This document shows positions 1 to 64,000 of a stretch of DNA of 64,000 nucleotides, in pieces. Within the stretch, counting starts at the first letter, position 1. Each line of letters opens with the position of its first letter. A program made the position numbers and the translations under genes. The stretch is from Antedon mediterranea (lineage: Eukaryota > Echinodermata > Crinoidea > Comatulida > Antedonidae), in NCBI RefSeq assembly GCF_964355755.1, contig NC_092673.1, positions 1,741,001 to 1,805,000 on the forward strand, written 5' to 3'. A model generated the notes under the pieces. That model was not told where the DNA came from and searched no databases. It worked only from the letters and a program-made list of their open reading frames with translations.

Positions 1-1738
1 ACAGGGTATCGGCAACGGGCTTGATTCGTGAGACGACGAATATACATTGAAGTCATTTCCTGTTTATCAAGCAATTGGATACCTAAAATTAGCACCAACA
101 TTTATATTAAACATCTTGGCTGGGCAATTTAATGAATCTTTAGTTGGATCGGTAGCAGACAGGAGAATGTGTCTTACAAACATTGCTTATCTAGATAGAA
201 ACAATTTAGTGACATCTAGATAGCCGTTCGACCCTTGTTTACACGAGATTCACCGATGCAACGCTGAATGCTGTTAACTGTTATCTTGTCCATGCCTGCA
301 TCCATCACTGTTTGGTGTAAACTCTAAACAAGTTGGAGACACAAAGTATGCTTCGATGTCCTACTATCTCTCTCTATCTTTCTTAATTGCATGCTTCGAA
401 TAGTGGTTTTATTTCGTGACTTTCCTATCGTAAACGAAGATAATTCTCACAGAAGTAAATCAATGTAAAGATGTAAATATTGGAAAATTAAATGGTCCTT
501 TCTTTTGTCTTACAGTAATCCTTACATTTCTTCAATTTTTAAATTCAGAAAATGTGTTTAAAATGTATTTATCAAGGCTTTCGATTATCCGTAAAACTAA
601 TATGGCAAAGGGAAACATTCCGCATTTTTTTTATAACGAACGGAAAAATAGTGTAGGGCCGTATAAACTGATGCAAAGTGAATAATAATATCTTATAAGA
701 GGCAAACATATTTTATTTTTTAAATTTTTGTGAATTTAGAACAAAAACAATATTTATTTACAACAAAAATTATATTGTTTTGATGCCTTTATCAATGCAT
801 GAAATAAAAAAATAAAAAGAATTGAATAGGCTAATTTATGCATATGATAAAGTTTATTAACACTTTTAAGATGCAAAAACACACAAATATTGTATATGAT
901 CTGAGTAGGGAGTTCAACAACTTAATGGTTTTAGTTAGAAGTGCAGGTGACATACTGTAGGCATATAATTTCATAACATGTAATAAGTCCTTATTTGGTT
1001 ATTTACTTGTTTTTTAATAGTAGTAACTAATAAATTTGAAATCTTTGAAGGTTGGGGAATATCACACCGCACGCAATAATTCACTTTTGATAATAGTAAC
1101 ATAAAAAGGAAAAAAAAGTGTCAACGTCGTTTATTGTACGGTAGGCGTGCCATAGCTGGTTAATATTATTACATCATCGCCTTTCAGGGGTCAGAAGGTC
1201 AAGGAACTGGGACGATAAAAAGTACGAACCGACGTGGCTGCTTTATTTGCTGTCTTCTTTCACGTCTCCCTGCCTGTTATGAACGAATAAATAATTGTTT
1301 ATAATAGTTTATAGGTATGCATAGATGTGGTAGTTAGATAGAAGTGTTGTACTGTACGAGAACTTGCCTAGCATACCTCTAGGCTAGGCCTAACTGCGCC
1401 AGGCCCCAGCAGTCTGGCCATGAGGCAGGCAAGGCGGATGAACTGCGTATGCGTGCCTACCGACCGTCAATACTAATAGCTCAATTAAAACTAAGTCTAG
1501 CCTAGGAGTAGGTCTCTAATTAATGATCTTGTACCAACTAGCTAATTATATGAGCATCTTTGTATAATTAATGTATATAATAATAAATACTGAAAAATGT
1601 GCATTTTAATTTTGAAAACAATTGTTGTAGGAAGGAGGATATCTGATTCAGCATTCATGATTCTATTTATTTATGATTACTAGCCTAGTGACTGACTGTT
1701 TAAATTGAAAATGTTGTTTTCTTTTTTTTTACATTTAG
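1..1738. other. Intergenic or 5' non-coding region upstream of sideroflexin
   Basis: I see no coding exon here. A splice acceptor at 1737-1738 shows that at least one upstream non-coding exon or alternative promoter of the sideroflexin gene must exist, probably in this stretch, but I cannot fix its position. The block at about 1180-1480 is less AT-rich than its surroundings and is the best place to look for the promoter. Confidence 0.5.
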
Positions 1739-1756
1739 GCTTCTTCTGAAATTGTC

Positions 1757-4700
1757 ATGGATTCTGAAAATAAACCAGCACGAATTAATCTGAAAGAACC
1801 AAAATGGGATCAAAGCACTTATCTTGGTCGAGCATTTCACTTTTTCACCGTCACCAATCCAGTTAATCTTCTCCTTAGTAGCAAACAATTAGATGATGCA
1901 AAGGAACTATTACAACAATACAGGTTAATGTACAATTTATAAGGAGTTATTACCCTTTATTGTTCAGGAGGGTTTTAATTTGGGGCAGGCATTTATTTTT
2001 TGGGTGTAATATGGTTACATGTATAATCAAATAAATACCCCCTAGATATGAAAAAATACAACAAAATTGTAGGATTCCAAATTGTGTATATAATGCATAT
2101 GGAGGGGCTTTTATTCGAAGAAATCAGGCCTGACGGCATTTATTCAAGGGGTGGAGTGGGGATTTATTCAAAATTATGTTCTATGGCATTTATTCAAAGC
2201 AAGGCGTTTATTCAAATAAATTCGGTGGTAATACCTAAACAACACAAACATTATGAAGTCTTAAGCTCTGTCTACACTATCTAACTTTATGTGACAAAAT
2301 GTGATGTGCCCATATATGGACATGATGATGTCATATCACTACCTAATTAGGCATATCACCACCATATTTGGGCACATTTTTTTGTCAAACTAGTATAACA
2401 TTTTATCTATAAATATGTTACAGTGATAACAATTTTATTACAGCGAATACAAAGAACCTGCAGGCACCACCGAAGAACAACTATGGAACGCAAAATACCG
2501 ATACGACTCGGCCTTCCACCCAGACACTAAAGAAAAAATGACTCTGATTGGTCGAATGTCCGCACAAGTACCAATGAATATGACAATCACCGGGTGTATG
2601 CTCACATTTTATAGGTACTTTTTTCTAATTTTGATTTGTACTGGTTGTTGAATTATAAGTAGTTTAATAATATTATTTGGTCACCAATTTAATATAGATG
2701 ATATAACCTGTAATGAGAATAGGTGAATGAGTTTGAGTTGAATTTAATTTTTTTTTTTCAGGACTACCCCAGCTGTTTTATTTTGGCAGTGGATAAATCA
2801 GTCTTTTAATGCTATAGTAAACTACACCAACAGAAGTGGAGATTCACCAATTCCTGTAAAGTAAGCATGATTGTTTTACAATATGCCTATTATAATCAAT
2901 CATAACAGGGTTTTCAGTCCGATTTATTCAATCCATCCTTTAATGCCATTGTACTTCAAATGATGCCAACAAAAGTGGGGATTTACCAATTCCTGTAAAG
3001 TAAGCATGATTGTTTTACAATTTATAATATCATACGATACTAAATCATACCTAGTTTTGAGTATTCTTTTCTTTTTGTAAAAGATAAAACTCGTTAAAAT
3101 CAGCTTTTCTTGTTTTCCTTCCTTTCAATTGATTAAGCAGTCAATATAGACAAACTGACCAAACACTTATTCATTGGTTTTTATTTAAAGAACTACTACA
3201 ATATGGTATTATATGTAATTGTTTATAATGTGTTTTATTTCAGTACTTTATTAGCGTCTTATCTAATGGCAACAGGGGGAGCCGTGTCCACAGCGTTGGT
3301 CCTTAATAGTCAAGTAAAGGTAAACACAATCTTTGATTCATTAGTACTTTTTGAACTTTCAGAACTATATCTATTCCTATTAAAAATGAAGATTAGGCAC
3401 AGTTTTCATTAGATTCACTTAGTGCTTGATAACTTAACATCTTTAGGAAGATCCTCTCATTGTATACAGACAAATCCATTGTGAAGTTCTAAGTGATAAA
3501 AGCGTTATAAGCAATTTATTCGTTTTTTTTTATTTTTCCCAAAATCTCAGTATTGTATTCTGTGTTTTTTAAAATTTAAAAAAAATTCTGTACCTCATGC
3601 AAATTTCTGTAAATTTCCTGATATTGATTAGGCCCCAAGCTCCCAAAAGTTTGCGGATTTTTTCTGATTTTTTCTGATTTTTTCTGATTTTTTCTGCTTT
3701 GTAATGCAGGTCCCCGTCTACCCTAATTGGGCCATTCCCCTTGAAAATCTGTACAATTTAGACCAAAGCCTAGCCTAGAGATTCAAAATATACTTAATAA
3801 CACATTTATAATATGCCTAGGTGGCTATGATATACCACGCTACACTTGAACAATTGTCTAGAATTACCATTTTTGTTATACTGAAAATAGGCAGGTAATA
3901 TTATCTTATATAGCACCCTCTATATGATTTAAAATTATATATAGCATGCCCTCCTCCATTGTTTACCTGAAATTTCGTTGAGTTTTTGGACCTCTAGATT
4001 ACTCTCCAAAATCCACTCTATCATTGTGTGTGTTGCAGTATTATGTTCACTTACTTTATGTGTTATAATACTTTATTATTCTCATATAAATTCACTTATG
4101 TTTTGCAGAAACTACCTAAAATTGTAGGTCGCTACGTACCATTTGCTGCAGTAGCAGCTGCCAACTGCATCAATATACCAATGATGAGGCAACGAGAAAT
4201 TCAAAATGGTATACCAGTATTTGATGTGAATGGTAACAGACTAGGAGACTCCAAGATAGCAGCTAAATATTCTATATTCCAGGTTGTAGTGTCTAGAATT
4301 GGCATGGCATTACCTGGCATGGGTGAGTCTCTGTGAATACATCTTGTCATTGTCTCTTTGTAAACACCGTTTTACCATGCGGGAATTCAAGTCAAACACT
4401 GTGCTCAATTTGAGGTTATTGCATATTATAGAGGCTGACTCCGAACCCCAAAAACAAGTTATATATGAAAACATTACTGTACTACACAATACCCTTGTTG
4501 TTGCAATACATTATACCATTCAATACACTAACAGCATTCAAGAATCCATAACTTTTTTGGATTTAGTATGTACCCTTTTTTTCCAAATGCAACACATTGT
4601 ACTGCATGTAACATTGTGTTGTATAAACACAGCCTAAAATAATCTATTAGTTTTGACTTGATTTAAGATATGATTTAATCGATGCATTTGAACTCCCTTG

Positions 4701-5867
4701 TGTTTTTATTGAATACTTATAATATATGTTTATTGTCTGGTTTTTTTTCATAGCAATACCACCATTGTTGATGGTGAGGTTGGAAAAAGGTTCTTTTCTT
4801 AAACGTTTTCCTGTAATGAATGCACCCATACAAGTGGGACTTGTCGGTTTATGGTAAGTACTGTTTATATATTTCGATCAATATTTTTTGATCGTCCTCA
4901 GGAGTGAGAATATGTGGTGTACCGCAAACTTTATATCAATATTACATTATAATGATGTACACCTTTTATAGCATTTTAAAGGCATCTCTTTTGTAGCAAT
5001 GGCCATGATGATGTGTTTAACAATATGTGATTGAAACTAAAACAGAATACCACCTCTGTTTACAATTAACAAAACTACCAGATAAAACAAAAAACTATCC
5101 ACTGTACCCATCTAACAAAAGATTGAAAACAAACTGTCTTATTGCAAACCCTCAATGTGGAACAAGAACAATTTTTTGTTGTTCATCTTTAAATTTATGA
5201 ATATTAATTTGTCAAGTACTGAAATATCATAAAAGTTTATTTTTTGTGTACTTTACGTTACTAATATTACATTTATTTTACTTCCAGTTTGGTATTTGCA
5301 ACACCTCTATGCTGTGCTCTCTTTCCACAAAAAAGGTATTGTCACTAATAAATAATACACTATTAATGTCCTAATTACACCATTTTAAATTATCATTCAC
5401 AGTCATCCTATCACTGTTTTCTTTATATATTGTATAAAAACAACCAAATCATTATATATAAATATTAAATTGCCTGATAAAGGGCTAGTGTTGCCCGAAA
5501 GCTCTGCAAATTTTCTGGCTGTTTTACTTTATCGTTTTGATTTAGTTATTTGCTTATTTTGTATCTCCATTGAGATCAAGCCACTGATACTCACAGCATT
5601 GTCATTTTTTCAGTGCTTATTTTGTATCTCCATTGAGATCCAGCCACTGATACCCACAGCATTGTCATTTCATCCTCATTGTCAATCATACGACCATAGT
5701 GACATTAATATAAACTTATCATCTGTTCCTTTAATGTTTATGTGCACACTTTTTTTGCTTCATTTTAAAGTTCTCTATCTGTCGGTGCTTTGGAACCAGG
5801 TTTGCGGAAACGTATACGTGAAATAGACGTAGACATTGAACGTGTTTACTTCAACAAAGGCCTGTAG
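1757..5867 (+). CDS. sfxn: Sideroflexin (SFXN1/SFXN3-like mitochondrial amino-acid transporter)
   Basis: Complete gene of 323 aa. Coding exons: 1757-1923, 2444-2614, 2762-2860, 3244-3319, 4109-4322, 4754-4853, 5288-5335 and 5771-5867 (TAG stop); all introns are GT-AG and the frame is continuous. The product belongs to the tricarboxylate-carrier/sideroflexin family of multi-pass inner mitochondrial membrane proteins; SFXN1 and SFXN3 are known to import serine for one-carbon metabolism. Visible family signatures are [28 protein letters not shown] and [20 protein letters not shown] (exons 2-3), [20 protein letters not shown] (exon 5), [20 protein letters not shown] (exons 6-7) and the C-terminal end VYFNKGL. 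The length matches the usual 320-325 aa. The ATG at 1757 sits 18 nt into its exon and starts at the expected N-terminal position. The match is clear at every exon; assignment to SFXN1/3 rather than SFXN2 is inference. Confidence 0.95.
2265..2400 (+). mobile_element. MITE family 1, 3'-truncated copy in sideroflexin intron 1
   Basis: Starts with the terminal motif AGCTCTGTCTACACTAT and carries the internal ATGTGCCCATATATGGACAT and CCATATTTGGGCACAT segments that nearly mirror each other. The right terminal repeat is lost. Other copies lie at 13808-13975, 14738-14839, 20551-20712 and 59595-59774. Confidence 0.7.
2921..3022 (+). pseudogene. Degenerate duplicate of sideroflexin exon 3 end plus its donor site
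   Basis: About 100 bp downstream of coding exon 3, the intron repeats the exon's 3' half and the start of the intron (CCAATTCCTGTAAAGTAAGC followed by ATGATTGTTTTACAAT). The copy has several substitutions in the coding part, but the splice-donor region is preserved. There is no acceptor in front, so it is not predicted to be spliced in as an exon; it could act as a decoy donor. Confidence 0.75.
3655..3699 (+). repeat. Short tandem repeat (GATTTTTTCT, about 4 copies)
   Basis: A T-rich 10-11 bp unit is repeated four times in tandem inside sideroflexin intron 4. Confidence 0.8.
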
Positions 5868-5930
5868 TTATATATGGGGTTAAATTATATTGTGACCAGT
5901 GGGTTTCGGGAATACATTTCAAAAAGCAAT

Positions 5931-5936
5931 AATAAA
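5931..5936 (+). terminator. Polyadenylation signal AATAAA of sideroflexin
   Basis: Canonical AATAAA 64 nt after the stop codon. It sits just before the 35-bp minisatellite, so the 3' UTR probably ends at or inside the array. Confidence 0.6.
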
Positions 5937-5948
5937 TATTGGTTTCAA

Positions 5949-6335
5949 ATAAATATGTACTATACTTATTCTCAAGTAAATAAGTGTAAACTTATTTACT
6001 GATTTCAAGTAAATAAGTACAATAGTTATTCACTGATTTTTAAATAAATAAGTACAATACTTATTAACTGATTTTCAAGTAAATAAATATAATACTTTTT
6101 AACTGAGTTTCAGGTAAGTAAGTACAATACTTATTGACTGATTTTCAAGTAATTAGTACAATACTTATTGACTGATTTTCAAGTAAATAAGTACAATACC
6201 TATTAATTGATTTTCAAGTAAATAAGTACAATACTTATTCACTGATTTTCAAGTAAATAAGTACAATACTTATTCAGTGATTTTCAAGTAAATAAGTACA
6301 ATACTTATTCAGTGATTTTCAAGTAAATAAGTACA
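5949..6335 (+). repeat. 35-bp minisatellite, about 11 copies
   Basis: Tandem array with unit close to TGATTTTCAAGTAAATAAGT plus ACAATACTTATTCAC. The 3' copies are nearly identical, while the 5' copies carry substitutions and small deletions. It begins about 80 bp after the sideroflexin stop codon. Confidence 0.9.
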
Positions 6336-6540
6336 GTTTTTAGGATCGTATATCATGAGCTAATTAATTGCATAGATATGTTTAAAAGAAGGTTATCAGA
6401 ATTTAAGAACACTTACAAGTAAAAGGAAATTAAAAGTATGTTGAGCATGACAATAATAAATTACATTTCCTTCCCCCGTATCTTGACACTAAAGGTTAAC
6501 CAAGTCTAATAACTTCAAACACATGTATTATTATAAGTTA

Positions 6541-6870
6541 TTTTAAAGATATATTGTTCCCCTGAAATAATTTTTTGTAACGTTTTTGTTGGATTTGCCA
6601 TTTTAATGGCACATAATAGTTATTCACTTTTACCAAAAATTGGATTGAAGCAAATAAATTATTTACCATGAAAAAAATTATTAATTTAAAGCAAAAAATG
6701 AATTGACTGGAAGTCAGTTATTTTTTGGTTTAAATGAACAGTTTATTTTGTCTTTTTATTACTTTTTTTACAGAAGTGATTAACTTTATTAAAACTGCGA
6801 AATGGCCTATTCAAAGTCCTTTTTTATTAATCTTCATTTTTCATGTTTTTTTTTTTAAATACATCTTTAA
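6541..6870 (+). repeat. Dispersed AT-rich repeat, copy 1
   Basis: Shares an ordered set of motifs with 17565-17790 and 23335-23670: TTTAAAGATATATTGT, then GCCATTTTAATG, TTCACTTTTACCAAAAATTG, AGTGATTAACTTTATTAAAA, CTATTCAAAGT and CTTCATTTTTCATGTTTTT. The three copies are in the same orientation. No coding capacity; class unknown. Confidence 0.7.
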
Positions 6871-9434
6871 GTTATTTTAAATATGATTTGCGGTTTTGTC
6901 AATTGTGTAGTTTTGCAGTTTATTTATAATAGTATTAATTTAATAATCCAATACAAGCACACAGACAGAATAAAAAGAATTACAATTTATTGATTTATTT
7001 AATATTAGTAGTATAACTTTATTTGTCAACATTTTGTGTTGTTTTGTCAGATATTTACCGTCCATGTTATAAGTTTATTTTATGTTTACGTCATATAGCC
7101 CATATTGGTTCCATCTCCTCTCGCTTATTTAGGCCTATATTATTTGACTTTTGCGTTTTCATCTAACAATTATTAAAAAAACAAAATAAAGCACAATCAA
7201 ATGTACTAACAACGAAACTGAGTATATGTTCTACTTTTGTGTAATGTTTATTCAATACCATGTTTATTCAATACCATGTTTCTTTTGTTTCGTTTCGGTA
7301 CTGTTTTCATCCTAGAATATCATGATAAAATGTTAACCAAATTTCGCCAGTATTTTTAAATGATTTAACGCCCTCTGTAGTTTTTAAGTTTTAGGCATGT
7401 CCAATATCTTTCTCAAGGCGTAAAATCAAAATCACTGTGTATATTGGTTACCGTTATATTAAACATAATTTGCATTTGCGCCGTGTGCAATTATTGGTGA
7501 AAATGTGTACGCGCGCGTTAATTAATTGTTGGAGGTTAAAGTATAGGCATTTTCAATAATACACCTCTGTAGTATTTCGTGTTTGATAGTTCATTATTAT
7601 AAACAAACCATAGGTTATAAATAATAATGCAGTGTGTTTGTTTTTTGTTTCGTTTACTCAAAAGTTGACGTTCCTATAAAAATTCATCACATCAAAATGC
7701 GAGTAATTATTTTTATTGTAATTCGTGGCGCTCTTCTGTTCTTCCGATTCTACTATTTTCAAAGAATAGGCCTACTGATATTTAAAACCTGGAGAACGTC
7801 CCCTTTAATGTTACTTTATATTATTAAATTTTGATTTTATTTTAAAAGCAACTAAATATTTTTTATTGTTAATTATATATGAACGACATTAAAGAGGTAT
7901 TATCAAGGGTGTTATAACGAGATATACAGCGTTTGGTAGTCAAGGCTGACCCGTCCAAGGGGGAAAACTTTTACTTGTTTCTAACTTTTGTCATTATAAC
8001 CTTATAACCTTTGCCAATAAAAAGTTAGTGACGCATAACTGTAAATTGTATTAGAACAATCAATTATATAACCCAAATAAGACAATGTTGACAAGCGGTT
8101 GGTAAATGCAAACTTGACAATTTATGATTGGCCTCTTTAGAGAAAGTTAATAGCTAATTTTATTAACATCAATTTATTTCATAGCTTTATGGAGTTTAAA
8201 ATCGTTTAATTTGCGCTATATCAAAATACGTTTATGCCTTTCTGAGGTTATTTTCCAATAATTTCTTGACACTAGAGTGTTAGCAACCGGTTATGATAAT
8301 TTAGTGTCCTTTCATTAGAAAGTGTCCGCTATATATTTTATGGTTCGCACAATTACAATACCGAGTTGATATTATTTGTCGGCACACTAAACAATTCAGC
8401 ATTTTGTTATTACAACATCTACCGTTGATATTTTTAAACATCTGTTTTAGGCCTATAATAGCCGTATTTTGTCTACAAATTTACTTTCTGTTAAACGCTG
8501 TTTTTCTTTTTCCATTTTTTTCTTTTTAAACATTATTTTCTGGTAACTCATCTATTTTTTTTTAAAGATATTTTCATTTATTTTTTTAGTTCTTACTACC
8601 ACGAAAATATGAACATTTATTTGATTGACTTTAATTTATATAAATCCGTAATAATATTATGTCCTTATTTTTCACTTTTTTAAATATTAATAATGCATAT
8701 TAAGTAATTTTTTTTTAACTAATTGATTTACGGATTAATTCGGACGGATGGATTGTATTTTGAAGTTACGTTATTTAAACTGTAGGCGTACAGTACGGTA
8801 CGCATTTATTTCATGGAACCAGGGGGAGTGAGTGACACCTCCTGTTGTAGGCCTACGCTGAAACCAGCGTGAAAGCAATTGTCATCATTTGGTTGGCTGT
8901 TCGTTTTTCCGATGATAATGAAAATGTCCTTTTTTTATCTTCGGCATGTCGACATGTCACATTTGATAGTTTCTTCTCACGAATCGTTACGTAACGCTGT
9001 ACGCGGGCGTCCATTGTATTACGTAATGCCCTTAAAGCCTGTCAAATTAGTCTCATAAAGAAGATATATATTCTTGACTAATTGTGATTGTAATACCACG
9101 TTTTTTTTAAAGTTGGTTGATAATTCTAATTTATTGATAAAAACATTCATCATCCTCATTAATATTTATTTATTTAATTTCAAAACGTTTTTACGTTACG
9201 TTACGTCATTTATATTGCATTCTGGTAATTTAATGAACAATTTCGATCCTCAAATTTCCGAATTAAATACAGGAGTTTTAAACTTTATCAAACCTTTGTC
9301 CAAATGGTAATTTTTTGATTTTAGATAATGTTATTTTTTTACTCATCACATTAGACCTATATTTTTATTTGTCTTAAGAATATTACGTATCATCTATACT
9401 GTTATGTGTTATTATTTTGTGTCATCATTTTCAG

Positions 9435-10299
9435 GGTCAGGGTCAAGATGAATGCCGAAGCAATAACATTCATTTACGTTCCATTTCATCCATTAATTTT
9501 CTATTACACTACGTGACACGTGACCGTAACGCTATCAAACGAACACGTCTCACCATGGTCTCATCATTGACGGATAGCGCCACCTATTGGTAAGAAACTT
9601 TTTTAGTTAGGAAAAGTTCGTTGCGGACTGACATTGTCTTTTATATGCGATTGTCATGTTTTTTTATTTTTTTTTAAATACAATTTATTCTTTTAAGTAA
9701 CATTAGCAGCTAGCACTACCAAATGTCCTAATTTTAGCTGTATTTTCACCACGGTCGTTAATAATTTCTCACCTTTTATACCCGTCACATATGTTTGGCA
9801 GGCACCATACAGTGCTCAACCAACCTGTATAAAAAAGGTGTCAGATGCTGTTCTTTTTTTTTGCACCCATGCTGGTTTGTTTGAGTTCTATGTTTTGGTT
9901 CATGTGGTTATTGGTGTATTAATTTCAGACCGCCAGACCACACTGAAACGAGTTAATTTTATAACCAAAGTTACATGATCTTTTTTACAGTACTGCTGTC
10001 CCTGTCTTTAAAAATAAATATTATATTATTTCAATGGCGACGTGTGGTTGGTCCAAACAAAAATTAAAATTATTTCTTGCTTAGTTTAGCAATGTTCTAG
10101 TATATTTTAGTTGCTCGTGTTACCATTCTAACGAACCTTCTTTACATTTACAGAATTATGGCCAAAGAATTACTAAAGGAAAGTTGTCGAAATCTGAATG
10201 TCGCATATCTTCGGCGAGTTGATGACGTCGACATAGGCGCGCTCATAAAAGTTTAATGCAAGCCCGGCTGATGGAAGAAGAGTTAGGATATCATTAAAG
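9435..10299 (+). ncRNA. Possible spliced non-coding transcript or microprotein gene (two exon-like segments)
   Basis: Two segments are bounded by good splice signals: 9435-9589 (TTTTCAG before, GTAAGA after) and 10154-10299 (TTTACAG before, GTAAGC after). The second holds a 32-codon reading frame, ATG at 10158 to TAA at 10254-10256, beginning MAKELLKESC. Neither segment matches a protein family I know. Splice motifs alone occur by chance, so this is a weak call; transcript reads spanning 9589 to 10154 would settle it. Confidence 0.2.
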
Positions 10300-11902
10300 G
10301 TAAGCCCTAATACAAAATAGAAACAAAATAAAGAAGGTGTTATGTTCCGGACGCAATTTGATTATTTACCGACACCATGCGATGGTGACCATTAGATGTT
10401 TGACCCTATGAGTGCCCTTATACTAAGTACAGTACCTGGTAACACGAATATAACAAGAATGCCGAGTGAAACTGTATTATGAAAAGTGACAGTTGATCAT
10501 TGGATCTCGCTGACGTTCTCACGATGTACCCTGAATTCGCTAATTAGAAAATGATTATTTGAAATCCGTATTAGTAGTAGCAATGTCATACAAGACCCGA
10601 CCACATTGGATGTTGACTTAACGCGTATGTGCGCCCCACTGTGTACTAAGCAGGGCTGCATGTTGCGTATCAATACAATACGTGATGTGACGAGAGTGTT
10701 AATAATTTCAAGTTAGCCAACTGACACGATACAGCCAGCTATTCCGGTCAACGACATAGTCGCGAAAATTAGACCAATTTAGCCGTTCCGATTCGATCAT
10801 TATTTCGTTAACACCATTCGATGCCGAAGTTGGTGAGCTAACAGCGGCTCACCATTGAATTATTACACCTGTTAAATAGCTATTGTTTGAAATTATATAT
10901 AATAAAGTTTGACATGGCGCTCGTTTGTAAAAGTGCAAATTAAGTTTATCAAAACAGCACCCCCTATCGGCAAACCAAAGAATAGCTTTGTTCCTCGCAG
11001 TTAGCGAAAGTGTTTGCGACAGTTACAAGATTGTGCCCTTTCGTCTACTCAAATAAGAACGGGCAGGGAAGCCGTCGTCAATTACGCTAAACGTGCTTTA
11101 ATACCAGTCAGGTTTTCAGAGGGAGTGATAACCAATAATGTAACCGATAGGTTTAACTTCTTATGAAGGCTTTTAGGCATTTTGAGGATCGCAAAATTCA
11201 ATTGGTGTTGACATCAAATCCGCTAAGTTAATATCGGAATCTTCTAGGCCACAATAAAGTAATTTATTTGAGAAGACCAATAACAAAACCAAAATGCCTT
11301 CACTCGACACCATTATAAACTCATCGGATGTATCTTAGTAGACAGGTTGAGTTGAAAACTAAGACGAGAAAATAACGGATTAGTACACAGGTACTTTTTC
11401 ATCCGGCTAATTGACAAACAAGACTCCATTCCCACAAGCACTTGCTAAAACTAATTCAATCCGATATGACAGGTAAAAACAGACGCTATACTTTATATTG
11501 TTTATGCTGGCATTTGGTAAAGAGCGTACTAATGCGGCCTGTACATAATGTCAAGGGAGACTCGCTGCCATAATTGCTATTAAACGATCCGTATAGCTAG
11601 TCGTAAACGAATCATGCTAGTGTATTTAACAGGTGACGAAAAAGTGAAATGCAAATAATGAGTGAGAAGAAATAGCGTTAGAAAATCTGTTATTAGTCAT
11701 CGTATCTATGTCAAACAAGATTGGTAAATCTCGGGAGAGATTTCTGATGAGATTATTTGAATTGATGTTGATTAGCAATCAAATAACCAAATACAATATA
11801 GTTTAATAACAACAAATAGTTGTGCGCACACCCACTGAAAGTGCTCAATGCACTTTTTATATGGGCAAATAATATATGTTTGGCCTATATATTGTTAGTT
11901 TC

Positions 11903-11955
11903 TCCCCCTAACCCCCACCTCCTAACCCCCACCCCCTAACCCCCACCCCCTTCCC
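11903..11955 (-). repeat. C-rich direct repeats (G-quadruplex-capable on the - strand)
   Basis: Units of CCCCCACCCCCTAA are repeated, giving at least six runs of five or so C on the + strand within about 50 bp. The - strand therefore meets the simple G4 pattern many times over, and the + strand could form an i-motif. Confidence 0.7.
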
Positions 11956-13049
11956 ACCTCATCAATTGTTTAGTATGAGTTTTGTAATATATCATAAAGC
12001 TAAATAGCAAAAAAAATAGAAATTACGGCGTGAAATGGCATTTTAAATGTTAATAATAACTATATTGTGCATAATAGTATCCTAGTTGGTCTAAATTGGT
12101 AGTTGATAAATTTAGTCTACTTATTTAAACGTTTGTGAATCAAAACATTAGTATAGACCTCACAGATTAAGTAGTACCCATACAGGTGGCCAATTATCAG
12201 TGATGTATTCCAGTTTATTAAATAGGATATTAAATAGGATTATTTGTTATTAATAATATCCCGGCTTAAATAGATTACGGTAACGATGGCTGTTGTAAGT
12301 ACATGTACTTAGTTTGCAGATTGCTTTCAATACTCATAACATTAGTAGAAAGACAACAATTAAAGCACGTATTCTACACAATAAGACGGTCTCAAGCTTG
12401 TCTTTATTTACGAGCCCATTTCACATTCTTTAATAATCGCTCCTCTGGGCAAATATAAAAAAAGAAATTATATGACACGTTTGAAGAAAGAAAACGCCTT
12501 GATTTCCCAGCGTTTTAGCAAATTCCCTTTTAGAAATAAGTCCTAAATTGACACAAATATCCTGTTTTAAAAAATGGCATTGAAGAAGCTCCAAAACTTT
12601 CATCGATGACAAAATGTTTAATCATTAATATCATTACGCTGTCTTAGTGAATCTCCTCTCTTAAGTAAATATTTCCGAATTGAGATTCTTTTTGTAAACA
12701 GTGGTGAATCGGTGTTGATAGTCTACAAGTAGGAATAGGTTAGACTCATGTTGAAGTGGATAATGCCTGCCGCATTCAATTTGCTTACAAAGTGTGTAAA
12801 GACAGCGAACGCCGCATCAAATCAGAGAATCCTGGGAACTATATTAAACTTGTATATTCCTAACCTACTTTTACGACTTCTCTTCTTCCTGTCTGTAAAT
12901 TACAACTTATCTCAATTAAGTATAATATCTCATGTTATGCTATATAATTTTATTTTTTTTAAAGTAAACAACAGCAATTTGTAATTTTTGGTTATTTCAT
13001 GGGAAACTGTATTCCATTAAATCTTCATATAATTTGAACTTCCATACAA

Positions 13050-13203
13050 ACTTGGTTTTCATTAAAACGCAATGCAAGGACGTAAGCGCAACGCAATTAA
13101 TTTGACCAATCGCAAGCGATAGATTTTTCGGCCTGTTGTTTGTTATTGGTCAATTCACCTTTGTTGCTCTTATCGTCTCTCTTGCGTCCTAGTGGAAACC
13201 AAA
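13050..13203. mobile_element. MITE family 2 (imperfect palindrome)
   Basis: The left half (GGACGTAAGCGCAACGCAAT followed by TTGACCAAT) and right half (ATTGGTCAATTCACC then CTTGCGTCCTAGTGG) are imperfect reverse complements. Fragments of the same family lie at 13990-14065 and 39940-40020, each with the GATTGGTCAAAT and TTGCGTT motifs. Class cannot be set without target-site duplications. Confidence 0.5.
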
Positions 13204-13597
13204 CTCTATCATCACTCTTTTAATTAATACTTAACGGTATTTATTCTAATTACATACAAAAAGGTCATTCATTTCAGAGTGACCTGTTGATAAAGATTTC
13301 TACTTAACGACATGATCTCGCTATTAAAGAACCATAAAGCATCGTTATTAAAATAATGTGCGTCTTTATGGTTTCCGGTAATCTAGGATTTATCTTAATT
13401 TCAAAGACCTTGATTCTTAACTTGAGTATCATAACGATGTTGTGTTCAGTGTATCTACTAATTGCCTTTCTTTTTCACTTTTTGTGTTCCTCATGTGATA
13501 GGCAGGTCAAACAAATTATTGTTATTGGTGGATCAGATCGACGACATTTTCACACGCGCGCGTCCAACAAACCTCAGCCTATGATGCGAAATACATT

Positions 13598-13752
13598 ATG
13601 TAGAATGTTAAATAAATAGGCCTATACAAATGATATAATAATAATACAACATGTTCATTGATTAATTTATGTTTAAAAACATAAATTAATCAATGGACAT
13701 GTTGTATTATTATTATATATTTTTTGTATAGGCCTATTTATTTAACATCCTA
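13598..13752. repeat. Long near-perfect palindrome (about 75-bp arms)
   Basis: Arms run outward from the centre ATGTTTAAAAACAT at about 13670-13683 through ATTAATCAATG, ACATGTTGTATTATTATTAT and GTATAGGCCTATTTATTTAA to AACATCCTACATAG. Mismatches and one short indel are few. The whole could extrude as a cruciform or, if transcribed, form a long hairpin. It is probably a fold-back or MITE insertion. Confidence 0.85.
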
Positions 13753-13807
13753 CATAGAAGATGTGGCGAATATTCAGTAATGACTTGGTCCAACATCAAA
13801 ATAAACA

Positions 13808-13975
13808 TCTAAAGCTAGCTCTGTCTATTAAACCAGTTAGACAAAAAAATGTGATGTGCACAAATATGGTGGTGATATGCCCAAATATGGTAGTGATATA
13901 TGACTTCATTATGTCCATATATAGGCACATCACATTTTTGTCACATAAAGTTTGATAGTGCAGATAGAACTTAAG
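13808..13975 (-). mobile_element. MITE family 1, copy 2 (reverse orientation)
   Basis: Carries the family-1 terminal motif at its left end (AGCTCTGTCTATTAAACC) and a degenerate complement at the right (TTTGATAGTGCAGATAGAAC). The ATGTGC...CATATATAGGCACAT core is inverted relative to copy 1. Confidence 0.65.
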
Positions 13976-14737
13976 ACTTATATTTCAAAATCTCTGTCGC
14001 TTGTGATTGGTCAAATTACTTGAGTTGTTGTTGTGTCATCATTGCGTTGCGTCCTCTAGTGGGACTTTACGAACATTGATGAAAAAAAATATGAAAGAAA
14101 AAATATGTTGGTGAATTGTTATTAATCTTTACAACAGTTGTTTTATTGTTGTATTCTCACCTCAGTTGGAAAACGAATAATAATTTACATCACTCAGCAA
14201 ACCATTCATACTAATTGACGACAGATAAAAATATGATGTAAATTATCTAGGTCAGATTAGAAATGGTTAATTTCGTAGAATAAATCAACACTCTCATCCA
14301 ACAAATCAAGAATTATGATTTATTGTTTATATAAAACACTAACGATTCGTGTTGCACTAGACAAGAGACCAATTTAAATCTCTTTCGTCTAATATGGATG
14401 CGATATTTTTTTTAATTTCGATTCACATATGCATTGACGTCCATTTGAATTATATAGCAGTGTGTATCATTCAAATTCTGTTAACGAATGTGTACGAATT
14501 TGAAATATCCACAAAAAAAACCCATTTAAATTCTGAAGGTGTAGGCTAGATATAATATCATTAGATATAATCGTAATAATTCAATTAAAATTATTCTAGC
14601 CTTCGTTCGTTAAATTGATTCAAAATCCTATCATATTACATTAATATATTTTGGATATTTCAATTTTAAATTTTTTATTATTAGGCCTAATAAGTAATAC
14701 ATGGAATATTGGCCTACTGCAATACAATCTATGTTTT

Positions 14738-14839
14738 GGCCATATGGGCATGATTATGTCATATCATTAACATATTTAAGCATATCACGTACCATACTTG
14801 ACACATCACACTAGTTTGCTAGTGTAGACAGAGCTTAAG
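14738..14839 (+). mobile_element. MITE family 1, copy 3 (5'-truncated)
   Basis: Begins inside the core (GGCCATATGGGCATGATTAT) and keeps the right end GCTAGTGTAGACAGAGCTTA. Confidence 0.6.
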
Positions 14840-14876
14840 TTTCGTTGTGTTCCAATATATATTCATTGTTAATCAT

Positions 14877-15005
14877 AACTTATTTACCCATGCAACGGTC
14901 AATGCGTTTCTATGGAGTTAAATAAAACGCGTACTGTTTTTACTGATTATTTCCGAATAGTATCATGAAAAGAAAATCAAATATATTTATATTATTTTAA
15001 ATTTG
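14877..15005 (+). repeat. Direct repeat, copy 1 of 2
   Basis: Matches 15540-15663 over about 120 bp (ACTTATTTACCCATGCAA, TCAATGCGTTTCTATG, AGTTAAATAAAACG, ATTTCCGAATA, ATCATGAAAAGAAAATCAAA). A local segmental duplication with about 660 bp between the copies. Confidence 0.8.
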
Positions 15006-15539
15006 TTAATATTATTAATAAATACGTGGAATAATATAATCTATGTTTTAGTTTTAGTTTTCCGTCGGAGTTTCTTTTATTATTTTTATTATTTCTTTTT
15101 ATTATTATTATTATTATTATTTAAGAATAAAAATGCTAAAGAGCTATATGAGACTAAACATTTTCAGTCAGTTTATTTACACAATGGCACTGCCTGGTTT
15201 CAGATGTATTTTTTGTACAAAAAAACTCAAATGTTTACAGTATCCGTCAATAAAATTGACATTTTTGGTTGTTTACGACCCATTTTTTCTAACGCCCTTC
15301 CGAATAGTCAAAATTAATTTGGAGAAAAGACAGACGAAGGCTCTGAAATCAGAGCCTGGTACAAGACGAGAAGAAAGTGTAGAAGTCATAATTTCTACAG
15401 GTTAAATTTGAATAAATTATTAGCAGTAGGCCTACCCACCTATAAATTTTGTGTTTTTTTTTTTCAAATTCAGTCAATTTTGTATTGGCCTTACATTTGC
15501 GTAATTCGTTTTAAATAGGATCATTTAGGCATAGGCCTA

Positions 15540-15663
15540 AACTTATTTACCCATGCAAATTCAATGCGTTTCTATGAAGTTAAATAAAACGAGTACTGAT
15601 TTTATTGAGTATTTCCGAATATCATGAAAAGAAAATCAAATCGTCCTATATTTTATTTAAATG
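15540..15663 (+). repeat. Direct repeat, copy 2 of 2
   Basis: Second copy of the 14877-15005 segment, with scattered substitutions and a 3-bp gap near the TTCCGAATATCATG part. Confidence 0.8.
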
Positions 15664-17564
15664 TTATATTGAGAATGAACAGGATAAATCGAATTAAATT
15701 ATATTAATTGTCATTCATTCGATATCAAAAGACCTAATTAAATCAATTTTAAGTTTAATATTTTTATATAAATAATTTTATCTCCCAATAATTCGTTAAA
15801 AGAAGTAGGTTATGTACGTCTAAATTGTGGTGCGTGTTTAATTTGTTAATTTTGTAATATATGATATGTTTGAAGCTGGAATTAAAAATGGCACTTTCCC
15901 ATGGACTTTATGTTTGTACTTCAAAACCAAATAAAAAATATTTTATTCCTGCTCACTCGACCCTCATTTAAAAAACAATTTGCGCTTTTCTAAATTAAAA
16001 TTTCATTTTGGTTGTTGGTACATGACAGTAGATAATATAAAATGCAATAGTAGCGCCTCATAACGACCGAAATTTTGTTTTCTACTACTAATTGATGTAA
16101 TGTGTGTACTTATACCGATAAAACATGCGCATACACAAACGCGCATACTAATTATCAACTTGTGTACGCGCACGCCACGATATTCGAGAAACCTCCGCGG
16201 CGGCGCGCCGTTAGATTGAGGTTTTCACACTATAGGGAGGGACTCCCTAAGTAAGTATTATCGAATATTAATTTAGCAGTAGGTGTTGTAAGCCCTTATT
16301 CAGTTGACTATCGAGGTAAAACATGTTCACCAGACGCAACTGAAACATTTCCCGCAATGTTCAAGGACCACCTCTTCTTTTGTTTCTGTATTTTCTTTCT
16401 CAAACCAGGCCGCGCCGCTTGTAACCAATAATGCTTGACATACCTGCTTTTAATACCAGTAGGCCTATTAGTTCTTTAGCCGTACGGTACCTATTAGTAT
16501 GTCTTATTCACAATTTATTTAATTCAAATATAATATAACAACATTTCTGCATAATATGTGAGATCACGTTCTCAGATGCATTATCTCTAAGCACAGCTTG
16601 GTGCGTGTACTGGGGGTACAGTCTAAGGGTAAGGTTATGACGTAAGATGCCCCTTTTCCGATCGGCTATTAGTGCCAGGCGTCCTAAACCGACACATCTC
16701 TCAGTAATGTTACGAAAATGACAGATTTAGTTAAATTAGTATGAACCTTTAGGACTTTTGACAGACAAAAACTATGACCATATAAAACGCCGCAAAAAAA
16801 AAAAAAACCCCAAAAAACACACAAAATAAATCCCCGTAGTATTTTACAGTCATCATGTTAATTTTTTAAATATGGCATATATGCCTACCTTTTTTGTTTG
16901 TTATTTTAATATTGATTTGTTTTTTTGTTGTTATAAATTAACTATTGTAACTTTATATTTAAAATAGCCTATATACAGTATATATTTAGCACTTGTTTTA
17001 ATCACGTAGGCCTACAATATGAGATATGAATTATACTTATAGAATAGTCGATGATGATGTAGGCTACGCTAAAAATTACTGTTTTTGTTTTATTTTTATG
17101 TTGTCAATTTGAACACATTACGTGAAGAGAGACGATCGAACGTACACGTACGCTACTACGCGTTCGTGTTCGCTCCGTGCAGGTGTCATTTATGACGGTT
17201 TGTTCCCTGCTTGTTTAATCATGTTTCCACTGGGAAGGGCACTGTAAACATTTATATTACGCTTGTCAATTGGCACCAGGATACAAGGCTAAGTAGCAAT
17301 GATGATGTCATGGCAACAATTTGACGCGCGAAGGCCAGATCGCGATGACAGATAAGCTTAAGTCTACCGGAAACTCCGACGGTTTGAACCAATCAAAAAT
17401 TAATCTCCTGTTCGTTGACAAACTTCTTAAATTTTTTCTACCTGAGCTAAATACTTCCTCGATGAGTTATGCATCAAATGTTTTTGGAGGAAACAAAAAA
17501 ATGTGTATATCCTCAGTGGTTTACAATCCTGAAAATTTAAATTGAATATGTACCTCATACTCGT

Positions 17565-17790
17565 TTAAAGACATATTGTTGAATATGCCCTTTTAATGTC
17601 ATATTATTCACTTTTTTACCAAAAATGGGAAAAAAAATATTTACCTGAATAAAAAAAAACTGTAGTTTAAAGCAAAAATAAGTGGTTAACTTTATTAAAC
17701 TGCAACATGTCCTATTCAAAGTCCTTTTTAAAAAAATATCTTCATTTTTCATGTTTTTGACTCTGAGGGACAATACAGCTAACTATAAAT
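17565..17790 (+). repeat. Dispersed AT-rich repeat, copy 2
   Basis: Shorter relative of 6541-6870: TTAAAGACATATTGTTGAAT, TTCACTTTTTTACCAAAAAT, TGGTTAACTTTATTAAACTG, CCTATTCAAAGTCCTTTT and TCTTCATTTTTCATGTTTTT in the same order. Confidence 0.65.
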
Positions 17791-18651
17791 AACATATTTA
17801 GAAGCTAAACTTTTAAAAGAGTAGCTAACAAAAGTCATTTAACAACAATTAATAAGAAAACTCTAAATATACCCAGTATCATAATTATTTCATAAACATA
17901 AGCATGGAACACATAATAATAACATAAACAAGAATATTAAACAACCTTAATATTGAATGTAGAAATAGCTCACAATTATAAGCTATTTAGCATACCTCTA
18001 CAGATACAAAAGATATAAAAAACGAGATAAGATGTCGAAAGGCAAAGCATCTGCCTTATTAATATTATCATCGATACAAATATATTATCACGGTTTTACG
18101 AGAAGTATCTTATCACTTAAGCACATGTTTTAAGTTTTAAGTATTCCTCGTAGATTTGGTGAAAATCTGTAGCCATTTAACAAGTGTTGCTCTGTTTTAC
18201 GAGTTAGTACAGTTTCATTGATTTACAGGAGCAGTGTGGTTCAGGCAATGTATTCGACTCTCACCTAGGGTGTGCATTATGCACCGTTCGGCGTGTTTTA
18301 CGCCTCCTCTGGGACTTTTCAACGGTTAAAATTGATTGTTCACCCGGCTAACTGTCACGGTTAATACAAATGATATGTTCTACTTCAAACACTTGCTTTG
18401 TATACCGATACATATACCGTATAGGATTTTACTTACAATGATTTTTTATTGATTACCTAAGTGAATTAGAGCTAAAATATTTGCCTTGTTATGGACAGGG
18501 TAACGAGACTAACGCATGTACCGTAACATTCCAGACAATAAACAAGACTAAATCAATCTCACAATATTTACAGGTTAAACTTAACGGTATCGAAATCATA
18601 ATAAATGACCTAAAATTACTATCCGGTGTCAATAAAAATTATAAATATTTT

Positions 18652-18810
18652 AAACGCGCGTTGAAACACAGATGAAAATTTACCCGCGTGTCCCTACATT
18701 GATATTACAATCGCGCGCGTTCTAAAGTTGATGAAAATGTACGCGCGCGTTCTAAATCTGATGAAAATGTACGCGCGCGTTTAAAAAATGATTACAATGC
18801 ACGCGCACGT
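18652..18810 (+). repeat. 30-bp minisatellite with CG-alternating core
   Basis: Five units of about 30 bp, of the form TCTAAATCTGATGAAAATGT followed by ACGCGCGCGT. The last three are close copies and the first two diverge. The alternating purine-pyrimidine CGCGCG core could adopt Z-DNA and is CpG-dense. The same GTACGCGCGCGT motif recurs singly at about 7507, 13550 and 33892. Confidence 0.85.
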
Positions 18811-20550
18811 TGATTTTATGTCTTTCCGTGTTGTCACTGAAGAAATTCTCGCTGCGTAAATGTATAGGCTACTCCGGTCATATCTTTTCAACACGGCCTA
18901 GTTATGATTAAAGTATAAAATGATATATGATACATTTCGTAGATATGGAGTTGTATGATATATACAATAAATAAATGTATTGAATCTAACTATAACGTAT
19001 CTTTTCCTGTCAATTTACAGTGGGCTACTAGTATAAAAGTAAAGTGGTTATTTTGATTTTTCACTTTTTGTAGGCCATTTTGATGTGTATTCTGTACCAT
19101 GGGTTTGTACACTTTGACTTCTTCTAAATTCTTAAACATATTTCATATTTACAAGTTTAGTTTTTTATTATTTTATTTCAAAATAAGGGGAACATAATTT
19201 AAGCAATTTCCAAAATAGATTTATGAGTTTTTTAGCTATTAAATTATTTGTTACGTGTAAACAAAGAGGCACGAATTGTTTTGTTCAAGTTAATGTTTTA
19301 CCGATTAATGCATTACTATTATTATTAATAGAAAATCTAAAGGAAGTTATAGTATGTATAAAGTTAAAAGTAATTTTTAAATTTATTGTATTATTAATAT
19401 TATCAAATGTCACTTTTGACTGATCTGCAATATAATAATGACTTATGTACTTTCTAGGCCTACAGTATTATTAGTTAATTCCCTTTACTAACTAGGCCAT
19501 TTAACATTATACAAAAGACACAGTACAGTGAATTGGGTCTTTAGATGGAGTGTAAAAAATGAGCAGCGCAATAAATCATTTGATATTGTGAAAGATGAGT
19601 ATTAGTCGATAGACGCCGTTAATATTTCATATAACCACGAGCTATGAATATATCTAAAGAGTGTTATTGACAAGATAATATATGTCATATTAATCTCCAA
19701 TTGGAGCTTCAATCATAATTTAAAGTCTATGTTCATTAGATTATGACGTCACAAACCCGGCCACCAATTAAACCCAGACGAAGCAGCATTGATCAACTGG
19801 GCCATTAGGGACTTACTCATTTTGATAGTTAATTTGGTGCAAACAAAAGGGGTGTGTTATTAATGGTGTAGATTAATTCGGGGTTTAGTGTTTAAGGTAC
19901 CCCTTGTATTAGTGCTATCAATCATTTCAAAGCTAGCTTGATGACAGCGTGGATGAGGCCTTCTGATGGTGGGTAGGCTATCGGCCTGTGTATACTCGTT
20001 GTTAACTTTGATAGACATTTTGCTATATTCCAAAGATTATAGTGTTTATCGCTATGTCCAAACAGAGATTTTAAAGTAAATATATAATATAACGTAACCA
20101 ATATAATATTAAAGTAATAATATACTTCGTTTCATATTGATTGAATATTATATATTCGTCAAATGTTGAGTTATTTAGGGTAGGTGCACATACATGGTTA
20201 ATAAACATCTCATTTCGTTTTTTTATCGTTCTAAATCTGAATGAAATAAAAGTCAACCACTCAACCATAATTACAACTTACTGTAAATCACACATGACAC
20301 ATTAGCCTAGGCATTTTGGTATCAAAGTTGAGAAATGAGATCATTAGCGCCTGTAGGCCTATGAATTATTGGTTCGTTTCGTCTCAAATGCACTACATTT
20401 TATTGCTCCGCTCCGGCTTGTAAATTTAAAAAAACATATTCTGCGCCTTAAAAATGAACATAACTTCGTGTGCCACATGATCTGAGCCTCTTGACCGAAA
20501 TCATTTATGTCCCCGTACCACCATCGAATGCTCGTTTTCATTAACTTGCT

Positions 20551-20712
20551 TAAAGCTCTGTCTACACTATCACACTTTATGTGACAAAAAAATGTGATGT
20601 GCCCATATATGGACATGGTGATGTCATATCACTACCATATACGGGTATATCACTACCATATTTGTGCACACTTTTTTTTTGTCAAACTATAGTTTTATAG
20701 TGTAGACAGAGC
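20551..20712 (+). mobile_element. MITE family 1, copy 4 (full length, both terminal repeats)
   Basis: The best-preserved copy: left end AAGCTCTGTCTACACTATCA, right end TTTTATAGTGTAGACAGAGC, about 160 bp. The core holds ATGTGCCCATATATGGACAT and two CACTACCATAT segments. The inverted ends without coding capacity mark a miniature inverted-repeat element. Confidence 0.8.
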
Positions 20713-23334
20713 AAAAACGAATGTTTGAAAGTCAGACAACCAGTTTCCATCTGAAATCATATATATTTAGCTGTTTTCCTCATTATATCACTTATCACCC
20801 TATATAAATCAAAAAGGTTAGTTATGCTAGCGATCAAAATTAAAAAGATATAAAATTAGTATGCCTGCCTCATTTAGCCTGCCATTAAAATGATGAAAAG
20901 AGAGAATTGTCAATAAAGTGTGACGACACTGCTAAATAATGAAAGGGTGATCAGGCGTTTTATACACATACACATATTTTGTGTAATGTTGAGTCCTATA
21001 ATATAATAGACTATAGGCCTAATCCTACCAAAATACTGTGTTTTGAAATATGGTTTGGGTAAGGGATGTGAGAGTGATACTGTTGTGACGATGTATTTTA
21101 TTTACCATATTTCGATTGTTTAGTGTGATAAAGCTTGCAAATGTTATGTACAGTTCTGTTTTCGTTAAGTCTATTTCATTAGTATGTTTTGATGCTCTTG
21201 TTAAATTAGTACACCAAACTAAATGATGAATTTGTGTCGGTTTTCTAATTTGAAATAAATATATTATTATTGATTATCGGCCTATATCAGTATAAGTGGT
21301 TGTAATGCTTTGTAAGCCTACTGTATTCATTTATTCGTTAGGTTAGCGACGTTCCGAGTAGTGCTTTTTCCGAGACTAAATTTAAACTTTTGTAAGTCAA
21401 TTAGTGCTGTACTCTTATTGTAGTAAGTATTGTACTTGTTATTATTTATCTCATCACGGTTGCCATGATAATTTAGAAAATGAGTTTAAAACATATGGTT
21501 TACCAATGTTTGTCACCTGGCAATATGGTTAATGAACATTAATAATGCTATTGAAATAAGCCTAGCTACTAAACTCATTCTAAATCAGTTCTTGATAATT
21601 TAAGTACGGCATTGAACACCTTGTTGTAACTTTTTGATACTGTTGGATGTTGGATACAGCAGCTGGTGCGAAAATCGCACGATGTTTCAACGTTCATGCG
21701 GTGATCCCCTTGCAAACGTAATTATATTCGTATGATCCACAGCAATTAGCGACACCAAGAGAGATAATATTTGAATACATGCAACATTAACATCGTTCAA
21801 TTTTCACAACTGACAGTAAGAAAAACAAACAGTTAGATTAAGTTCAGGGTAATGTTGATGATCAGTGGCGTTAGCGATAATTACTTACACACTGTGTGTT
21901 CTTTTAAATCATGGGAAACAACCCGATTCGATGTTATCTATTCAGCTGATTAATTCGATTAATACAACATCAACGCAAGAGGTTAACACATGTTTAAAAC
22001 TTGTCCGGCGAAAATGAATTAATTAAAGATGAAAGCTAGAGGGACTGTGGGTTACCTTTAACCTGTTTCACCAACAGTTGCGTGACCCACGGGACACGAT
22101 TTTGTACGATTCGTTACCGACGAGAACAGACGCACGAGTATGCTGACCTACGGGACATGATTCCGTTGTAATGAGCAAAAGAGAACAGTTGATTATTTGT
22201 TGTCAATATATGCAGTAGGCCTACCTTATTTACTTTATAAATCCTATAATACTTAATAGAAAACGTCTTTTCTAATTGGTTATCGATTATCGAATGATTG
22301 ATTAATAGTTAGTTGATTGATCCTGTTCAAATTCAAACCTTAGCTTCTGTTATGAACATGTTAATTATACTATACTGTGTTACCAGTATGAACGTGATTA
22401 TTACAAATATTTTATTTAGGAAAAATGCATAACATAAGCGATCGTCACAATCACAGTTCTCTCAATGAAAAAGTTGACAATGTTCATTTTAGTTGTCAAA
22501 TGGGGGAGCACTGCCTTGCAGTCTTTGAAAACTTCATCAATTGATCATTAATTAAATAAAAAGTATGCCTCCATTAAATGGTAGCAATAATAATGGTAGG
22601 CTTTAATACAAAGTAAAGCATAAAAATTGTTATGGATTAAAGCCAATGAATTGAATATTACTACAAAATATCGTATATTTTAAAATTTTATTATACTCAT
22701 TTAAAATTCATAAATAATTAATAATTGAAAACAATGTCGCTTTTTTAAACAGCTGACGGTTGTTATAAAATAAAACAGATATAGGAATATTTATAATTTA
22801 AATATTCATAGGCCTATGCAAGCAACAGAATCATTAGGCCTAATTGAAAACATGCCATGCCATCACAGGTTATAGAGTTTATCTTCTTCTGAAGTAAGTA
22901 ACATCAAACTTCAGTATCATTTACAACCAAATACCGAACGACAAATTTCGTTCATGGGAATGACCACACGATTTTCTAATCATGATCATTTAGTCTCCAA
23001 CACTATATTCGGACATCCCTATTTTAAAGATAACGCCGCCAGTCATTAATTAATAAATATATAGGCCTAAACTGTCAACAATCATGACATTTCACAAACT
23101 ACTCAAATGAATATGCTGCGTCGATTGTTGAAAATCTATGTTTTTTGTTTAAACAATGCGAGCAATACATTATATGCTCACAGATTTAATGTAACATGTA
23201 TTGACATGTTTAGAAAGGGGTTTAACCAACAGTTAACCTATGACCCTATTCATCAAGGAGATTTTAAACTATGATAAACCGTTTGCCAAGTTACTTTTTT
23301 GTTTTCCACTAGAAAGAATAAAAATAAATATTTC

Positions 23335-23670
23335 TTTTAAAGATGTGTTGTCCCCCTTAAAAAATAATTCTTTAAACATTTTTGCTGAATATGCCATTTA
23401 ATGGCACAAACTATTTATTCACTTTGACCAAAAATTGGATTGAAACAAAAATTATTTATTTGAAAATAATTTAAAGCAAACATTGCCAAATGGGTTTTTG
23501 TTAATTTAAACATTTATTTTGTCATTTTTATAAGTGAAAACATAATTGTTTTAATTTTTGTTTTTCTATTGAAGTGATTAACTTGATAAAAACTTTCAAA
23601 ATAAGCTATTCAAAGTATGATTTAACTAATCTTCATTTTTTATGTTTTTTGGGGGGCAATACATCGTTAA
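23335..23670 (+). repeat. Dispersed AT-rich repeat, copy 3, next to the lbx 3' end
   Basis: Matches 6541-6870 along its length, including ACCAAAAATTGGATTGAA and TCTTCATTTTTTATGTTTTT. It lies 185 bp beyond the Lbx stop codon and so may be part of its 3' UTR. Confidence 0.65.
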
Positions 23671-23854
23671 GAGTAACATTAATGTTCATAAAATCGTGAC
23701 TGAATTACCCTGTTTGGAATGGCAAGAATTACTGTCCAGATTTGAAAGATCCACATAAACGCGTGTTCACACTTCTGCATATTTGTTAAAATATGAATAC
23801 ATTGAATATTTACAAACATTAACTGTACATTAGTTTACATATTTTAGTTCGTTT

Positions 23855-26800
23855 TCATGTTTGTTCTTTATCAGAGTGTAACGAATTCGTCATCATTTCT
23901 TCTCCTTCACTCTCTCCACATGAATCTTCTGATTCTTTAAGATTCTCTCGTTTTATCGTCGGTGTTCCATCATTTGATTCGGTTTCAGACGAGCAGTTTA
24001 ATACTGTTCCGTTCAAATGAACTGAGATTTGAGTTTCATCTCCGCCGTCGTCATCCGAATCTATTTGCCTTTCGTTTGGATTCGTTGCAGTTACGTCGGC
24101 GCTCAATTCGTCTAAATCACGTTTTAACTTAGCTCGTCTGTTCTGAAACCACGTTATAACTTGGGCATTTGTGAGGCCTAATGATGAGGCAATTTCATCC
24201 CTATCGGCAGGAGTGAGATATTTCTGATATAAGAATCGTCTTTCGAGTTCAAAGATTTGCTGGTTGGTAAAAGCGGTTCTTGATTTTCGTTTTTTTCGTG
24301 GCGGTTGACGGGCGAACAACGCAATTGCGTCCCTCTTGCCATGCGTAGCAGCAGCTAAAATGTAGAAAATATATATAGTATTAAAACATGTCAACGTGGA
24401 GTTTGAAATTTTAAAAAAAATCAATCATAATATTAATTGTCTGAATTCATAAAAATGATTTGTATACGTCAACTTTTATAAATTGAAGACCATTTTGAAG
24501 TCATATTGTTACGTGATCCAACGATTTTATATTCTAAAAATTACACGAGTATTTAATATTTCAAACAAACACATCAATCAAAAGTCTTAGAAAAATTATA
24601 AATGTAATTTAGGGAAACATCAAGAACGTTTTTCGGACGGAAATATTCTTTTATAATGGAAGGTCTCGTTAGGCTATCAGTCCACTCATGAAATACCGCA
24701 CTCAACTCCAATAATACTGATCGAAATACTAAGTAGCGGAGACAACTTTTCTGTGTATCATGATTTAAACTTTGGTTAAAAAGGTTAGAAAAAAATACGA
24801 TATATGAACCACGAACCCAATAGATAAATATTGTATTAGTGTAAGCTTATTTTTTAATGACAGTACGAACTAAGTACGATCGCTCAACCCAGTGCCAAGC
24901 AATGCCCTTTGATGAGGTTCAAAGTAGGCCGGCTTACTTAATCAACATGATTAATTATTTTTTTCCATATGTTTTCCATATGATTTTCAAAGGTTATTAA
25001 TGCTATATGAAAGGAGTAGGTGGTTGACAGGTACGCTGATTAATTGGTATAATATTGGAATAAACGGAAACAGAACTAGAGGCGGTCTGTTTTGTTCTAT
25101 AGCATAATTGTTTTATCCCATTTTAATTGGCCAATTTGATTCAATTTTGAATTGTTTAACCTGTCTGGATAATTACAAAATTATATTTGCTCTACCTTCC
25201 CGTCGTGTCATTTTTTATCATCTATTTGGGTGTGGACTTCCGACTTTTTGATATAGAATGTCCGAAAGGTTGGCAGGTTGGTGGAGTAAGTTAAAGAGTA
25301 AATGAAACAGAACTTGTGATTCATGGCCGTAAAGTCAATCAAACAGTTTAGCAATAAATTAACTTAAGTTCACACTTACACAAGTGTATACCTGGCTTCT
25401 GTTGAAAATTGTCACTCAGATTTGTCACATGTTTATTTTAGCAAAATGTTTTGCGTGAATCAGTAATATATATTGGCGTATAAATAATAGTTTGGTTAAT
25501 AAGTAGGGTACCGGGTTGTATTTAATAATATTTTCAAAACAAAACCTAGCTTACTGCGGTTGTTTTTGTCCAAAAACATTACATAATATCAAGCCTGTTA
25601 CCAGGGAGTTCGAAAGAAACCCCCCTTTTCCAGAAGATCTCTTTTCAAACCATACGGTAGTCAATTCTATTGACTATGTTCAAACTAACAACCAGCAGCA
25701 AACGTTCTAGTAATACTACTGTTTGGCCAATTCTACATACAGGCAAATTACTTGTCTGCTAATATAGGCTAGGCCAAAATCTTTCTTTTTTTGTGCTTAG
25801 TACGGTAGTTCACGCTTGCACTTTTTTTTGCGGAAAAAGAACCCCCTAATTAATACTAAACAGGTAAAATAATACTTCATCTTTTAAAATATTGTTTTTC
25901 TAAGTAGGCAATGCCTAATAATATAAACTTTTGAATTAGAAAAAGAAAGAAGAAATACAGAGTAGTTACGATACGCGTGTTTAGTTCCTACTTATATAAT
26001 TGTTTTATAGATGAAACTAAATTGACAAACATTTATCTTTGATCTTAGAAATCAATAGTTCTGTAATTATAATTATCATTCAATAATCCAAGTATTGTAA
26101 TAATGGCTGCCTCAATTTCTTTTGTCGATAAAACGTTTTTCTATTATTAAATTACAAATATTGACAGATGCCTTTAAATAATTATTTATTGATTATTTAA
26201 CTTTATTTAAAAAGTCACTGGTAATTAATTATTGTTTGAATTCGGCCTCATTCATCATATGGTTTATAACTTTATACATTGCATTATAAATGACCTCCTT
26301 ATCACGGTAAAAGTAAATACGATACGTTAAAATAGACAGTAATAAGAAATAAAATAAACAAACTTGATGAAACATGTTAACCCAACCCACATTAGAGTGC
26401 TAATTCTAATACATTATGTCAATAAATAGGACCAACAGCCCGACACGCATTCGAGAATTTAAAACGTCACATTTGATAGATATCTAACGCCCTGCCCTCT
26501 ATCTATTTCATCTATCTATTTAATTTATAAATTAAATTCTTTATATTAGTTGTAATATCTACAAACAACATGCACATAACGTTGTTGCATTATCGGTAAT
26601 AGAATACGAACAGTGACCAACTGAGACCTGTGGGAGGTCGCAGTTACAGAAACACCAAACACAGGTGCATAAACTCTACGTTTGACAAATCTTAATTTGC
26701 CGAATTAAACATCATCTAGATATACTTATTAACAATTACAAATAGAGGGAGAGCTATATCGTATGGCAATTCCTACAATATCCGTCATCTTTGTTGATGT

Positions 26801-28925
26801 ACACTTTTATAGGACAGTTCCTTGGATACCGTAGCTAATACTAGAATCAACGTATAGGCCTAGGCCAAATGTGAATAATTCGTTCAGATATTCTTGTTTT
26901 CATTCTCGTTGTTGATGCTAGGTCTAGTTAAAAATGTGAAAAAATCGTATGAAAAACAGATATAGTTTTACCTGCAGGCGTTAATTATAAAAACATGAAT
27001 TTCATTTTACACGCATGGCCTAATAAAATTCAATTTCATTTATTTACATAAACCATATATACTACAATACAATGATTGAAAGTATATTATTAGTATTATA
27101 TCCATCAATGTGAACATAAGTTACCGAAAATAACATAACTCTGAACAAATTGGTCACCTAAACAACTTATAACTTATATATAACTTATATTTATATATTT
27201 ATAACCAATACTATCAACATTTTGGTCTATTTTAGTAGAAATCTCTCAATACGAACGTTAGGCCTAGAGAAAATTTAATTCGATGTAGGCCTAAATGCAA
27301 TTCGTTTATCATTTATTAAATTGTTTATTATCTGTTATATAAACCAATAATACGGTGCCACATCCCAAACAACACGCCCTTAGATAGAATCGATCCTTTT
27401 TTCTTAAGTTAGAAAAACAAAAAAGGCTATAGCCCATATAGGTAAACAATAACAGATAAATAGGCCCGGTTCATTCGCTAAGTATGACTCAGATGTAACA
27501 TAGAATAACCCCAGATAAAACCCAAAATACACATTTGATACATCTGAGCGAACTTTTCATTAGTGAATTCATCATAATGGAATAATAAATTACCAAAAGT
27601 ATGAATTGAAACGATTTTTCAAGTTGTACTTGCTGTAGGATTTTACGTACTGAAATATCAGCAAAGCCATAAACATGTATTTGATATTTAATTAAAATAG
27701 TAAAATATACAAAGTACAAGAATACTTTTTTTTAAATGTCAACTTATTTCCAATGGGGTAAAACAAAGTCAGTTCGAATCTGGTGCAATTGTACATTATT
27801 ATAGGCATATTTAGCAAGAAAATGCATGCAATGACATAACGTTTTCCGATGTAAACAATTTAACTTCTTAGACCTAATATATTTATATATTAAGAAGTTA
27901 TTTTTGTTTACATTTTGTTTTATATAGCTAGATTGAGTGATGCATTCCATGCCTTTAGTTAATAACTGTCTATCGAATAAACTTTATTCTATGAGGGTAG
28001 CTATGGGTTTAAAATTAGTTATGTGTACCAAATGTAATCGGGGCAATATCTAATGGCTTTTTATATTATTATTATATAACTATTATACTATTATTTTTTT
28101 TCTTTAAAACAACAATTAATCATGGATTGATTTATCTTCCTAAGTTCCTTACTTGAACTCAATCAATAAGCTTGTTTCTCTACTATAGTGCCAGATTAGT
28201 AATTAGGTGAAGTGTCTCTTACTGTTGGTTTTTAATATTTCTTTCCCTTTTAATTCTATGATTTCGACTAATTATTCAATTGTTTTTAAATACATTCCTT
28301 ATTCTATATTTTTACCAACAATGATACGAACTTAAGGTAACACTGCGGATTAATGTTGCTTGTAAGTGGTAAAGAAAACTTTAAATTACTTTCTTAAATT
28401 GTTTAGAATAGAAATGAATTACGGTATTAGGTTAAAACAAAAACATTGAATCATCAACATGTTTCTTGAAAGTATTTTAATTGTTTTAAAACAGAAGTTT
28501 AGTACGGGATAAATGTCAATACCAAATCTGATTATTATATCATTATACATTAAATGAAATGTTGAATCTTTATATTTACCTTCGGCGGCTTTAAGTATAC
28601 CAGTTTCAAGACCAGTAAACGTCTTATTTGTTAGTTCTTCCAAGGCGGACAGTGGCGATCCACCGTCAGCGTCCCTGTTTGACGAGTGCTTTCTAGATGA
28701 TGTTGTCAAACTTGCGATAGTGATGGGGCAACGTTCCGCCCGGCTTACAACTTGTCCTCCCACAGTTCTTTCCAGCTTTTGTATTTTTTTGCAATCACCA
28801 CCAGTCAAAATATCCTTAATTAAAAACGAGGTAAGAGGTTTTCCTGGATTTCTTGGTGGACTCAATTCAACACCAGCAAGTTTTTGAAGAGATCCTACGA
28901 GATCAGACGAAGCCAACATAGTCAT
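23855..28925 (-). CDS. lbx: Ladybird (LBX) homeodomain transcription factor
   Basis: Two coding exons on the - strand, 28580-28925 and 23855-24354, split by a 4.2 kb GT-AG intron; 281 aa. A nuclear DNA-binding regulator; Lbx genes act in muscle-precursor and neural fate in vertebrates and flies. Residues 34-40 (FLIKDIL) fit the EH1 Groucho-binding pattern. Residues 91-115 (PLSALEELTNKTFTGLE... LKAAE) match the conserved LBX1 segment just before the vertebrate intron, and the intron here follows the same AAE. The homeodomain spans residues 137-196, with W184, F185 and N187 and Thr at position 47 (VITWFQNRRAK), typical of Lbx and Tlx. The C-terminal tail is acidic and Ser/Glu-rich. I chose the ATG at 28925; the frame stays open upstream to a TTG at 28985, which is not a normal animal start. 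Confidence 0.93.
24355..28579 (-). other. Lbx intron
   Basis: GT-AG intron of 4225 bp, phase 1. No coding exon was recognised inside it. A large first intron in a developmental regulator is a usual place for enhancers; I see AT-rich DNA with TAATTA-type cores but cannot single out an element. Confidence 0.7.
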
Positions 28926-28985
28926 GTTGATCGCTTCTTCGGGAATACTCGAAATTAAAAGATTTATTCCAAGAGATTGTTGCAA

Positions 28986-29450
28986 TACACGTCTTGTGTT
29001 TATCGTGTGGTGTTCAGTAATACGTTAGGACCATGTGTTAATTTGTTGTATACATCATCCAGTTTTCCTGTCTTTGGTTACTATACGTAACTAGCGTATT
29101 CGTTGTGACCCTTAAGGGAAGAGGAGAGGCGAAATACATCCGCCACTTGTCACTAATGTCGTTAGTCACGCTAATTGGTCAATCTTGTTTCATTGGCTCC
29201 TAATCTAATTAACTAACGCTTAACTGTGTTGTTTCAACCAATCAACGTATGACATGGATCAAATAAATTGATTACTTTACCGCCATGGTTTGTGCATACC
29301 CATCGCGTTAGGCCGTAGCAAGAGTAACAAATGCAAAATAAATATTCAACTTTGGCTAATCAGCTGCGATCAAATTTTCTAATATTCACAGGGAGCCACC
29401 TCCATGTAGGCGTTTGCGAAACAATATGCCAAACGTCGCACACAACTCAC
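28986..29450 (-). promoter_or_regulatory. Probable lbx promoter-proximal region
   Basis: Immediately upstream of the Lbx start. It holds three CCAAT-type boxes within about 70 bp (ATTGG near 29174 and 29192, CCAAT near 29239), homeodomain cores (CTAATTAACTA), and less repetitive sequence than the flanks. No TATA box can be assigned. The call rests on position and the CCAAT cluster. Confidence 0.35.
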
Positions 29451-31885
29451 AATAATCTATTTTTAAAACTTTGCTGAAAACTCAAACATCTTTCCAAATA
29501 GAACCCCCTGGATATGTGGCAACGAATCTACTTTGGTCTTTTCTTAAAACGATTATTTCTGTTTCTGTTTACATGTAAAATTGAGAACATTTGTATTACT
29601 CTGCCACCTGCCGTTTGTCGGTCTTCGTCAATTGCGTTTATCAGTTTCGTTTGTATAAAGTAGTATTGTATTGTATTGTTTTTAATTTAAGATTGTTGAA
29701 CTCCATGGACCATGTGTACAAAACGCTGGTGTCCACATGTGAGTGTAGAAATAATATTAAATGATTTGTTTCTGATGATTTTCTGATGTTTGGGTTACCC
29801 ACGTCCAATGCAAAACGAGTCGAAAACAGAAATACATGTTGATGTTTTACATCATAACATAATACCGTACTTTATGATATTCGTAACATTATCACCAGGC
29901 GTACTTAGATGTACTACTAGTTATTATAGAATATTTATTATTTATTATTTATTATACTCTAACTCCATTCGACAAGTATTCAAAGAAAGAAATAAAGAAA
30001 ATATTATTAACAGTGTGTGCCCTGTAGCACTGTTGAAACACAACACAACAATTTATAATAAATCTAGTTGTGTTGATATTTGATTTCACTGCTGACTAGA
30101 GGAATAACATTAATTTGATTGTTAAAAGTGTTACAAGTAAATAAATCATTATTTTTCTAAATATTACTAATTATTAATTAATGATCTGCGCAACAGATGT
30201 ACCAAGCTCAGCAGCCGAAATCAATCTTCTTGTTAGTTCAACCGACAAGTTTACATTGGTTAATAATGTGCCACGTGATTATGACGTAATCAAAATGGAA
30301 GTTTTCCTTTTCGGTTTTTATTAGGTAAAATAAATTTCGTTGAATTTCCTTCATACCGGTACATTATAAGTTTTGCGAGTGATTCCTTGATGTTTTGTTT
30401 TACATTTTATAGAAGCACCGTTTTACCCAGATTCTTAGGCCTAAATTGATTAATCAAATAACACTCAAAGATAATAAACGACTGGTATTTTGAGGAAACT
30501 AGTTTAACTATACCAGGCCCTTCCTACTTTACTTTAGCACTTCCCTGTCGAAAGCTGACAAGTTTTACAGTTTATTTTAGTAGTTTCCGTTAAATTTAAA
30601 CCAACATTGATTACCAGACTTAATTTGTTGATTGAAATTTGTTGATGCACCATTCTGTCAAGTCTGAACAAAGATATAATAGAATATGATATTAATATTA
30701 TAGGCCTACAATCAACTTTCCCAATTCTGGACACCTTTGGGCTGGCCAAATATGTCTGCCGTTCCAGAAAGTCTGGTGTTCGGAATTGGGAGAGTCGACT
30801 GTATAATACGATATATATTTCGAACGCAAGCCACAGACATACGTAGGCTTATGTACAATCAGACAGACAGAACATCAGACACCAATGTCAAGGTAGTACG
30901 TATTAATTTTTGATTAATTTCTTATCGTCTGATTACTACCGTTGATACTCTAGTTGACCTCTGACACCATAATTCATTTTCCTTTTTGAGCTCATCAATT
31001 AGTCTGATAGCTTTAATTTACCTCTTTCACAATCACATACTTCCGGTATTATAAGCTAATTATTGCAATAATGTAAAAAGGAAGAGAATGATTGTAAATA
31101 AAAACATTTTCTAAAAGTAAAGTCAGTGAAGAAAACGTTTTCACTTACGTATTTTGAGTCATTTTCCAAATAAATTTAAATCAAATCAAACACTTTCATT
31201 AAGTTTCATGTTGCGCCTTTGGCGTTCCATATTATGATATGAGTGATGGGTTGATGAGATTGCTAACCACCCACAAGCTATAAATTTTAGTGTAGTTTGC
31301 ATCATTATGACCGGGGGCTATGCAGCTTTTAACTGTTTGAACAACTGTAGTTAATGGTGTCATACGATGAGCATTTTTTTGTTTATTTGCCGTCAGGATA
31401 TTCTGGTGATTATACCTAACCTTGCTGATAAGCATTTATTTCACGCTTGCTAATCACCTCTAATAACAGACGTATGTTTAATCATGCCATACAAGTGTGT
31501 TATCTCACTTTTAGATGATTAATACAAAACTTCCATTTTTAAATCTGAAAATGTAATTTAAAACAAGAAAGATTTCTTACAAAAAACGTATTTAATGTAA
31601 GAAATAATGATTTATTGTCAATTATTAAAAAAAAAACATGATGAGACTAACTTAAGTCAGACAAAAAACTTTGAGAAAGTTTTATTATCAAAAATCATAT
31701 ATTGAAATTCCAAAACATGATTATTACAGTATTATTGGAAGGATATTTCAAATTCAATTCAACTTCAATTCAATTTTATCATCATCATTATGTATGTGCA
31801 TAATTAAAGAAGGCACTTCAAAGATAAGTGGTATATAGTGCCTACTAATAATAATATATGAGGTCAATCAAAACTTTATTATGTG

Positions 31886-31936
31886 CCACTTTTCCCCTTT
31901 TTTCCTTTTTTCCCCTTTTTTCCTTTTTTCCCCTTT
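31886..31936 (+). repeat. Pyrimidine-only tract (TTTTTTCCCC and TTTTTTCC repeats)
   Basis: About 50 bp of pure T/C built from alternating TTTTTTCC and TTTTTTCCCC units. Mirror symmetry makes it triplex (H-DNA) capable. Confidence 0.75.
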
Positions 31937-34407
31937 TCTGCAAACCATACAGTATTAATAATAACCGATGAATTATTTAAATTTAGGGCCTAAGTTTCGA
32001 ATAAAAAATTTTAAAATAAATATGTTTATGGTTTCGATAAGTAAAGCATTCACCTTTCTAGGCTCATTAATGTCCATTTGACAGAATGAGCGTGTTGGCA
32101 CAGGTGCAGGCATAAACATTGCTACTAGTTAAACCACTAGCGGTTATTACAATCAACAAAACAGTGAGACTACTTTGCTGTTTCACAATGATGTGATTGT
32201 GGTTTATTACAAATACTTTCACCAATCTAGGTACCATAAAATATGTACATTAATGTAATATATGAAATCATTTTTATTTCATTTATTCTCCTAAAAAAAC
32301 AAGGACAATTAAAGGTAAAAATATAAATAAATAAAAAAGTGTCATGGGACAAAAATAAACCAAATCACTGTCGAGTGGGAACCCTTAAAAATACATAAAT
32401 TACAATAAAACATTTTTAAAACAGTCAATATTTTTAATAAATCAATTTTGACGTTGTTATGATTGGTCATATATTATATTTATTTATATATACATATTAT
32501 TTGCATACCGTGCACCTGTATCAGGTGGCATTGATTTGTCTAAAGGTGTAGGTGCTGCGTGTATGCTCATTGTGGAAAAGGTTTTTATTAGCATTGCAGC
32601 AGGGAATAGCGTAACATCAATATTATTGTAGTAGAAATATTATGTAATAATTAACAAACGCGTCTTAACTAAAATTAAGTTCGTACTTAATATCATCGAA
32701 TTTCAAAACGCTTTAAATGCGAGTCATACCTTTTTATTTCTAATTTATTATTTGAATCAAATCGAATGCGCTAACAATCTTTCTAAAAAAGAACAAACAT
32801 TACGTATTCAAACGTATAATATTGCAAAGAAAACGAACTCCAAACAAAACATTTGCTAAAATATATTTATTAGTTTGTGTTTGTTTCAAATAGATAAAAG
32901 AAAGTATCGCATTTATGGATTTATTGCATTTTCTTCTTGTTCCATTATGACATGAATTCTCTGAGAATTTGCTGCCAAGATATTAAAACTTGTCACAATT
33001 TATTACAATGTTTCACAACGATTGCATAAAATAATTTATATTTGTTGCGTTAAGTGGCCAGTAAAGTAATAGCCGCACGTATGTTGTTCATGTCTATGAG
33101 GTAGAAGGGTTCAGAAAAGTTAAAGTAATGGCCCAATCTAATCAGGTGTAATGGAAATCTACATTGACTGAACACATGACTTTTATCAACATACGGCTAT
33201 CAAATTAAGAAAGGTTTGGGTTCCATATTATTTGTCGACATGTTTTGGATATAGTTTAGATAATTGTGCCAAATGTCCCCTTAAATATACCTGCCGTTAC
33301 AATCGATTTATAAGGCGCATGTGTTGGATGTTGGTATGACTTCCCAAGGCTACTTACACACTAATCACTTCAAGACGTTCTTATGATAGTTGCCCTTACT
33401 CCCTCCGGAGAATTCTTTCGGCAAATTTCAAAGGAGAATTGGGAATAAAAGGACATTTTTACAAACCACCGCTATAAATTATTACTTCAGCGGATGTGTA
33501 ATAATGAAAGATGGAAAGTATTTCACTCAATTACAAATCCTTGAAGGGGTTTCCAAACATTTTGATTTGTTTCTTCTTTATATATTGAAAACACTTTACG
33601 ATAAAAACCATCAGTTGCTGGATTTACGATATGGGCCGTAACATAAAACGTCTTTAGCAAATCCAGTTATAAGCCTAAAATCTCTACTCAATCAAACTGA
33701 AAATGGTATATTAATTGAATGAAGTTATACTATAATGATGAACTGTACTATAATAATGACCATATAATTGATCATTATCATAAATTCAGAAGGTCATATT
33801 AAACAAGCGATTAGGAGTTAAGCGAAAAATAATAATAATTTATTTCATTGATATCGTTCATACAAAAATGCATACCCTCTTATCAGCAAGTGTACGCGCG
33901 CGTATTTTTTCGTACCGCGCCGTATGGACGAATCATCTTCATGTATTTCTAATAATTTGAAAGTTTTCCACCAGACAGATTGTTGACGAGATAAATGTAG
34001 TGTTAGGCTTGTCAAGTTAGTTCCTACCGGTATGATTAATGACAACCTGTCACCGTGAAAGCGACAGTGGAGCAACTGAGGAGCTTAAAGAGGGTCGATT
34101 TGAGAAGACCTAATTGATGTACATAACAAATGTTAAGGTATCATATGAGTGTATAATCGCCGGACCAATCCCCTCTGCTGCTACCCATCACAGGGTGTTT
34201 AACCCCTAATATGATTACCATGATTTATACGCTTCCTATAGCTGCCAGGTTGCATGCTTTTACTCCCTGTGGACCGGTACCTTGATGGGTCTATGAACAA
34301 ACAAGGCTGACGAAATTACCTTTTCAAAAGACTTCTTGTTTGCCAACAATGAAATTTTCTCGTAAATTATATTGTGTGTATAGCTGATGACAGATTGGAA
34401 ATCTTAA

Positions 34408-35499
34408 GGCCCTGTTCAGACCCATGGCGTTAGACCGTTTTAGCGTACAACGTTACTAGCAAGGTCACGTTACAAACCGCAGAGAAAAAAACGAGGTGTT
34501 CAGACCCATAGCGTACGATTATCGTTACAACGGAAGTACGTCATTCAGGTTGTTTCTAGTTGCATATTCATGTGCTCTTACCCACGTGTTTTCATCATTA
34601 TTTCCACTGTGTATAGGCCTAGGCCTAGATCTCAGCCCTACAATTATGACAAAGTTTGCCGTAAATAAAACAACATACCTCAGCATTTATTTAAGAAAAA
34701 TATAGTAAAGCCAAATTTCTGTTTCTATTGTTTTTATTTTGTATTTTGTATTAAAAAACATTTTCCCCAGGTTCTTGTGTTACGAAAATAAAGCAGGCCT
34801 CCTAATGATGAAGAAAAAATTGATTGTGATAGTCTATCCAGTCCAGTCAAAGATATATATTCTTTGTTCCAGTAGGTTGAAAATAATCCTTAACTTGCTA
34901 ATAAAAGGGACACAGCTCCCCTTGTTTGTTTACTGATTTTTTTAGGAGTTAGGGGGTTTTCAGCATTAAACTTGTCCAGTCTAGTCTGCCTTGTATATGA
35001 ATGAGTGACTTGATGTCCCACGCTAGTTTTTAGCTTGAATGAAATGCGTGAATGACTCTAGGCCTAGCTAGGCCTAAAAGCGGATGGGATCGTAGTCCCT
35101 ATGTTTAAATACAAGGTGCATGTATTTATGTCATTTGTTAGAAAATATAATGGTAATCAGTTGATAGTAGTTTGTAGCCTTTGTAACAGTTGTATTTGTA
35201 GTGTAGTTAGGCCTTATTTATTCTGGCCTTTTTGTTATTGAAATCCATCTCACACATTGACGATACAAGATGTCAGCCTAGGTCAAACCTTGTTTCGCGT
35301 CATAACAGGAAACGTTCTGATTGGATACAACGTTGACTTACAGTAGCGTCGTACGCTAAAACGGTACTATCAACCGTTTTCCACTACAACGCTACAACCG
35401 TTGTACGACGCGTTGTACGCTAATCCCCAACTGTTCAGACACACATTCTTTTAGCGTCGTACGCTAAAACGGTCTAACGCCATGGGTCTGAACAGGGCC
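34408..35499. mobile_element. Non-autonomous PIF/Harbinger-like DNA transposon
   Basis: 1092 bp element bounded by perfect 41-bp terminal inverted repeats that start GGCCCTGTTCAGACCCATGG and end TTTTAGCGTAC. It is flanked by TAA direct repeats (34405-34407 and 35500-35502). The TAA target duplication together with GGCCCTGTT ends is the usual signature of PIF/Harbinger and Tourist-type elements. Subterminal copies of GTTCAGAC and GTACGACG motifs lie inside both ends. No transposase or Myb-like frame is present, so it depends on enzyme supplied elsewhere. Identical terminal repeats suggest recent movement. Confidence 0.85.
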
Positions 35500-38400
35500 T
35501 AAGTCACAGTTAAGTAGTTGCTAATTTGATGATGATGTTTTCACACTTTGGTACAATAAAGCAATTCAAACATCCTGTTTAACTGTTATTACTGTACAAA
35601 TAAATAATATTTTATAAATACTGATTTCCTACGCAATGATCAACACGGCATTTCAATCGTTTTAGCCTTAATCGAAGGATTTCTAGAAAGTAGGAAAAAA
35701 AATAAGAAGCTAGTAGTACTGTAGTGTAAAGTAGTAGAGCCTTAAACTTTTTAATATTGTATGGATGCAAAAAAAGAGAGTTTATATAGGCCCGTCATTA
35801 TGGATTCCTTGTTTTCAGTTAAAATATCAATATTGGCGCCATTTAATTTGTAGTACTACAATGAGTAAACATCGTTATCATTTTAATGTTCGTTTTCTGT
35901 CCGTCTTCAGCATCTGATGAAACATGACGTATAGAAAGAATGTGACCGTTTCGATTTAACATCACATTTTAACTGCTCCTAAACGGACGGATATCTATCA
36001 TCGATGGATCGTGTGAAGACCTCTAGGCTTTGACGAACCGCATTTTGTCAGCCTCTTGAGGGTTAAAGTTCACTTTTCTAATTGATGTCGTTTTCATCAC
36101 CTTCGTATCGTTGGCTACTTGAGTGCTATTTAGGACAATGGTTAGGATGTCGTCTGATTTCATTGCTCATGAAAAATGGCCGCAATTTGTCAATCCATTA
36201 GGTAATGATGAAAGATATAAGCAGACATTGAAAAATCAAGTCCTTGTAGCTAAACAGTTTGCCCGTCATCACAACAAATATTATGTATGATATTGATGGG
36301 TTGTTGACGTAAATACATAATTAGGATGACAAAGTGTTGATGCAACCATCAGGCTTTAGTGATTGAAGCCTGATTACTCATACTTAAGATTCTCTGTTTA
36401 TTCAGAGTTCTCTAAATGGAAAGATCTCTAACGAAAGTGTTTATTTTAGTATGTAGGTAGTCATGGCTTACTTTTACTAATTTGTATGCAGATTTACAAG
36501 TTTGACAATTACACTGCTGTAGATTGTTTTCGTTATTTCCAAATAGGTAACATCTAGTTTCTGATTGAAAATTTTTCGCGCCGCTTCTTTAGGCAGTTAC
36601 ATTCAAGAGAACGGATCATTAGACAAACAGTTACCACGCGGTAGGTTTTTGTTTACTACGGCTGAAAAAATGTTTATTTGGAAACTCTGACTGGGCATGC
36701 GCACACCCCAAAACACGTCTGGAAAAAGAGAGTCTATGAAAACATTTGCTGATAAATATTGAGATGCATATAGGCAGTAGTTATCGTGAGATGAGCTGCG
36801 TTTTTTGTAAGAAATATTTCTTGATTAGGTTTGTTGTGGACTGTATTCCAAAATCTAAAATATGAAGCTATTATTGGACTGTAGAGGGGGTAATCTTAAT
36901 ATTCAGCCTACCATTTTTTTTTAAATGGGTTTTGTTAGTCAGACTCATCATATACTTTAAATTACCAAATAGACCGAAATTGCTTAATTTATATCTTAAA
37001 GTGCTCGGTGAATCTTCTAGCATGATCACTTTAGTGAAGTCTGAACGTACGTTAGTTTGGCACCAGCAAAATAGTGCTTTTTACTACTTACTGTTTACAA
37101 ACTAATTGACATTTTTTAATTTTGGAAAAACATAATCGAACGTGCAAAAAATAAATGACGTCAGAATGATGATGATGATAAATAAAAATGATTGATTGCT
37201 TTTTGTTCTAAAAATGGAAAACAAGACATAAACATGAATTTTGATGGTAACCTTATTGATCAACGATAGATTTGGTCAATCATAGGGAACCACGGGGGAA
37301 TTGTAAATCTCCATTACATTGAATCAGTCCAACAACAGATGTAAAGTTATCATTAATATGCTTCATATAACCACCATCAATTGATTTCAAATATATTACA
37401 AATATAATAGCAAGTTAAGCTCCCTCTAGTCATTAGCTAACAATTTCGTTTGTCTAGGCCCTCGATGACAGACATTTCGCGGCTAATGACAGGCGTCAAG
37501 CGGGGGTAATTTATCATTCACATGGGATGTAATAAGTACTGGGCTTAAACTACATGCCTACAAATAATGCATCATGGGATACTGGTACAACCCGTATAAT
37601 GCACTTTATGATGCAGATTATCATTATTACGCAAAACATGTTTGCGCATGCGTAGCTGATGAATTTGATTTAACCTACTTCGTATAGAAACAGATTTGAT
37701 AATAAATAACGTTGCTAAAATTCATATTTTATTTATTAAAAAATGATGGAAACATTATCGAGATACTTAGATATCCGTAATAATTCAAATTCAATTCAAC
37801 TTTATTTCAGACAAACTGTCCATATGAAACACATAAAGTTTACAAAAACAACACATTATTATGGCTATACTGATACTAGTTAACACACGTAAAAGTATAC
37901 ATGAGATTAAATATACAAAAGTTCTGTCCATTTTCTATGCAACTTTGAATCTTTTAGAATACGAGAAAAAACACATGTAATTAAAGTATTACAGCTTTTT
38001 TCAATTTTTGTTTTGAAACAAAAAATTTATTTCCGAATGTACTCATAGAAGGAGGTAATATTTCGTGATCCTTGGTTTAGTGACATAACGAATTATTTTG
38101 TTTTAAAAAAATAAAAGAAACAGTTCATGTTCTCATGTTTTCATTTCACCGCCGCTTATTGATTGTAGCATGGGTGTTTTTATGGTTAGTTTAAACACTG
38201 AATAAGGGAAAACTAGTAGGCCTATAGATACCAAACAACAATGTTTTAATATAGCTTAAAGTGTGGTTTTCCTGTTGTAGTTGATGTGGCAAAACTTTAC
38301 AATGGCTACAATGCGTGTTCAATCTTTGATATCTTTATCGATATATAAATTGACTTTATGAGCACATTTGTCACGACAATATCCATTTTACTTTGAATGA

Positions 38401-39254
38401 ATAGATTCACATACATATATTTTAGTTAAACATTTGTTTTGTTTTAGTATCATCGTTGACAATATAACGTGCTTAGCTTTAACGTGTATCATAAAAGTTG
38501 TTAGATAGCATAGTGAAGGTTAAGTCGAAGCTCTCTCCCTCTGGACCCGACACAGATGAGCTAGCTAGATGTGATAATTGCTACATATGTCTGCTCAACA
38601 ATCCTTTACCGTACTCATACATCATACAATTATCGCGTAAATTACCTTGTCATTTGACAAGTCACAGCTGACGCAAGCTGTTAAACGTTTAGTTTGTTTA
38701 CCGGATTCGATTTACTATAACAAAACTAGCGTTGATCATCGTATGCTGCTGTGCTTCTCGGGCTAACCTGCGAATCAATCAATTAAAAATACATAATATT
38801 GAGAAATGGAACAAATTTAGGCTATTAAATCACTAAATACTGATTTATTGAGAGGCTGTTTCACACTGTTATTTACGGTATGCTTCTTTTTAGCAATTAA
38901 GATATCGATAGGTGGCAGTAGATAAATATAGTAGGCCTACACGAACACTTTTTAAGGGGACACCTTATTCGGGACCCAACAACGTTTCCACTGAATTAAT
39001 AGAGTGAAATCTTCTCATTTAAATAGGAAGGTCCCCTGAATGGTGACACTCTCTCGAATAGGATCAGGCCTATTTGAAATGCAATATCGATTGAAGATAA
39101 AGTGTACAAATTACAATCGTGTAGAGGGCGGACTAAGGTCATTTTGTCTTTAAATGGGTTTTAGCGTCCTCTATTGCTTGCAACTTAATCGATTGTATTG
39201 GTACCATTCGCATTAAACAGAAATGTTACTGTACTACCATGTTGTTATAATGAT

Positions 39255-39260
39255 TTTATT
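39255..39260 (-). terminator. Polyadenylation signal of Tie-like gene A
   Basis: AATAAA on the - strand, 106 nt after the gene A stop codon. Confidence 0.5.
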
Positions 39261-39365
39261 TTTTTTCTTAATATTTCTGATAATAATTGATTTAGTAATT
39301 AGCAAACAAATATCAAAACGAATGAAATGCTTATTTCAAATCACGGCAAAAGCTTATTCAATTCA

Positions 39366-42300
39366 TTAAAATTTAAAAATCAAATCATTGATTCGTTTCA
39401 TCGTCTGTCTTTGATCTTCTTCAGACATTCCTCTGAGCTCAGCCTCTAACCAATCGCAGAATGTGTCGATTGTGTCTTTTGGTTTCTCAGTACCTGCCTG
39501 TGTACAGACACATCCTGGAAATAAGGAAAAACCTTTAGTGATGAAAAGAAACTTAGATCCTTCCAAACGTAATTTTATTCATAGTTTACTTGTTTTGTTA
39601 ACCGTCCTCATTATTTAAACCATCAGGCATTTGATCTGATGTTAATAATCTGTTAATGTGTTTTAAAACATGTTGATATGATCAGTGAACCTAGTAGGCC
39701 TATGACTATTTCTTACCTCCTGCAGGTTGAGTTGTCGGCTTGTTTGCGTCGGTTTGAATTACTATATTTTGGGAAAATGTTCCATACCCGTAGACGTTCA
39801 TTGCTGCTACCTACAATGCAAGTTTGGATACTAAAACATTTGTACGGAAGTTATGTCTACGACGTTAAATTGCAGGCTTTCGAAACAAGCTTAGTGGTTT
39901 CATTTTTTTAGATTCGTTATATATACGCTTGGTTGGGAGTAGACGCGACGCAATCGAGTTGACAAATGACAACCGACAGTTTAAATACGCCATTGGCTGT
40001 GATTGGTCAAATCACTTAATAAGTTGCGTTTTACAATACAAAACACTTACCTTCACATTGTATTCAGTCTCTGGATTGATGTTATCGTCAATATTTATAT
40101 ATGTATTATTTGTATGAAATTGACTGATTTCAAACAAATTGGAAGTGATTCGGACTTGGTACCCAATGACGTCACACAGAATTGCATCTTCTGGTGGACT
40201 CCAGTTAATAGTGACGGATGATGCAGTTGTGCTGATCGAGGTTATGTTTGGAGCTCCCGGACCTAAAATATTTTAGAAACTTATATTTTATTTTTTTATT
40301 ATTTATTATTAAAACATTTATATTTGGTAATCCACAGTGATTAAGCCTGCAAAAATCTTGGAAGGTGCTATTATTAAAAATTATTTAAAATAACTAATTT
40401 TGTTTACTTAAAAGACATTTTGATTCAAGACATTGTAAGTGACTCACAGACTGAAGTGTATTATTTATAAATACATAGAGTGAAACTTCATATTATTAAG
40501 TTGGAAATAAAGATAATCACATTACACTATTAAAATACTTACAAAGAATATTTTTCACATTATTTATTTTATTGCAGGTCCGTAATAAGTGCTTTATTTG
40601 ATTTACCTAAGGGTTGTATTTTTAGGCGTTCTCCCCAATCTCCTGCAATATCTCTATTGTTAACAACTCTGGCATACACGTCATAGGGAACACATTTTGA
40701 TGTTATACTTATATCTCTGTTTGTTGTGTTGAGGATCTGTACGGCTCTATCGTATGTACTCAATCTCAATTGATATCGAAGTATGTCATTACACTGAATT
40801 CGCTCATATGCATCGGATACACTCTTTCATAGAAAAAAATTGGACAATATTAGAACACAGTTTAACAAGCATTGTGCCAACCTTCTCCCAACACTCTCAC
40901 TCCTGAGGACGATCAAAGCATAATTAATCGAAACGTCGATCAACAGTTCTTTTCCGAACTAATACACGTGCTGTACCGTAAACTTTATAGGCCTATCAAC
41001 ATTTGATTTCGCCATGCAAACCTTCAAACAGTACCATCCTGCTATTAAAAACCTTTTTTAACATTATTTTTATAGATCGGAAGGTTTTCAATGCTCATTT
41101 TGTATCAAAAACAACGAAGTGTTCCTTTCGGGAAGTAAATAAGGTCACAAAAAGGTAAGATATTTTGTAACATTCAATATAATCGGAAGTGAACAATAAT
41201 TACCTGTATTTCTAAGTAAATATAATGGTCTTCTGCTGCTTTCAATGTTACGGTTGGCGCGTCTAGAGGTCCTTTTTAAAAGAAATTAAAATAATGGAAA
41301 ATGATAAGAATACAGTAACAAGTTAACAAAACAAATGTTATAATAATTTGGATTGCTCCCTTCTTCAACCAATAATGTAATTCATGTGTAGAATACATTA
41401 TATCAACAATCACGGTACGTCAGTGGCCTATCGTCAGTCAGTCAAAGTCAGTTTATCACAAACTCTGTACATAGAAAAGAAAAGATAACTAAATGTTCTG
41501 AAATGATATATTTGGTAAAAAATAACTAAGATTATATACAATATACTAGAAATGGGAGTTAAAAAGGTATAAATAAAAATTGATTAAAAGCAGAAAACAT
41601 GATAGCCCTTTCCCCTCTTACTTGAACACTTCATGTCTGCATACCCATGAGGACTTGGCGGACCAACCGTCTCAATACCCGCCACCAATCTGCTGTGCTG
41701 AGCATAGAATTCAACATTAGACGCTGGTAAAATGTTATCAATGGTTATAAAGCTGTCACTGTCCGTTAAAGTAACTGAAGTAAATGTATCCAACGATGAT
41801 GTTTTATACCATACTCTTGTTGTAAGGATAGTTCCTGTCCCGTAGTCTTCACCTGGTACCCAAGAAGCGTCTATTGTCAATGTAGTTAGCGTTGAGGTGA
41901 CGATAGTCGGGGCGACGCTACGATATGGTAAAGCTACAAAAATAATAGGCTAAATTATTATGGTATTTATAATAATATAATATTTTTTATTTATGTCTTA
42001 CGCAATGTGGCCAAGGATTACCAACAGTGAATGAATCACTGTCCTATCAGATAGGTGTTAATCCCCCTGTTACAGGGGCTATTTTGTGAACCAGTATACC
42101 GGGGTAACCCCTACTCTTCTCGAATAATGAACTGGGTTCTTTTAAAGTGCGCACAGGTTATAACTGTGTACACTTGACCTAAGGTTTATAGTCCTTATCC
42201 TGTTCCACCACCAGAACTAGGAACGAGAACCCTTAGCCGATGTTGTCGGCTCTTTAGGTAGGGCCTACGGTAAACGGCGCCCCTGCCTTTACCACTCGGC

Positions 42301-45037
42301 CATTTGACTCGCTCTTATATATATAATAATTTACATCGGTTTATACTAGCAAACAGCCATAATAAATTAAATATACCTATACTACAATCATGGCCAGCCC
42401 ATGCCTCGTGACAGCCGACGTCACAGCTCCCATCCGTGTTACAATTACCATCATCCTTACAATGACACGGATAGTTACATAATATGCCAAACATACCATG
42501 TGTGCATCGAGACAAAACGGTTTCTTAAAAATAAAAACGTATTTTAAAGTGCATTGTGATATTAGTCCTACATATCAACATGGACAACATACGATAGATA
42601 TTTGTAATGTAATTTAACAGAATTACCACAATACAGTAACCAAGCAATAAATCGATTTCTTACTTTGGCATCCGGGTCCTTCGTAACCCTCTAAACATGT
42701 CGCATTTTCCCGGCATCCCCTACTATTGTCACAATCTTGTGGTTCGCAATAACAAGTTTGAAGACAATTTATTCCATAGTTCATTCCATAACACTCTATT
42801 GGACAATAAATGCATTTTTCAATCAAGGTAGAGTGGTTGAAAATAATACATGTAACGGTCAACTCGGACAGCGTCGTACGACGAGACCCGACGTCGGCAT
42901 AAACTAAAACATGTTTAATGTTCTCCCAACGACCTAAAAACTACGCCCGACCCTATCGCAAGACGACTCGTCTCGTGGGAATTCAACGTCGGGCCTCGTC
43001 GTACGATTCTGTCTGATTTAGCCTTTAGCAAATCAAAGTTAATCTATCTGGGAATACGAATACAGTCAGCAATCAATAAAATAAAATAGTTTAATTTACC
43101 TGTATAGCAATCGTTTCCGGTATACCCACGATAACAGGAACAGCCTACTGGATCTGGAGGACAAAAAGTCGTCCCTAAACATGTTGGATTACTGCTGCTA
43201 CAATTCATTTCACAATATCGACCCCAGTTACTTGACTCACAACCTACCAAAGTAAAGATTTAATTCATGTTGAAGGAATTATTTAAAACTATAACAAAAA
43301 TACTTTCTCCAGAGCGGGTATCTCTCACCAATCCACCCTATACTCCAGTAATTTAATATCTTTTTAGTACAACCCTGGTCATTTTGATACTCCATTAAGC
43401 CTATATAAAAGAAATTGCATTTTATTTGTCGGGCATTTGTATGATTTGTTTTATTTTTTTGAATGCACCTTGAGCACTCTTGAGTGGTATGTGCGCTATA
43501 AAAATCCTGTTATTATTATTGTTATTATTATTAGTGTTATTATTATTATTATTATATCCTATCATGTGGCCGATAAGCATTTCAAATGCAAAATATAAAT
43601 TTGTATGAATCACATACCACCGATGTAAAATAAAGCAATCTTACCCTTTTCACAATGTTCTCCCATAAACCCTACTGGGCAAACACATACACCCGTCTTA
43701 TCGTCACAAACTCCTCCATTGTAGCATACTGGACAGTCTTCCTCACAACCAGGGGGATTCCATTTTGGTGAAGGGCATTCTGAGTAAGATATGTAAAAGG
43801 TTTACCTTTTTTGTATTCTTTTTCAACCATTGAACCGATTAGGATTATTCATTGGTCATGTAATATTTCTAATACAGATAATTGATGATTTGATATTTGT
43901 ATTTACCTCTTACTATTAGTCTCATTATACCACCTCGCGTATACTCGTCAAACAAATAACATTGATACACCCCGTCATCTTTAGCACGTACATTATCAAC
44001 CGTAACGGTCTTTAAACGACGCCACTCCATAATTTCTGGACCATAATTATGTATCCAATGAAAATCCCAGGTACTCGAACTTCCTCTGTCGAGATTGATA
44101 GTGGCAGATTCACCAACACCGACCGTCAGTGTTCGGTACTCCGTTGTAACAGAACCTTTGGAAATAGATTGTATAATTATGAATAACCAAAACCTTAAGT
44201 AATACACATTATGTGTATTGGCCTATGAAATGTGTAATCATTTTATTCGTTTAATCGTATGTTGTTTAGAGTTCTAACAAAAATGAATTAAACTCACCTA
44301 GATATCTTGTGACGACAACTGCTGATCGAGTAATGACGTCGTTTTTAGACACCTCGAAAGTAAAGACACCAACATCTTGTTCTCTGGACAGATCTTTAAC
44401 ACCAAGATACATAAAGTCTTCATCAACAGAGTAAATAATACTGCCGGGCGGCGGTAAAACTCTGTCATCCGGCAAATCTATTGACAATTGGTTCAAATCC
44501 CCTGGGGTTTGGTTCAAATCCCCTGAATGGCCAGTGTCAGCCCAACTGATGTTTTTCTTCTCATCTTTATACAACCTGCCAATGCTAACATCTGTAGTCA
44601 TGCTGTTCTTTCCTATATACCCACGGAAATAGTTTTTCTCGGGTCCGCGTGCGAGAGCTCTTGCCACTATGGTAATATCTAAAAAATCTGAAAAATAAGA
44701 TAACTTTATTCGTCCACAAATGGAAATTATGATTGCCTCACACACGCAGCAGTTACAGAAAACAACAGTATTAATTACGGTGTATATAATATGTGATTGT
44801 CACCCAAACAAATTTAATTTTTGGAAAAATATAATGAAATGTGTCGTGGTTCACTATTCGTTTACATAATATTCAAAACAACCAGCGGGAGGTTTCTCTA
44901 TTTCACTCCAAAAAAAAAGCATTATATAGTGAATGAAAATGTTACTTAAATAACTATATATGTATAGTCTTACCTGAAGAGGGCTTTACTGCTGTAAGGA
45001 AACAGAAAACCACGACAATCCTAAATATAACCAACAT
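39366..45037 (-). CDS. Tie-like ectodomain protein A (secreted, kinase-less)
   Basis: Thirteen exons, 770 aa, frame continuous. In coding order: 44974-45037, 44298-44687, 43907-44155, 43645-43779, 43100-43243, 42664-42795, 42377-42523, 41622-41933, 41204-41271, 40607-40823, 40051-40262, 39717-39810 and 39366-39514. Order: signal peptide (1-21), Ig1-like (22-151, begins LDITIVARA), Ig2-like (152-234, ends RLIVRG), four EGF modules (235-420; the second has [10 protein letters not shown] as in Tie receptors), then FN3-1, FN3-2 and FN3-4 (421-721). The FN3-3 exon found in genes B, C and D is absent between 40263 and 40606. The C-terminus (722-770) has no membrane span and ends NDLIFKF. Family: ectodomain of Tie angiopoietin receptors, without kinase. 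An upstream ATG at 45046 opens a short overlapping frame. Ligand and function are unknown. Confidence 0.86.
39940..40020 (-). mobile_element. MITE family 2 fragment in gene A intron
   Basis: Contains GACGCGACGCAATCGAGTTG and GTGATTGGTCAAATCACTTA, shared with 13050-13203 and 13990-14065. It lies directly 3' of the FN3-4 exon. Confidence 0.4.
42003..42312 (-). mobile_element. tRNA-derived SINE in gene A intron 7
   Basis: Read on the - strand, the element begins near an RNA polymerase III A-box, TGGCCGAGTGG (42292-42302, an exact Ser/Leu-tRNA-type match), followed about 60 nt later by a weakened B-box, GGTTCTCGTTCC (about 42222-42233). The body continues to about 42003 with short inverted GGGGTAACCCC-like and CCCCTGTTACAGGGG segments. 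It lies wholly in the intron between the EGF4 and FN3-1 exons. A functional tRNA is excluded by the long divergent body. Confidence 0.6.
42865..43018. mobile_element. Small CpG-rich inverted-repeat element in gene A intron
   Basis: Ends are imperfect inverted repeats of about 35 bp: left CGTCGTACGACGAGACCCGA, right CGTCGGGCCTCGTCGTACGA. It is markedly GC-rich against AT-rich intron DNA. Size and structure fit a MITE; the family is unknown. Confidence 0.6.
43405..43556 (+). mobile_element. SINE/LINE-type 3' tail ending in (ATT)n, copy 1
   Basis: AAAGAAATTGCATTTTATTT, then GCACCTTGAGCACTCTTGAG, TGGTATGTGCGCTATAAAAA and an (ATT)n tract. A second copy lies at 52852-52978 in gene C. The GCGCTATAAAAAT plus (ATT)n ending is typical of retroposon 3' ends in marine invertebrates. 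Confidence 0.55.
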
Positions 45038-45076
45038 TCTGGTGCATGGATTCTTAGTAGTGTGAACTTGTCTACT

Positions 45077-45400
45077 CTACTTCCCAACGATATTAAGTTG
45101 GTTTTGGTAATTACTTGCTTTTTTATTATGCAAGATACCTTCATTGGCCCATAGAGGATTTCCTTTAGTATCGACACAACTTGGTACCTATTGTTATCCT
45201 TCTATTTCCTTTGCCAGGGGCGTGTGGGAAAGAGCTCGGTACCGATGTCATTTTATGGCAATCACGTGATCAATTATGTACAGGGTATCAAGGTGAACGC
45301 ATGCGCACAAACCAGACAAAAGTACATTTCCTGACACGACCCTGCTAAATGATAAACCATTTGTACCAAGATGTTCCAATGCACCTGGATCCTTATTAAA
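45077..45400 (-). promoter_or_regulatory. Conserved upstream module of gene A
   Basis: Shared with 50991-51340 (gene B) and 56624-56960 (gene C). Conserved items: GTAATTACTTG, TATCGACACAACTTGGTACC, an Ets-like TTTCCTTT next to a GC/KLF-type AGGGGCGTGTGGGAA (about 45216-45230), AGAGCTCGGTACC, an E-box CACGTG (45263-45268) and an NRF1-like GCATGCGCAC (45299-45308). Order and spacing are kept in all three copies, which supports a duplicated promoter rather than chance. Confidence 0.6.
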
Positions 45401-45475
45401 GGGATAAATATTTGCTTTACCACCCTGGTTTCTTCTTCATAATGAACTTGTACACTGTTTGTTTTGGTTCTTTTC

Positions 45476-45481
45476 TTTATT
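45476..45481 (-). terminator. Polyadenylation signal of Tie-like gene B
   Basis: AATAAA on the - strand, 79 nt after the gene B stop, inside a 3' UTR block (TACACTGTTTGTTTTGGTTC on the + strand) that is also found after gene C. Confidence 0.6.
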
Positions 45482-45559
45482 AAACCATTGATTTAGTTAA
45501 AAATAATGGTAGCCTACGGTAGGCCTATATAGTACACGGTGTGAGCTAAACTACTCCTA

Positions 45560-48500
45560 TTAAAATTTAAAGATAACATCATTGATTCTTTTCATTAATT
45601 GCCTTTGATCTTCTTCCGACATTTCTCTGAGGTCAGCCTCTAACCCATCGCAGTATGTTCCAATTCTGTCTTCCTCGACCTTATCGACTAGCTCTTCTGA
45701 AAATGAAGCATTATGAGAATCGTAAAATGTTTACTACTTCTGTTAATTGTATTTATCGTTTTAACTAGGCTAGCAGTTATGGTTTGTATGGCTAAGTTAT
45801 AGATGTATCTTACCATTTGCTTCAGATATTTCTTGCTGGTTATTGTCTCCCGGCTGATTTGCCGATTCTTTGTTTTCGACGTCAGTTGTAATCATTATAT
45901 TTGGAGAAAATTCACCAAATCCTTTGATGTTTCTTGCTGCTATCTACAATTCAAATTATATATTATTTTTCATGTTTTGTATGAAATCAACTTATGTTTA
46001 TTTAACATCTATTAGCAGTAATGTTTTTTCCACAAACCTTCACAATGTATTCAGTTCCGGGATTAATGTTTTCTTCAACATGTAAATGCTTATTAGTTGT
46101 AAGTTTGTTGATTGTAAACAAACATGATGTGATAATGACATTGTATTCAATGACGTCACACAAAGTTCGGCCATCTGTTGGACTCCAGTGAATAGTAATT
46201 GAATCTGAAGTTGTGGAGAGTGACGTAATATTTGGGGCTCCCGGATCTACAAATTAAACGAAATGATTTTTTATTTCTTTGTCCTATACTGATAGTTTGT
46301 TTATTTCAACATTAAAAGCAAAATCACAAACGATTGAATAATTTATATGTTATTTTTGGTCCTTATACAATCAGTACAAACTAAATCAATCGTCGATTTT
46401 TCGTAAACTTAGTTAACTTACATGTTGTTGCAGCAACAACGTCTTCCAGAACGACCGTTCCGTTTGAGTTTAAATAAGAACTCCAAACTAAGAAGGTGTA
46501 CGATTCACATGCTTCAATTCCTTCATTCAGTATCACGTGAGTTGCTGTCGTACTCCCCTCTTGTTGTACGATTCCATTTTGCAGCAATTGATAGAAATAT
46601 CGAATATTTTCATACGAAACACAAGATGCAGCCGCCCATCTCATTATAAGTGCTGTTTCATTAGCAGTCGAGTCTTCATTATTTGAAGGTGCTGGTTAAA
46701 AATTGAAGACATTAAGAAATAAACATACGCTTAACATCTAGTATTAATAAAACATATGAAAATATGGTAATATTGGGAGATGGGGGTTGTTGTCGTTTTA
46801 ATTAATTATGTTATGGTTAAAGATACAAGTGCTTTACGATAGAATAGTTACAATGAATTCTTCTTGGTTCCATATAAGGGATAATAATAATACCTATTGC
46901 ATTTACCTAAGGGTGGTATGTGTAAGTGTTCTCCCCAATCTCCAGCAATATCTCTATTGTTGACAATTCTGGCATACACGTTATAGGCAACGCATTTTGA
47001 TGTTATAATTGGTACTTGTCTGTAATAACCGTCCGTTGTGTTGACGATATCGTGTACGGTTCCGTCAATACTCTCGTATCTCACTTGATATCGTAGTATG
47101 TTATTACATTGAATTCGTTCAGGAGCATTAGAGACATTCTAGATAGAAAAGTAGTATAATCCGCAATTGGAAGAATTTTTATATCGATTTTTAACTAAAT
47201 CTGCTACTTTTTAAAAACGTGTATAGATTGGAAGGTTGTCAGGGCTGATACTGTGATAAGAACCTAGCCACGATGCACGTTCGTTTGCCATACTAGAAAT
47301 TAATCATACAGGTAAGGTATTTTTATTTTTAATACCATAATATTAACGAGAGAATTGAACGTACCTGTACTTCTAAGACGATATAATGTGCTTCAATTGC
47401 TTTCAATTCTACGGTTGGCTCGTCTAGAGGTTCTTAATGATATAATATAACATTTAACGTACAAATGATGTAGTTTACAGTCAATATACTGTATAGTTCA
47501 ACGTTTTTATTTATTCATGAGGTCTTTTCTTGTGTTCGATACCCAACTAAACTCACTTGTTGTATGACATATTAAATGATGTAATTAGGAACATACTTTT
47601 AAAATTACATTGACAAAAAAAACAAATGAGAAAAAGAATTGTATATTAGTTTAGAATATAAAGGGAAATTACTGAAAAAATGATAATTCTGTGGGTATCA
47701 GTGGCTGGATCTCAATTAAAATACAAAATAAAATAAGCAAAAAGCTAAATCAAAGTAAAAACAGCCAGATTAGTAGATCTTTCGGGCAACAGTACAAGTG
47801 AGCGTACTTGGACAAAGTAGTAGAATTAATTAGTTTAGAATATAAAAGCATTATAAATTCTTACTTGAACATACGATGAGTGCATAGCCATTTGGGCTTG
47901 GTGGACCATACGTCTCGACACCTGCTACCATTCTGCTGTGTTGCGTGTAGAATACAAGATGAGAATCTGGTGATATGTTATCAATAGTGATAAAGTCATC
48001 GTTGTTTGTCGTATTAACTGAAGTAAATGTATCCGATGATGATGTTTTATATTTATACCAAACTAATGTTGACACAATAGATCCTGTTCCGTAGTCTTCA
48101 CCTTGCACCCAAGAAGCGTCTATTGTTAGCGTGGTTGCAGTGGAGCTGACAACAGTTGGCCCGGTGCTACGGTACGGCAAAGCTTGACCAAGAAAAGACA
48201 ATTGGGACTAATATTACAACCATGATGAAGTAGTCAACTGTAATTGTTTCCAATTTAAGTAATGAACTTAGTTTATATTTCATAAAAGCAAATATTTATT
48301 AAATATACCTATACTGCAATCATGCCCTGCCCATCCATGTAGACACCCAGCATCACAGCTCCCATCAGGATTACATTTCTTATCTTTCTTACAATGACAC
48401 GGGTAGTTACACAACACGCCAAACGTATGGTGTGGACACTCTCGATTCAAAACTATAAAAAATAAATAAAATCCACATTTATATTGTAATACTTTTTATA

Positions 48501-50954
48501 AGGTTTATTATTCTCAAAAATAGAATGAGTCTTACCTTGACATCCGGGTCCTTTGTAACCATTTGTACATGTCGCATTTTCCCGGCATCCCTTACTATTG
48601 TCACAATCCTCTTGCTTGCAATGACAAGTCTGAAGACAATCTGCTCCATATTTTAAGCCACTACACTCTGTTAAAAGGTAATTTTTCAAAGTAAAATTCA
48701 ATTCAATTTTTTTTCAATTCAAAAAGCATTATTCACGTCCAGAATACAAATAGTAACAAAAACAAAATGGCAAGTGATAAATGATGAATGTACTGTGTTA
48801 TGTGATTTTATTCTTTTTCCTATGTAAATGATGACAAATTAACTGACCTGTTTGGCAATCGTTTCCGCTATACCCACGATTGCATGAACAACCAACTGGG
48901 TCAGGAGGACACAACAGCATACCAACACAATGTGGATTACCGCTTTCACATTTCATATCACAATATCGACCCCAATTGCTCGACTCACAAGCTACCAAAA
49001 TAATGGATTGTATTATTAAAGAGTTCACTTGAATAAGATCATTTGAAATGGGAAATAGGCCTACATGTGAGCGATTAGCGTCTGTATGACCACAAATAAT
49101 GCATTTAATGTTGCTTACCTTTTTCACAATGTTCTCCCATAAACCCTGCTGGGCAAACACATACACCCGTCTTATCATCACAAACTCCTCCATTGTAGCA
49201 TACTGGACAGTCCTCCTCGCAACCAGGAGGATTCCATTTTGGTGAAGGGCAATCTAATTATAGTTTACAAGTGGAAAACAGTTAAATTAATTCAATTCTT
49301 TTTTTTTTTTAAGTAAACATTTCCTCCTATCTTTTTAAATATTTCTTACAAAACAGTTTTTTCAAAAAATGTTCCATACTCCTTCATGTCTTACTTTGTT
49401 GGCATGGTATTAAAATACAAAAATGCAAAATATACAGAGTTAAATTCAGTAAAATACAGAGTTAGTCACTATTAAACTATTTGTACTAACCTCTTACTAT
49501 CAATCGCATTATACCTTGACGCCCATTAATACTAAAATAACATTCATACACTCCGCCATCTTTAGCGCGTACATTATAAATGATGATGGTCGATAACCAT
49601 CTCCAACTCGGAACCTGTGGACCATAGTTGTGTCTCCAGCGAAAACTTAAGGGATGGGTAGGACTTCTGTCGAGACTGATATCGACTGTTTCGCCAACAC
49701 CAACAGTCATCGTTCTAGAATCCATTTTAGTGGAAACTGTAGATAGATAGTTTTATGATTGTTATGCTTGTTATTTAATCGGCTTTCTGGTCTTTTGTCT
49801 CATGCGTCTTTTTCAGACTAGTTATAGAAGAGGACTGCCACCAAACAAAACATGTAGTAGGCCTACTAACAGTTCAGAGGATTATTACATTTTCCCAGCG
49901 TTGTCGTCATCCGTTTCATTTGTCTATTGAAGGTGAAACAGTTTATTCATTTATGATATTACCACAATGTATGTTTTTTTAATTTATCATAATTTTACAT
50001 TTTGTAAGGAATTGCTTATAAAAAATGAATGAAAACTTGCCGTAAAACGTGACAACAACAGCTGATCTAGTAATGACGTCATTTTTAGATGCTTTGAAGG
50101 AATATACACCGACCTCCTGTGCTGTTGGTAGACCTTTAACACCGAGATACATAAAGTCTTCATCAACTGAGTAAACCAAACTGCTGGGCGTGTTAAAGAC
50201 TCTATCATCCGGCATATCTATTGATAAATTGCCTGTTTTTTGGTTTAAATCACCAGAATTACCAGTGTCGGCCCAAGTGACGTTTTGCTGGAAATCCTTA
50301 TGCAACATGCCAATGCTAATATCTGTTGTCATGTTACCCTTTCCTATGTATCCACGTACATCGTTCTTACCACCTGGGCCAACCTGTGCTCTTGCCAGGA
50401 TCGTAATGTCCAAAAAATCTGTAAATATGAGAAGAGCTGTGTGTTTTTTTAAAGTAACGCCCTGTCTGCAGGGTTTAACAAGATGAAAGATGACGTGGAA
50501 AATGACCAGTCGCCTTATTTAAATTGTCCAGAACCCACCTGTGTGTTGGCATAGTTATATCATAGTTCATTTTGGCCTATTCCTTTGCATATTCAAAACA
50601 ACTACGAGCAGAATATACTCTGCACTCTGGGTCTACTCAATATTACAATGATGAAAGGAACCGATTTTCTGATAATTTAATTTTGACTTTTTCTACTGCA
50701 GCTGCAGTATTAGTATACAATACTAAAACCAACATACCAAAGTATGAAGTAAACGGAAGTGTGGAAATGATTGAGTTGGAATTGCATACCAGATTGGTAC
50801 CATATTGCAACGACAAAAACTCTTCTTTGACTAAATTCTTGTTCACACGAAAAAGTGATTGAAATTTTAACTAATAATAAATCTTACCTGAAGATGTTTG
50901 TACTGTTGTAAGAAAACAGTACAAAATCGGCACAATTTTGAATGTAGCAAGCAT
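45560..50954 (-). CDS. Tie-like ectodomain protein B (secreted, kinase-less)
   Basis: Fourteen exons, 869 aa, frame continuous. In coding order: 50888-50954, 50041-50418, 49491-49736, 49119-49253, 48848-48991, 48536-48667, 48309-48452, 47865-48182, 47365-47432, 46907-47138, 46422-46691, 46038-46246, 45814-45943 and 45560-45696. This is the full domain set: signal peptide (1-22), Ig1-like (23-148), Ig2-like (149-230, ends RLIVRG), EGF1-4 (231-415), four FN3 modules (416-521, 522-621, 622-711, 712-824) and a C-terminal tail (825-869) ending NDVIFKF. The tail is charged, with no hydrophobic span, so the protein should be secreted. The intron after the Ig1 exon starts with GC (TACG then GCAAGT), whereas genes A, C and D have GT there. 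Closest to gene C overall; the FN3-3 exon is closest to gene D. Confidence 0.87.
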
Positions 50955-50990
50955 TCTGATACCAAATTCTGCTGTAGTGATGTTGTTTTA

Positions 50991-51340
50991 ACTACTTATC
51001 AATGATTTTAAGTTGGTTTTAGTAATTACTTGCTCTTTTATGAACGAAGATCCATTATGCCTTGAGTGACACATGATGATTTCCTTTATTATCGACACAG
51101 CTTGGTACCTATTGTTATCCCTTTACTTCCTTTACCAGGGGCGTGTCGGAATGAGCTCGGCACCGATGTCATTTCTCTATCCATTATTGATGTCACGTGA
51201 TCACTGAGCAGGTTATCAAGGTAACGCATGCGCACAAACTAGGTAATGCCAAAGTAAATTTCCTTGCATGACCCTAATAAATGAAGTATACGGATAACAA
51301 TTGGTACCAAGATGTTCCAATATACTTTGATCTTGATTAA
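50991..51340 (-). promoter_or_regulatory. Conserved upstream module of gene B
   Basis: Same ordered motifs as at gene A: GTAATTACTTG, TATCGACACAGCTTGGTACC, AGGGGCGTGTCGG, GAGCTCGGCACCGATGTCAT, E-box CACGTG (51194-51199) and GCATGCGCAC (51226-51235). Confidence 0.6.
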
Positions 51341-51427
51341 AGTGATGCTTTACCAGCCTGCTTTCATCTTACGTAGAACACCCATGTTTAATAATGAAAT
51401 TGTACACTGTTTGTTTTGGTTCTTTTC

Positions 51428-51433
51428 TTTATT
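51428..51433 (-). terminator. Polyadenylation signal of Tie-like gene C
   Basis: AATAAA on the - strand, 79 nt after the gene C stop, the same distance and sequence context as in gene B. Confidence 0.6.
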
Positions 51434-51511
51434 AAATCAATTGATTTAGTACAAATGTTGGTAGACCTAACTATTTATTTGAAAATGTATGAGTTTTATC
51501 AAAACTACTTA

Positions 51512-54500
51512 TTAAAACTTAAAAATGAGATCATTAATTCGTTTAATAAGCTGTGTTTGATCTTCTCCCGACATTTCTCTGAGGTCAGACTTTAACCAAT
51601 CGCAGTATGCTCCGATTTTGTCGTTTTTCTCGATTGGCACACATTCTGAAAACAAAGCATTAGAAGAATCGTAAACGCAAAATCTCTCAAAATATTATTT
51701 TCCTAACTAAGTTAACATTGTTTTATGGATAGTAGATATAGCTGCTTACCATTTGTTTCAGATATTACGTGTTGGTTATTGTCTCCCGACAGATCAGTTG
51801 TTATCACTTTATTTGGAGAAAATTTACCAAATCCTTTGACGTTTCTTGCTGCTATCTAAAATTCAAATTATACATTCTTGTTACGTTTTTGTGAGTTATC
51901 AACAGTGTTATGCATAGCAGTAATGAATAATTATGTTGTATTTTCAATGTTTTTTAAAGCATACCTTCACATTGTACTCAGTTCCTGTGTGAATGTTTTC
52001 TTCAACATGTAGATACTTATTAGTTGTATGTTTGTTGATTGTAAACAAACATGATGTGATAATGACATTATATTCAATGATTTCACACAAGCCTCCATCA
52101 ACTGGTGGACTCCATTGAATAGTGATCGATGACGCAGTTGTGCAGAGTGACGTAATATTTGGAGCTCCCGGATCTACAAATGAAGCAAAATTCAAAAGCT
52201 TAGAATGTTCTTACTTTTATTCCCTTTCCTCATACATAAGACAGGAACGAAACACAGTTTTTAATATCAAATGATGGTTATAATTAATGGGCATACATTA
52301 TATTTGGATAAAGAAACCAGCTCAGTTTACTTACAAGTTGTAGCAACAATTTCTTGCTGAAAGGCAGTTCCGTTCATGTTGAAATAAGAACTCCAAACTA
52401 AGAAGGTGTACGATTCACATGCTTCAATTCCTTCATTCAGTATCACGTGAGTTGCTGTCGTACTTCCCTCTTGTTGTACGTTTCCATTTTGCAGCAATTG
52501 ATAGAAATACCGGATATTGCCATACGAAACACAAGATGCAGCCGTCCATCTCATCATAAGTGCTGTTTCATTAGCGGTTGATTCTTTGTCATTTGAAGGA
52601 GCTGTTTAAAAATTCCATGCTTAAATTTATGCTTAAATTTGAGAAATTTTGCATTTAATTGCGGTCTAAATTCCATTCAATTTAGGAAATATAGTCTGTA
52701 GGCCTACATCATATGAAGAAATTATTCGTTTATCTGTTATTGTTCCTAGTTGCCGGTCGTCTGTGGCAAGGCAAATGTGTATCCTGCTCCTTTGTTTGGT
52801 CACCTAGGTAGGGGTCCGGGACCGCGACAGAACGACAACGGATGGGGACCCTCCAAAGAAATTGCATTTTATTTGTCAGGAATTTGTATGATTTATTTCT
52901 TTTTTATTTTTAAATGCGCCTTGAGCACTCTGGAGTGGTATGTGCGCTATAAAAATCTTATTATTATTATTATTATTAGTTTATTTTTTATGTTAGGAAA
53001 GTCATGCCTTTAAAAAGACTTTACAATGACTGCTTTTATTTCTGCTAATCCTTAGTTCATGTGCTAAACATTGCATTTACCTAATGGTGGTATGTGCAAG
53101 CGTTCTCCCCAATCTCCAGCAATATCTCTATTGTTGACAACTCTAGCATACACGTTATAGGCAACACATTTTGATGTTTCAATTGGTACTTCTCTGTTAT
53201 ACCTGTCTGTTGTGTTGACGATGTCCCTTATAGTTCCATCTATACTCTCGTATCTCATCTGATATCGAAGTATGTCATTGCATTGAATTCGTTCATGGAC
53301 ATCGGAAACATTCTAGAAAAAATATTTGTAACTATTGGAAGGTTGTCTATTCTATATTGTTAGATAGCAAAACCTTGGTAACACTTTTGTAAATTTTTAT
53401 AGAGCCAGTGTCAGTAGTAACGTTATATTATTTTTAATTATTTTTTTAAAAACATACGCCGTAATGTGAATTCGTAGATCTAGATAAAATATAAACATAC
53501 CTGTATTTCTAATACGATGTAATTGTCGTAAATTTCTTTCAACTCTACGGTTGGCTCGTCTAGAGGTTCTTGAAGGGTAAAATAATGTAAATTTTAGTAA
53601 CAGTGATAGGTTTATTCTAAATATGATGCCGTTAATATGTGCCCTTTTCTTGAGTTCTTGAGAAGTATTTCAACTCACTTGAATGATACATTAGCTAAAC
53701 AATGTATTTATGAATATAATGTTAAAATAGCACCGACAAGAGAAACAATTAAATCTGAAATGCTTATTGCTTAATATTTAGGTATTCTTACTTGAACAAT
53801 TGAGGTCGGAATACCCTTTCGGACTTGGTGGACCAAACGTCTCAATACCCGCCACCATTCTACTGTGATGAGCGTAGAATTCAACATTTGACTCTGGTAA
53901 AATGTTATCAATAGTGATAAAGCCATCGTTGTTAGTCGTATTAACTGAAGTAAATGTGCTCAATGGTGACATTTTATATTTATACCACAATGATGTTGTA
54001 ACAATAGTTCCTGTCCCGTAGTCTTCACCTGGTACCCAAGAAGCGTTTATTGTTAGCGTAGTTGCGGTCGAGCTGACGACAGTTGGTGCGGTGCTACGAT
54101 ATGGTAAAGCTTAACCAAGAAAAGAAAATAGTTTGTTTATTAGTTTCCACAAATAATACATATAATTGTCTTAATAAATCTTTAAATATTTATAAATGTG
54201 GATGGTGGTCACAATATTAAGTCTAGAAGTAGACTTTAAACAGAGAGTAGAAGTAACAAGTTGAATTATAACCACAATGATAAGTCAAATGTAATTGTGT
54301 TTTCAATCGAGTAATTTATACTTCACAAAAGCAAATACATTTTTAATTTACCTGTACTGCAATCATGGCCTGCCCATCCCTGTAGACACCCATCATCACA
54401 GCTCCCATCAGGATTACACTTACTATCACCCATGCAATGACACGGGTAGTTACACAACACACCAAACGTATGGTGTGGACACTCTCGATTCAAAACTATA

Positions 54501-56542
54501 TCAAATAATAAAATACATTATATTGCAATTTTTTTAAAGTTGTTATTCTCACGTAATTCTTTCAATAAGAAAGAAGATGAATTCTTACCTTGACATCCGG
54601 GTCCTTTGTAACCATCTGTACATGTCGCATTTTCCCGGCATCCCTTACTATTGTCACAATCCTCTGGATTGCAATGACAAGTTTGAAGACAATTTGCTCC
54701 ATATTTCAAGCCACTACACTCTGTTGAAATATAATTTGTTAAAGTATGTCCAATATTACTCCTTTTCCTATTATTAGAAAATACATAGTATGCAAATGAT
54801 GACAAATTAACTGACCTGTGTGGCAATCGTTTCCGCTATACCCACGATTGCATGAACAACCAACTGGGTCAGGAGGACACAACAGCATACCAACACAATG
54901 TGGATTACCGCTGTCACATTTCATATCACAATATCGACCCCAATTGCTCGACTCACAAGCTACCAAAATAATGGATTGGATTATTAAAGAACATAATGGC
55001 GACGAGCATTTGAGATGTTGTAAGGCGACTGACTGACAAATAATGCATTCAAAACTTTGCCTACCTTTTTCACAATGTTCTCCCATAAACCCTGCTGGGC
55101 AAACACAGATACCCGTCTTATCATCACAAACTCCTCCATTGTAGCATACTGGGCAGTCCTCTTCACAACCAGGAGGATTCCATTTTGGTGAAGGGCAATC
55201 TAATTAAGCATACCGTATACATTAACATTTTTTGAACATTTCTTTTTTTTACGGTAACGTCTTTGGAGACTATCTCTCTTTCTTGTAGACCTTTTTTAAA
55301 ACTTAAAATGAAGGGAGTGGTCCTCTTTTTGTTTTAGACCTACTTTGTCATTTTTAGTTATACATTTTATTCACTTAATCTCACTATCAATAATTATTAT
55401 TAGTTATTATTAATATTTGTATTTGTACTAACCTCTTACTATCAATCGCATTATACCTTGACGTCCATTAACATACAAATAACATTCATACACTCCGCCA
55501 TCTTTACCGCGTACATTAGGAATTACAACGGTCGAATAACCATCCCACTTCCAAATCTTTTCACCATAGTTATGTCTCCACTGTTTAGTCCAGCTGTTTT
55601 TACCCGTGTCGATGTTGATAGTGACAGATTCACCAACACCAACCGTCAATGTTCTAGACTCCATTGTAAAATCACCTGCATTTTATTTGTATCAAAATAT
55701 AATAAATACGATAACAAGAATGGAAAGATTGGATGGATTTTGTATTTACTCTGGTTGCTGAAGCGATCATCTCTTTTACAAAGCACGGTGGTTCCTTATT
55801 TTTGTGTCTATAGAATGTGCCATTGTTTATTCATTTATGCCATGAACACTTCTCAAATGTTTTTAATGTTTTTTTTACTTTACTTACCGTACATTCGTGT
55901 TACAACGACAGCTGATCTAGTAATGACGCCATCTTTAGACGCTTCAAATGTATGCACACCGACCTGTTGTGTTACTTCTAGATTACTAACACCAAAATAC
56001 ATAAAGTTTTCATCAATAGAGTAAGCCAGATTGCTGGATGTGTAAAAGAGTCTATCATCTGGCATATCTATTGGTACATCACCTGTTGTTTGGTTAAAAT
56101 CTCCCGAATAACCAGTGTCAGGCCAGCTTACATTTTTCTTGGAATGTATTAGGAACATGCCAATGCTGACATCTGTTGTCATATCATTCTTCCCTATATA
56201 TCCACGGATGTCATGTCCATCGACTCCAGCTGCAAGTGCTCTTGTCAGTATAGTAATGTCCAAAAAATCTGGAAATATGGCAGAAACTGTATTTTGTGTC
56301 ACCATAATATTTTGAAGAGTTTGGAGAGTTGGACAGCGAGACGTTTCAAAGGGTTGAACTGTCAGAACATTCTGTGGTGACTTTATGTTTATGTAAGCTA
56401 ATGGTGGTTGCCTAAGCTCTGTTCAGACGAAAAGAGGTAACACCTAGGATTTAGAAATAAAAATACCATGAGTCTTACCTGCAGAGGTTCTTGTAAGAAA
56501 ACAGCAGAACAAAATCGACACAAACTTTAATGTAATCAGCAT
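51512..56542 (-). CDS. Tie-like ectodomain protein C (secreted, kinase-less)
   Basis: Fourteen exons, 858 aa, frame continuous. In coding order: 56479-56542, 55888-56268, 55433-55675, 55065-55199, 54816-54959, 54589-54720, 54352-54495, 53792-54109, 53501-53568, 53081-53312, 52335-52601, 51965-52173, 51750-51855 and 51512-51645. Signal peptide (1-21), Ig1-like (22-148), Ig2-like (149-229, ends RLIVRG), EGF1-4 (230-414), four FN3 modules (415-814) and a C-terminal tail (815-858) ending NDLIFKF. The penultimate exon is 24 nt shorter than in gene B. EGF2 carries [10 protein letters not shown], matching the Tie EGF2 signature. No membrane span or kinase follows before the polyadenylation signal. 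It starts 515 bp from gene D on the opposite strand. Confidence 0.87.
52852..52978 (+). mobile_element. SINE/LINE-type 3' tail ending in (ATT)n, copy 2
   Basis: About 120 bp shared with 43405-43556: AAAGAAATTGCATTTTATTT, GCGCCTTGAGCACTCTGGAG, TGGTATGTGCGCTATAAAAA, then (ATT)n. The GC-rich 52745-52851 in front of it may be the rest of the same element. Confidence 0.55.
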
Positions 56543-56623
56543 TCTGATAAAAAAAAATACTGCATACACTCCCAATAATGTTGTTTCATATACTTTACTA
56601 ACACTTGCTTACTTACTTTCTTA

Positions 56624-56960
56624 CTTTTAGTAATTACTTGATTTTGAACCAAGAACCATTATGTCTTGATTGACACATGATGATTAATTTCCTTTATTAT
56701 CGACACAACTTGGTACCTATTGTTATCCTTCTATTTCCTTTTCCAGGGGCGTGTGGGAAAGAGCTCGGTACCAAAGTCATTAATATATTGATTATTGGTA
56801 TCACGTGATCAATGTGCAGGGCATCAAGGTGAACTTTGAAGAACGCATGCGCACAAACTATCTCAGGCGACAGAGTAATATCATCTCCTCACATGACCCT
56901 GACAAAGGAAGTAATGTAAGAATAACAGTTGGTACCATGATGTTCCAATGCATCTGGATT
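56624..56960. promoter_or_regulatory. Shared upstream module between genes C and D (candidate bidirectional promoter)
   Basis: Third copy of the module: GTAATTACTTG, TATCGACACAACTTGGTACC, AGGGGCGTGTGGGAAAGAGC, E-box CACGTG (56812-56817) and GCATGCGCAC (56845-56854). It is the only intergenic DNA between the divergent starts of C (56542) and D (57058), so it probably serves both genes. Confidence 0.55.
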
Positions 56961-57057
56961 TCGGATTATAAAACAGTAAACAATAAATAAATTACCGAAA
57001 CAGCACTGTACCGAAAAATAACATAGAAGTTATTGAGAGTTTGTCAGTATTATCAAC

Positions 57058-60000
57058 ATGCATGCGATACTTCATATTGTGACAGTAGTTTGCTGTTTAT
57101 TTAAAACAACCCAAACCTCTTCGGGTAAGTCTGTGTTTGTTTATTATGTACAGAAGAAAACAAGGCCATATACATGGCTGCAGTCGCGTGCTCAAGTTAC
57201 TGTTTACCGACCAACCGACCGACCGGCCGGCCGACATAATGAGCTGTAGAGTCGCATTGCACGCACGCGACTGAAAACTATTCTTCTACAATTTCGTACT
57301 ACTTGGTGTACCATCATCGGCAACTATGTATTTTTTGTTTCAATTGATCTTCTCGAGTTCAATAATATAGTGTTTCATACGTCTGTAATTCAATAGCATC
57401 ATTGATATTTAAACATTGTTAAATAAGTAGGCCTACCAGTATATTCCGAATATTTGTAATTCATGTCAACAGGTTACTGTCACTTAGCCTAATTTTTAGG
57501 ATGTACTTTCAATAAAGAAACTTATTTTTAATTACAATATTTATTTTTCACATTATTAAATGCATTTCTGTCAAACACGAAATTATAATCTCCGTTATAA
57601 TTTGGTACTATGGCTATTTTTAGTCGCGTGCGTGCAACGCGACTCTACAGCTCACTATGTCGGTCGGTTGGTTAGTCGGTCGGTCGGTAAACACTAACTT
57701 GAGCACGCGACTACAGCCATGTATATGGCCTTGTTTATATTCATTGCAAAAATGGTGTGGTTATAACATCAAGAAACGAACTTCATATTCACCTTTCTAT
57801 TAGACCAATACAACTAATTGTTAGTATTATAACATTATATCTATTTCAGAGGTTTTAGACATTACTACGTTGGCAACATCACTTGCAAGCGATACTCAAA
57901 ACGAAGCCCGTGGACTTATAGTGAAAGGCAACATGACAACAAATGCTAGCATTGGTATTTTGTATAAAGACGCCAAACAAAATGTAAGCTGGGCTGACAC
58001 CGGTCATTTGGGAGATTTTAACGACACAACGGGTTATTTAACCTTAGATATGCCAGATGATAGAATATTTTCCACAACTAGCAAAGTGACTTACTCTGTC
58101 CATGAAGACTTCATGTATCTTGGCGTTAAGAGTTTACCATTTGGTCAAAGAGTTGGTGTGTTTTCATTCGAAGCGTCTAAAGACGACGTCCATACTAGGT
58201 CAGCTGTTGTAGTCACTGAATTACATGGTGAGTTTTATTTCACATAATACCTTACAAAAGGAGTACTTTTATATATAATATGTCTGCGCCCATGTGCCTG
58301 CAGCAATTTTATGAACAGTGCCCCAGCTATCTCTTGCTTATTGTACGATCTATGAGTAAGGCATGTCATGGTCTTCGTTTTATCATATACCTTTGCCTCT
58401 GATAAGCTTAGTTTGGTTTGGTCCACATTGGCCAGTCTATTTTCTTTGATGACCAACCACATTACGTACATTATCACTTTAACAGCCTAGTATTTCTCCA
58501 GAAATTCTCAACCATTATCTCTATATCCTTTTGGAAACAAATGGTGTACCGCAAACCAAATAATTATATTACAGGTACTATTACAATGAAATCCAGAACA
58601 CAAACTGTCGGTGTTGGTGAATCTGTTACTATTTCACTGGATAGAGGCAGATACTTGTACTCTTTGCAGTGGAGACATAACTATGGCGACCCAGTTACCA
58701 GGTGGTATTCTGAAACATCAATTACACTTAGCAATATACGCGCTAAAGATGGCGGCGTGTATGAATGCTACAAATATGAAACCGGACGGCATGGAATAAT
58801 GAGGTTAATAGTAAGAGGTTAGTCACCTGATTTCTTCAGATCTTTTTACATTGTTCTTTATATCTGTAGTCAAATAACGACGACGAGACATGCGTATAGT
58901 AACGCCTCTGAGATGCAGTCCATATCTATCGCGGCTTACGCACATTATCCTATTCATGTTATACTGAATGGAAAATGTTTTATTATCGCCATAGGTTGCC
59001 CTTCACCCAAATGGAATCCTCCAGATTGTGAGGAAGATTGTCCAGTATGTTACAATGGAGGAGTTTGTGACGACAAGACGGGTGTCTGTATTTGCCCTGC
59101 AGGATTTACTGGAGAACATTGTGAAACCGGTAAAAACACATTATTTTAACAACACATTCTTATGTTATGGTTTGGTAGATAGCAGCGCCGCGGCAGCCAC
59201 ACCACCAAACCAAGACTCAGACCTTCTTCAAAGTTCCATTCTTTATCAGTTATGCCATCTCTGCATATTCACATTGCTTTGTTTACATTCTTATCTTTGC
59301 TAGCTTGTGAGCTGCACAACTGGGGTAGGACGTGTGCTCTTGGTTGTACAAGTGGTAGCAACCCTACTTGTATGGGTGTGCATTTTTGTCCTCCTGATCC
59401 TGTCGGTTGTTCATGTTATCGTGGCTATAGCGGAAACGATTGTCATACGGGTTTGTTGGCTAGTCACTTATTTTATAATGCTTTATATGCGCTTTAATGT
59501 ATTCGATGATTATTATGAACGTAAACACTTACATTTTGACGACGCAAGCTCAAATGCTTAATACATATTGCCAACTAATTAAAATAGTAAATGTACGAGA
59601 TGTGCCCATATATGGACATGATGATTTCAATCCTGAACTATTCCACTCAACGAGATGTGCCCATATATGGACATGATGATGTCACATCACTATCATATTT
59701 GGCCATATCACTACCATATTTGGGCACATCACACTTTTTTTGTCAAACTAGTTTGATGTGCAGACAGAGCTTTAGATCTGAAACATTGTGTATTATGCAT
59801 AATTATTTTTGTTACAGCTTGTACATATAAACAATATGGAGCAGATTGTCTTCAAACTTGTCACTGTTCATCCAACGATTGTGACAATGGAAAAGGATGC
59901 CGGGAAAACGTGACGTGTTCAGACTATTACACAGGACCCGGATGTCAGGGTAAGAAACCGATTCATCTTTGATTGTAAATTTTATTTTGCTTTTTTTTAT

Positions 60001-63000
60001 TTCACCACCTTCTGTTCTTTTTTTATATAGTTTGTTGTGTATTCAGAAAGATTTTAAATTACTTTTTTTATAAAACGTTTCAGTACCGTCAAATTCAGAA
60101 AACTTTCTTTCGCAATTCAGTTTTTTAACTGGTTTTTTCCTCTTTCGTGGCTGAACCACCACTTTTATTCATTCATTCAAAAATATGGAAATGAATAATG
60201 TAAGTTAATCAGTAATATGTTATATTTGTTGTAAATATAACAATCTTCACATCTACACTTCCTTTTTTGTAATTTTCGTATGTTTTAAAACTTTTTATCC
60301 ATAAATAATAGTTTGATTTGATCTTATCTGTTTTCTTTTTAAATAGAACGAAAATTAGACCGTAGCTGTCCGTACGGTACGTTCGGTTTATTATGTAACT
60401 ATCCGTGTCATTGTAAAAGTGATGCTCCTTGTAATCGAGATGGTAGCTGTGATGCTGGGTGCCACGAGGCATGGGCTGGTCATGACTGCAGCATAGGTAT
60501 AGTTTGTTTATAAATATTCTTTATGATGTTCCTGTTTGGTTTATCAAATATTTTATACAATGTCATGAACCAATCCATAATTTGACGACGATGATGATGA
60601 GTAAGATGATGATGACGATGATTACGATTATGATTACTGTAGTGAATCTGTACTATTCTTGATTTAAATATAATTAATGATGAATGTTCACAAAAGTTGC
60701 ATTGTATTTGTCGAAAAGTGGGGATGATCAAAATGAAAAGAACAATTACGTAAAATAATCAAATTTACAAATTGAACAAGAAAGGATTAATTAGGGAAGT
60801 AAAAATACTGAATAATAACGAAATAAATTCTTTATATTTTCTTTTTTTTGCTAAAAAATGGTAAAGTTGATTCCGGTTTTTCAAATTGGAACAGTTTGTT
60901 TGACACAATTTGTGTTTGATTTACATACAGTAGCTGGACCCCAAGAAGATGCATGTATTCTATATTATATAACCTAAATAAATTTCTGTCATTTGACTGG
61001 ACGAATGTGGGCCACATGGCGTGCAATAGTACGCACTATTACTATAGGACGTCAGTAGTATAATACGATACCATTTTGTGTTTTTAAACTGGTATAGGTA
61101 TACTATTGAAAATAAATAACTATAGAAATAATAAATATTCTATAAAATCAAAACAATAATGAATTGTTGTTTCTTAATTCTATCTAGAATGTTTCTAGTG
61201 CTCCTGAACGAATCCAATGTAATGACGTACTTCGATATCAAGTGAGATACGAGAGCATTGACGGACATGTTGAAGGCGTAATCAACACAACCAAACTCAA
61301 TCTCCAAGTGTCAATTATTGGAATATCAAAATGTGTTGCTTATGACGTAGACGCTCGAGTTGTTAACAGTAAAGACATTGCGGGAGATTGGGGAGAGAAC
61401 CTACATATACCACCCTCAGGTGAATAACAAGTTAAAGATCTACCAGATGTGTATACAGTACCTGCTTCTAAAATGAGTAATGATGTGATATGCAACCGAA
61501 TGTTGTGTTCAGAATTATTCCAAGTATGTTTTATTTTTCTCAGCGCCCTCAATTACCGAAAATTCAACCACCAATGAAACTACACTGTTGATGAAGTGGA
61601 AGCCTGCATCATGTGATTCCTATGGAAATCTGCATTATTTCTATCAATTGCTGCAAAATGGAAACGTACAGCAAGAGGGGAGTACGACAGCAACTCACGT
61701 GATACTGAATGAGGGAATTAAAGCCTGTGAATCGTATACCTTCTTAGTTTGGAGTTCTTATTTAAACTCAAACGGAACGGTCGTTCTGGAAGACGTTGTT
61801 GCTGCAACATGTAAGTTAATGACTTTGTCTATTCATTTCAATCAATTTAATTTGATTTCAATGACGTGATGTTCTTAAAAAGAGGTCTATAGATTTGAGG
61901 GTCGCTCTTTGTTGCCACACAACCCCATTTTTATTCATTTTAATATATATGTATAGATCCAAACGCTCCAAATATTACGTCACTCTCCACAACTGCGTCA
62001 TCGATCACTATTCGATGGAGTCCACCAGTTGATGGAAGCTTGTGTGACGTCATTGAATATAATGTCATTATCACATCATGTTTGTTTACAATCAACAAAC
62101 TTACAACTAATAAGTATCTACATGTTGAAGAAAACATTAACACAGGAACTGAGTACAATGTGAAGGTATGTTTTAATGTTTATTCTATATTATAATATCT
62201 GAACGTTAATGCAAAATCATTAATGTCTGATATTTGAAAGGCGTCATACCATTATCCCTTTACATAATTCTGTTAAAGTAGGCGCGCGGGAAACAATGAT
62301 AGTATTAATGTTTATTGTTTTAGATAGCAGCAAGAAACGCCAAAGGATATGGAGAATTTTCACCGAACGTGATGGTGGCAACTGACGTCATTAAAGATGG
62401 ACAAATCAATGATCTGCCTGCTGCTGCTGCTGCTGGAAACGCCGAAACAAATAGTAAGAAAATCTCAAATTTAATTCACATTTATTTAGCGTCATGCGTA
62501 TCTGGATTCAAGACTTAGTTTTGACTTAATATTAGTAAAAAGATAAATATTTTGCCACTACTTGAGCTTGTAATTTTTCAGACAAAAATCGACTAACATA
62601 AAAAAAGACAATGAATACAGACTTGTCTAGTCTACATAAAGTCTAGTCACAATTGTATTATGGTGGCTAATGGCACTCGGTATGCCTTTCTCTTCCTTAG
62701 GCCTTTTATAAAATCAGCATTTGTATACAACAATATTTATGTTATTTTGTTTATAGTTCAAAAGGATGAAGAAAGTAACAGTAATACAAGTTATATCATT
62801 GCGGCCATTTTACCATCACTCTTTCTACTTATCATCATCTTGTTGTTGTTGCTTGTCATCAGGTAACGAACATTTTTCATATTAAATTAATTTATTAATA
62901 TCACATAAACTTACATAAACTTACAGAATTCATGTTTGTCGCATTACATTTCAAGTATTTTATGTATTTATATCTTGCAGAAAACTTAAGAAACAAAATG

Positions 63001-63074
63001 CGTCGCAAGAAAATAGTAAACATATAAATAATTACTTGAGAATGGATGCTGTGAACAATCCAGAAGAAGCATAA
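57058..63074 (+). CDS. Tie-like ectodomain protein D (membrane-anchored, kinase-less)
   Basis: Thirteen exons, 764 aa if the downstream donor of exon 7 is used: 57058-57124, 57850-58227, 58575-58817, 58995-59129, 59304-59450, 59818-59949, 60347-60501, 61188-61419, 61544-61810, 61957-62165, 62324-62453, 62757-62862 and 62981-63074 (TAA). Signal peptide (1-22), Ig1-like, Ig2-like (ends RLIVRG), EGF1-4, the second half of FN3-2, FN3-3, FN3-4, a stalk with a run of Ala (AAAAA), a transmembrane segment (about 711-733, IIAAILPSLFLLIIILLLLL) and a 31-residue cytoplasmic tail with YLRM. The FN3-1 exon and first FN3-2 exon are missing from 60502-61187. The usual exon-7 donor (after 60496) would give a stop at once; a GTTTGT donor 5 nt later restores frame. 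No kinase follows. If that donor is not used, D is a pseudogene. Confidence 0.8.
57158..57736. mobile_element. Inverted-repeat DNA element in gene D intron 1
   Basis: 579 bp with terminal inverted repeats of about 119 bp: AAACAAGGCCATATACATGG at the left and its complement at the right, each followed inward by GTCGCGTGCTCAAGTTA, a run of GACC/GGTC tetramers, and TGAGCTGTAGAGTCGC. Arms differ at only a few positions. No coding capacity and no obvious target duplication; class unassigned. It lies 33 nt inside the intron from the exon 1 donor. Confidence 0.8.
59595..59774 (+). mobile_element. MITE family 1, copy 5, in gene D intron 5
   Basis: Carries a tandemly duplicated segment (CGAGATGTGCCCATATATGG at 59595 and again at about 59651) and the right end GTGCAGACAGAGCTTTAG. 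It ends 44 nt before the EGF3 exon, so it supplies or abuts part of the branch-point region. Confidence 0.65.
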
Positions 63075-63269
63075 GGGTTAATTATTATAGCTAGAAATTA
63101 GATGAACACTACAAAATCTTTTTTAGATGTTTACCTTTGGAGAAAATGTTTTTGTTTAATATCTAAAGACCAGTGTGCTCAGATATTAATTGTTTATTGC
63201 AGAATGTTTTTTTATCTGTATGTGACCCGCTTCATCGTTTCTGTTTTTCTTTTGTTTTTGATACCATGA

Positions 63270-63275
63270 AATAAA
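63270..63275 (+). terminator. Polyadenylation signal of Tie-like gene D
   Basis: AATAAA about 195 nt after the gene D stop, followed by further AATAAA-like hexamers and a (TA)n tract. Confidence 0.55.
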
Positions 63276-63299
63276 AAATATAAATAAAAATATAATAAA

Positions 63300-63323
63300 A
63301 TATATATATATATATATATATAT
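63300..63323 (+). repeat. (TA)n microsatellite
   Basis: Roughly twelve TA dinucleotides just past the gene D 3' end. Confidence 0.9.
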
Positions 63324-63695
63324 TATTTTTTATCGTCTGCATCATAGATTAGGAGTCAAACTTTTTTTTAATAAAAAATGATATTTTATTCATCGTTTTT
63401 TCACTTTTATTGTGAATAAATGAGGTTAATTAAACATGTGTTGATAATAAACAGGTTAAATGATTAGCATACCAGCGTTTGCTGTACATCATCGGATTTA
63501 TAAAAAAATGAAATAAAGTTGAGAATTGTCTACGTTGTAAACTAACACAACCGTTAATACAATCTACTGATATTATTATCAGTATAAAATAATATATTAC
63601 TTTGTTGCGCGTTTTGCGTTCCATATCAATTTGGGACCGAGTTGCTTTATTTTGGAGTTTTTGATGAGACGAGTTGGTACTGCTGATTGTCAAAC
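63324..63695. other. Short intergenic region between gene D and the partial gene
   Basis: AT-rich, no coding exon. The last 100 bp (GTTGCGCGTTTTGCGTTCC onward) presumably hold the promoter of the gene starting at 63696. Confidence 0.4.
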
Positions 63696-63825
63696 ATGGC
63701 TAGCGCTAGTAACGCAGAAGAAAGTTACGAAGAAATAGAGCTTGAAAGTACAAGAAAAGAAGAAGATGACTTTGATATTAGACGGAGAAAAATAGCCGAA
63801 GCATTTATCAATGCTTATGGGATAG
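63696..63825 (+). CDS. First coding exon of an unidentified gene (partial)
   Basis: ATG at 63696 in the context AACATGG opens 43 codons ending at a strong GTAAGT donor (exon end 63825, phase 1). The peptide is acidic then basic: MASASNAEESYEEIELESTR, then a KEEDDFD stretch, RRRK and IAEAFINAYGI. No signal peptide or membrane span is visible, so the product is probably cytosolic or nuclear. The rest of the gene is beyond the window. I do not recognise the family. The reading is supported by the start context, the donor and charge-biased codons, not by homology. Confidence 0.55.
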
Positions 63826-64000
63826 GTAAGTATTTTATCTTAATAAATATTGATGAAAGGGTGCTAGGCCTCTAGCTAGGCCATGGATGGTACACGATCT
63901 TCCTGACCTTGGTAACTAAGCGAGAGTGTTGACTGTTGTTGGCGATATTTTTGGAGTCGGTTCGACCGGTTTATGCCTAGGCCTAGCTAGCCCGGTAAAG

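What the first reader, a model, noticed from the sequence alone, without database searches (positions are those of the whole stretch)
39366..63074. A four-gene cluster of Tie-like ectodomain proteins with no kinase
Seen: four paralogues share exon order and phases, an Ig2 module ending RLIVRG, an EGF2 with [10 protein letters not shown] and FN3 modules. Known: Tie receptors have Ig-EGF-Ig-FN3 ectodomains followed by a transmembrane segment and tyrosine kinase. None of the four has a kinase, they carry a fourth EGF where Tie has its third Ig, and B and C carry four FN3 modules instead of three. Inference: this is an expanded lineage-specific family acting as decoys, co-receptors or recognition molecules rather than signalling kinases.
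Basis: partly seen in the sequence, partly recalled or inferred. Interest (0 to 1): 0.88.

Follow-up and report, generated by a model that had tools for sequence, protein, structure and literature searches.

The report
Feather-star Tie-like genes lacking enzyme domains
Four neighbouring feather-star genes carry the outside part of a Tie-type receptor but no enzyme part; their closest enzyme-bearing relatives are receptor phosphatases rather than kinases, and three of the four look like secreted proteins with a new tail and a fast-changing binding domain.

Summary
The cluster is real. The window is from the crinoid Antedon mediterranea: gene A equals public protein P0002, and P0001 is B minus its first 51 residues. 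A, B and C splice cleanly: leader, Ig1, Ig2, EGF1-4, three (A) or four (B, C) FN3. They have no kinase, phosphatase or transmembrane segment and end in a shared 44-49 aa exon not seen in the other fetched proteins. D keeps a transmembrane exon and a short tail but lacks FN3a and FN3b1. The Ig2-EGF1-3 block is Tie-type (best solved match Tie2, E 1.8e-32).

The closest relatives with this ectodomain that keep an enzyme are crinoid receptor tyrosine PHOSPHATASES (P0005, P0010, P0019). Of 40 crinoid rows among the 120 listed, 5 bear a phosphatase domain, 0 a kinase. A-D form one clade (100/100). Ig2, the ligand-binding module of Tie2 (recalled), is unusually divergent within this cluster. Best reading: a tandem family that lost its phosphatase half; A-C became secreted, perhaps oligomeric recognition or decoy proteins. 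Binding, secretion and expression are untested; the genome could not be searched.

The parts
39366..45037 (-). Gene A, 13 exons, 770 aa, Ig1-Ig2-EGF1-4-FN3a-b-d-tail, no transmembrane segment
   Evidence: Splice model; identical to public protein P0002
45560..50954 (-). Gene B, 14 exons, 869 aa, four FN3, tail, no transmembrane segment
   Evidence: P0001 (818 aa) is its exact C-terminal part
51512..56542 (-). Gene C, 14 exons, 858 aa, four FN3, tail, no transmembrane segment; 75% identical to B
57058..63074 (+). Gene D, Ig1-Ig2-EGF1-4-FN3c-d-transmembrane-short tail, 685 aa if the FN3b2 exon is skipped; FN3a and FN3b1 not found in 60497-61187
39366..39514 (-). Tail exon of A (49 aa)
   Evidence: no Pfam family at its cut-off
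45560..45696 (-). Tail exon of B (45 aa)
   Evidence: A-B 76% identical over 37 residues; dN/dS A-B 0.34
51512..51645 (-). Tail exon of C (44 aa)
   Evidence: dN/dS B-C 0.24, A-C 0.52
43907..44155 (-). Ig2 exon of A (fast-diverging module)
49491..49736 (-). Ig2 exon of B
55433..55675 (-). Ig2 exon of C
58575..58817 (+). Ig2 exon of D
61188..61419 (+). FN3b2 exon of D: open, but out of phase with EGF4 without its FN3b1 partner
62757..62862 (+). Transmembrane exon of D
   Evidence: hydropathy only
62981..63074 (+). Cytoplasmic tail of D with one YLRM (YxxM) motif, then stop
45038..45400 (-). Conserved upstream block of A (like B 50955-51310 and C 56543-56920), with CCCACACGCCCCTGG at 45214-45228
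   Evidence: 3 matches, one with a mismatch; none in 100 shuffles; the motif was picked by eye from these blocks

Best explanation
The cluster is an Antedon tandem family derived from a crinoid receptor tyrosine phosphatase with a Tie-type ectodomain. Shown by sequence: intact coding models (A-C), Tie-type Ig2-EGF1-3 block, no catalytic match in the window, monophyly, phosphatase-bearing close relatives, shared new tail in A-C, transmembrane exon in D, excess Ig2 divergence. Inferred: the phosphatase half was lost; A-C are secreted and oligomerise through the tail, which looks helical by eye and has one conserved cysteine; their varied Ig2 domains bind ligands of the Tie/phosphatase system, or foreign or self surface molecules, and so act as soluble decoys or opsonin-like recognition proteins. 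D is the membrane-bound member, without an enzyme.
For: A and B are in public annotation with the same tail. Ig2-EGF3 tree: A-D 100* inside a 31-row clade (95*) of 30 crinoid rows and one brittle-star row; its 5 rows with a catalytic domain (P0005, P0010, P0019, P0035, P0034) are phosphatases, none a kinase. Careful tree: A-D 100/100; the nearest row outside the cluster for each of the four is the phosphatase P0005. The phosphatase-domain tree groups P0010, P0005 and P0019 (93/98), as the ectodomain does, so both halves seem inherited together. P0004 and P0009 match P0010 to about its residues 882 and 892, just into the phosphatase domain that starts at 879, and then end. dN/dS is below 1 in 68 of 72 exon comparisons, tail 0.24-0.52. 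Upstream blocks of A-C are conserved. Ig2/EGF1-4 distance ratio is 1.54-5.97 in 6 window pairs against 0.30-1.25 in 25 pairs of two other crinoid groups.
Against: Loss is inferred from parsimony: catalytic-less relatives outnumber phosphatases (35 of 40 listed crinoid rows), and several may be cut-off models. P0035 is phosphatase by Pfam label only: no active-site motif and no match. A second crinoid group with a phosphatase (P0067 and 6 others) branches elsewhere. Which crinoid group is sister to A-D is unresolved (one grouping 73/63). Ig2 dN/dS stays below 1 (0.20-0.84), so relaxed constraint is possible. Gene conversion of other exons may inflate the Ig2 ratio: B-C EGF2 dS 0.00, C-D FN3d1 dS 0.03. 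The Ig1 ratio does not set the cluster clearly apart. The tail search found only P0001 and missed A's own tail in P0002, so absence elsewhere is weak. C and D have no listed row of their own. No expression, secretion, oligomer or binding data; signal peptides were judged by eye.
Confidence: 0.58

Rival explanations
1. Kinase-less relatives of a Tie receptor kinase: the family lost a kinase and acts as decoys for an angiopoietin-like ligand.
For: Ig2-EGF1-3 block is Tie-type: the three best solved matches are Tie2 ectodomains, E 1.8e-32 to 3.1e-32; of 18 vertebrate rows listed, 17 are named Tie-1 and one has a cut-off receptor-kinase name. The own genome was not searched, so a crinoid Tie kinase is not excluded.
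Confidence: 0.17
2. Degenerating duplicates of the phosphatase genes: truncated, mostly neutral by-products of tandem duplication.
For: D lacks FN3a/FN3b1 and has an orphan exon; A lacks FN3c; 3 of 72 exon comparisons had dN/dS above 1 and one had dS 0; several relatives end early too.
Against: A-C are intact over 13-14 exons, share a conserved tail and upstream block, and dN/dS is below 1 in 68 of 72 comparisons, EGF1 0.04-0.12.
Confidence: 0.15
3. A-C have a second isoform with a membrane anchor or enzyme through an exon not recognised here; the tail is one alternative ending.
For: No transcript data are held; D shows that a transmembrane exon exists in the family.
Against: No phosphatase or kinase match in the window; no transmembrane segment in the A-C models; D's transmembrane/tail part has only weak matches elsewhere in the window, best E 0.051 at 48709-48819, in an intron between EGF exons of gene B.
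Confidence: 0.1

Closest known systems
Crinoid receptor tyrosine phosphatases with Tie-type ectodomain (P0005 Anneissia; P0010, P0019 Antedon)
   Same: Ig2-EGF1-4-FN3 order, with Ig1 in P0005 and P0010 (P0019 starts at Ig2); 41-48% identity to B
   Different: They have a transmembrane segment and PTP domains (HCSAGAGRTG in the first domain of all three); A-C have neither, D only the membrane part
Vertebrate Tie1/Tie2 and sea-urchin SpTie1/2 receptor kinases
   Same: Ig2-EGF1-3 block incl. LIVR junction and PDP.GCSC motif
   Different: Tie has Ig3, three FN3 and a kinase (recalled); here EGF4, 2-4 FN3, no kinase. SpTie1/2 is known to me from passages and reference lists
Starfish Tie-like proteins (Patiria P0046 kinase, P0096 phosphatase)
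   Same: Same Ig2-EGF1-3 block; the two share 66% identity over 756 aligned columns of ectodomain although one ends in a kinase and the other in a phosphatase
   Different: Longer N-terminal part before the block; P0010 and P0046 align only over residues 125-370 of P0010
Soluble decoy receptors such as soluble VEGFR1 or shed Tie ectodomains (recalled)
   Same: Ectodomain without enzyme or membrane anchor
   Different: Those arise by splicing or shedding (recalled); here separate genes with a tail of their own

Membership tests
Tie receptor tyrosine kinases | Ig2 followed by three Tie-type EGF modules | tested here: met
   Tie2 4k0v and 2gy5, E 1.8e-32 and 3e-32, over residues 202-381 of A; profile block at 75% length or more in 148 of the 234 proteins searched, incl. 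vertebrate Tie-1
Tie receptor tyrosine kinases | Third Ig between EGF3 and FN3 (recalled) | tested here: not met
   EGF4 in its place in 4 of 4 genes
Tie receptor tyrosine kinases | Transmembrane segment | tested here: not met
   Absent in A-C, present in D (hydropathy)
Tie receptor tyrosine kinases | Tyrosine kinase domain | tested here: not met
   No match in the window at E<=1
Crinoid Tie-ectodomain receptor tyrosine phosphatases | Ig1-Ig2-EGF1-4-FN3 ectodomain and descent | tested here: met
Crinoid Tie-ectodomain receptor tyrosine phosphatases | Transmembrane segment and PTP domains | tested here: not met
   No PTP match in the window; transmembrane segment only in D
BESS-motif proteins (tail) | Pfam BESS match of the tail | tested here: not met
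   No BESS hit for the tails at a limit of E 10 (HMMER's filters drop most matches above about 0.1); the resemblance was recalled
Soluble decoy receptors | Binds the ligand of a signalling relative | not testable with these tools
   Needs a binding assay

The most novel reading that the evidence does not exclude
A receptor phosphatase family with a Tie-type ectodomain gave rise in crinoids to a separate secreted recognition system: an oligomer-forming tail replaced membrane and enzyme, and the ligand-binding Ig2 domain diversified while the EGF scaffold stayed nearly fixed. More widely, in echinoderms one Tie-type ectodomain is exchanged between opposing enzymes, kinase and phosphatase, so receptors for the same ligand could send opposite signals.
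Probability: 0.3. Interest if true: 0.8.

Novelty: new variant of a known kind. Interest (0 to 1): 0.58.

Why it matters
In vertebrates the phosphatase VE-PTP dephosphorylates the Tie2 kinase (abstract starts of PMC10774230 and PMC10086590, listed). In echinoderms the Tie-type ectodomain itself sits on phosphatases as well as on kinases, and in this cluster on neither. That makes the history of Tie signalling, and of how receptors gain and lose enzymes, directly testable, and it offers a candidate recognition family in crinoids, a class with few known immune receptors (that last point is recalled).

Tried and rejected
Plain descent from a Tie kinase: rejected as first choice, not excluded. Origin in the MEGF family: two listed hits are named MEGF (P0026, P0047), but the best solved matches and 17 of 18 vertebrate rows are Tie. 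BESS domain for the tail: not supported; the weak Pfam matches (TelA, YqzH and others) lie below their cut-offs. An FN3a or FN3b1 copy in D's gap: no convincing one (best blastn E 0.028 over 27 bases, with the B intron query). Other copies of the family in the rest of the window: none at E<=1. Eight paper searches listed no paper whose title or abstract start concerns Tie-type ectodomains on phosphatases or this crinoid family; subscription papers are mostly not held. Passages only were read of PMC8662651, PMC13409769 and PMC12113024; PMC11310086 held none of the terms asked. The bacterial-type promoter scan, tRNA scan, Rfam scan and NCBIfam were of no use.

Rows dropped before counts: the tree used 93 of the 148 proteins with a block of at least 75% length, chosen by hand, leaving out P0001 and P0002 (same as B and A) and many near-identical vertebrate, starfish and amphioxus rows. 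The tree used 31 hand-chosen rows. In some searches Antedon and 5 Anneissia proteins were chosen by hand. Searches list only the best 120 of 207 and of 4526. The phosphatase tree has 11 rows; P0035 did not match the query. Enzyme labels in the trees are Pfam labels from the listings.

Confidence of the main reading went from 0.60 to 0.58 and that of the Tie-kinase rival from 0.15 to 0.17 because of P0035 and the limits.

Full report
What is there. The window comes from the feather star Antedon mediterranea (Echinodermata, Crinoidea). P0002 equals my splice model of gene A letter for letter, and P0001 equals B without its first 51 residues. Genes A, B and C lie head to tail on the minus strand; D follows on the plus strand, back to back with C. 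A-C have matching exons and phases and no internal stop. Best local identities between the four models run from 48% (D against A over 718 columns) to 75% (B-C).

Architecture. All four start with a hydrophobic leader (judged by eye), then an Ig1-like exon, Ig2 ending in LIVR, four EGF exons and FN3 exons. B and C have four FN3, A has three; D has FN3c and FN3d and one orphan half. Pfam itself recognises only one EGF and one FN3 above cut-off in B and scores the Ig domain below cut-off; the other modules are assigned by exon and by similarity among relatives. A-C end in an exon of 44-49 aa with one conserved cysteine. Hydropathy finds no transmembrane segment in A-C after the leader, but one in D. 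D ends after a short tail with one YxxM motif, whose chance expectation was not computed. There is no phosphatase or kinase match in the window at E<=1. A further gene seems to begin at about 63697 and the window ends at 64000, so exons further downstream of D were not seen; D's in-frame stop and several AATAAA signals after it make them unlikely.

What it is related to. The Ig2 end plus EGF1-3 matches Tie2 in the structure databank (E 1.8e-32; residues 202-381 of A); the next best match is to receptor phosphatase S, over residues 615-720 (the last FN3) (E 5.9e-12). Of the 120 listed hits of 207, 40 are crinoid; by Pfam label 5 of these carry a phosphatase domain and none a kinase (my count from the table). 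The kinase forms listed there are from the starfish Patiria, the brittle star Amphiura, a sea urchin, amphioxus and vertebrates. P0005 and P0010 have Ig1-Ig2-EGF1-4-FN3-transmembrane and two phosphatase domains; P0019 starts at Ig2. The ectodomain tree (93 rows, quick method) puts A-D (100*) in a clade of 31 rows (95*), 30 of them crinoid and one from Amphiura, with five phosphatases by Pfam label and no kinase; another crinoid group of 7 rows with the phosphatase P0067 lies elsewhere. A careful tree on 31 rows gives A-D 100/100 and leaves open which crinoid group is sister. The phosphatase domains of P0005, P0010 and P0019 group together (93/98), as their ectodomains do, so ectodomain and enzyme seem to have travelled together in crinoids. 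The simplest reading is that the ancestor of this cluster carried the phosphatase and lost it. P0004 and P0009 end just inside the phosphatase part, if their gene models are right. No row named from a crinoid is among the best 120 of 4526 hits to a starfish Tie-type kinase domain, but only 8000 candidates were scored and the genome itself could not be searched.

A wider point. In the starfish Patiria, P0046 (kinase) and P0096 (phosphatase) are neighbours in the tree (96*) and share 66% identity over 756 aligned columns of ectodomain. The match stops 5 residues before the transmembrane segment of P0096 and 138 before that of P0046, ahead of both enzymes. Tie-type ectodomains have thus been exchanged between opposing enzymes in echinoderms, if these models are correct. 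Starfish coelomocytes have been reported to carry both a Tie-2-like kinase and a receptor phosphatase F-like protein (passages of PMC13409769); whether that phosphatase has this ectodomain is unknown.

Are the genes used? dN/dS is below 1 in 68 of 72 exon comparisons. Exceptions are EGF3 A-C 1.19, FN3b1 A-B 1.14, FN3d1 C-D 2.20 with dS of only 0.03, and EGF2 B-C with dS 0. The last two point to recent gene conversion. EGF1 is nearly fixed (0.04-0.12) and the tail is constrained (0.24-0.52). Upstream blocks of A, B and C are strongly conserved in their central part, with a 15-base motif, picked by eye, at 3 places and in none of 100 shuffles. The public models of A and B include the tail. C and D have no row of their own among the listed hits.

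The tail. Among 230 fetched proteins a profile of the three tails hits only P0001 and P0002 clearly (next E 0.064). The database search with B's tail returned only P0001, but it also missed P0002, so it says little about relatives as distant as A's tail.

Ig2 divergence. The protein distance of Ig2 divided by that of EGF1-4 is 1.54-5.97 (median 1.75) in the 6 window pairs but 0.30-1.04 in 15 pairs of the Antedon group with P0010 and 0.70-1.25 in 10 Anneissia pairs. Mean Ig2 identity is 57% in the window against 83% and 80%. The same ratio for Ig1 does not separate the cluster clearly (1.46-5.42 against 1.01-1.81 and 1.37-2.92). Differences crowd into loop-like stretches, judged by eye on the alignment. 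Pairs are not independent, and conversion of other exons may add to the contrast. Ig2 is the angiopoietin-binding domain of Tie2 (recalled).

Mechanism, with steps marked. Shown: coding integrity of A-C, no enzyme match, no anchor in A-C, anchor in D, common tail, Ig2 contrast, position among phosphatase-bearing relatives. Inferred: loss of the phosphatase, secretion, oligomer formation by the tail, ligand capture by varied Ig2 domains, decoy or recognition role. Not tested: expression, ligands, partners. Absence of a crinoid Tie kinase is not shown.

Verdict. It is a new variant of a known kind: a Tie-type ectodomain family that in crinoids belongs with receptor phosphatases and has here no enzyme and, in three genes, no membrane anchor.

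Noticed in passing
23855-24424 and 28419-29024, minus strand: Homeobox gene resembling Lbx (ladybird): homeodomain E 1.7e-21; the Lbx name and the N-terminal exon are recalled resemblance.
   Followed up: partly
51954-52181 and 61949-62176: FN3d1 exons of C and D are 94% alike on opposite strands (dS 0.03) while neighbouring exons differ much more: probable recent gene conversion. B-C EGF2 (48821-49022 / 54789-54990, 98%) likewise.
   Followed up: partly
57158-57277 and 57617-57736: 120-nt inverted repeat, 91% complementary, in intron 1 of D; looks like a fold-back mobile element.
   Followed up: no
43408-43545 and 52855-52995: About 140-nt repeat, 85% alike, in non-matching introns of A and C; probably a mobile element.
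   Followed up: no
63697 to about 63825, plus strand: Possible start of a further gene (MASASNAEESYEEIELESTRKEEDD...), no Pfam match in its first 42 residues.
   Followed up: no
P0046 and P0096 (Patiria miniata): A similar Tie-type ectodomain (66% identity over 756 columns) ends in a kinase in one protein and in a phosphatase in the other.
   Followed up: partly
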